DNA of 64,000 nt, from NCBI GenBank assembly GCA_037893245.1, contig JBAIAA010000074.1:2976001-3040000 (forward strand), written 5' to 3'. This document shows positions 1-64,000 of this stretch, piece by piece. The notes beneath the pieces are model-generated. The model was not told where the DNA came from. It was given only the letters and a program-made list of their open reading frames with translations, and did not search any database. Positions within the stretch are counted from its first letter, which is position 1; each line of letters starts with the position of its first letter. The DNA is from Crossaster papposus. Lineage: Eukaryota; Echinodermata; Asteroidea; Velatida; Solasteridae. The translations under genes were made by a program, and so were the position numbers.

Positions 1-689
1 ATTTATTCACGAAAATATAATTTGTGGAATCGTAAATGTTTTACGACTAGTGAATATTTTTGCCGCGTCGTAAAAAATGATGACGCCAAAAAAACTTTTT
101 TACAACTATTCGTGAATAAATTCACAACGTTGCAAAATAAATATTAGCCACCGATTATGTCCCGTCCGGGCCACCGTATCCATAAACATTTGGTGTCACT
201 TTTGAAGATGGGACCAACAGTGCACACTACTTTGAATATCGTCGTCGAATTTCCTGGATTTGCAGGTCAGAAATTGTTCGTGAATATCATCAAAGACTAG
301 AAAGTTGAACTTGGACACATATGGAAGGCGATTGAGGGGATTTTGAGGTATTTTGGTAAATATTTCTGTGGATTTGGGCGATTTTTTGAACCACATTTAA
401 GAGATTTCACATGATGCATATTGCCCGACCTCGGACTCTAGTAGCGCCAGATGATGTCCAAATGTTAAAAAAGCGATAACTAGAGTCCAGTAACTCGGAC
501 TAGTGCATAATGTTAACACAGTGAGTAACAATTAAGTGGTGTTCGTTCATTGGAATTTTAAGTTAAGTTTAATATGCTGAAAATGTTTCCGCCCGAGTCG
601 TTTGTATTTTTATTCAGGCCCCATAATGAAGCATTTTTGCAATGACTGACCCGGCATTGAGTAAATAAGATGAACAAAAGTTTTCCCTC
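1..689. other. Left edge, no gene recognised
   Basis: No coding exon is supported here. Around 430-515 an imperfect inverted repeat holds the words ACTCTAGTAGCG and CTAGAGTCCAGTAACTC, which looks like a small foldback repeat. A 66-codon minus-strand open frame at 196-396 has no recognisable motif and no clear splice context. The next exon of the gene that starts at 1215 could lie here or beyond the window. Confidence 0.4.
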
Positions 690-930
690 TTAACCAGTTC
701 GCGCCGGGATTATTTTAACATCACCGAGCCGAGGGGCGGGATTATTCTTAACAAAACTCGATCCGAAGCGGGTTTAGGCCGATAGTGCCGGGAAGCACAC
801 CCACGCATTTCCGGCCTTGCTTGCTGCCGACAGACATTTCCGAACTTGAACTTGGCGTGTTTATGCGTCATCCGTTTTGAATTTGGGAAAAATTTGCGTT
901 TATATACGTCATCCAGTGCGAACTGGTTAA
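690..930 (-). mobile_element. TTAA-ended MITE, copy 1
   Basis: Starts TTAACCAGTTCGCGCCGG and ends with its near reverse complement; 241 bp. It matches the other copies over its full length in reverse orientation. It lies in the first intron of the minus-strand gene that starts at 1215. Confidence 0.9.
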
Positions 931-995
931 GCAGTGGGGTTGGAAAGACAAAATACAAGACATAAACAGCGCCCTCTGTTGATGAAATATCTCAC

Positions 996-1215
996 CCAGT
1001 ACCGATTCCGAAAGTAACACCCGCAAGAAGCTCCTTGGTCTGACCGGCAAAAGCTTGGGCTTGCTTTCATCTTCAGGTGGCTGTACTGGTTCTTCCCCCT
1101 CACTTCCCTGGACATTCTCATCTTCTTTTTCTTTTTGTTGAATGTCGCCTCTTCGACGTTCCTCTTTCGTTTCTTCCTCAGCTGCACGCATTGCTGAGCT
1201 TCTGGTGGTCGCCAT
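996..1215 (-). CDS. Unidentified gene, first coding exon (partial)
   Basis: I do not recognise this protein. The exon opens with ATG at 1215-1213 and encodes about 73 residues. The first part is highly charged and rich in Glu, Lys and Arg (MATTRSSAMRAAEEETKEE), then comes an acidic, Pro-containing stretch, then a more hydrophobic, conserved-looking end (KLLPVRPRSFLRVLLSESVL). A good donor, G|GTGAGA, lies at 996/995, so the reading frame ends with one base of the next codon. The open frame runs past the donor only into a MITE. It faces ANAPC15 head to head. The position and splice signal suggest a real first exon; the function is unknown, and the remaining exons were not found and probably lie left of the window. 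Confidence 0.6.
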
Positions 1216-1671
1216 GTTTTCTGAACAGACCGTTAATTTTGCATACTGCCCTCATCGTCAAATATGGGCCAGTTATTAACTTATTCATAATGTATAAGCC
1301 TTTTCGAAACCATGGCTTCGCTTCGTTTTGGGTTTAAGGCAATTTTAGACTCCTCCTAGTCCTAACTGCGAAAACGTGAGCCACTTTTTGGTGCCTGTTG
1401 TGCTTTTTATAGAAACATTCAATCGATTTAATTGATGTGAATTCCAAAGTTTCATTTATATCCAGTTCTCAGTGATTCTGAAGTCGAGGCAAACCGAAGC
1501 AAAGGTCAGAAGTTATATTTTTCTTGCCAAAAAAAAAAAAAAAAATCCGACTTGTTCCCTGACTACTCTTACTGTTTGGTTAGTAAGTAGTCTGGTGATT
1601 TTTACTTAGATGCTGCTGTGCTGATGAGTGCTGTGTGACGGTCGGTGGAGCTAGCTAGTAGTAGTACCACG
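1216..1671. promoter_or_regulatory. Candidate bidirectional promoter region
   Basis: These 456 bp separate the ATG of the unidentified minus-strand gene from the ATG of ANAPC15 on the plus strand. The region must hold both 5' UTRs and probably both promoters. It contains an A run at about 1530-1546. I see no convincing TATA box. The divergent role is inferred from gene layout only. Confidence 0.5.
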
Positions 1672-3668
1672 ATGTCAACTCATTTCCCCTCTTTATTTCC
1701 CAAATTATCCGACCCTTTATGGTTTGACGTTGATAAACCATTTGAGGATGAGAGTAAGTTGGCAGAAGAAGAGAAAGAACATCAAAATTGGGTAATTGCC
1801 ACCCTATAAAGTTAATGCATTGATGTCACACGCACGTTGCACTTCCCGACAGCGCCCCCAATGAGGTCTAGTTGCGTATACCGTCTGCACTTTGTTTGAC
1901 CTCAATAAAAGTCGCTCGGCCCGGTTGCTAGTGCGATTAGCGCGTACGCGTAGCGCGCGTGACGTCAATGCAACCCCTTTATTCTAGCTTGAGATTTGCA
2001 GGTCTATTTTATTTAGATTGTCATCAGTTGTCACATTTGGACTTAATTCGGACTATTTGTCGTCACGAGTTAACCCCTAGAACTTAAGAAGTAGAACTGT
2101 GGTGCTCTGAAGCTCCGACGCCTGCTTATTTCTAGGAGTCGAGTAGGGATTAGAGTTGGAAAACTCAAGCTACCCTTGAATTTAAATTGAATGAGATTCA
2201 CTCGGAAATAGGCCTCCCCCTTTTTATTGCAATTTTCACAGTAACCAGAATTCCATGTGGCAATTTGGATCACACCCGATTTTACAATACAACCAGGGGC
2301 CAATTTCATAGAGCTGCTAAGCACAAAAATTTGCTTAGCATTACAATTTGTCCTTGGCAAAAACAAGGTTACAGACCAAATTTTCGGAGTAACTATAGAC
2401 GATGTGCCCTCTGACGTCACGTGTTTACATCTGTATTCAAATGTGCCCGGCAGTGATGCGCACCCATCGTGTTTTACATAAAATTTGCTTAAAGAGTGAC
2501 GTCGCAGGTCAGATCGCCTTTGAATTATGTGACCTCTGATGTCATCTCTTAACCACATTTATGTAAAACATGATTCGTGCGCATATTGACGGGCACATAT
2601 GAATACAGATGTAAACAGAGGCACATCATCTATAGAATGCAGGGCCACTCAACCCCTCTCGACTTTATTTACCCTAGGACTTATAATGAACCGACCCTAA
2701 CCCTAACCCTAACCCCGTATACCCCAATACCCCCCAATACCCGGCCCCATAGAATACAAGGCCACTCCATTTTATGTGATCAGGTTACCAGCCAAAATTA
2801 TACGTGTTTTTCATGCTAAGCCAAAAAACAGCTGATTATCAATCCAGAACAATAAAGATCAGGTGAAAATTTGGTACAACTATAGAATGCAGGGCCACTC
2901 GACCCCTCTCGACTTTATTTACCCTATCACATAAAATGGAGTGGCCTTGTATTCTATGGGGCCGGGTATTGGGGGGTATTGGGGTATACGGGGTTAGGGT
3001 TAGGGTTAGGGTCGGTTCATTATAAGTCCTAGGGTAAATAAAGTCGAGAGGGGTTGAGTGGCCCTGCATTGTACAAATTTACCCAGTCAGTTTCCCTTGT
3101 GGTTTATTTGTGTCTTTTCTTTTAACTATAGTTGAAGAGTATTGAAGAAAAGAACAAGGATATCATTCCGATTGGAAAGACAACGGCAGAGGTAGGCAGA
3201 TACTAATGTAGTCTTTGTTTAGCAACTAATTACAAAAAGCAAAAATAAACGAGTTATAAGTACGATTAGAATAAAGTGGAGATTTTTTTTTTTTTGTAGC
3301 CATATGGAGAGTATGATGAAGAGGAGGAAGAAGATGAAGATGAGATCGAGTCAGAAGAGGAATCAGATGAACCTGATGACCTGGAGGTGACAGACTATGA
3401 CCAGGACTCACCGGATGATGTAGGTTGAAGACGGGGCACCGTGTGCGATTCTTCTTAAAATCTATCCATTCTAGTTGAAGATGTTTCTTTTGCTGATGCA
3501 CTACGTCCTCGAATGGATTTCCACAAATGGAATGTATCAATCATTGAAGACCCTATTAACATCTTTGTACTAGCATTTCTTCTTTACGTTTCTTCACATG
3601 GATTGCAGGTTGAGATGGACATCAACAATGATGTAGAGGCATCTAACTCGCCTCCATGGATGATGTGA
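1672..3668 (+). CDS. ANAPC15: Anaphase-promoting complex subunit 15
   Basis: Small subunit of the APC/C ubiquitin ligase. In vertebrates APC15 helps turn over the mitotic checkpoint complex bound to APC/C, so that anaphase can start. Four coding exons join in frame: 1672-1791, 3132-3191, 3300-3419 and 3609-3668, giving 119 residues (human 121). The N-terminus MSTHFPSLFPKLSDPLWF matches human MSTLFPSLFPRVTETLWF; IIPIGKTTAE matches the human VPIGKPASE region; an acidic Glu/Asp tract and YDQDSPDD then follow, as in the family. The C-terminus ends PPWMM where human ends QWMI. All junctions are phase 0 with GT-AG sites. Intron 1 (1792-3131) holds nested transposons. The protein family match is clear from memory; no search was run. 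Confidence 0.93.
2291..2390 (+). mobile_element. CAGGGGCCAATTTC element, left part
   Basis: The left end of the element found whole at 49866-50102, including GAGCTGCTAAGCAC and the stretch up to ACAGACCAAATTTTC. It stops where another element begins at about 2391. Part of the rest lies inverted at 2784-2878. Confidence 0.75.
2391..2635. mobile_element. Foldback element with CTATAGACGATGTGCC ends
   Basis: The left arm (ACTATAGACGATGTGCC, then GTTTACATCTGTATTC) is matched in reverse by GAATACAGATGTAAAC and GGCACATCATCTATAG on the right. It is nested in the element to its left, within ANAPC15 intron 1. Confidence 0.75.
2632..3069. mobile_element. Long inverted repeat with GCAGGGCCACTC ends
   Basis: An arm at 2638-2779 and a reversed arm at about 2928-3069 match closely, including GTATACCCCAATACCCC and three CCCTAA units. 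A short third copy of the end lies at 2884-2927. The spacer 2784-2878 is an inverted piece of the CAGGGGCC element. Confidence 0.75.
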
Positions 3669-3767
3669 TGTGATGTGATAGAGAAACAGACTTATCAAAA
3701 CCAACCACACACAGATGTTATCAACAAACTACTATACAGAGGAGTTGGGGTCCAGATGGTGTCAGGT

Positions 3768-4074
3768 CAACTCGGACCCAAACCAACTCGGGCCCACTAC
3801 CAACTCGGGCCCACTACCAACTCGGACCCACTAATAACTCGGACCCACTACCAACTGGGACCCACTACCAACTGGGACCCACTACCAACTGGGACCCACT
3901 ACCAACTCGGACCCACTACCAACTCGGACCCACTACCAACTCGGACCCACTACCAACTCGGACCCAAAACCAGCTCGGACCCAAAACCAGCTCGGACCCA
4001 AAACCAGCTCGGACCCACTACCAACTCGGACCCACTACCAACTCGGACCCAATCACTACCAACTCGGACCCAAC
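3768..4074 (+). repeat. Minisatellite, unit ACTCGGACCCACTACCA
   Basis: About 18 tandem copies of a ~17-bp unit, with variants ACTGGGACCC and AAACCAGCTCGG in runs. It starts 100 bp after the ANAPC15 stop and probably lies in or just past its 3' UTR. Its open frame is only the repeat read through. Confidence 0.92.
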
Positions 4075-4287
4075 AATTCCCCCCTTAAAAAAAGGTGCCT
4101 CCCCCCTCCCCTACTAACCCTTTTTGGCTTGTCTGGTACATTAGTCTGCAATCAGTGCTGCATTGATTCCTCACGCAAACGAATAAATGTATATCTACGT
4201 TTTACATTTTCCTTATTTGTTCTGAAGAAAGACTTCGAAAACCTAAGCATCTTTCACTTGGTAGTCTAGAGCTAGAGAGGCATTTTT

Positions 4288-5224
4288 TATCGTCCTGGCA
4301 ACAAAATACGCGTGCCATATACAGCAAGAGGGCGCTGCGCTATATAGCGCTACACGATCTTTGGTACACATGTTTTCAAAACCTTGGCTAGCAGTAACAT
4401 GGTCCTTGTTTTCGGCTTCGCCTCCGGTTCGCCTCCGATTTTCGAATCACTGAGAAGCAAATAGAAATGGAAGCAAATTGAAATATTTGAACTGTTGCCG
4501 GGGTTTATATAAATTCATTAAATATTTTTGTTGTATAAAGGCACCAGAATGTGGCTGGATCGTTCTCGCAGTTCGGAGCCTAAAAGCCTGAGACGAAACG
4601 AAGCCAGGAATTTGAAAATGCCTAAACATAATGCATGTACTCCCAAGGAAAGCTAAGAAAACGGACGTCATGTCTCATTTGCACCATACGGTGGCCCCGG
4701 TGTGACATATTTGTATGTACATGTACCTGGGTTGATTTTATAGCAAATAAATATAGGAAACATACCGTGTATTAACTTCGAAAATAACGTGTTTATTATT
4801 TGCTAAACCCGCGATGGTAATTCATCATGCTGTGGCAAAATGTAAGTTCTTGCTTCGTTTCGGGAGATGATATCAATAGAGAAGAAAAAAAGTCTTAAAA
4901 AATGGCATTAATTTGCGGATAATTTACAATTTATTTTTCCCTTCCATGGAAAAAGGCAAAAGTGCACTATTTAGCAGTTTAATGTATTTTTTTGGTGGAT
5001 CATGGATGCTGTAATTATGAAAATTACTGTGGTCCACGAAAATAAAAAGTATGTGCATAATTCATAGGCCTAATGTATTTAGACCTAGATGCATAAAAAA
5101 ACCACGGTACTTACAATGGCATCAATTATCAATGCACACATTTTGTATTTTCATAAATACGAAGACACGGGTAAACAGACCATGATAATATCATGGTTGA
5201 AATACCCGTGCCTTCGAAGGACAC
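4288..5224. mobile_element. ~940-bp repeat, copy A
   Basis: Matches 12567-13543 in the same orientation along nearly its whole length. Near the right end ACGAAGACACGGGTA and TACCCGTGCCTTCG form an inverted pair about 30 bp apart. No transposase is visible. Superfamily unknown. Confidence 0.8.
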
Positions 5225-5606
5225 CTTAATGACAATTTAAAAAAATTGTGCATCCAAACTTGAATGATGCCCTTGTTCGAAATAACAAAAAAAACGTGGG
5301 TGTTGTTCATAGAAACGTGCCGTTGTGAACAAGCTGCGCACGCGTCATTAACACCAAGGGATTGGGAGAAAACCACCATATTATTTAACATTATTACCAA
5401 CCACCAATTTCGTCAGTTCTCAGTCCACCAACGCCAGGTATAATACCTATTCAGGGCCCGTGAGCGCACTGTGACTTTTTTCGTGTAATCCTGCAGATAC
5501 ATGAAACAGGTATCATCAGTCCAAACGACTTGTTTATTTGTTAAACGAATTCATTATTGAGACAGTCGATCCTATCTTTTTAACCTCTCGATCAGTTGTT
5601 GTCACG
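5225..5606. promoter_or_regulatory. Region upstream of the lectin gene
   Basis: No repeat family recognised. It should contain the lectin promoter and 5' UTR. An upstream in-frame ATG at 5538 exists, but it would put 23 ordinary residues ahead of a good signal peptide. No promoter motif is claimed. Confidence 0.3.
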
Positions 5607-6368
5607 ATGGCAGTTTTCACCGCTTTAAACAATGTTAAGCTTCTCGCACTGTTGGCAGTCGCTGCGTTCCAAACGCTGCTAGGCCTAGCCGTCTGTCCTC
5701 CAGGCTGGTTGGCCTGGCAAGACGCCTGTTACATCTTGCTGCCCGACAGGATGGATTGGTGGCAAGCTAAGAAAGTCTGTGACCGGCCTGGGAGCAGCCT
5801 GGCCGTCCCTAACTCGCAGGAAGAAAACGCTTTTATCTTGCGGGAAATGAAAAGATTGTGGACGGGGAAGTATAGAGCTGTTGGGGACATGGATTTTCAA
5901 TTGTGGATCGGTTGCACAGATGTTGATAATACGGGTGATCTGGCATGTCTTGGGGTCCAAGGCAAGCCTTTGTTCTCTAACTGGAACAGAGAAACTGGGT
6001 ATGATGATGAAGGTCAAGATTGCATCAGAATGAAGAAAGGCGGGAAATGGGCAGACAGAAAGTGTGAAAATACCCATTTTGCAGCGTGTGAGATGCGGGT
6101 CTCTCATCCGCGCTCATACTGCCTGCAAGCAGATTCTGACGGGCGCTTCACATCCCAGTGTTTGCTTAACCATCACCTTAAGAACCTGACGGTCTCTGGA
6201 GTCATTGGGTGTGGTCGGGCGTGCTGGGCGGACCCCTGGTGCCACTCCTTTAATCTCTGGCAGGAGGGTGGTGGCAAGCAAGTCTGTCAGCTGAACAACT
6301 CGCCAAGCATCGAGTCTGACTTCGCTGACTTTATAAACGTGCAAAATTGCTATTTCTACGACTTGTAA
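5607..6368 (+). CDS. Secreted C-type lectin with C-terminal PAN-like domain
   Basis: A single exon of 253 residues. I start at ATG 5607 (context CACGATGG) because a signal peptide begins there: residues 1-28, hydrophobic core LLALLAVAAFQTLLGLA. Residues about 29-160 are a C-type lectin domain: CPPGWLAWQDACY, LWIGCTD, FSNWN and KWADRKCENTHFAACE. The usual EPN or QPD sugar-specificity triplet is not present, and WND is replaced by WAD, so Ca2+-dependent sugar choice cannot be read from it. Residues about 168-253 have a PAN/apple-like cysteine pattern (GCGRACWADPWCHSFNLW, then VCQLNN). Probably secreted and may act in recognition or defence, by family analogy only. No intron and no membrane segment is seen. 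Confidence 0.85.
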   Translation: MAVFTALNNVKLLALLAVAAFQTLLGLAVCPPGWLAWQDACYILLPDRMDWWQAKKVCDRPGSSLAVPNSQEENAFILREMKRLWTGKYRAVGDMDFQLWIGCTDVDNTGDLACLGVQGKPLFSNWNRETGYDDEGQDCIRMKKGGKWADRKCENTHFAACEMRVSHPRSYCLQADSDGRFTSQCLLNHHLKNLTVSGVIGCGRACWADPWCHSFNLWQEGGGKQVCQLNNSPSIESDFADFINVQNCYFYDL

Positions 6369-6439
6369 ACTAGTTGTATTGAATTCCACTGGTATTACCA
6401 TTACGATACAAATGTATTACAACTACACACTACGCAGGC

Positions 6440-7114
6440 CCGGAACTTGGGGGTTATATTTGATTCAGCAATGACATTTAAACCTCACGTCGCTAACACT
6501 GTCCGTTTGGCATTATTCCAAATTAGAAACATTGGTCGTATTCGCAAGTATTTGAATAGGAGTGCTACCGAGCACATTATCCATGCATTTGTGACTTCAC
6601 GACTAGACAACGGCAATTCACTACTCTACGGACTCCCTCAGAATCAAATATACCGTCTTCAACGTCTTCAAAATACTGCTGCCCTCATCATCACCTTATC
6701 TAGGAGGAACTGTCACATAACCCCCATTTTGAAGGAACTACACTGGCTTCCTGTCTCCCAAAGGATTGTTTTCAAACTCATGCTTCTGGTCCACAAAGCT
6801 CTCAACAACAAGGCTCCCTACTACATTAAGGAACTACTACATGAATATTCTCCAGCAAGAACTCTTAGATCAAGTAACCAGCAACTTCTCAAGGAACCAA
6901 TTGCTAAACGAACATGGGGCGCCATATCTTTTTCTGTTGCAGCTCCTCGACTTTGAATTCATTGCCACTTGAACTCAGATCATGCCATTGTACAACTAGG
7001 TTCAAATCGCTTCTTAAAACTTACTTGATGTCGCAAATTTTTAAGGATTAATTACTTGTTGTTGTCTACAGCGCCTTGAGCACCCTGCAGGGTGGATATG
7101 TGCGCTTTACAAAT

Positions 7115-7145
<31 letters not shown>
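6440..7145 (+). mobile_element. LINE 3' end, L2/CR1-like
   Basis: Encodes the C-terminal part of a reverse-transcriptase polyprotein: RNLGVIFDSAMTFKPHV, SRLDNGNSLLYGLP, RLQNTAA, LHWLPVSQRI and NNKAPYYIKELL, typical of L2/CR1/Jockey-group LINEs. A frameshift near 6952 breaks the usual ending WNSLPLELR. The 3' end GCGCCTTGAG...GCGCTTTACAAAT followed by (ATT)n is L2-type. It is 5' truncated and begins about 70 bp after the lectin stop. Confidence 0.85.
7122..7145 (+). repeat. (ATT)n tail
   Basis: About 8 ATT units directly after the LINE 3' end, which is the expected tail of this element type. Confidence 0.85.
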
Positions 7146-7353
7146 CACTGTTTTAGGAGCTATTATTAGGGATTTATAAGTCAGTTTCCTAAAACATTTT
7201 ACTGCATACATCTTGTGTTTATGTTAAATAATTATTTTTATTGTGCACAATGCATATGATGCAGTATTCTGAAGCAATGTACTACGTGTACATAGTGCAT
7301 TGTACATGTACGTATACTGGATGTACATACACATGTACCTGTAGATGTGCAGC

Positions 7354-7512
7354 GTTTGTTTATGGTGTAAATGGAGGACACATGCCTGGCGACACGAAGG
7401 TAAATTGGGGTTAGGGTTAGAATCGAGGACGTCCTCGATTGAGATTCGTGTACAAACAAAGGAAATTATCGAGAGGAACAAAAGAAACTCCTCGATTTAC
7501 ACCATAAACAAA
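7354..7512. mobile_element. Small foldback element
   Basis: The ends GTTTGTTTATGGTGTAAAT and ATTTACACCATAAACAAAC are exact reverse complements, with an inner palindrome TCGAGGACGTCCTCGA. It is 159 bp with no coding capacity. Confidence 0.75.
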
Positions 7513-7649
7513 CGTACGTGTACTTGTCTGTACATAATTAATCTCTTGCCTGTGCACTCCCTTCTATTTGCACCTCAACTATTATTAAGTTCTTGACATT
7601 GTATTCAAAGTGAAGTGAAACCCCCCTGTCTTTGTTATAATCATGGCCA

Positions 7650-8009
7650 CATCAGAATTGATACACCATTGAAAATTGCTTGAATTATTATGAATTGGTA
7701 GATTTGGGGGGTTGTATTTTATAGTAAATATCGTTTAACTGACCTGTCTGAAGTTGTTAAAATCATGGATGCCAAGAAAAACAAGAAAAACGGCGTTCGT
7801 TTTTCACCGGCTTTGGGCAGTTGTTCTTATGTTATTCTCTCTTTTTTCGCGAAATAAAATTATATTTTTCGGAACAATTATAGTACATGTATGTCGAACG
7901 CAATACTTTTACCGGAACAATTATTATCTAATTTAAAGTAAGTAAGATATTTCCTAATAATTCGGTAGTAAACAATTTCGATATCTGCAAATGGTGTATT
8001 ATACCTTTA
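7650..8009 (-). mobile_element. GGTAGGATACACC MITE, copy a
   Basis: Reverse-orientation copy of the ~380-bp family: TGATACACCATTG at the left, CATGGATGCCAAGAAAA, AAGTAAGATATTTC, then CAAATGGTGTATTATACC at the right. Confidence 0.8.
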
Positions 8010-8138
8010 GCAGGGAAGCTTTACATTACATACACGTACAACATGTAGTGACCAGTTAGAGGCGATAGGTTCTCGTTTGAGATATGGATGAGAAAAACAC
8101 AATTATTAAGTGAGTATTCTAAAAAAAGAAAATGACAA

Positions 8139-8553
8139 ATGTGACCCCCTCCTACGAAACCCGACATAAGTCGCACAGGCTATTTCGAGATACAGCTCGT
8201 CAAAGTTGAAACTGGGGTGAACAATCTGGCGGACATCGATTTTTGTTTTTCATTATTTTTGTATTCTTTAATAATATTTAACCCACAGTTGGGTTAAACA
8301 AAATCAACTTTATTGATGAGAAAGTACACAAATCATGCATTTATTGAGGCAAACTGTGTCCTAAAAGTGGTAAACTATCTCCCAAAAACATCGAAATAAA
8401 ATCCTCATAAAATTGGAAGTATGTATGGTATAAAGGTGGTTTTGGTACCAGTTGAAATCTGAAGATGTGTACTAAATGAAAATAACAATATCTCACAATA
8501 TCTAGAAAAAAAACACACACTTATGTCTGGTTTTGTGGGAGCAAGTCACAAAT
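8139..8553. mobile_element. TGTGACC-ended MITE, diverged copy
   Basis: Left end AATGTGACCCCCTCC with CGACATAAGTCGCAC; right end ACTTATGTCTGG and AAGTCACAAAT. About 415 bp. Related to the copies at 58478 and 62876 by its ends and by the GATTTCGAGATA-type inner motif. Confidence 0.65.
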
Positions 8554-8619
8554 TAAAGACATTTTACAAGTTAATTTCGTGAACAATTGTGTTCATTGTG
8601 GTTGTAGTTTTAGTAATGG

Positions 8620-9150
8620 TCATTTGAATTGAACAGTTGCAAATGCAAAACGTTTGTTTTTGTAATCGAAATATTTTCATTATTCATTATGGAAAATATA
8701 AATGGCTGATACTTGATTTATTTCAAAGTTTTAAATAATAGCAATTAATGCATTTTTCAATTTTAAAAAAACATTTACTTGAATTGGTAGTTTTTGGAGA
8801 TGGTCTTTGAATTAAACAGTTGCAAATGCAAAACGTTTTTTGTAATAGAAATAATTGTATTATTCATTATGGAAAATATAAATGGCTGATACTTGATTTA
8901 TTTCAAAGTTTTAAATAATAGCAATTAATGCATTTTTCAATTTTAAAAAAACATTTACTTGAATTGGTAGTTTTTGGAGATGGTCTTTGAATTAAACAGT
9001 TGCAAATGCAAAACGTTTTTTGTAATAGAAATAATTGTATTATTCATTATGGAAAATATAAATGGCTGATACTTGATTTATTTTAAAGTTTTAAATAATA
9101 GCAATTAATGCATTTTTCAATTTTTAAAAAACATTTTCTTGATTTTGGTA
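8620..9150. repeat. Three tandem copies of a ~180-bp unit
   Basis: GTTGCAAATGCAAAACG recurs at about 8634, 8818 and 8998. The middle of each unit (GGCTGATACTTGATTTATTT) is almost unchanged. AT-rich and non-coding. Confidence 0.9.
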
Positions 9151-9481
9151 GTTACCTCAATTATTGTATTTGTAAAATTTCATGTTCACGTTTATTATCT
9201 GTGTTTGCGCTATTTAAATAGATTTGCTGTCGTATGCCTTACAAATTAAAGTTAGGAAGTAATAATAGGCAAAGACTGCAGTTTGGTTGTGATTTCTATT
9301 TTAATCACTTTAATTTCTCCTCTAAAACAAATAAAAATTGTGAGCAACTGAGTGATCTATGAACTTCGGTGAATTAGTTTTAAAAAAACACAGAATGCAA
9401 GATCAACCTATATTAACTGAGTTCAACCTCGTTGTGGTTTACAATGCAACAATTTTTATTGACGACGTCTTCGTTGCATTA

Positions 9482-9770
9482 GTGTTCTTTCGTTTTAGAC
9501 GGTTTCATACGACATGGTAGACTGTGTACGTCTCTTATCCAATCAAAAGCCGTGCAAAACAATACGGCCCTCCCACCGGGGACTATAGCTAAGATGCTCA
9601 TTTAGTTGTGGAATTTGTCATCTTTGTTCAATTTCTATGCCTTGTATTGTGCCCGTTGGAGTCAGCGGGGAATTTTAGTAGCCTAGACAAACGCGTTGCT
9701 AGCTGGAAGGATATACTATGCGTAGACATTTTCATTCATTTGGGTTTGATGAAAGCCGCTAGAGGAAGTG
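9482..9770 (+). repeat. Left arm of a large inverted repeat
   Basis: Matches 11791-12211 in reverse orientation: GTGTTCTTTCGTTTTAGACGG, ACGGCCCTCCCACCGGGG and GTTGGAGTCAGCGGGGAA all recur. It ends at a G run (9770-9792). The right arm holds an extra ~140-bp segment. Confidence 0.8.
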
Positions 9771-9792
9771 GGGGGGGGGGGGGGGGGGGGGG

Positions 9793-10603
9793 CTTTATCA
9801 AACTTTATTGCCTAATGACTGCAACATCTATAGTTGACAAAATTGTAAATTTTTGGTGCGACTCCTAGTGAATAACAAATAACCACTCAACTTGCTTCTA
9901 AGCTCGACGGTGTGTGCAGAGGCTTAATTTATTACTCGCCTCTTTATTGTTGTAATGTAAATGAGCCAACTCCAACCGCTAATTTTGATGTATTGGCTAC
10001 CTAAATTATTATTTAATCATTTTTCAACAAAGCTCCCTGCCTCAATACCGAGAGCTTAATAGTCATTTGGGTGACTGATTGCTACTACAATATTCACAAC
10101 TTGGAACACAAACGAAGCGGAAATGTAACGGTTTCATTAGTGGCTTAGTAGCTGGATTGAACTAGGAACAAATAGGCCTACAGTTAATATTTAATTTAGT
10201 TACTATGGGGATTTTGGTAATGATCGACACGTCAAATAATTACAATAAATCTTACAATTGTGCCTGCATACGAATAGTACAAAGACCGCAATTACTTTGT
10301 AAGTGTATTTTGTTTTCGGGGGAAAATAGAATAGAAGTAAATATACTTTCATTTATTTTGATGCTACAAAATTGGTCACAATTTGTTAAATAGGATGTTT
10401 AACAGCACGGCCTACTGTATTGAAGTTTTGCTCAATTGATATTACGTTATCTGTTTATAGGGAAAAACAGAAAACATAATGTACATTGTTGGGTCTTGTG
10501 AGTTTTCTTTGCTGACGCATGGTTCCAAACCATTTCTGGTGAAATTAATTCACACAGGTTTAATGTAAAAAGGGACGTTTTCAATATCGACAATGTTTGC
10601 TCT
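9793..10603. other. Loop of the large inverted repeat, no gene seen
   Basis: AT-rich sequence without exon-like frames or recognised repeats. Confidence 0.4.
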
Positions 10604-10940
10604 AAAGGTAGGATACACCATTTGCAGATATCGAAAAAACTTACTACCGAATTATTAAGAAATATCTTACTTATTTAAAAGTAAATAATGATAGGCATCC
10701 AGCAAAATGATTGCGCTATATGTCCTGTAATTGGATGGCGATCGCGAAAAAACAAGAACAACATACTGCCTAACGCCGGTTGAAAAACGAATGATTTTTT
10801 TTCTTGCCTTTCTTAGCATCCATGATTGTAAAACTTTGGACAGGTCAGTTGAACGATATTTACTATACAATACCCCCCCCCCCCCCTAATCAACCCGATC
10901 GTGATAATTCAAGCAATTACCAATGGTGTATCCTACCTTT
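10604..10940 (+). mobile_element. GGTAGGATACACC MITE, copy b
   Basis: Starts AAAGGTAGGATACACCATTT and ends AATGGTGTATCCTACCTTT, an exact reverse complement. It contains the family's variable C run at about 10868-10885. Confidence 0.9.
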
Positions 10941-11344
10941 AAAACATCGCACTCAGTTATTCTTGCTTGCTTCTAGGAGCTAAACTTGTGTAATGTCTTA
11001 AAATTAATGTTGTAAGGGACAGATATATCAATACATTGCTTTATTCGTTTATTATTCACGAAGAGACGCGCTTGTTGTGCACAAAATCATATTTTGTCGA
11101 AATGGCGTAAAAGTGAACCGGGCATTTTTGCAGTTTAGACTCGCTCCCCTATGGCAAATTACACGGCGGAACAAATCGTTTTCACGAAGAGACGGGTATC
11201 TTTGCTGATCATTTTAGCTAAAAAAACCCTCTTTTTTGCAATTATTTCAAAACGTTGACATGCCCGTCTCTTTCTGAAACCGGTGACGTATTAATGCAAA
11301 TAAGTTTGAAGGAATTTCAATGTGAACAAAGAATTTAGCAAGGC
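10941..11344. other. No gene seen
   Basis: Contains two related stretches with ACGAAGAGACG, 11054-11080 and 11175-11200, that may be part of an old repeat. Nothing else is recognised. Confidence 0.35.
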
Positions 11345-11400
11345 GGTACTTGAACCTGCGACCTCCGGACCAGCGCTCTACTAACTGAGTTATCTTACTC
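11345..11400 (-). repeat. tRNA-like repeat fragment 1
   Basis: The reverse strand reads AACTCAGTTAGTAGAGCG and then GCAGGTTCAAGTACC, like tRNA A and B boxes. The acceptor stem is not convincing. Flanking words are shared with fragment 2, so this is a dispersed tRNA-derived repeat rather than a tRNA gene. Confidence 0.5.
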
Positions 11401-11627
11401 TAGTAATATTATGGCGGTCTCTCATATTGTCAGTATCTTTGTTTGAGGGCGCTTGTCAGAAGTCATAAACACCAGAATTCGGTGGAAGCCAGAAGCGACA
11501 TTGTGGGGATCACTCAATAAAGATATGACATATTATCTTTAATATTATCTTTAATACAAAAATAAACCACAAGGAAAACTGACTAGGTAAATTTGCATAC
11601 GTTTTAGGGTAAACAAAGAAGTGGCAA

Positions 11628-11696
11628 GGCGGGACTCGGACCAGCAACCTCCGGGATACTAGACCGGTGCTCTACCAACTGAGCTGTATTGCCATA
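11628..11696 (-). repeat. tRNA-like repeat fragment 2
   Basis: The reverse strand has a perfect D-arm (GCTCAGTTGGTAGAGC) and a T-arm-like GTCCGAGTCCC with a changed T loop (TCCGAGT). The outer acceptor pairs GGCAA/TTGCC hold but the inner pairs do not. Best read as a tRNA pseudogene or tRNA-derived repeat. Confidence 0.55.
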
Positions 11697-11790
11697 ATGT
11701 TAGCAAGCTTCTAAATTGTCAGTATTTCTGGTCGCAGTGGTATCAGTCATATAATGTTTAATAAGCCCCCCCCCCCCCCCCCCCCCCCCC

Positions 11791-12211
11791 AATCGTGGCT
11801 TTCATCAAATCAATATGAATGAAAATGTCTATGCATGGTATATCCTTGCAGCAACGCCTTTGTCCAGACTACTTAAATCAGTTCCCCGCTGACTCCAACG
11901 GCCACTATACAAGGCATAGCAATTGAACAAAGATGAGAAATTTGTCACCTGTAGGCGTCGGTACCTTGTTGTTGTATCAAACCGCAGAAAAAGCTTCATT
12001 AATTGAAATAAGTTATTTCATGCTAAATATGTAACGTGATTATCTTTGCCTTACTAATAACAAAAGCCTAATGTAACGACTGGCCGTCATCTGGCCAATG
12101 ATTGGACGGGGCCCCGGTGGGAGGGCCGTATTGTTGTCCACGGCTTTTGATTGGATAGGAGACGTTCACCATCTACCATGTCGCACGAACCCGTCTAAAA
12201 CGAAAGAACAC
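11791..12211 (-). repeat. Right arm of the large inverted repeat
   Basis: Reverse match to 9482-9770, starting next to a C run (11766-11790). A ~140-bp insertion at about 11955-12110 is not in the left arm. Confidence 0.8.
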
Positions 12212-12566
12212 TATTACGACTGACGGAGGACTGAGTCCAACCTGGGCTACTTTGAACTATACTATACTCGTATAGCCTGCTTTTAAAAAATGTCTGGTTT
12301 TTAATTACTCACACTCACTCAGTCACAGGCATTGAACTCTCCAGTTAAAATCTATGTTGGTAATAAGGCTTGCTCCTGTTCACACATTTCAACCTCTATG
12401 GTGGAGCGTAGGCCATTTTAATTGGTCTAAACTAACTATTTGGGAGCTTTTTGCGAATTAAACTGACTCGTGAGATCTTGGGGTTCTAATTCTGTTATGC
12501 TAATTTTTCATTGACTATAGTTTTGGTGTCCCGGATATAACCCCGGGTTTTATATGGTGAGACTCA
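12212..12566. other. No gene seen
   Basis: No exon, repeat family or RNA gene recognised. Confidence 0.3.
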
Positions 12567-13543
12567 TTATCACCATCCTGGGAACAAAATTCGCGTGCCG
12601 TATTCACTACAGAAGGGCGCTACACGATCTTTGGTACACCTGTTTTCGAAACCTTTGCTAGCATGGCCTTCGTTTTCAGCTTCGCCTCCGGCTATGCCTC
12701 CGATTTTCGAATCGCTAAGAAACAAATAGAAATTGAAGCAAATTGAAATATTCGAACTGTTGCCGGGGTTTATATAAATTCATTGGATGTTTCTGTTGTA
12801 CAAAGGCATCAGAATGTGGCTGGATCGTTCTCGCAGTTGGGAGCCTAAAAGCCTGAGACGAAACGAAGCCAGGAATTTGAAAAGGCCTAAAACATAATGC
12901 ATGTACTCCCAAGGAAAGCTAAGAAAACTGACGTCATTATGTCTCATTTGCACCACGGCCCCGGTGTGACTGCTCTTATTCCTCCATGTTTGTATGTACC
13001 TACTACCTGGGTTGATTTTATAACAAATAAATATAGGTAGGCCTAACATACCGTGTATTAATTTCGAAAAGGTTCAACGTGTTTATTATTTGCTAAACCC
13101 GCGATGTTAATTCATCATGCTCTTGCAAAATGTAAGTTCTTGCTTCGTTTCTGGAGATGATTTCCATAGAGAATAAAGTATTAAAAATGACATAAATTTT
13201 TGGATAATTAACATTTTTTTTTCCTTTCCATGGAAAAAGTCTAAAGTGCACCATTTAGCAGTTTAATGTATTTTTTTGGTGGATGCTGTAATTATGAAAA
13301 TTACTGTGGCTCACTTAAAAGAAAAGCGTGTGCATAATTCATAGGCCTAATGTATTTAGACCTAAAGGTACAGGCAATAACGCGTCCCGATCCCGTAGAT
13401 GCATTGGCACGCTATATAAAACGGTACTTTACAATGGCATTGTAAGTTTGGATGCACACATTTTGTATTACGAAGACACGGGTAAAAAAAACATGATAAT
13501 ATAATGGGTTAACGGTTTAATTACCCGTGCCTTCGAAGGACAC
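12567..13543. mobile_element. ~940-bp repeat, copy B
   Basis: Direct-orientation partner of 4288-5224, with small insertions (for example around 13370-13410). It keeps the ACGAAGACACGGGTA / TACCCGTGCCTTCG pair near its right end. The open frames on its minus strand also occur in copy A, so they reflect the repeat. Confidence 0.8.
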
Positions 13544-13662
13544 GTTTAATGAAATTTTTTATCTTTTTCTAAGGATATATTGTTGAGCGCCTTCTACAAT
13601 ACTTGTAATTGTAAGTAGGCATATATTATAGATAAGTAAATAATGCAATGAATTCCCGATAC

Positions 13663-13735
13663 TATAGCTCAGTCGGATAAATCACCCCATACAGTGCATC
13701 GCATACAGATCGGAAGTTGTGGGTTTGAAATCCTC
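13663..13735 (+). repeat. tRNA-like repeat fragment 3
   Basis: TATAGCTCAGTCGGATAAAT resembles an A box and GTGGGTTTGAAATCC a B box. The anticodon region is not convincing. Probably a tRNA-derived repeat. Confidence 0.4.
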
Positions 13736-14639
13736 AATGTTACTGTTTGTTTAAGTCTAGGTTTCTTTTCTTTTCTAATTTGCAGCTTTTGAGGATTACT
13801 AGAGTATTGATTAGTGACCACCTTGTTTTTAAATCGCAGAAAGATTAAAATGTACCAAGGTTGAAATGGAATCTTTGAAATGTACTGGTTTTAATATGCA
13901 TTCAACGCCTTTATTCTGTGGACATTTGGAAAGTTTCCCCGGTAAAAGCAGTCTTCTTTAACCCTCTGAAATCACTCAATGTGTATAAAAACAAATCTAT
14001 ATGACACAGTGCACTGAAGCCGTCGGGTATAATATCTTTTCAATTTTTAGACATCACAAAAAAATACACCATTCACGCCTTTAATCCAATTTTTAAATGT
14101 TTGTTATTTACAAATCCATATTCGGTCCGTATAACTGCAGAAAAAGCTGGCCATTTTCATATTGTGGGAGTTAATAAAATGAGGAAAAAAAGAATAAAAA
14201 AACAACAAAAAAAAACCCCAAGGCCAAATAAAAAAAAAACATGTTTAGCGTCATGCCTTTTTATTTTAAAGGAAGCCAGACACATCTTAATTCGAGTCAT
14301 GTAGTGAACATGTCACACCCTATTTTCCAATTTAAAATTAAAACATGGTTCACCCACGATTAAAAATTAAAATTCATGTGGGTCGATCATGTATGCATTG
14401 TACACGACTACACGTCACACACCCTAGCCTTCCTATTGGGAAAAATATTTTTTTTCCGGAGCATGTACACAGTGATGCTCAAGTCTAAAATACGATCTTA
14501 AAATTTTATTAGATTTAATTTTTTTATTATTTTTTTTTTCAAAAAGGAAGCGGGCGGTGACGCTAAACATGTTTGATTTTTTATTTGGCCTAAGTACAAA
14601 GTCGACGATGTGACAAAGACAATTTTTTAAGTGAAATTA
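13736..14639. other. AT-rich region, no gene seen
   Basis: Two stretches with AAACATG and GCCAAATAAAAA (about 14225-14250 and 14565-14590) are in inverted relation, which suggests an old foldback element. No exon is supported. Confidence 0.35.
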
Positions 14640-15345
14640 ACTTCCCACTAGTACGGCAGATAGTTGATGGGAATGCACCTTTGATGATACAAGCATGGAA
14701 TTTAACACACAGTCGGAGTTTGTCATGAGAAAGATATTTGGCTAATGGGCCATCGACAATTTGTCCTTTGAAGAAAAATATGACCCACCATGCCAAAACC
14801 AGGCAGAAGTCGGCAAATGCCATTTCGAGATATGGCATTGTACACACAAAAATGTGTTGGCGGTCGATTTTTTTTTTTTCATAAATCGTTAGTTAAAACT
14901 CTAATTTATAGGCTGTTCATGTTTAAACCTTTTTAAAAATCCCCGAAAGTGATAATATCGGCCTTTTCCTGATTTTTGTATGATAATGATGAACGACTTT
15001 AGTGCTCGTTTTCTCAAAAGCATCCCTTGACACTTCCTAACTTCAAAAAGACGTAACTTCAAAAGTATACCACCTATTTGAGTCCACTATAGCTTATTTT
15101 AAAGCTTAAAACGCTAGCAATCTCATATGAAAAATTTCGACTTCAGCCTGGTTTTGGGGTGGTGGGTCACAAATGTAGAATAACTAGCAATTGTCAATAT
15201 TTTCAAAATTGCTGTTATCGCTAGTTATTCTACCTATATTTCTTTAAAAGACAAATAAGTGATGGCCCTGTAGCCAAATATCTCTCTCATGGTATAATCT
15301 TGACCGTACGTGTACCAAATTTCATGCTTGTCTCATCAAATGCAC
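14640..15345. mobile_element. Foldback element with a nested MITE
   Basis: Arms at about 14690-14775 and 15243-15335 are inverted copies (CAAGCATGGAATTT / AAATTTCATGCTTG; AGATATTTGGCTA / TAGCCAAATATCT). Between them a TGACCCACC-ended element occupies about 14790-15175. Confidence 0.65.
14790..15175. mobile_element. TGACCCACCATGCC-ended MITE
   Basis: Left end ATGACCCACCATGCCAAAAC, right end GGTTTTGGGGTGGTGGGTCA. Inner words ATTTCGAGATATGGC and GGTCGATTTT relate it to the TGTGACC family. Confidence 0.65.
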
Positions 15346-15577
15346 AATTCCCCTAAATTTATCCCCTATCTGCCCCACTATACCAAATAGACCCTACTAC
15401 AGTGTATAATATATATTGTGTTAGATGCTTATGCTATAGATCTGAAAATGTGTGTTAGCAATGAAACAGAATAGTTAGTACACAGACACATGGTGTTTTA
15501 CACTAATTTTTGTTTTTTGCTGAAGAGCAATGCATGATTGACATATATATGTCTCGTGAAGCCTTGTTTCATCAAAA

Positions 15578-15760
15578 TGTGATCTGTCATCACAAAATGA
15601 GCCGAAAGTCAGACATTTTAAAAATTATGATATTTATACATCTGGATTCTGCAGAACAAGAGCTTTCCAATGGTTTACAACAAAGTTCACTGACAGTAAT
15701 ATACACCACCAACTTACTTGAGGTGGTAAAAATTGAGTTGGTACAAATCTTGCCATTGTG
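15578..15760. mobile_element. TGTGATCTGTCATCAC fragment
   Basis: One end of the TGTGACCTGTCATCAC family, followed by inner sequence (AGCTTTCCAATGG). The other end is missing. An (AAT)n run follows at 15763-15783. Confidence 0.55.
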
Positions 15761-15783
15761 TTAATAATAATAATAATAATAAA

Positions 15784-16060
15784 TAGGGAGACTAATTCTT
15801 CCCAATAGGCACTTGGGGAGACAAATTAGCGTAAGTTTTTAGGTAATAAGGAGACAGTGGCACTTAGGAAGACATTTCAGTGTCTCCCTAAGTGTCTAGC
15901 TACCCTAAAAAAACAATATTTGGGAGTTATTTTTGTCCTAGAACGACAGATTTTGGTCTAAATAACATAAATCTCGAAGATCATAGAGAAATGTTAGGGT
16001 AAACAAGTTAGGACTGTTTTAAGTTTGTGTACATCTCTATGGGATTGTCTCCCCAAGTGC
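15784..16060. repeat. Foldback sequence with CTTGGGGAGACA
   Basis: GGCACTTGGGGAGACAA near 15810 is matched in reverse by TTGTCTCCCCAAGTGCC near 16045, with further inverted words (GGAAGACATTTC, GTGTCTCCCTAAGTG) between. Probably a small non-autonomous element. Confidence 0.55.
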
Positions 16061-16074
16061 CTATTTGGAGGTAT

Positions 16075-16372
16075 ATTAATCATCCTTACTCGCAGCTGGT
16101 GTGCTGAATTGCGAAGGACGCAGCTACAACGTGGTCAAGTCGCTGGCACGTAAAGGCGCCTAGTATGGCCACATCGACTCATATATGACTACGGGGCACA
16201 GCCTGAGATCGAAAGTGTTTGATTTTTCCAGAAGGAGGAAAACCTGAGGACCGGGAGAAAAACTCTTGTGGCACAGGAGAGACCAACGCACAACTCTACT
16301 CACCTATGGTCCGGGTCAGGAATCGAACCCCGGGCCACATTGATGAGAGGCAAGCGCTTCACACACATGCCA
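16075..16372 (-). mobile_element. SINE-like repeat
   Basis: Shares ATCATCCTTACT..GCAGCTG..GAATTGCGAAGGA with 23117-23165, and ends with AATCGAACCCCGGGCC, a reverse B-box-like word. tRNA-derived SINE is the likely type. Confidence 0.5.
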
Positions 16373-16378
16373 CCCATG

Positions 16379-16699
16379 CAGGCCCGTACGCAGGATTGTT
16401 AATGGGGGGGGGGGGGGGGGGCCAATTTGTACTGATGGGACAAAAAATGGTACCAAAATTTTTCGTTTGCCAGTACTGCTACTTATACCATTATTTACCC
16501 CGGAAAATGTAGACCTTTTGGTAATTTGGGGGCGAATTTGTACTGATGGGACCAAAAATGGAACCAAAATTGTTCGTGTGCCAGCCAGTACAGTTACTTC
16601 TACATCAAAATACCATTATTTACCTCGAAAAATGTGGACCTTTTAGTAATTTGGGGGGGTGCGTACGCACCCGTCGCACCCCCCCTGCGTACGGGCCTG
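16379..16699. mobile_element. MITE with CAGGCCCGTACGCAGG ends
   Basis: 16-bp exact inverted ends. CCCATG lies directly outside both ends (16373-16378 and 16700-16705) as an apparent 6-bp target duplication. Inside, a ~110-bp stretch around TTTGTACTGATGGGAC is present twice. A G run begins at about 16406. Confidence 0.85.
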
Positions 16700-16834
16700 C
16701 CCATGTGTTACAGTAAATGCACAGTCAGCTCTGACAGACAGAATGAAATAGAATGAAGAGAAGTTTGACATAACAAACAAATGGGGAAAGGTAGCACAGG
16801 AGTAAGAGATTAAGGTTAACCTAAAAAACTAAAA

Positions 16835-17166
16835 GTTGACCACCCCTTCAGATTTTGTCTTTGACCCATTGTCTAGTCTTGCCCGAGACCCTTGTGTTAT
16901 TTCAGCGCCCGCGTGCAGAATCACTAACGTCGTAGCTTTTCCAAATCTCGATCTCGTGTGCCTTCTGGTCTCACGCATGCGTTTACAAAATGCAGCTGCA
17001 TCCACATTCGCACTGGAGCCGGTGTTTGACAAACGTACATGACAGATACAAAATCTGATTGCGCTTTCAAAAAAGTACAATAGTAACGTCTTGAAAACAA
17101 GACTACCCATTGTCTTGCAAAATGGCAATTTCTGACTTTCCCTTCATTTTGTGGTGGGTCGCAAAT
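16835..17166 (-). mobile_element. Diverged TGTGACC-type MITE
   Basis: The right end TTCATTTTGTGGTGGGTCGCAAA and left words GTTGACCACCCCTTCA fit the family in reverse; the left terminus is not clear. Confidence 0.45.
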
Positions 17167-17211
17167 TTAAAGAACTAAAAATATTTTTAAAAAATTAAAA
17201 GTACATATATA

Positions 17212-20200
17212 TCATCTGGTCGGTGGATTAATGAAGAGGTTTGGATAGAATCGGATGCCTTCTACTGATTCATCTCGGCACGCCTGGCCTGCTTCCTCTG
17301 CTGCTAACAACCTGTCAAAGAAGCAAATGATATAACGCAAAACATCACAACAATGAATTATTAATAAATGAAAGAGGAGGCACAACTGAAAATTAAGGAT
17401 GCACAAAACAAACAAAAAGCATGGGGGGGGGGGGGGAATAAATAGGGGTTCCTGAAACCTTGTCTTTGGCTTCGCCTCCGACTTCCGAATAACTGAGAAG
17501 CAAATAGAAATGAAAGCAAATGAAAATATTCGAACTTTTAGATTCATATCAATCAATTAAATGTTTCTGAAGCACTACAAGCCCCAGAATGTGGCTGAAG
17601 ATTTCGCAGTTGGGAGCCTAAAATTGCCTTAAGCCAAAGACGAAGACAAAGCCAGGGATTCAAGGAAACAAAAAGCCCATCCAACCCACTCTACTTCTTT
17701 GTTAGGGTGGGGGGGGGGGATAAATGATGGTTTGGGGTGATAAAACTAGGAACTCACCTCCCCTTGGCCAGTAGGATAGATATGCCGGTGTTTTGGGAAA
17801 GCTCGTCTGGGCTCAGCGAGTTCTTTGAAGTCAGCTGAAAAAGAACGACAAAGGCAACATTTTCAAGAACAATGAAGTTTAAATGACTTAGATTATCACA
17901 AAGCCCTGTCACTTGTGTTATATCATATGTGACCCAGCACAAGTAAATGAGACACTTTGCAGCAAAAATAAAAATTGAGATTTTGAAATCAAATCTCAAT
18001 TTTCATTTTTGCCGCAAAGTGTCTCATTTACTTGTGCTGGGTCACATATTTTTGTATGGCGGTTTTCATAATGTCTCTTTTTATATAAGCAACAATTCCC
18101 AAGGATGTAGTCAAGTCCATCACAAGTCCCTGTAAGTCCCTGCAAGTCCATCACAAGTCCTCCAGTTCCAATTCAAATCACAAGCTATTCAAATGAGCTT
18201 GTGAAAGGACTTGTGAAAGGACTTGCAGGGACTCGAATACAACTCTGACAATTCCCATCTGTTCTTCTGTATTTTTTACAAATAAATAAAAATGAAAAAA
18301 TTACAATGCTGATGACTATTTTCTGTCGGACACCAGTACACATACAAATTACGATGAGGACTTTAAAAATTATTTCTTGTTACCGTTGGTATATAAATAG
18401 GAATAAGGATAAAACTGCTGCAAACCGCTTACTGGCTGGAATGATCTAAAATATACAAATCAAATAAGTTAACAGTGCCTAATATTTCGATCTTAACAAG
18501 ATCTTCTTCAGAGACTAAATGACTGTGTACAAGAAACAGACATGTTTCTTGTACACAGTCATTTAGTCTCTGAAGAAGATCTTGTCAAGATCGAAATATT
18601 AGGTATATAAATAGGACAGCCTTCAAGTGGTAATTCACAATCCCCAGTTTTACCAGTTCTGCCGTCTGTTTGATGATGGCTTCCTCCCCCTTGGAGACCA
18701 GTTCAATCACCATGACGCCGCTACTGAAAACCCGCAGCCTCAGAGGTAGTCTAAGGGCCTCAAACTGTCGACAAGCATCCACGAGATCGTCAGGAGAAAG
18801 TAGCTGTTTCAGAAATTAAACAGACAAAATGTTCAAAATAAGCATTCTTTATCAAAGTGCAGAGGGAAAGGTAGAGGAATAAGGCCAAATGTTGCCCGAG
18901 AGTCTCAAATTTTTAAATGGGGTTTTTGTTTCAAGAATTTTGTTGAATCTGCATTGCAGTAAGTTGTCACTTTAAAGCAAGGCACCCTACTAACATGTTG
19001 TTGTAATACCCTGATTATTAGATCTTGGACCCTACCTCCATTCCTCGGGCCCTGTTGATTCTGCAGTACGCATCAGTTAAGGCCATCATGCCGCCACTCT
19101 CCTGCCAAACGTTAATAATCATGAGAGACAAAAACCCAAAATTACAAATGTGAAAAAGTTGGGAGGTGGGAAGAATTTTTTTAAGGGGTGAATTGGCCAG
19201 TAGTTTGTGACAAGGGTGTCAACAGAAGAGGGTCAAACCAGATGTTTAACCAGTTCGCACTGGGATTATTTTGACATTGACAGGGTCAGGCGCAGGATTG
19301 CTTTTTATGAACCTTAATCAGAGACAGGTTCAGGCCAGCATCTGTGGGTAGCACACCCTGATATTTCTTGCCTCGCTCCCTGCGAGCCGGTCGCTCCCTG
19401 CGAGCCGGTCGCTGTCAGATATCTCCGGCATTGATCGCGACGTGTTTATCCACATAGATCTTACCCAGGATGTTTCCACAAACTATTTATCTTATTGCCT
19501 TTTCGCCATGCAAACCTTGAAATCTTAAATGTTTATTCGTCATTTGTCTTGAATTCTGTAAAAACTTTGCGTGTATACACGTCAAGTGACGTGAATTGGT
19601 TAAGAGACGGGTTGGAGTTAGGGTTTATGTTGGGGTTAGGGTTAGGCTAGCCCAGGTTGGCAACGTTCTTCATTGCATTACGACTGACGTTCAGGGTATC
19701 AATGTATCCTGCCATAGCAAAAAAAAATAAAACAACATTTTTTCATATTTTTACCTGATGAAGGAAGCCAAAATCCCGCTTATGGCTTCCTTGTGTCTGG
19801 AACTACAGATCGTCATGGGTTATTAAAAGTGAATGTGTCTTTAGGCAACTTATTTACAGAAAATAAATTGCAAATCCACCCTTTTGGACGTGAACATCAC
19901 GTACGAACGTCCGACGTGCGTACGTGGGTACCCGGCAGCCGCGCCGGCCTGCCTCGCGCTTGCACGCTATGGCAGGATACATTGATACCCTGGACTCCGT
20001 CGCGTTGTACACAACGGAGGAGTCCAACCTGGGCTAGGGTTGAGCATACCTCTATTGGTGTAGTCAGTACATCTGCCAGCTGTTTGGCCAATTCCTTATG
20101 GTACTTGGTGCCCGTTCCATGCGTCTCTCTGGTGACAGGGTTGGCTATGCCAAGGCTTAGCAGATAGGACTTAAATTGCACTGTCTGAAAATTGAGAGAG

Positions 20201-23200
20201 AACAATCTTCATTTTGTTGAGTACACATTAGACATTTAAACTGCTGTAGTCAACAGTTTGAATCGAGTCTTGGAGTCTTGGTGCTCATATTTTAAGGCCC
20301 GAAGACGTAAAAAGCTTTTGTTGGAACGAAAAACGTGAAGAGTAAATAACATCATTATCATCATAGTCACCTCATCCTCTGTGATACTTCCTTGCTTGTC
20401 CTTAATCTTGTTGGCTATTGTTCTGGACAGATCAACCATTTCTTTTGCCTGTTCAAAAAAAAAAGGCGACAAAAGTTGGGTGCAAACAAACAATTAATAG
20501 ACGCAAACAACTTGCCTAGGTTTACATTTTATGTATTTTAACCATAACTCCCTACCCTATTTTTCTAACATATAACCTGAATCCTGCAAAATCCCGCAAT
20601 TCCAAAGTGTTGAAACTCAATGTAACTTGAATCCTGCAAAATACTTTATTACTGGTGACCACTGCCATGAATCCTGCTGAATCCTGCAGTGGGTTTACCA
20701 TTGAGCTATAAGCAGCCGAACATGGAACAAACAGCTGCTAATAAGTGCCCTATTACAACCAGGGTCTGCACACATGACCCTTGGTATGCAAAGGTTTCCT
20801 TTCCATGACACATAACTTACACCTTGACTGAAGCTCTATAAAGAATGTGCATAGAGCACGAGCAGTGTGATAAGTACAAAGTAACAAAGAACCCAAGTAA
20901 CCTCAATCCTGCAAATTCATCCGGCATTAGTTTAGGCCTTATGATCTGGATCCTGCATCATCCTCCAGTGGCAAAACCTCAATCCTGCAAAATCTTGCAA
21001 TTTTCTAAAAGGATTTTGGAGGATTCGGGATGGTTAAGGTTAAAAACAACTTCTAGATCTTGACAAGTGACTCCAAAACATGAATCAGTATTTGTCGTCT
21101 TACTGACACAATGTATCAATGGATCTCCCATATTGGACAGATTATTTAAACCACTATTTCGGAAATCTAATGCACTTACTTTGGTCATTAGCTTGTTTAA
21201 GTCTTCAAAGGCCTTGAAGAAAAAAAGAAAAACAAAAAATGTCACAAATGTTCACGACAAATAAACAGAACAAGGTGATGCAAACGTACACTTGTCAACA
21301 AAGTTCTGCAGAGAATTCCAATTATCCATGATGAAGGGCCCATATTTATTCCTTAAGATTAAACCAAAAAACAACAACAGTATTTGACCATATAGTGAAA
21401 TACTGTGAAAGAAATGGCAGGTGTTCCTTAACCAGTTCGCGCCGGGATTATTTTAACATCGCCGAGCCGACGGGCGGGATTATTTTTAACGAAACTCGAT
21501 CCGAAGCGGGTTGAGGCTGATAGTGCCGGGAAGCACACCCACGCATTTCCGGCCTTGCGCGCTGCTGACATACATTTCAGAACTTGAACTTGGCGTGTTT
21601 ATGCGTCATCCGTTTTGAATTTGGGGAAATCTTTGCGTTTATATACGTCATCCGGCGCGAACCGGTTAAAGGTAGAATCCATCATTTTCAGAAATTGAAA
21701 ATTTTTACTTCCGAATTATTAAAAAATATCTTACTTATTCGAAAGTAAATAATGATTGTAGGCATCCAGCAAAAATGATTGCACTAGATATCTTATAATT
21801 GTTCCGAAAAATTGAATTTTATAAAAACAAATTGGCGATCGCGTAAAAACTCAAGAACAACATAATAACCACTGCCCGAGGCCGGTTGAAAACGAATGCC
21901 GTTTTTCTTACTTTCCTCGCTATTCATGATTGTAAATCTTTGAACAGGTCAGTTAAACGATATTTACTAAGGGAATAAATGTGTGTTCGAGAGGTTTTAA
22001 TCACTCTGTTTAATACCGCTTGGAGTCTGGGTGCTGATAATTACCCGAGCCGAAGGCGAGGGTAATTATCAGCACCCAGACTCCAAGCGGTATTAAACAG
22101 AGTGATTAATACCGACCGAACACACATTTATTCCCATTCATAAATACCTTTTTTGTAAAATTCAGCCCCAAAAGCCCCGGAAATCAGGGAAAATTGTCGC
22201 AAGTAAATTTCGGTGTTTTGCCATTTTGTGTGTGTCAAATGACATGTTTCCGCCTCAGTCGCTCTACACAATACATGTAATAAAGCGTATTTACTAGGAA
22301 CCAGACTATTACTGCCATTGGCAACCTCGTTCCCAGGGTGTCGAGCTGTACGCGCCCAACACCACCTGTTCTTACTAAAAAATAAAGTGAGCCCTGGGGA
22401 CGGGTACAATGCGACATCGCGTGACGTATTTTGTTGCCAGTTGGTTTTAAACACTTCCAGCCATGTCTTTATCGTCCGTTTAATACCGGCCACGTGACGG
22501 GCTCTCGACCAATAGGAATGCCTAAACTGTCCCAGGTATTTATGAATATAAAATACAACCCCAAAATCCACCCATTCATGATAATTCAAGCAATTACCAA
22601 TGGTGTATCCTACCTTTGATTACATGTAGTCTGCCATGCTTACCTTGGATATATTTTGATCAGTGTCCCTCCACTTTTTCTCCAGGTTTCTCTCAATGCC
22701 AACAATACCAGCATGAATAGCTTTCGGCTGTAAAGCAAATCAGAGTATTATTACTCTCAAAACCACAACATTTCAGAAAAAAAATTAAAAAAAAAAAAAA
22801 AAAAACAATCGGGACTCAAAACCACCACTAATGATAATATGTAATACATATAAGTACTATTGTTGTGCTAAAAAGACAAAGTGTGATTTATTTTAAGTGA
22901 GTGGATTTTAATTTAAATGCTAAAACAAACTCTGCTCAGCACGGAAATTCTTTTCTAAACATTAGGCCCATTTCATGAAACTGCTGGAGCACGAAAATTT
23001 GCTAAGCACACAATCTATTTGCTGATGCCAACAAAAAATTCACGGAATTTATTCTGCCTACAACTGGTACTCAGCTAATTATTTGCTCAGCCCCCAAATG
23101 ATAATGATAATAATGGGGCTAATCATCCTTACTGGCAGCTGTGAAGCAGAATTGCGAAGGATGTCACATTATTACCCCGGTCATTGGGCAAATAAAACAT

Positions 23201-26200
23201 TCCAAATACCATCTCAGCTCCCTGGGGAGTATACAGCTCGATGCTGCCATTTCGGCGCAAAGCAGCTAAATCAACCACAATAACCATCTCTGCCCTCACA
23301 GGTACCCATTTACTCCTGTCAGGGATGTAGTTGAGTCCAGCACAGGTCCCTGTAAGTCCCTGCAATTCCCTGTAAGTCCCTGCAAGTCCATCACAAGTCC
23401 TCCAGTTCTAATTCAAATCACAAGCTATTCAAATCAGCTTTGACAAAAGAATTCCTTTGTCATTGTTCAAAGGGCACACGTACCATAGTCCCACGCCAGA
23501 CTCGAACCCACAACCTGCAGCGTTACCTACAGATTATAAATTCAACACGAGATCACGGCACTCCACAACCCCTTGTTGTGTCTTCTGATCTGTACATCCA
23601 AATGTGCCTCGCATTATCGTGTAGTTTGACCCACCTTTCCAGCTGCTTTGGGGACTTGCATGTACTCCCAGCGCCTTTTGGATAATTCCTCTGTCACGCA
23701 CCTGAAAAACTGTAGACATAAGCAGGTTTTAATGATAAGCAACTACACGTAATATGATACACACTGCCAACCTCCCACCTCTAAAACGGTACCTTCTTCT
23801 CATTGTCTTCTCTCTACAGGTTTCATCAGGCTTGCAAGCTACAGTGCCTTGGGCGCTTTTGAGATATACTTGGTTTCATTACCAGAAATACAGGGTGAAC
23901 CTAAAAAAACAAAACCCACCGGAAAATGGCCATAATCCCGAAAGTATATATTTGAAGTCAATATCAGAAATAGGAGCTACAAGCTTTCTTCTGACACCTA
24001 CATCGCAGGCCTACGGTCACTGGTAACTGAGTACCATTGTCTTGAAAACCATAGGCAGATTTCAGAAATGTCCAAATCAATAATTTTGTAAGCCACATGG
24101 AAATGAACCATCCCTCTTCGCGGTCAGTGGTGTGCATCCAACCGCGTCTTTATGTGGCCCAGGTTCAATGATCGACATTGAATATAAACAGGTTATAAAC
24201 AGGTTATAACAAAGGGAATTATGTTCTTGTTCTTTTCCAGGCGACCTTATTTGCCTACACGAAGATAACAACACGCACACCTACATGTATTTGGACATTT
24301 CTGAAATCTGCCTATGGTTTTCAAGACAATGGTACTCAGTTACCAGTGACCGTAGGCCTGCGATGTAGGTGTCAGAAGAAAGCTTGTAGCTCCTACTTTC
24401 TGATATTGACTTCAGTTTTTCCATGAAATATATACTTTCGGGATTATGGCCATTTTCCGGTGGTTTTTGTTTTTTTAGGTTCACCCTGTATATAATAATA
24501 ATAATAAGCATTAATTCTGAAATGGTGAGACACAGAATGTCTTAATATTGAAAATATATATATATATATATATATAATCAGATTGGTACATATATCTTTA
24601 AATTTGTAACCCTGTGGAGACATTTGGCACTGTTTCTTCCCTTGTTTCTGATCTTACATGCAAGTATTTCCCCATAGACTTTTTGTACACAAAATGCCTT
24701 GTGGAGACATCCTCTTTAGAATTTCCTTGTTTAGATGTTTTAATTTTTTTGTCCTTTTTTTGTCTTTCTGCGGTCTCCACAGGGTATTGAATTTAAAAAC
24801 AAGGATTAATATTAATTTGAGTTTGCTGCACAGTCACATGTTGGGATATGATGATCAATGACTAAACCTGAATACGGAAATTAACCCTAACAATCCCCAT
24901 CCAGTCAAACTCCAACACCAGAATTTGTTGGAATCTGTTAGGATGGTACTAAGCTAATAGTCTTTTACCCTAGGTATAATATGCATACCTCCGGATTCAA
25001 AATCTAATAGTTTGTGTGTACAGTTTGCCATAAGGTGTTGGTAGGATTTGCCAGGATGGTATGGTTCCTAGTAAATTACACTATGTTAGGGTTAACGTTT
25101 TTACCTAAAAATCAGTAAAATTAATATTCTGGTAGAAAACTATAAAGACGATTTTACAATAGAAGGAATTTTTTTTCAAGAGATGTTACATTCAGAGCAT
25201 TTCAGACAATGATAAGTTATAATCGAAAACCTTCAATCTAAACTGTCACTCATATAAACATTTTAACCAGTTTGCGCCGGAGTACATATATACACAAAAA
25301 GTTTTCCCCAAATTCAAAACAGATGGCGCATAAACACACCACAAGCAAGGCCGGGAATGTCTGTCAGCAGCAAGCAAAAACGGAAATGGGTGGGTGTGCT
25401 TCCCGGTACCATCAGCCTGTACCCGCCTTGAATCGAGTTTCGTTAAAAATAATCCCGCGCCTCGCCTCGGCTCAAACTGGTTAATAAGTTGACAGTTATG
25501 CTTTGTGAGATATTGACAAGCACAAACCTCCGTTTCCCCTCCTTCCTTGAAGGTGAGTTGGATGAAGGAGTGAGCACTCATCATGACGGGTCCAGGGGGT
25601 TTGTTGGGTGGAGCTGGCTGGAGATGAAAGGCTAACCGAGGACTGTGACAAAGAAGATTTTGACAGACATAGAAGTAAATGACCATTTGTCAGCAGCACA
25701 AAGGTATACAGTGGAGTGTCGTGGCCCGGCGGTTAAGAACTCGGTTTTCTGTTCTGCAGAGCGTGAGTTCAAGTCTCGTTGTCGACACATGTGTTCTTAA
25801 GCAAGGCAATTAAACCACTATTTGCTTCGTCCTTCAGATGGGACGTAAAGCTGTAGGTCCCGTGCGTTGTGTAATGCACGTAAAAGAACCCAGTAACACT
25901 CTTCGCTAAGAGAAGGGCTTTGCCCCGGTGTTCCTGGCAGCGCCTCGGAATAGGCAACTAGATTGATGGCGCTTTACAAATGCAGATTGGATTGGATTGG
26001 ATTGGATATACAGCTGTGTCTTTTTGTGCGTTGCACTAAATACAATGTACTCCTCAGAGGGATAATCAGAATACAGTTTGTGCTGTCCAACAATGTTGTT
26101 TTACTGTTGCGAGGGAATAATTGTGCAGTAAACCGACTGTAGTGATGAGGATGTACTGTTTTGTGCACAGTATGTATTATATAACTGACATACAGCTCCT

Positions 26201-29200
26201 TGTCATTTGATTGGTGGAACCCACCTCATGTGACATTAATTATTACTCCAATTCACGTCGCAGCTGAAAAATGTCCTATTCACCATGGAATATTATTGCT
26301 CGTTAAGATCTGGACTTTTCCATTTTACTCGGCTTCGCCTCGTGAAATGAAAAAAGTCCAGATTTGACTTTGCGATATAATATTTCATTTCACTTTGAGC
26401 CACTCAATAATTGTACACAGTATCTCCCTAGAAAAATTCCTGTCCACTGTCCACTGTCGTTCACAGGGTAGTGCATAGACAACCTAAGACAGCACAACCC
26501 GTGAGTCATTTTCTGCTGTCTAACAACTGTGTGTACATGAAGGTTGGTAAACACCGTCAATCGTGGACGGGGCATTATCCGACCGTCTTTCCTCTTTTGT
26601 TTGTACCTCAAAGTTTTCGGATGACCTCCATAGGATTTGTACACGATTTGGAATCGTGGACGTTTTGTCAATCATGGACGTACCCCCTTTATTTTATTTT
26701 TTTGAAGACCATGATTGGCGGTCAATACATACGCACTGAAGCTGTGCAGAATTGTGTTCCATATAGGAAACACATGCAAAGGACAATGTATTACATTGTA
26801 TACACCATTTGCTTTTGCTGTAATTTTCTTTTTTGTCACTTTTGGCACCTTACATGCATTTCTGGCCGAAAAGACATCACCTCTGCACCACATTCCTGTT
26901 TAACCCAAATTTGGTTGCAATAAGATTATTCTACCAAGTACATGTGCCAAGAAACGAACAGGCCTACCCACTTTGGCGTGGCAACAAATACAGTTCATAG
27001 TTTAAGACTGTTTTACAATATTTCCAATTGACAAGAAACAAAGACTCCTCTTCAGAAGCTCTGTGTGATGACTAGACTGATGACTAGGCCTGGCTACCAC
27101 CATTAATTGTATTGCTCGATTTAAGAGTTGGCAAATACCTTTTCCCTCTGCCTGCTGGAACCTCTTCAGCATAAAGAACAAGAGATAACGGCAGAGTTAT
27201 CAGTGTGGTCTGCAAAAAAAAAAATTAAAAAAACCCCAAAAAACTAACAATATTAAACAGTTTTATTACATTTAAGATAAAGTAACACCCTGTGGTAATT
27301 CAATTTAGCTAGTTCTGAAAGGAATCGGAGGGAACTCAACTTTTCGTACAGTATGCTCTGCCTGTCGTCAGGAGACAGAGATTCCAACAATGGTGAAGCG
27401 GGGTTATAATGAGCCTGGAAGTGATGAAGCGTAAGGCGGGCCATCAGATTACAGACCGTCGGGTACCAGGCCTTATAAGCCAATCCTTTCCCTCACTCGG
27501 TATTCAGCCAGAAGCCAGCCGGTTACAGAACCGTGAAACTCGGAACAGATGAATCAGGGTTTGAACAAAAGGCAGGTGAAGTTCAAGTCTGGTCATTCTT
27601 ACAGGATTATTCGGCTTGAATGGCAGGACTCAGAAAAAAACAACACTGCTTTATTAACCAGTTCGCGTCGGGATTATTTTAACATCACCGAGCCAAAGGG
27701 GCGGGATTATTTTTAACGAAACTCGATCCGAAGCGTGTTCAGGCCGATAGTGCCGGGAAGCACACCCACGCATTTCCGGCCTTGCTCGCTGATGACAGAC
27801 ATTTCCGAACTTGAACTTGGCGTGTTTATGCGTCATCCGTTTTGAATTTGGGGAAAACTTTGCGTTTATATACGTCATCTGGCGCGAACTGGTTAAAGTA
27901 GAGGCAATCTCTTTAAAGCTCACAGTCATTGTTTGCCTGCTGGAAGATTAGTGCCTTGCCAAATAGCTTCCTTTGTGGTGAGCCACAGCTTGGTGATCAA
28001 GACTGGTGGAGTTAATCCTGCCCGATCAGTTCAGTCCAAAGTGCCAAACCCTGCGAATTACCAGGCGGGCTAGAACAGTCTGGGCAGGGATTGGTATTTG
28101 ATGGTCTGCCTTTAGAAGAGTGCAACTCTGCAGGGGTACTCATGCAGAGCATGGAAGATGCTGGATGGTCACTGAGGCGTGTCAGTGTGACCCATAGGGG
28201 ACCCATAGGCTGGGGAACTAAGTGTCCTTGGGTATAGGAGACCCTTCGAACTGAGAGGTGATGATGGGGTGCCAGATGTTGCCGATGGAAAATCTGATGT
28301 CTTAAGGAACCGTTTTGTGCTCGATGATTTCAATGGCTTCTCTGATGCGGCGGGGGTAACGGCATTAGATGCTGGCGATGAGTTCAGCCTAGCTTCAGTT
28401 GATCCGATGGTCTTTGATGTGGGAGTGTTTGACAATTATTTGCGAGTCTGAGCTAATTCTGCAATCTCCGTAATATTTGGAACGCAGTGGCTATTGTTAC
28501 GGCAGTTGACAATCTGATTCCTCGACGCGACATGCCCAGCCTAAAAATGACAATACTCAGGACCTTTCACTCTTGAAACCCGACTATCGACCAGTCTGGT
28601 TCCAAGAGCAAAATCCAAATACTAATATTTCCAATGTCAGGCTGGGTATGTCAGAGAATCAGATCAACTGCCGTAACAATAATTGTCAATATTATTTATT
28701 ATTTATTTACCTGTTGTACAGAGTCTGTCCAAATCAAGCGATGACTCGTAAGTGTGATGATCCCTCCATCAAAAGCGGTCTAGTCAGCAAAATGAAATTG
28801 CACAAATTAACAATACAATCTTTCCTATCTCCATGGTATAGCCTCGACCCTCTGTAATCTGCACACCTAACGCTCATGCACGCGCGCGTGTTGCCAAACG
28901 TAAATTAAATGTAAATGCGTAGAAATAGGACCGCATGTATTTAGGGGGTCTTTAGGGATTCGATCAATTCTCTTGTTTAAGGTAAATACGGTGGGGAGTC
29001 TTTTTCTGTGATGGTGATATAAATCAGTACTGTCGATTACTCGATACTGTCTGTGACTGCGTGACTGTTGTGATGAGTGCGAAAACGTGACTTTGCGTAG
29101 TGTTTACGAATACGAAGCTGAACAAACCTTGTCTGTCCCATCGTGAAGTCTAACCCCATGCTGCTGCTTCACTTGGGTCTCCCCCTTTAAAAGTTGTCCA

Positions 29201-29223
29201 TTTCCCCATTCAAATCTGTCCAT
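17212..29223 (-). CDS. VPS36: Vacuolar protein sorting-associated protein 36
   Basis: ESCRT-II subunit that, with VPS22 and VPS25, sorts ubiquitinated cargo into multivesicular endosomes. Thirteen coding exons (minus): 29128-29223, 28711-28779, 27139-27209, 25528-25642, 23635-23709, 22644-22727, 21180-21212, 20371-20448, 20050-20184, 19036-19101, 18654-18803, 17758-17834, 17212-17311. They sum to 1149 bases, 382 residues (human 386), in frame throughout with GT-AG introns. The N-terminal GLUE domain (about residues 1-130) binds phosphoinositide and ubiquitin in the family: [20 protein letters not shown] and [12 protein letters not shown] are seen. The linker has [12 protein letters not shown]. 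The winged-helix region follows: [49 protein letters not shown] and [10 protein letters not shown]. For exon 5 the acceptor at 23709 is chosen because it alone gives [17 protein letters not shown] in frame. No NZF finger insert is present. Introns carry many MITEs. Confidence 0.97.
17453..17665. mobile_element. Fragment of the ~940-bp repeat
   Basis: Shares GGCTTCGCCTCCGA, GAGAAGCAAATAGAAATG and CCAGAATGTGGCTG with 4288-5224. It lies in the last VPS36 intron. Confidence 0.65.
17926..18048. mobile_element. Perfect-type palindrome, TATGTGACCCAGCAC ends
   Basis: Two ~58-bp arms are reverse complements (TATGTGACCCAGCACAAG ... CTTGTGCTGGGTCACATA) around AAATCAAATCTC. It fits the TA-flanked TATGTGAC group but has almost no interior. 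Confidence 0.9.
18100..18247. mobile_element. hAT-like mini-element with decamer units, copy 1
   Basis: 148 bp flanked by the 8-bp direct repeat ACAATTCC (18092-18099 and 18248-18255). It has CAAGGATGTAG at the left and ACAACTCTG at the right. The interior is a phased array: AAGTCCATCAC, AAGTCCCTGT, AAGTCCCTGC, AAGTCCATCAC, AAGTCCTCCA. It lies in a VPS36 intron. Confidence 0.85.
18478..18603. mobile_element. Near-perfect palindrome
   Basis: Arms of about 61 bp: CCTAATATTTCGATCTT at the left and its reverse complement at the right, meeting at GAAACAGACATGTTTC. Two mismatches are visible. It ends 51 bp from VPS36 exon 11. Confidence 0.9.
19246..19603 (-). mobile_element. TTAA-ended MITE, diverged copy 2
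   Basis: Keeps TTAACCAGTTCGC and the end word TTGGTTAA but is strongly diverged, with a tandem CGCTCCCTGCGAGCCGGT and a ~90-bp extra segment. An older member. Confidence 0.75.
20538..21043. mobile_element. TTAACC element with ATCCTGCA decamer pairs
   Basis: TTAA at both ends (TTAACCATAACTCCCTA; right GGATGGTTAAGGTTAA). The interior has seven sets of adjacent 10-bp units, such as GAATCCTGCA|AAATCCCGCA at 20578, GAATCCTGCT|GAATCCTGCA near 20669, GGATCCTGCA|TCATCCTCCA near 20948 and CAATCCTGCA|AAATCTTGCA near 20979; the last set, 21010-21034, is reversed. The sequence between sets is unrelated. In a VPS36 intron. Confidence 0.8.
21428..21669 (-). mobile_element. TTAA-ended MITE, copy 3
   Basis: Full length with both TTAACCAGTTCGCGCC-type ends. 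Its right TTAA overlaps the first bases of the GGTAGGATACACC-family element that follows. Confidence 0.92.
21668..22617 (+). mobile_element. GGTAGGATACACC MITE, copy c, interrupted
   Basis: The left part (AAAGGTAGAATCCATC) and right part (CCAATGGTGTATCCTACCTTT) are separated by a ~580-bp insertion at 21966-22545. Confidence 0.85.
21966..22545. mobile_element. Inserted element with a long palindrome
   Basis: Bases 21968-22134 are an almost perfect palindrome with ~78-bp arms (GGGAATAAATGTGTGTTC ... GAACACACATTTATTCCC) and a centre of GAGCCGAAGGCGAG. The rest, 22135-22548, has the ends ATTCATAAATACC and GGTATTTATGAAT. A 153-codon reverse frame within it has no recognised motif. Confidence 0.75.
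23105..23590 (-). mobile_element. SINE-like repeat split by a hAT-like element
   Basis: Shares its left part with 16075-16372 and GGTACCCATTTACTCCTG with 49545-49770. ACTCGAACCCACAACCTG at 23499 is a reverse B-box-like word. The decamer element at 23320 interrupts it. Confidence 0.55.
23320..23466. mobile_element. hAT-like mini-element with decamer units, copy 2
   Basis: Starts CAGGGATGTAGTTGAGTCC and carries AAGTCCCTGT/AAGTCCCTGC/AAGTCCATCAC units, then the CAAATCACAAGCTATTC block shared with the copies at 18100 and 62202. The right terminus is missing. Confidence 0.75.
23888..24491. mobile_element. Long inverted repeat, TACAGGGTGAACC ends
   Basis: Arms 23888-24073 and about 24287-24491 match in reverse over ~185 bp (CCACCGGAAAATGGCCATAA; GTACCATTGTCTTGAAAACC). 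The ~210-bp loop has no recognised coding content. It lies in VPS36 intron 4. Confidence 0.88.
24551..24575. repeat. (TA)n microsatellite
   Basis: About 12 TA units. Confidence 0.85.
24881..25095. mobile_element. TTAACCC element with decamer pairs
   Basis: Left TTAACCCTAACAATCCCC, right TGTTAGGGTTAA. The pairs CATCCAGTCA|AACTCCAACA at the left and, in reverse, CATCCTGGCA|AATCCTACCA at the right frame the interior. Confidence 0.8.
25263..25484 (+). mobile_element. TTAA-ended MITE, copy 4
   Basis: TTAACCAGTTTGCGCCGGAG at the left, AAACTGGTTAA at the right; the family's last ~25 bases are shortened. It lies close to VPS36 exon 4. Confidence 0.88.
25718..26005 (+). mobile_element. tRNA-derived SINE with LINE-type tail
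   Basis: The head has TGGCCCGGCGGTTAAGAAC and GAGTTCAAGTCTC (A- and B-box-like). The middle has CAGATGGGACGTAAAGC and GTAATGCACGTAAAAGAACC, a conserved SINE-core style. The tail GGCGCTTTACAAAT resembles the LINE 3' end at 7100 and runs into (TGGAT)n. In VPS36 intron 3. Confidence 0.8.
26275..26395. mobile_element. Small foldback element
   Basis: ATGGAATATTATTGC...AAGTCCAGATTT forms a hairpin around CTCGGCTTCGCCTCG. Confidence 0.6.
27250..28570 (-). other. Unidentified insert in VPS36 intron 2 and beyond
   Basis: Minus-strand open frames of 76, 64 and 88 codons (27253-27483, 28012-28206, 28169-28435) lie in one stretch split by a MITE at 27654-27896. The 88-codon frame is rich in Ser, Pro and Thr. 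I recognise no domain. It could be a decayed transposon or chance frames. Confidence 0.3.
27654..27896 (-). mobile_element. TTAA-ended MITE, copy 5
   Basis: Full length, both ends intact (TTAACCAGTTCGCGTCGGG ... GGCGCGAACTGGTTAA). Confidence 0.92.
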
Positions 29224-29631
29224 TTAAAAAAAGTACTGTAGATATAGTCATTAGAAGTAAAACAAGTGAGAGATTGCATTGGATGGAGAAATTCACACAC
29301 AGGTGCAGCCCGCCCTCAATCGTACAAATTTGGTAACGCTTCAATATTTTTCCCACGTTGCGGCAGGCGCGTCGTGGGGAATACATCGATGTCACATTAC
29401 ATGTGGGAATTAAATGTCACTACCAGCGCGTGTTGTTCCCCGGCCAAAGAGAGCTAGCTAGAGATAGAGTTGGGTTCAAACATTTTGTAAAGGGGTGGTT
29501 TAAAAAGGAGCAAAGACATTTTTACAAATTTTGTACTGAAATTGAAGTTTATTTTAACTGTATTTAGATTTAAATAGTTAAAAACGTTTAAAACCAAGCC
29601 GAATCTGTGGGTGAGGTGTTATAAACAATAA
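29224..29631. promoter_or_regulatory. Region upstream of VPS36
   Basis: No exon recognised. It should hold the VPS36 promoter and 5' UTR. No core promoter motif is claimed. Confidence 0.3.
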
Positions 29632-29749
29632 TTGAATGCTTTATTTTCGTGGTGTACGGACGTAAGCCTCCCTCTGTGATTTATGGAGCATTTCATTTTT
29701 CCTCGGCTTTACGTATACCGCGCGCACCACTCGAAAAACTGCATTCAAT
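29632..29749. mobile_element. 118-bp foldback element
   Basis: TTGAATGC..TTCGTGGTG at the left is matched by CACCACTCGAAAAACTGCATTCAA at the right. GC-rich centre. Confidence 0.6.
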
Positions 29750-29869
29750 AACATTCTGACAACGACGGTGTACGCGGCCCCGTGTGTCAGTCGAGCGTAC
29801 AGTTTATAACTTGGATAAACTTGTCTTCAAATCGCTCTGTGGATCGAACTAGTAGTACTAGTAGTACTA

Positions 29870-29912
29870 CTAGTAGCACCAGCAGTAGCAGTAGCAGTAG
29901 CAGTAGCAGTAG
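29870..29912. repeat. (CAGTAG)n-like microsatellite
   Basis: Repeated AGTAGC units just before MITE copy 6. Confidence 0.85.
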
Positions 29913-29948
29913 CAGGTATGATTACAATTTTTGTTTGTTAATGTTAAT

Positions 29949-30196
29949 TTAACCAGTTCGCGCCGGATGACGTATATAAACGCAAAGTTTTCCCCAAATC
30001 CAAAACGGATGACGCATAAACACGCCGGCGCCAAGTTCAAGTTCAGAAATGTCTGTCAGCAGCGTGCAAGGCCGGAAATGCGTGGGTGTGCTTCCCGGCA
30101 CTATCGGCCTAAACCCGCTTCGGATCGTGTTTCGTTAACAATAATCCCGCCCCTCGGCTCGGTGATGTTAAAATAATCCCAGTGCGAACTGGTTAA
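29949..30196 (+). mobile_element. TTAA-ended MITE, copy 6
   Basis: Full length. Its final TTAA (30193-30196) is also the first TTAA of copy 7. Confidence 0.92.
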
Positions 30197-30464
30197 CCAG
30201 TTTACATCGGGAGCCGTGTACATACGCAACGTTGTTTCCAAATTCCAGGATTCAAAACGGATGACAGATAAAAATGTCATGATCAAGGCTGGAATTCTGT
30301 CACTCGGCTACTGGCTCGCACTCGCAGTCGCAGCGAGCAAGGCCAGGGTGTGCTACCCACAGATGCCGGCCTGAACCCGCCTCGGATTGAGGTTTGTGAA
30401 AAAGAATCCAGTGCTGGGCCTTGGTCAATGACAATATACTATAATCCTGGCGCGAACTGGTAAA
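30193..30464 (+). mobile_element. TTAA-ended MITE, diverged copy 7
   Basis: TTAACCAGTTTACATCGGG at the left, GGCGCGAACTGGTAAA at the right. An older subfamily with extra CTCGCAGTCGCAGCG sequence, like the copies at 19246 and 60984. Confidence 0.82.
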
Positions 30465-30540
30465 AGGGCACTACTGTATGTCCTGAAATCGCCCAAGGGG
30501 CTACAAAAATCGGACAGATGGATATTTAAAGTCACACAAC

Positions 30541-31398
30541 CATTCTCGCGGTCAGACACCCGGGAACTTCGTTTACCTCCCCCATGTTTGTGCACTTGGC
30601 CATTTAAAATTAATAAATAGGTTTACATCACTAAGATTTCAAACAATTGGTGAGGAGGGGAATTTATATTTTATATTTTATATTTTTAGTTTTTTACTTT
30701 CCTTCATATACACAAGGTGAAATGAGAAGACCAAAATCTTATTTTTGGTACTAAAAAAATTTGTTTTAAACATTTAGAATTAACATGAATATATGAGCCA
30801 ATGCCACATGTATGGCAACTACAAATTCAATCACTCAGACAGTTATACATGTAAATATTAAATTGAATTGTATACTTAGCGATCGTTTACTGTTCATTGT
30901 TTATTTACAAAGTAATACATGTAGTATCAATATAGTGTGGCTTGAACTCATTGAAATGATAGTCATAGTGGAAGGAATAGGGCCTACACAGTACATCTGA
31001 GTCTGACATCGTTAGCCACCTGTCCAGTGTGCAGCGACTTGCCCTGTTGACTGACGATCTTTGCAGAGCGCGCTATTGCATGCCGTCAGCCACGTGATGC
31101 GACTTTTCTGAAGGCGGGTTTTGATGAAGCGATCGCGTACGTCTTCTTACAAGCACTGGATGGTGCACGCAGTTGGTATCGACGATCCTAGACCATCAAT
31201 TGCATGCACAGAAGTAACACAAAAACAGTTTTAGAAAAAATATAAAATATATAAAAAAATTGGGACGAAGCAAAAAATTGGGACGGACGGTGATGTAAAC
31301 CTATTTATTAATTTTAAATGGCCTTAGGCTTAGCGCGAAGGGGGAAATTTGAGGTTTATTGCATGTTGCTTCGTGATGTCATGCCGACCGCGAGAATC
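30541..31398. mobile_element. ~860-bp element with ~90-bp inverted ends
   Basis: CATTCTCGCGGTC and GGCCATTTAAAATTAATAAA at the left recur in reverse at the right (31285-31398). The interior lacks a transposase frame. Confidence 0.8.
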
Positions 31399-31399
31399 C

Positions 31400-31600
31400 T
31401 TTACTCAGTTCGCGCCAGGATTATTTTAACAAAACTCGATCTGAGGCGGTTCAGGCCGATGGTACTGGCAAGCACACCCACGCATTTCTGGCCATGTTCG
31501 CTGCTGACAGACGTTTACGGCATTGCTCGTGTTTAAGCGTCATCCGTTTTAAATCTGGGAAAAAGTTTGCGTATATATACGTTCTCCGGCACTAACTGGC
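31400..31600 (-). mobile_element. TTAA-ended MITE, diverged copy 8
   Basis: TTACTCAGTTCGCGCCAGG to CCGGCACTAACTGG; internally shortened, with both TTAA ends mutated. Confidence 0.78.
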
Positions 31601-31611
31601 TTTGGCTGTGA

Positions 31612-31690
31612 CTTCGGCTGTTGCTATGCTGTTGTTATGGGCGGTCATTGTCCGCCCTTAGCAACAGGATAGCAATGACCGAAGTCACAA
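31612..31690. mobile_element. Hairpin element
   Basis: GTGACTTCGGCTGTTGCTAT is matched in reverse by ATAGCAATGACCGAAGTCAC around GGGCGGTCATTGTCCGCCC. Confidence 0.7.
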
Positions 31691-31853
31691 CCAAACCCAA
31701 CAATTTGAACATGGCCAGATTTTGCAGTACAAATGTGCGTGCCAAATTATTTGCGGCTGCTTCGTGACTCCCATTAGTGCATCACGAAACAGCCTTAGTT
31801 AATTCAATAATTCAGCCTTAGTAAATTCTTTCTTCTATACAGTCTCTTCGCCC

Positions 31854-32058
31854 ATTTTCCACTTTGCCTACAACCACTTCGCCCACAACGACTTCGCCCA
31901 TTTACCACTTCGCCCATTTGCCATTTCGCCTACGCGCCACTTCGCCCATGCGCAACTTCGCCCATTTACCAATCGCCTACGCGCCACTTCGTCTACGCGC
32001 CACTTCGTCTACGCGCCACTTCGCCCACGTACCACTTCGCCCATTTACCACTTCGCCT
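31854..32058 (-). repeat. Degenerate CTTCGCCCATTTACCA array
   Basis: About 12 units of ACTTCGCCCA(T)TTACC with varied middles such as TACGCGC. The core CTTCGCCCATTTTCCA is the reverse complement of the 18-bp array at 32660-33132. Confidence 0.85.
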
Positions 32059-32069
32059 ATAGATGCATA

Positions 32070-32659
32070 GTGCGTAATTAGTAAAAATTAGTAATTTTGT
32101 GTCATTTTCATTTATATACGGATCAAATTACAAATCTGTTAAAAATTACCAATCGTTACAAAAGTTGGCATACAATGGATACGTGTTTGTAATTAGCAGA
32201 TTTCAGAAAATTACAAATTTTGTTAAGAATTGACAGTTTGGACAGTTCACCACAACTTAGATTATAACTTTATTGGCATTATATATTAATCCGGTTGGGG
32301 CTCTATAACAAACTAAATCCAAAATTCCAAAAAGAGGAGTTATAGAGCCCTAACCACCAGAAATTCTGATGAGAAATCATGATTTTACGCCGTGAATTTT
32401 CTTTACGATTTTTTCACTATCACTTAGAACTCAGTATTAATATCATTACTACTTTGAGACAAGATCCATATATAGCGTTTGTGCAAAGGGTTTAAAATAG
32501 TGGCTAGTACTACTACTAGGCCCACATTAGAGTAAACTTTTCCAAAATGAACTAAGTAACACAATTATTATTAATAAATACTCACAATTATGGTGATTGA
32601 AGTATAAAGGCCGTTTCACGCCTTCGTTTGTCGAATTAACATGGACACGCGCTATCAGG
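32070..32659. other. Spacer between the two CTTCGCCCA arrays
   Basis: AT-rich. It holds a small hairpin at 32292-32355 (GGGCTCTATAAC ... GTTATAGAGCCC). No gene seen. Confidence 0.5.
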
Positions 32660-33132
32660 GGCGAAGTGGAAAATGGGCGAAGTGGAAAATGGGCGAAGTG
32701 GAAAATGGGCGAAGTGGAAAATGGGCGAAGTGGGAAATGGGCGAAGTGGGAAATGGGCGAAGTGGGAAATGGGCGAAGTGGGAAATGGGCGAAGTGGGAA
32801 ATGGGCGAAGTGGGAAATGGGCGAAGTAGAAAATGGGCGAAATAGAAAATGGGCGAAGTAGAAAATGGGCGAAGTAGAAAATGGGCGAAGTAGAAAATGG
32901 GCGAAGTAGAAAATGGGCGAAGTAGAAAATGGGCGAAGTAGAAAATGGGCGAAGTAGAAAATGGGCGAAGTAGAAAATGGGCGAAGTAGAAAATGGGCGA
33001 AGTAGAAAATGGGCGAAGTAGAAAATGGGCGAAGTAGAAAATGGGCGAAGTAGAAAATGGGCGAAGTAGAAAATGGGCGAAGTAGAAAATGGGCGAAGTA
33101 GAAAATGGGCGAAGTAGAAAATGGGCGAAGTG
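32660..33132 (+). repeat. 18-bp minisatellite, unit AAGTAGAAAATGGGCG
   Basis: About 26 tandem 18-bp units. Variants come in blocks: four AAGTGGAAAATGGGCG, six AAGTGGGAAATGGGCG, one transitional, then about 15 AAGTAGAAAATGGGCG. The unit is a multiple of 3, so long open frames on both strands are expected and are not genes. Confidence 0.96.
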
Positions 33133-34379
33133 ACTGACAAGCTCTAATTGACAAATAAATGCAAAGAATAGCTACTTGTCTGAAATAGAGCCATAGTTTA
33201 TATCAATGTTTTGTTTTCAGACGAATATGCAATAATTATTTGCGAACTGTGAAGAAACTACATCTACACATTTTTGTCATAAAATAAAAAAACTTTAAGT
33301 CAAGAAAAACAAATCTGGAAACGAATACAATATAGCAGTCAACAATCTCACCAGATATTTGTTGAGAGTGGTACAGTACATACAATAGGCCTCGATACAA
33401 CAATTATGTAGTCTGAAATATAAAAAAGTCATATACCGGTACATGTATAAACACATTTGCAATTGGATACAAAAATAAAAATAATGAAGTATACTCATAT
33501 AATTTTCATGCAGAACTACACTTTACCTGCCCGCTATAAAACTTGTACCAAAAGAACAGGATACAAACGACACAAATATCAACCTATAGAAAAATAAAGT
33601 TTCATTAGTAGGCCTGTCTAGGTGCAACATGTAGGTTGTAGGGAAAATATAACAAAAAGTTGATGAATGCAATCGTATACAAATTTAAGTTTCAAGAGCA
33701 AGAAAATCACACTAAAACTAAATAGCCAATGTCCTGAACTCATTCATTTTTAAAATGTTAAACCTAGAAATATATGGATAAAAAAAAACAATCTTTGGTA
33801 TCCCCAACAGGAGTAAAAGATTTTCACATTTAGATTTGCCATTCAGAGCTGGAACGTACATGTAAATGGCCGATGTTCCCTGTTGTTGTCCCTAATTTAC
33901 CCTTTTCGTGAACTTTAAAGCAAACTCTTATCATCAGTAGCAACTGACCGGCCGAACGACTTGACTGAAAATATACACAATTTTTGATGAGTTTCATCCA
34001 ATCACAATCCTTGACACTGCATGAGTTTAATTGGAACATTAAAACATTAAAATAATTTGGATTAAAATCTTCCAAATGAAACGGTACTAATTTTTTAACA
34101 CCTTCAGAAGCTACTTGTTTTCCCACCAGAATTTTTACAAACTTGGCAGGGATCCAAGCCACATCAGGTGAGCTAAAGACACACCCCCATACACACCCCC
34201 AGCACGTCACACAGCCCATACCCCCAACACACTGGTGGTAGTGTATGGAGCATTCTGACCTTGGCCCCTGCATTGTATGTCACAGTGAACCAAACTAGTG
34301 AAATCAAAACTTACACAAAATATTGTGCTGTCTGAGTACAGACAGTTTTCTAAAGCAGGTTGCCTAAAGACTGAAGTTT
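33133..34379. other. No gene or known repeat seen
   Basis: AT-rich sequence. A 147-codon minus-strand frame (33830-34273) has no recognisable motif and no splice pattern to support it. Confidence 0.35.
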
Positions 34380-34762
34380 AAAGGTAGGATACACCATTTG
34401 CAGATATCAAAAATATTTACTACCGAATTATTAAGAAATATCTTACTCATTTGAAAGTAAATGTTGATTCTAGGCATCCAGCAAAATGATTGCGCTAGAT
34501 ATCCTGTAATTATTCCGAAAAATATAATTTTATAATGAAAAATTCGCAATCGCCGTCCAGCGATCGCGAAAAAACAAAGATAACATAAGAATAACTGCTC
34601 GACGCCGGTTGAAACAAACCGCTGTTTTTCGTGCTTTTCTCGGCATCCATGATTGTAAAAATTCGGATAGCTCAGTTAAACGATATTTACTATAAAATAC
34701 AATCCCCCAAATCTACTCATTCATGATAATTCAAGCAATGACCAATGGTACATACTACCTTT
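34380..34762 (+). mobile_element. GGTAGGATACACC MITE, copy d
   Basis: Both ends present (AAAGGTAGGATACACC ... GGTACATACTACCTTT), full length ~383 bp. The best reference copy in the window. Confidence 0.92.
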
Positions 34763-35284
34763 AAGAATGGTAGAGTTCATCTCAGCACTCCTAGAATCCT
34801 GGTGCTGGTGTAAAAAAGCAAAGGATTTTTGAAGGAACAAAGAAGGTATTTGAGAGCCACAAATCTTGAGGCAAAATATTTAAGCACCTTCCTCTTTCAC
34901 TAACATTCAGCTACACCCCAACAACATTAAAAACCAATCAATTTTAAGGGACTGTTTTGCACAGTTAAGAATTGCTTTGTTAATGTTATTGTCCATAATT
35001 TTGACTGGAGGTGATTGATATGCCAGCTGCACACTCAGTGTACCGGTACCTCTTTTGCCTATTGATGGTTGTCATACATGTAGTTTTTGCATTTGTGATT
35101 AGGCAGTTTTTAAAAGTTTTTATTAAGCCTAAAAGATCTCAAATCCTCCAATTTTAATACAATTTTGCTCACACCCTAAGAAGTTAAGGTTAATGCCCTC
35201 ACCTTTGGCTCGGGCATTAACACGTCCAGGCCAATGAGCCGATTTTAAACGTAAAACTGGTCAACCACATATTTATTCCGTGTG
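34763..35284. other. No gene seen
   Basis: Contains TTAAGGTTAATGCCCTCACC and GGCTCGGGCATTAACACG around 35185-35222, a short inverted pair. Nothing else recognised. Confidence 0.3.
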
Positions 35285-35570
35285 GAAGTTTTACAATAAT
35301 GGATGCCAAGAAAAAAAAAAGAAAAAAATGTCCCTCGTTTTCAACTGGCATCGGGCAGTTGTTCTTGTTTTTGTTTTTTGTAATCGCCGCCCCGTCGATA
35401 ATAATTGTTTAAAGAAAAATCAATTTTTCTGAAAAATTGCAGTATATATTTAGCGCAATTATTTTGTTGGATGCCTAGAATCATTATTTACTTTAAAATA
35501 AGTAAGATATTTCTTAATAATTTTGTATTAATTTTGTTTCGATATCTGCAAATGGACATATCCTACCCGA
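35285..35570 (-). mobile_element. GGTAGGATACACC MITE, copy e, partial
   Basis: Reverse orientation. It has ATGGATGCCAAGAAAA and the right end CAAATGGACATATCCTACC; the left end is missing. Confidence 0.75.
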
Positions 35571-36571
35571 TATTGTACTTGACAAAGCTGTTTTGGAATG
35601 ATTGGGTCGCTTTCTTGTACCAATTTTTTGTGCACAGTTATTGATTTGCTCTCTACACCTCGGATATCAAATGTTATTTGGCTGATCTACACTTTGCCCT
35701 CTTCAGAAGAAAATGTTAGGTCGTCCAGAAAAGATCCCCGACTGTGTCAGGAGATGTCCCTGGGGTTTATAACAAATCTAGTTTCTTACCAGATTCAGCT
35801 GAAATTGTGCCACAGTCACTAGATATCAAAGGTTGAAATGTGAAGCAGATGGTATAACAACTATTTGGTATAAGCTATTTTGCTTGTTTGGTTTATAATA
35901 ATGCATTTCACAACATGATCCACATTCGCTATCAGCAAATCAATATCCAATACATTAAAAAAATTGCTCAGACTATTTAAAACAAGTGTACACGTGTAAA
36001 GACAAAGTACAATATGAACAACGTGCGTTCCAGCTCTGCGATATAATTTATTCAACTGTTTAAGTTTTAAAATGGGGAATTGTGAGTGTTATTTATCGTT
36101 TGTATAGTAATGTATTAACAAAGGCAAATGACAGGTTGTTACATTTATTACATTTATTACCATCAGTTATTCAATTTTATAGTTTGAAGTTCCTTTTTTG
36201 TTTTACCTCTAGGATGTTCAGGAAGGGAACCAAAGCATCACATTTAGGGTTATTTGTTGTTTGTTTGTTGGTAGATCCGTTGGGTGTGTTGGGTTGTTTG
36301 TATTTTGTGTTGACGCAATGTTTTAACTTGAACATTTCCATTTTTGAGAACAGTGAGTTTCAAGAGATAAATGGCAGGTCATTGGTTTTATTGATATCAA
36401 TTGGCATCATTTGTTTTTAGTTCTTACAGTTATTGTTTATACTTTGGTCATTAATTATTGGGGTGTTTTTTTTAATGTTTTGTTTTTGCCTCCACAGAGA
36501 TTTGGTGGCAGACTTAATCATTTTGGATACTGACATCACAGCTATGTCTGAAACGAGGTTTGTATGATCTC
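35571..36571. other. No gene seen
   Basis: Open frames of 74 and 112 codons are AT-rich with no domain signal. Confidence 0.35.
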
Positions 36572-36720
36572 CCCATTCCCCATCCTCTGCCCCATCCTCA
36601 CCTCATCCCCAGCCCCACCCCCTGGCTCACCCCAACACATCCCCAGCTCCACCCCCTGGCTCACCCCAACACATCCCCAGCCCCACCCCTGGCTCACCCC
36701 AACCCATCCCCACCTCACCC
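36572..36720 (+). repeat. C-rich minisatellite, ~34-bp unit
   Basis: Three to four copies of CATCCCCAGC(C/T)CCACCCCC followed by TGGCTCACCCCAACA. Confidence 0.88.
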
Positions 36721-37202
36721 TTTGTCCCACTTCTCAACTTGTTTTGATTTGTTTTGCCACGTCGGGGTTCTATAAGAGCTTTTTGTTACCTGATGATGAT
36801 GATAATTTTGTACAAAATTCGACATCCAGGAACTTTCCACTATATAAAAAAGCTATTAACTCTCTCAGACTTGGTCCAAAAACCACACTGCAACAGAGGT
36901 CTAATAAAACAGGAATTCCCACAGGGAACGAGTACTTCTGGCTATTGGTTGCTGCTTTTCCATAATGGCAGGCAATAGTTTATTATTATTTTAACAATTA
37001 AGCACCAACAACGAGCTCTTGTGCGTATTCGTGCTTGTTTGCACTTGTAATTCAATAAGTATTGTCCCTAAGTTATTAAAACCAGAGTTTGTTCAGTATT
37101 CACTTTGTTTTTCATTCACTTTGTTCTTCTTTTATGGACATTTAGATAAAGGCCAAGGATGTGACAGGGTTATAATGAATTAGGCATACAAAAAAAAAAT
37201 GT

Positions 37203-37520
37203 TATGTTGGCGTAACCCGACCGACCCTAAAAATACGGCCGACCCTGGATATTTTGTTTTTCAAGGGACGAAATTTAATGATTAAAATCTATATAAATCT
37301 AGTTATAAATACGTTTGAAACCATTTCTGACCGTTTCTCATTGTTGTGTGTGTGTGGATTGTGTATATATATTGAACCTGGACCCGCTATCGTGTATCAC
37401 TACCGGCTTAAAAAATTAGAAAACATCATTTTCATTGCTGGGAGGAAAAAAAAAAAAAATAACAATAATCCCTACCTACATGTACCTACCCTATTTTTTT
37501 GGGCCCGCTACGCCAACATA
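37203..37520. mobile_element. MITE with TATGTTGGCGTA ends
   Basis: TATGTTGGCGTAACCCGACC at the left; right end GGGCCCGCTACGCCAACATA. About 318 bp, non-coding. Confidence 0.75.
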
Positions 37521-37703
37521 ATATTTGTTTTTTATGCCTTAGTATGGTCATGCATGTTGGTTCATAGCAAAATGACAATATACATGGAAGGTCATCAATG
37601 TACATTTAACAATTGTTGATGGCTGGGAAGTAGGATATGCCCAAGGGGTGCATACATGTAGCACTATCAAGTTGGGGCTATGTTTAAAAAAACGACATAC
37701 CGG

Positions 37704-38131
37704 TATGTGACCTGGCACCACGAAATGAGCGGAAATTTGCACATTACCAAAACGAGTTATTGGCCGAAGTGTCAATTTTTCAAGTGGGAGGTCGTTTTTG
37801 AGTTGTTAACGTTTTTACATACAAACAAACCTTCTTTATCATATTCCAAAATTGTATAGCTCAATTAAAACTCTAAAGTGTTTTTTTTGTGGCCAAATTG
37901 CACTGATTGATAGTATAGTTGGCATGGTTCACGGACTTTAAACTCCGTTTTCTCAAAACAAGGGAGCATGACTTCAGCTATATCAAAGGAGTATAGCGGC
38001 GGCTAAGAATAAGCTACAGCAACACACAATACGTCATTTGAAAGCTAAGGACTTCTTCTTTCTAGAAATGTAATAACGTCAACTTTTTAATTTTGCAACT
38101 TTTCACCCATTTTGTGGTGCCAGGTCACATA
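37704..38131. mobile_element. TATGTGACCTGGCACCACG MITE, copy 1
   Basis: 428 bp with ends TATGTGACCTGGCACCACG and TGGTGCCAGGTCACATA. The interior is shared with the copies at 45963 and 53224. Confidence 0.9.
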
Positions 38132-38700
38132 TCCTAAATCACATCAGTCAGCGATTGTTTTGTTCTATCCAGCCAATGATAAGTTTTTCTTCCAGAGATA
38201 AGTTGCAGTTCTCAGTCGCAAGCACGCTGGTTTATTCTATACACACGTGCATCATGCCATCCGCACCTATTTTGTATGCAGCACAGTACGACATTTATTT
38301 ATGTGTTTTTTACAAATTACATTTACATGTTTGTAGATACAGGGCAGTATTATAGACGATTCAATTTGTGACTTGTCAAATTTTGAGTTGAAATTGAATC
38401 CTTAGAAAATTGTTTTCCCAGAACACGTACGTCACATTCACAGAGCTGAAACATTATCAATTTTTTTTTTAAGCACCTTCTATGGGCCTAAATCTTTATA
38501 TTTTGAGCACTTTTGATTCACTTGATGATAACTTAAACATATATTTGGATAAAGGGTCATCACAGATTTGTCTTTTGAAGAAACAAATAGGTAGAATAAC
38601 AAGCAATGGCAGCCATTTTGAAAATTTAAAAAGTGCTTGTTTTCTACCTATACCTATAGGACAAATCTCCGATAGCCCTATATAGCTAAACAAAATCTTT

Positions 38701-38942
38701 TTAACCAGTTCGCGCCGGATGACGTATATAAATGCAAAGTTTTCCCCAAATTCAAAACGGATGACGCTTAAACACGCCAAGTTCAAGTTCGGAAATGTCT
38801 GTCAGCAGCGAGCAAGGCCGGAAATGCGTGGGTGTGCTTCCCGGTACTATCGACCTGAACCTGCTTCGGATCGTGTTTCGTTAAAAATAATCCCGCCCCT
38901 CGGCTCGGTGATGTTAAAATAATCCCGACGCGAACTGGTTAA
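38701..38942 (+). mobile_element. TTAA-ended MITE, copy 9
   Basis: Full length, 242 bp, both TTAA ends intact. Close to the family consensus. Confidence 0.94.
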
Positions 38943-39002
38943 TGATATACTTTGACTGTCGCAAATTCTGTCCTTTTATTCTTTGATTGAACAATTTTTA
39001 CA

Positions 39003-39092
39003 TTAACCCTAACTCCCTACACAACAAAGGAAGTTGGAGGATTTTGAAGGAATTGTATTGTTCAATAACAATGGTGAGGGAGTTAGGGTTAA
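39003..39092. mobile_element. 90-bp TTAACCCTAACTCCCT element
   Basis: The left TTAACCCTAACTCCCT and right AGGGAGTTAGGGTTAA are exact reverse complements. The interior holds one reversed decamer pair, AATTCCTTCA|AAATCCTCCA. The smallest member; it lies 60 bp upstream of the first TDO exon seen. Confidence 0.88.
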
Positions 39093-39151
39093 TCTGCTTG
39101 ACTAATCTGCCAAATGGCATAACGATCTCTCTAAATTGTACTTTGTGACAG

Positions 39152-53023
<13,872 letters not shown>

Positions 53024-53176
53024 AGGTGAACAAATGTTTTGGGAACTTTTTTTAAGGAGGGGGGGTTTGACTCGAATGTCAAAGGTTCCAATTGAACTTG
53101 ATACATTTGTCACACAGAATTACTGTATTGTAACAGGGCAAATATAGCAGTACATGAACATCCAATATTACAAGGG

Positions 53177-53201
53177 AATCACCCCCCCCCCCCCCCCCCC
53201 C
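53177..53201 (+). repeat. Poly-C run
   Basis: About 22 C residues 150 bp after the TDO stop; likely hard to sequence and length-variable. Confidence 0.85.
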
Positions 53202-53223
53202 CTCCCTCCCTACAAAAAGATCA

Positions 53224-53647
53224 TATGTGACCTGGCACCACGAAATGAGCGGAAAGTCACACATGGTCAAAACTAGTTATTGGCCGAAACGTTCATTTTT
53301 CAAGTTGGAGGTCGGTTTAGAGTTAACCTTTTTACATAATAAAACTTCTTTATCATATCCCTAAAGTGTATAGCTCAATTAAAACTCTAAAGTGTGTTTT
53401 TTTGGTGGCTGAATTGCAGTGAGTGATAGTATAGTTGACACAGTTTACGGACTTTGAACTCTGTTTTCTCAAAACAAGGGAGCATGACTTCAGCTATTTC
53501 AAAAGAGTATAGCGGCGGCTAGGAATAAGCTACAGCAACACACACTACATCATTTGAAAGCTGAGGACTTCTTTCTTCTAGGAATATTATAATGCCAACT
53601 TTTTTATTTTGCGACTTTCCACCCATTTCGTGGTGCCAGGTCACAAA
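53224..53647. mobile_element. TATGTGACCTGGCACCACG MITE, copy 3
   Basis: ~424 bp, matching 37704 across the interior; the last bases read TCACAAA instead of TCACATA. Confidence 0.9.
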
Positions 53648-55306
53648 TGAAGCAAGATATGGGACGAAGAGAACCTCCCCTTCTTTGTGGCGGTCATTGT
53701 GCTTGCGGAATGTTTCTCAGGATTTTTTTAAAGGTTTTTAGAGGGTGGTGTTTAGGTAACAATAGTCTAGGGAGTGTATAGGTATGGGGGAGTCCCTCGG
53801 TCCCATATCTTGCTGGGTATAACAAAGATCATAGGCCCAATGTAATTTAATTCAATTCGTTTTGCTTTGCACAGTTTCGTAACAAAATATGATGGTGTCA
53901 CCATTTAGCTTCTGGTAAATCAGGGCAAGAAATCCCCATGTCCTTGTTAGTTTATTTGTTGGTTTGTGCATAACAAACGTTTAAAGCCAGTACACACTGT
54001 GCGGGAGTGAAGCAAAGGTCATGTTTACTGAGGCAGTTTGTAGGTAAAATCTCCATCGTCTCTCTGTGAAAGAAATTTTTTGAAGCATTTAAAAAATGTT
54101 GGCACTTTTTGCCGATATGTGCTGGTTTCACTTTTAGAATGGAGAAAAATCTAAACTATTTTTCATAAAATGACGTAATTACCACACAGCTGTTCAAATT
54201 GCCTCACATTGGAAATCAATTATCCATTATTTAAAAAAACTAAAGTGAAGTGTAACCTAACTGTGCAAAGTGGCCCATGACACATGTATGGTTGATGTTT
54301 TATGTCCATAAGTAGTTGATGGGTGGTTTGTTGCTATGCAAGGAATAACAGGCTGGGCGGTTTGAGAACTAAGAGTTTACATTTTCCGCATTCCAATTGA
54401 ATAGGCCGTATTATTGATTGTTGAGGGCGCTGTGCTCACGGTATTTGGGGATATAATTAAAAGTGATTAGGAGATAATTCACGTCAGTTTGAATATTCTT
54501 ACAGCTCAAAATGTTTTTTCTTTCTAATATTCAATTTATAGATAAAGTAAAGTTACTAAAACTACTTCAATAAAAGAGATTTTGCCTGTGTTGGGTACCC
54601 AGAAAATGGCGTCTTACAGCGCCCTCGTGCGGCCAAAAATACGGCTCATTCCTGTTGTAAAGATATAATCCGCGATAATGTTTGTATTTCCACCAGTATT
54701 TTCCAGGGTCTTAAAATTTGTATGTTAGTAGTAAAATAGATGTGTAAAAAGTAGTTTATTTTGCTATTTTAGCTAAAAAAAATTGTATAATGTGAGACAA
54801 ATTAAATGTAAAATTTACTAAACTGTGAATGGCCGATAGGAAAACACAATAAAATCGTGTAATTATGAGTTATTCAATAATTTTCTCCACAGAAGTATTT
54901 TAGCAGTATACATGTTATGTGCGTTCACGAATTGACACTTGTGGGGTACCAGGAACAAAGGGCGACGATGGTACCCTGCAAGTCCTCTCTTTAGAAATAG
55001 GTACAAAGAAAAACAAAAGGGAAATAAAGTCGAACAATAGAGGTACCCCACAACCAATGGCGTGCCAATTAGCCTGTACGAACATTTCATATATACTGTG
55101 GACCTTCTCAGGATGCGGTTAGAGGTTACGGATTGTAGACTTGCACACGTCCACAGTCCGTTTTGCCCTTTCTGAAAAAGAGCTTTAGAGGAAAAACAGG
55201 GTTATCTGTAGAAATATGAAGGGGAACAACTTACAGCCTCAGAATCTAAATTTAGGGTTAAAACAAATATGGAAGCAAGACAATTAATTATTTGGCCAAC
55301 GTTTTC
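53648..55306. other. Intergenic region between TDO and the protease
   Basis: No exon found. A weak foldback lies at about 54930-55075 (TTGTGGGGTACC ... GGTACCCCACAA). The rest is AT-rich and unassigned. Confidence 0.45.
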
Positions 55307-55516
55307 TTAACCAGTTCGCGCCGGATGACGTATATAAACGCAAAGTTTTCCCCAGATTTAAAACGGATGACGCATAAACACGCCACGAGCAAGGCCGGAA
55401 ATGTCTGTCAGCAGCAAGCAAGGCCGGAAATGCGTGGGTGCTTTTCCCAGTACTATCGCCCTGAACCCGCAACGGATCGAGTTTCGTTAAAAATAATCCC
55501 GGCGCGAACTGGTTAA
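55307..55516 (+). mobile_element. TTAA-ended MITE, copy 13
   Basis: Both TTAA ends present. About 30 bases of the usual right part (CGCCCCTCGGCTC region) are missing. Confidence 0.9.
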
Positions 55517-56676
55517 CTTCATGAAGACAAAGAAATGTCCATAGTACGTACATGTATAGAATGGGTGTGTGTATAATGGTGCGAAATACGGTACCCTCTG
55601 GAGACGTGAACACAATAGGGACAATGGAAGTGAAAAGGTCTCCACTAGGAATTTCACGAATTAGATTTTTGGATTTTATTTAAATTACCTAAAAACTAGA
55701 ATTAGGATGTGGGTTAGGGTTAGTGTTTGGGTTAGGGTATAATTAGGGTAAAAATTTCAACCCAGAAATATAATTGTGGTTAAAATGGGAGCATTTTGAA
55801 AAACGTGCTCGACTTTCTAACCATTTTGTACACGAGAACAAAGCCATGTCTGCACAGTGATACAAAAATGCGAATGTACGTGTTTATAAGTTGATCCTGC
55901 AAATCATGAGTGAAAACGAAATGGCACTAACTGACAGAATTACAAGCTGTGAAAACTACAGTACTTTGTTGTAGCTACGTAGCCCATCTTGTGAAGAATA
56001 AGGGACAGAGAAGGTAAAGTGCAAAGCCACCTCCGTCGTTCCACAAAGTGGGGCGAGGTTGCCTGCGAAGCTACCCACGGTGGCAAAGTCGCCCACTCCC
56101 TGCAAAGCGGGTGATGGTGACCTGGCAAAGGGAAGGCACCTCGTTTGGTAACTTTAATCCAAGTAAATATACCCAAAAGTGGTGTTTTTATTAACTGATT
56201 TAGTTTGCCTATTTTGATACAAGTATTAAAGCATATATTTTTTTCTATTTGTGGAAGTTATTTGTTTAAGAGTCTTCTTAAGACTGTTTTTAGTTTGTTT
56301 CAAATTACATGACTGCCATCAATTAATAGTATAGAAGACTTTATTTCGGGTTGTGTAAAAGTAAGAAAAGTGCTTTTAAAGCAGCGCAGTATTTTTGTAC
56401 GTAATGGTTTTGAAATGTAAAGTCTGGATTTCTGAACTGGAATTCATTTCCTCTTTACAGAGTATTAAATAGCATCCAACATTTTGAGCTGGACCGTAAC
56501 AAGCATTTTTTTGTGTGTAACTAATTTTAGCTGTATAAAGATTTGTTTTGATAAAGGCATTTCATCCCGGCATTGAAAAGATAGTCGGATTATATTTCTG
56601 GATTGTCTACAACTGTTTATAGTGTACCAAATCTGCACAGCAAATCGTCATTAATACTAACTTTCTTAGCTTTGTT
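55517..56676. other. No gene seen
   Basis: GTTAGGGTTAGTGTTTGGG near 55712 is a short repeat-like patch. A 78-codon minus frame (55940-56176) lacks recognisable motifs. Confidence 0.35.
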
Positions 56677-57121
56677 AAAGGTAGGATACACCATTTGAAG
56701 ATATCAAAAATAAAAAAACTACTGAATTATTAAGAAATATCTTACTTATTTGAAAGTAAATATCTTACTTATTTGAAAGTAAATATCTTACTTATTTGAA
56801 AGTAAATAATGATTGTAGGCATCCAGCAAAACGATTGCCCTAGATATCCTTCAATTGTTCTGAAAAATTGAATTTTATAAAAAAAGAAATCACGATTGCT
56901 GGACGGCGATCGCAAAAAAAACACCAAAAGAACCACTGCCCGACGCCGGTTGAAAATAAATGCTGTTTTTCTTGCTTTTCTCAGCATCCATTATTGTAAA
57001 ACTTTGGAGAATTCCGTTAAACGATATTTACTATAAAATACACCCCCCCCCCCCCCCCCCTCTCCCTCAATCCACCTATTCACGATAATTTTGGCAATTA
57101 CTAATGGTGTATCCTACCTTT
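56677..57121 (+). mobile_element. GGTAGGATACACC MITE, copy f
   Basis: Whole copy with a small internal tandem of ATCTTACTTATTTGAAAGTA (three times) and a ~20-base C run. Its right end CTACCTTTAA runs directly into TTAA MITE copy 14. Confidence 0.9.
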
Positions 57122-57362
57122 AACCAGTTCGTGCCGGATGATGTATATAAACGCAAAAATTCCCCCAAATTCAAAACGGATGACGCATAAACACGCCAAG
57201 TTCAAGTTCGGAAATGTATGTCAGCAGCGCGCAAGGCCGGAAATGCGTGGGTGTGCTTCCCGGCACTATCAGCCTGAACACGCTTCGGATCGAGTTTCGT
57301 TAAAAATAATCCTGCCCGTCGGCTTGGCGATGTTAAAATAATCCCGGCGCGAACTGGTTTAA
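57120..57362 (+). mobile_element. TTAA-ended MITE, copy 14
   Basis: Full length; a sister of copies 3 and 16 (CGCGCAAGGCCGG, GTCGGC.TGGCGATG variants). Confidence 0.92.
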
Positions 57363-58477
57363 GAAGTGTGACATAGTATTTGTTTATTGAATTTGTAATG
57401 AATTGTAAGACTAATATTGTGGTATTTTTCAGAACTGTACGAGCTTTTTACCTCAGTTTATTATGTACTCGGCTGTTTATTGCTTAAAGCACAAGGCTTG
57501 TAAGTGTATTGATAATGATTGACATGTAATGTACATTTACACGTTTCACCAATTAATAATGCATAGCGTTATAGAATTGTATAGCATATAAACTAGGGAT
57601 ATTGCACAAGATTTAGTTTTAAAATGTGTTTAAAGGGATCGTAGACGTTTGGTAATTACTCCATAAATTAATGGCAATAAAAACTTACTTGGTATGAAGT
57701 ACAGCAGCTTTGGATAGTATAATGCATTTGTAGAAACTTTTCACTTCGAAGTACTGCAGTTATAAAAAAAAGATATCACTTTTTATCCCCAAAAATTTGA
57801 ATCTGAGAAGCGTTACTGCAGTGACGTTTCTCAGATTGTGTATTCCAATGCAAATTATTCTTACTGCGTGGACATAACCGCTCCAGATTTTCGAAAATAT
57901 CTGAAAATCGCTATCACCTTTTGAAATGAAATTTTTACAGGTGAGTTTTATGGTATATATCTATAACTATATAGGATTGAAACAAACAATGGGTTCTAAT
58001 TACCAAACTGATATGCTCCCTTTAATATCACAAGTGTCGACCAATTATTTGGAAACATTTTGTTCAGTGGTTCGTTCTCACTTTTTGAAGTTGCGATGCC
58101 AGTTTTTGTGTCGACTACTGTGTTGAATACAATGAAGTACTATTAGCCTCCTATTTGTAATTTTATGAGCATAAGAAAATGAATAAAGTGCTTTTTAATT
58201 GTTGCACAAAGCTTTCCAATCTTTAGTTTTAGTGTTTATGATTTGTTTCATGTTTAGGCAAGCATCTTATTCTTTTTTCTGTTTTTTTAATGTTAATTTT
58301 TATTTAAACTTAAAAGTACAAACATCAATTTCAGCATTTGTTTTGAAGTAAAACAAAAAAACGCTTGAATTTGTCTAAAAGTTACATGCAAGTTTTACTA
58401 TTCAGCATTTGAAAATGAACTAAAATGGTAGTAAAATGCTTGTCTATATGCACAGCTGAATAGTTTATAATTACACA
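57363..58477. other. AT-rich, no gene seen
   Basis: GAGAAGCGTTACTGCAGTGACGTTTCTCAG near 57805-57835 is an imperfect hairpin. No other structure recognised. Confidence 0.35.
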
Positions 58478-58898
58478 ATTGTGACCTGTCATCACAAAAT
58501 GAGCGTAAAGTCGCACGGAGTGATTTCCCAGTACGGCCAGTCAAAATTTGAAGGGGTGGTCGATTTTGAGATTATGGGTTTTTTAAAGACTAAATCCCCA
58601 ACAATCAATTCCCAATTTTTCAGGACGATTAGAAAAAAAGAAAACAAAGTTTGAGACAATTTTAGGTATCCCTTTCTTTGCGCGTTTACACAATTTCTCG
58701 AAAGAAATGCCCGTTTTCTCATAATCTCTGTATTAAGACTCTAGACTAAAAAATAAAAATATAAAAAATATTGAGTATCAAACCTCCAAGTGTTGTATAC
58801 CATTGGAAAGCTCTGTTTCCACAGAATTTAGAAATACCCATATCTCAATTTTAGATTTTGCCGACTTTACGCTCATTTTGTGATGACAGGTCACAATT
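58478..58898. mobile_element. TGTGACCTGTCATCAC MITE, copy 1
   Basis: ~420 bp; AATTGTGACCTGTCATCAC and GTGATGACAGGTCACAATT are exact inverted ends. Confidence 0.9.
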
Positions 58899-59176
58899 GG
58901 TCATAAAAAGATGGTAGTATTAAATGCTTAATAAAATGGTAGTAAAAGCAAATGGTAATTTTTATTAACACTAATTCTACCTCCATGCCTTAATTAACTC
59001 CCTATTGTAATTTACTAGGAACTACACCATATGGCAAAGTGTTGTAATCTGATTCTGGAGTTATTATATTGTAAGACTGTCAGATTAGAGTTATGAATAA
59101 ACGAATTAAATTGCAAATGCTATACAGATGCTATATGCTTTAAAAAAAATGGTAGCAAATGGTAGTTAACTCCCTG

Positions 59177-59877
59177 GGTCGTATGAATAAAGTACAAGTA
59201 TTTACTTTGAAGTAGAAGCATTAAGGAAAAGCAAATGCTTCAATTCGTATGAATAAAATAAAGTTTTACTGTTTAGCATTTACTGGCTGAAATAGCAGTA
59301 AATGCTTTTTACTTGCAATTGATTTCACAGCCGAATGGTTTATAACAAGAGTCTCTATTGTGTGTACGATACACACCCACGCATAGACGCTCGTAAGCTG
59401 ACGGGTGTTGAAATGAAATCGGAACCTCAAGTTGCTGCTTCGCAGTCATTATGCCCTTTTCTGTCTCAGCAATATTGCAAGAAATTATCGGCCATCTATC
59501 ATCTCATTTCCTTCCCCAAAATCAGTAAAACTGCTTGTATTTTAATCCTAGACAATCCATCTTCCATGTTCATACCTTTTCCTGCCTAACCACATTATAC
59601 AAAAGCTTCTATTTTTTATATTAGTATTTACTTCTCTTTTTTCAAGGTAGCCCGGACCCAACCTTGAAAAATTACGAGTAAATACTGCAAATCTAAAGCA
59701 TTTACTCATTTTTATTCATACCAAATGGAGCAAATACTAATATTCTAGCAAATGCTGGAAATTAAAAAGTAAATACTTTAGGTCTTTAGCAAATACCTTA
59801 CAGTAAAACCTATTGCTTCATTTTTATTCATACAGTTGGTAATAAAAGCAAATGCTAGTTTTTATTCATACGACCCA
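59177..59877. mobile_element. Element with GGGTCGTATGAATAAA ends
   Basis: GGGTCGTATGAATAAA at the left and TTTTATTCATACGACCC at the right. Inside, AGCAAATGCT/AGCATTTACT words recur in both directions, and TTTTATTCATAC recurs near 59715 and 59818. A further copy of the end lies at 59913. An unrelated patch at 59330-59640 may be a nested piece. Confidence 0.65.
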
Positions 59878-60359
59878 GTGCCCTAACATACCTTGTGTAA
59901 AAGACTCGGTTTAGAGGTCGTATGAATAAAAAACCCATTGCAAATGCTATAGTAAATGCTCAAAAAACATTGTAATAAAAGCAAATAAGAGATTCCAATA
60001 AAACCGGTTGTTAAAGTTTGACCGAGTGGCATTGTTAGGGTTATTATGAGCCAATGCGACTTCTTGCTGTTTTAATTGGAGATTTGCCAATACTTTAGGT
60101 TTTCTCTAAATTGGACATGGACAAGGAATGCCCTACTGGTTGGTACCCAAATTTGAGCATGTTCAATAACGCATTCATTACACAAATCTTTTTATTACAC
60201 TTTTAGCTTTGTATTTAAAAAACATGTGAAATATTTTATTTAAGCCATTTCATATTTTAAAATTTCTGAATATAAACTTTGGCATACTTTTAAGCAAAAG
60301 CCAATTATTTCATTTTAAAAGTTAATACAATTGAGAAAAAAAATATTATGAGAAACAAA

Positions 60360-60593
60360 TTATTTCGCTAGATAGAAATCTTGCGATTGCGAAAAAACCA
60401 ATAACATAAGAACCACTGCCCGACGCCGGTTGAAAACGAACGCCATTTTTCTTGCTTTTCTCAGCATCCATGATTGTAAAACTTCGGACAGGTAAGTTAA
60501 ACAATATTTACTATAAAATACAACCCCCCCCAAAAATTGTTTTCACCCATTCATGATAATTCAAGCAATTACCAATGGTGTATCCTACCTTCA
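60360..60593 (+). mobile_element. GGTAGGATACACC MITE, copy g, 3' part
   Basis: Right two thirds of the family, ending CCAATGGTGTATCCTACCTT; the left end is missing. Confidence 0.82.
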
Positions 60594-60983
60594 AAATAGA
60601 TTTCAAGTAAAAATAAGATAAATTACTAATTAACACACAGATAAGTAGTTAATAGCTTAATAGCATTGAATTCTAGCATTATTATGCTTTTCAAAAATAG
60701 ATTTTGTTTTAATACAAATATTACTGTGTTCCAATTGTGGGCGTCAGTAATTTTATTTTGTGCACAAATAACCCGCCCCATGGGAGCCAAATTATTTTCC
60801 GGTGGCCAATAATTAGACTTTTGTTAAATAATTAAATAACAAAAAATAGGTAGATTTGTTAGTTCGATGTCTTATTCAAAGTAAACACCTTTGCAATGAC
60901 AACGGAACACTTGTTTTTATTGTTATCATAATGTGCAACTTATCAAGATACAGTATAGTTACAAAACCTATGTTATCAATTTG
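60594..60983. other. No gene seen
   Basis: AT-rich, no recognised repeat. Confidence 0.3.
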
Positions 60984-61224
60984 TTAACCAGTTTGCGCCG
61001 GAGGACGTGTATACATGCCATATTTTTCCGAAAAATCAAAACGGATGACTGATAATCATGCCATGAGTAACTCGGGCGAGGCTTGAAATATCTGCCAGCG
61101 ACTAGCTCGCAGCTGGGTGTGGGTGTGCTGCCCACTGACTGCTGGCCTGGGCCCGCTGGGGTCGATGTTCGTGAAAAATAAACCAGCGCCTAGGTTCCAG
61201 TAAAAATCTGCGCGAACTGGTTAA
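60984..61224 (+). mobile_element. TTAA-ended MITE, diverged copy 15
   Basis: TTAACCAGTTTGCGCCGGAGG to GCGCGAACTGGTTAA; older subfamily. Its last TTAA is shared with copy 16. Confidence 0.85.
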
Positions 61225-61462
61225 CCAGTTCGCGCCGGGATTATTTTAACATCGCCGAGCCGACAGGCGGGATTATTTTTAACGAAACTCGATCCGAAGC
61301 GTGTTCAGGCTGATAGTGCCGGGAAGCACACCCACGCATTTCCGGCCTTGCGCGCTGCTGACATACATTTCCGAACTTGAACTTGGCGTGTTTATGCGTC
61401 ATCCGTTTTGAATTTGGGGGAATTTTTGCGTTTATATACGTCATCCGGCGCGAACTGGTTAA
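61221..61462 (-). mobile_element. TTAA-ended MITE, copy 16
   Basis: Full length, reverse orientation, starting at the TTAA that ends copy 15. Confidence 0.93.
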
Positions 61463-62193
61463 ATGAATTTTAGTTGACCAATCTCTCCATGATTATCCGA
61501 GTTTAAAAGCAGGGGCAAACTTAGAACTGCTTTAGCACAAAGTAAAACCAGCTTACCAGTCACAACTCCATTTGGTGTTTAGTTGTTGTTAGCTTAGCAT
61601 AACAATCCCTTGAAATTTAACCTGAAAGTCACTAAGGGCTTTTGTACTTAAATCCATGAAATTGGTCCCAGATTTTAGGCACAAAGATCTGAGGTAATAA
61701 ACTAATAACCAAAATTAAGAGAGAAAAAAATTAATTTGAGAGTGGCATGATTATTAAAGCTGCCAGCACGGTAGGTACCGTCAAATCTTTGGCAAACACT
61801 AAAAGCAAGTCATCTTTAATTTGCCACAGCTCAATTGAATTGCTTGTCCAATAAGCCTGTTCGGTATTCCAACTGTACATGTGCTCGTCAATAATTGACG
61901 ATATTTTTGGGGGGGAAAAACATTCCCATAACATTTCATCGAATGCGTGAACAAACACAGGTTACTAGCAAATTACCAAGAGATTGTCGTATTCTGAAGT
62001 AACGTAAAAACAAACAAAACGGTTGGACAGCGAAGTGTTTTCAGGTGTGTTGTGTGGCCAAACTTGTGTTTTTATCGTCCTTTCAATTGCAAGAAAAATT
62101 GCACAGAATGCAGAATCTGTTACCATTTCCCCCCATGTTTGTTTCCACCCCAAGAGAAGAATTGCCGAATCTTGTTGTGCACATGCGCAGTTG
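61463..62193. other. No gene seen
   Basis: Open frames of 75-100 codons overlap on both strands with no motif. Words such as AGTCACTAAGGGC and AAATTGGTCCCAGATTTTAG near 61626-61675 hint at an old decayed repeat. Confidence 0.35.
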
Positions 62194-62201
62194 GAATATG
62201 G

Positions 62202-62420
62202 CAGGGTTGTAGCCAAGTCCCTGCAAGTCCTTTCACAAGTTTGTGAAGCCAGTCACAAGTCCCTTCATAAAGGCAGTCACAAGTATTGGATGAACAATGA
62301 CAAAGGAATGCTTTTGTCAAAGCTGATTTGAAAAGCTTGTGATCTGAATTGGAACTGAAAGACTTTTGATGGACTTGCAGGGACTTACAGGGACTTGTGA
62401 TGGACTCGACTACATCCCTG
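62202..62420. mobile_element. hAT-like element with decamer units, copy 3
   Basis: CAGGGTTGTAG at the left, CTACATCCCTG at the right, and GAATATGG as an exact 8-bp direct repeat on both sides (62194-62201 and 62421-62428). In reverse the interior reads GAGTCCATCAC, AAGTCCCTGT, AAGTCCCTGC and AAGTCCATCA. The best-preserved member. Confidence 0.92.
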
Positions 62421-62468
62421 GAATATGGAACTGGCTTATTGAGACCGAACGGATGACATGCAATTGAC

Positions 62469-62714
62469 TAGTAGCCAGTAAGGATCTGTCTGCAACTCTA
62501 CCAGGGGTATTAATTGGTATCTACACTGCCCACTGTTCTGGCAATACCACTAGTAGCCAGTAAGGATCTGTCTGCAACTCTGCTAGGGATATTAATTGGT
62601 ATCTACACTGCCCGCTGTTCTGGCAATACCACTTGTAGCCAGTAAGGATCTGTCTGCAACTCTGCCAGGGATATTAATTGGTATCCACACTGCCCACTGT
62701 TTTGGCAATACCAC
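62469..62714 (-). repeat. 82-bp unit, three tandem copies, over the protease gene end
   Basis: Units 62469-62550, 62551-62632 and 62633-62714. Each holds the reverse of GGTATTGCCA, ACAGTGGGCAGTGT, the stop codon and ~43 bases beyond. The rightmost unit is part of the coding exon; the other two lie downstream of the stop. Confidence 0.95.
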
Positions 62715-64000
62715 ACAGGTTACCGCCTATCTTGATGTGGAGGTAGCCACCAAGACCCCAGTCTGCGCCCCAAGAGTTGCGCAGGATGTAATAGGGGATG
62801 GGACCTGTAATGTAACAGCATAGAGTGTTGGGAAGAATACCAACGGTCAATTGAAGCTAGGAAACAAGATTAGCATATGTGACCTGTCACCACAAAATGA
62901 GAGTAAAGTCGCACGATGTGATTCGGAGATATGGCCATCCAACAAAATATGAAGGTGTGGTAAATTTTAAGATTTTGCATAATTTGGAAAGCCCAAGTCC
63001 TCCTCTACATATTCCCATTTTTTTGGGCGAGATTAGATGATCGAAAACCTCCCAAATTACGCGATTTTGTGTAGTGTTTGCGTAGTTAGTGTTTGGAATA
63101 AAGTCCATTAGTGGTCTAATTAACACAGTAATTAAATATGCAAATCAGGTTCTCGTAAGTATTCCACGTTTTCAAAATTGTGATATTTTGTTGTTAATAC
63201 AATAGTTCGTATGTGTGGGTAATTTCAAGAAGAAATAATGATTAGAACATAGCCGTTGCTATGCTTAACCGAACCTTACTTGTCCTGTTTTCTAATCTTT
63301 TGAGTGTTTTGTTTAAGATGTTTAAAGTAAGTTTTCTCACAAACACGTTTTGTGAAACCCATGACTTTCTAGAGCGCTGTAAAAAATATTTATTGCAAAA
63401 CCCCCAAGTGTTATGTACCATTGGAAAGCTCTCTTTCTCAAGAATTTGAAAATACCAACATCTCAATTTTCAATATTTCCGACTTTACTCTCATTTTGTG
63501 GTGACAGGTCACATATGTGTAAAACATATTGTAGAACATCATAGAACAGTCATGGATATTCGTAGTGATCCGTGATGAAAAAATAAACCATGACTGGCCA
63601 CGGAAGGCTATATATGGAAGGCCACAAATGCCTACAAGTTGGCGCTATGACTGTGCGCGATTGAGTAACAATCGCGCTGCGACTGACCAGACCAACACTT
63701 TGAACAAATCGTAACCCTACCGCAATAGTTTTGAGCAGTTCAAAACTGTCGGGGGGAGTTTGCCGACCAGCCAAGATCCATCACGACTCATCAACAAGAT
63801 ACATCAAGATTCACCAAGATGCCGCTACGAGTAGGTCCACGAATCACCCAGGTTTTGTGAATCGTGGGCTATCGCAGTGTGACCCAGGCTTCAGTCAGTC
63901 AGTAGGCCGATCAATCAGTCAGGGACTCATCAGACTTTTGGGTGCAGCATAAGTCTTACCTGTTTGGTCATAGCCAACAATCTGCAGAGCGTGATTGTCA
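62674..64000 (-). CDS. CTSO: Cathepsin O-like papain-family cysteine protease, last two exons
   Basis: Lysosomal-type C1A protease by family. Two exons are in the window: 63960-64000 (continues past the edge) and the terminal exon 62674-62804, joined in frame across a phase-1 intron. The product reads DNHALQIVGYDQT then GPIPYYILRNSWGADWG, GGYLHIKIGGNLCGIA and a short tail ending VDTN. The histidine of NHA (63991-63993) and the asparagine of RNSWG are the papain-type catalytic His and Asn; the catalytic Cys lies outside the window. Human cathepsin O has NHAVLITGFDKTG..PYWIVRNSWG, a close fit including the DxTG spacing. The convergent position after TDO, as in human, supports CTSO over other cathepsins. 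The end of the last exon is tandemly triplicated. Confidence 0.88.
62876..63515. mobile_element. TATGTGACCTGTCACCAC MITE, copy 2
   Basis: ~640 bp. Ends TATGTGACCTGTCACCAC and GTGGTGACAGGTCACATA. The largest of the group, in the last intron of the protease gene. Confidence 0.9.

Follow-up and report, generated by a model that had tools for sequence, protein, structure and literature searches.

Paired 10-bp units in piggyBac-like and hAT-like miniature elements of Crossaster papposus as putative transposase-binding sites

Two kinds of short, non-coding mobile elements with repeated 10-bp units were studied in a window of 64,000 nucleotides from Crossaster papposus (the whole stretch analysed; contig JBAIAA010000074.1, positions 2,976,001 to 3,040,000). 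In both kinds, the units are probably transposase-binding sites, belonging to two unrelated superfamilies. The TTAA-flanked elements carry their units mostly as head-to-tail pairs at set places, and the unit letters change jointly at both element ends while the layout holds. The CAGGG-ended elements carry an array, and are an ordinary though very variable case of subterminal repeats. A preliminary description of the window had suggested protein-binding sites as one reading of the units. This is still the best-supported reading, but a factor common to the two end types is unsupported.

The self-match at a lag of 10 bp was scored in each element interior by counting 8-base windows in which 6 or more positions agree, and was compared with 300 dinucleotide shuffles of that interior. 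The observed value was reached by none of the shuffles at 20538, 39003, 40198, 44800, 49086, 18100, 23320, and 62202, by one at 24881, and by seven at 45378, the weakest element. The 10-bp units described earlier are therefore in excess over shuffled interiors in nine of the ten elements (0 or 1 of 300 shuffles), and less strongly at 45378. A window-wide count, with most tandem repeats masked by a hand-picked list, gave 18 lag-10 events in the elements (2,880 bases) against 34 outside them (58,382 bases), which locates the signal in the elements. The other 22 lags from 8 to 30 gave a mean of 24.7 events outside the elements (sd 5.8, maximum 38), and a general 10-bp periodicity of the window was rejected on these counts. 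An Rfam scan at the gathering threshold found tRNA only.

The elements are summarized in Table 1. The element at 45378 is, judged by eye, a broken right end of the 40198 family, and no right end is seen in the copy at 23320. The TTAACCCTAAC elements are piggyBac-like MITEs, and one 15-base end has 4,614 exact matches. TTAA flanks both ends in all six complete TTAACC elements of the window. The tip after TTAA is CC[C/T]T, the stated piggyBac hallmark (PMC2872659), in 8 of their 12 tips; the remaining four are CCAT (twice), CCCA, and CTCT. The CAGGGATGTAG elements, which are hAT-like MITEs, contain AAGTCC units in a variable array with steps of 10 or 11 bp. They have short CAGGG inverted ends and 8-bp target duplications, which were found at 18100 and 62202 and, in a genome sample of 26 copies, matched at 8/8 positions in 16, 7/8 in 9, and 2/8 in 1. 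The end types and duplications were as first reported, with 25 of the 26 sampled copies at 7/8 or better, and they agree with the assignment as piggyBac-like and hAT-like.

Table 1. Elements of the window with 10-bp units; positions of cores and half-sites are counted in bp from the respective end.
Feature	Positions	Strand	Length (bp)	Left core	Right outer half-site	Details
hAT-like MITE	18100..18247	+				8-bp target duplication ACAATTCC
TTAA element, subfamily B	20538..21043	+	506	41	17	units AATCCTGCAA
hAT-like MITE	23320..23420	+				left end and an array of 10-bp units; no right end found
TTAA element, subfamily D	24881..25095	-	215	36	16	units ATCCTNNCAA; right outer half-sites 11 apart, an exception
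TTAA element	35123..35193	-	71			same kind as loci L073/L077; one unit, pair-like by eye only
TTAA element	39003..39092	+	90	38		two left-type ends; single pair on minus strand
TTAA element, subfamily A	40198..40613	+	416 incl. TTAA	41 (after TTAA)	17	convergent inner pair and at least 4 further internal pairs
TTAA element, subfamily C	44800..45287	+	488	48 (not 41)	17	units AAACCTNNCA
Broken copy, subfamily A right end	45378..45545	-				by-eye comparison with A right end
TTAA element, subfamily E	49086..49529	+	444	41	17	TACTACN units occupying usual slots
hAT-like MITE, complete	62202..62420	-				8-bp target duplication GAATATGG

The subfamily A element interrupts a 20-bp minisatellite, parts of which lie on either side; the tandem unit of the minisatellite contains TTAA. 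A genome search with the subfamily B element gave 3,400 candidates; the 40 with the best scores included 39 other places of 78-86% identity, and the relatives listed among these 40 were all of similar length.

The units had been described as pairs or short runs. In the TTAA elements they are mostly pairs at set places rather than loose arrays. At one end, a pair stands at about bp 41-57. At the other, a half-site at bp 16-17 has a partner of variable preservation, and a second pair faces inward; this convergent inner pair lies 34-42 bp from the right end, and right-end pairs are found on both strands. The second half-site is often poor at bp 17-33: the lag-10 matches counted from bp 14 are 6, 6, 5, 4, and 8 of 10 in the right ends of A to E, and 7 in locus L086. 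The clearest pair is the inner one in four of the five right ends. Left-type ends reach at least 7/10 in the slot, which was picked after inspection, for only 7 of 17 non-redundant groups, and no slot pair was found in loci L005, L072, and L075. The left pair of the subfamily C element is weak taken alone (equalled by 142 of 500 shuffles). The smallest TTAA elements, of 70 bp, were not counted as keeping a clear pair. Ten further loci were collected after the rule was set, and in seven of them the expected position has a lag-10 match of 7/10 or better.

The unit letters differ between subfamilies. Units from the two ends of the same element resemble each other more than units of different elements do, a result equalled by 2 of 14,400 label permutations, with slots and inner units picked after inspection. 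The element at 49086 had been set apart for its TACTAC units; it is no outlier, since TACTACA fills the slots held by TCCTGCA elsewhere. L103 and L105, two of the seven confirming loci, form a subfamily with the new letters AATGCA.

The piggyBac end layouts are 13+3+19 and 13+31+19. The piggyBac cysteine-rich domain (CRD) dimer binds bp 17-33 (PMC7351741). piggyBac shares the TTAA target and the CCCT tips with the TTAA elements; its internal site occupies bp 17-33 at one end and a position farther from the tip at the other (PMC7351741), a placing that the putative sites of the TTAA elements resemble. However, the known internal repeats of piggyBac are palindromes, whereas the sites here are head-to-tail 10-bp half-sites. 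The TTAA elements also differ from piggyBac in having many extra internal copies, with letters differing between co-resident subfamilies. In four piggyBac families of the same genome, the best palindrome is centred at bp 24-24.5 of the 5' end; none of the A to E right ends has its best palindrome at bp 24-25. This feature is not universal, because the piggyBat right end is also without its palindrome.

Autonomous partners were searched among 1,336 piggyBac candidates, of which 116 were scored and 30 loci were read. TIR pairs were legible for the families of 505, 628, and 669 aa, and a single end for a family of 572 aa, and the TTAACCCTAAC ends were absent from all four; no TIR pair was found for L009, L010, and a 503-aa copy. 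A TTAACCCTAGCC end at L024 was rejected as a transposase end, for it belongs to a small element in the flank. At L089, 2 kb lie between two TTAACCCTAACTCCC ends, which by eye resemble the split halves of a 90-bp element. No transposase gene with TTAA-element ends was found in the 30 loci and the 503-aa copy. The units, their positions and spacing, and the joint change of letters at the two ends are thus observed, whereas it is inferred that a transposase binds them and which of its domains does so.

The hAT-like elements follow a different spacing rule. The preliminary description gave 10 bp throughout; this applies to most of the TTAA type, but the CAGGG type has 80 spacings of 10 bp and 69 of 11 bp. 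The hAT-like units contain AAGT, which is the BED-domain site of Hermes (PMC10368747). No matching CAGGG end was found in ten hAT downstream flanks, taken from 110 hAT hits.

Other explanations of the units were considered. The units might instead serve a regulatory protein other than the transposase, made by the element or the host, such as a VANC-like anti-silencing factor, which targets short motifs at high density in its own family, or a host repressor in an arms race with the elements. The likeness within elements, the drift between families, and the gain of repeats resemble VANC targets (PMC5735166), and tip recognition needs no internal pairs far from the ends. This explanation is nevertheless unlikely, because the end-proximal pairs keep set distances from the tips, near the known position of the transposase site, and one pair is still kept in the 90-bp elements. 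A copying process inside the elements had also been suggested; in this reading, replication slippage or unequal exchange multiplies the units, which have no function. It fits the hAT-like 5' array, which ranges from 4 to 23 AGTCC in the 26 copies while the 3' spacing is 24, 12, 10 in 15 of them, and in part the L086-type units, whose upstream flanks are alike too. As a general explanation, copying is quite improbable. Slippage predicts neither pairs at set places nor both strands at the right end, and it leaves unexplained why the TTAA pairs occupy the same places in subfamilies of different letters. Moreover, the unit flanks are unrelated in A and C: at sites selected by the pattern, with L086 representing subfamily B, unit blocks were alike at 0.78 in A and 0.67 in C, against 0.34 and 0.29, and 0.27 and 0.31, respectively, for the flanks.

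A single protein for both the TTAA and the CAGGG elements, or one chimeric family, is very improbable. The 12-mer GAGTCCATCACA does occur in both types, as first described, but in only one of the six TTAA elements, and 13 of 300 shuffle sets reach 12 shared bases. The ends and target duplications differ, and the spacing is mostly 10 bp in the TTAA type versus 10 or 11 bp in the CAGGG type.

Under the favoured reading as transposase-binding sites, the TTAA elements would have head-to-tail pairs of 10-bp half-sites where piggyBac has the CRD-bound internal repeat. Because the half-sites are one helical turn apart, two copies of a small DNA-binding domain might fit side by side on one DNA face. 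Placing the enzyme at the two tips may be the role of the left pair and of the outer site on the right, and the convergent inner pair and extra internal pairs may load additional enzyme, with a putative benefit to transposition. This reading draws on the set places of the pairs, the joint change of letters, the further loci, and the alike unit blocks with unlike flanks in A and C. Several points count against it: many elements have more pairs than seems necessary for a transpososome, the sites are not palindromic, the second half-site at bp 17-33 is often poor, a minority of the left-end groups reach 7/10 in the slot, and the loci read gave no transposase gene with these ends. The letters of the subfamilies could differ because each site evolved jointly with the domain that binds it, within a complex of unchanged layout. 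The AAGTCC units of the hAT-like elements would be subterminal repeats for N-terminal BED fingers, and their 5' array may grow and shrink by slippage. More tentatively, it is possible that head-to-tail double sites took the place of the palindrome bound by the dimeric cysteine-rich domain in one piggyBac lineage, and that a DNA-binding domain in tandem or in an asymmetric stack probably reads them. The letters would then have switched repeatedly (TCCNNCA, CCTNNCA, TACTAC, AATGCA), keeping the 10-bp step and layout, with several specificity groups in one genome. If true, these elements are a natural record of a transposase and its sites changing specificity while the assembly layout stays. As the subfamilies are numerous and co-resident in a single genome, matched and mismatched ends would also make it testable how piggyBac-type enzymes switch specificity.

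The preliminary description knew of no family like this, which was too strong, since subterminal repeats bound by transposases have been described for both superfamilies. Several related designs are known. At the piggyBat left end (PMC11707139), too, a binding module recurs three times on the way inward from the tip, at distances of 44 bp; unlike the units here, the modules are GCGGGA plus an imperfect palindrome. The coral CMITE elements (PMC2872659) comprise different families of TTAA MITEs in which an inner region seems to be constrained. Their inside is conserved and their ends vary, whereas here the ends are conserved and it is the letters of the units that vary, within a constant layout. 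Hermes (PMC10368747) resembles the CAGGG elements in its short AAGT repeats, crowded near the tips and arranged differently at the two ends, but the CAGGG elements carry a tandem 10/11-bp array of variable length. The VANC/VANDAL system of Arabidopsis (PMC5735166) also has arrays of short motifs that are alike within a family, drift between families, and grow in tandem; unlike these, the pairs closest to the tips of the TTAA elements stand at set distances. The literature searched showed no parallel to head-to-tail pairs that switch their units at an end of piggyBac type. The new part looks like head-to-tail sites with unit switching, nearly fixed in position and spacing, on a known design.

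An exact-match search of the genome gave 4,614 hits for the 15-base end of the TTAA (piggyBac-like) elements, TTAACCCTAACTCCC (reversed control, 0), and 2,443 for CAGGGATGTAGNNRAGTCC (control, 0). Both tag short elements of high copy number. The interior of each of ten elements, named by start position in the window, was compared with 300 dinucleotide shuffles. Self-matching at an offset of 10 bases (lag 10) was reached by no shuffle in eight elements, by 1/300 in 24881 and by 7/300 in 45378, so the 10-bp units noticed in the preliminary description were borne out. With most tandem repeats masked from a hand-picked list, 18 lag-10 events were counted in 2,880 element bases. Outside the elements there were 34 in 58,382 bases; there, the remaining 22 lags in the 8-30 range averaged 24.7 (sd 5.8, maximum 38). 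The genome was also searched for ATCCTGC occurring twice with 0-28 bases between; this word belongs to subfamily B only, to which the spacing search is limited. Of the 100 matches listed and counted by hand, 60 lay within three local satellites. The 40 non-satellite doubles listed had lag 10 in 31 cases and lag 33 in 9, and none had any other lag from 7 to 35. Four sampled loci (L080, L086, L087, and L088) hold 8/9 of the listed lag-33 places.

Ends of TTAA elements were gathered from the window and 89 loci elsewhere in the genome, giving 72 pattern matches, or 49 after removal of repeats. These ends fall into a left type, TTAACCCTAACTCCCT, and a right type, of which TTAACCCTAACCAYCC is an example. 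Left-type ends have their first core (TCCNNCA or equivalent) starting at bp 41 after TTAA in subfamilies A (40198), B (20538), and E (49086), at bp 38 in the 90-bp type (39003), at 36 in D (24881), and at 48 in C (44800). Right-type ends carry a half-site at bp 17 (16 in D), followed by an inner pair on the opposite strand whose end lies 34-42 bases in from the tip. The inner pair is the clearest lag-10 pair in 4/5 right ends. Regularity is lowest at the outer right site: counted from bp 14, A-E have 6, 6, 5, 4, and 8 lag-10 matches out of 10 and L086 has 7, and the outer half-sites of D are 11 apart. The interior holds further pairs: 40198 has seven pattern-fitting sites and L086 has eight. 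Between-site identity in the unit block was 0.78 in A (flanks 0.34 and 0.29), 0.67 in C (0.27, 0.31), 0.44 in E (0.27, 0.31), where the first half-site alone stands out, and 0.86 in L086, the in-pattern columns being similar partly by construction, because the sites were chosen by pattern. The upstream flank of L086 is likewise similar (0.53); therefore, longer modules were duplicated in this element.

The left, right-outer, and right-inner units are closer within an element than between elements, as judged by a permutation test on one window element per subfamily (A-E). The observed sum was reached by 2/14,400 label permutations for best half-site identity and 4/14,400 for mean identity, and the slot pairs by 2, 1, 5 (best) and 4, 1, 5 (mean) of 120; these figures are a guide, because the slots were defined after inspection and the inner units chosen visually.

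Ten loci, of twenty chosen, were obtained after the left-slot rule was framed. The predicted slot has at least 7/10 matches at lag 10 in seven of them (L100, L101, L102, L103, L105, L107, and L109). L103 and L105 form one subfamily, in which AATGCA replaces TCCNNCA, and reach 7/10 at lag 8 as well. The misses are L104 (6/10), a 90-bp element read from the far end; L106 (4/10), with half-sites 11 apart; and L108 (3/10), where by eye exactly one 10-base half-site of the left pair is absent relative to L107. Overall, 56 left-type ends form 17 non-redundant groups. At lag 10 the slot has at least 7/10 matches in 7 of these 17, and at every other lag from 6 to 16 in at most 2. Groups without a pair (the L005, L079, L072, L075, L085, and L089 ends) count against a strict pair rule.

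Other features of the window are collected in the table. The family with ends near TTAACCAGTTCGCGCCGG is present in several sampled loci too, and some copies adjoin other elements.

Other features of the window
Feature	Position	Strand	Details
Open frame with C-type lectin domain	5538-6368		E 1.3e-15
tRNA match	11622-11693	minus	35.3 bits
Repeat family, ends near TTAACCAGTTCGCGCCGG	21428-21669 and 45537-45776		
20-bp minisatellite	39802-40201 and 40610-40742		tandem unit with TTAA; interrupted by element 40198
Duplication flanking element 44800	44721-44811 and 45293-45383		about 80-base flank and first element bases, 92% identical; flank perhaps an exon edge
Inverted-arm element	49866-50102		53-base arms, start CAGGGGCCAATTTCATAGAGC

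A common binding protein for the two end types finds no support here. When six window TTAA elements were compared with one hAT-like copy, the longest common word was GAGTCCATCACA (12 bases), in subfamily A only; this length was reached by 13/300 sets of shuffled elements. The remaining five have 7-10 bases in common with the hAT-like copy. No transposase gene with TTAA-element or CAGGG ends was found in 30 piggyBac loci, one 503-aa copy, and ten hAT downstream flanks. Five contigs (C863, C669, C80, C336, and C592) carry piggyBac transposase genes at intervals of 11-12 kb and with almost equal scores, a pattern resembling large tandem arrays.

The hAT-like sample, drawn from the 30 loci L039-L068, comprised 26 full copies. 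Target duplications match at 8/8 bases in 16 copies, at 7/8 in 9, and at 2/8 in one. AGTCC occurs 4 to 23 times per copy. Along the 5' strand, 80 of its spacings measure 10, 69 measure 11, and 14 have other values; the 3' side has spacings of 24, 12, and 10 in 15/26 copies. The units contain AAGT, which PMC10368747 reports to be the site of the Hermes BED domain. Because of this motif and the variable 5' copy number, the hAT-like units are read as subterminal repeats growing in a minisatellite-like manner.

At the piggyBac left end, a dimer of the cysteine-rich domain binds bp 17-33, according to PMC7351741. Palindromes centred anywhere between bp 20 and 60 were scored in the four piggyBac transposase families here with readable 5' ends (628, 669, 505, and 572 aa). 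The best palindromes are centred at 24.5, 24.5, 24.0, and 24.5; shuffles equal them in 9, 0, 99, and 91 of 500, so that two of the four are weak singly. At the piggyBac loci L011, L019, L024, and L036, these palindromes carry different letters. No palindrome above shuffles was seen at the 3' ends of the three families readable there. Head-to-tail pairs at a piggyBac-type end were not found described in the literature searched, with many journals outside its coverage. A head-to-tail site would need two domains facing the same way, such as a tandem arrangement within one chain. The right-end half-site of the TTAA elements is read here as holding the same functional place as the piggyBac site, with another symmetry. 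The piggyBac families here have a palindrome at bp 24-24.5, whereas the best palindrome of the TTAA right ends is not at bp ~24, and a half-site of their own unit, starting at bp 17 (D: 16), stands there instead.
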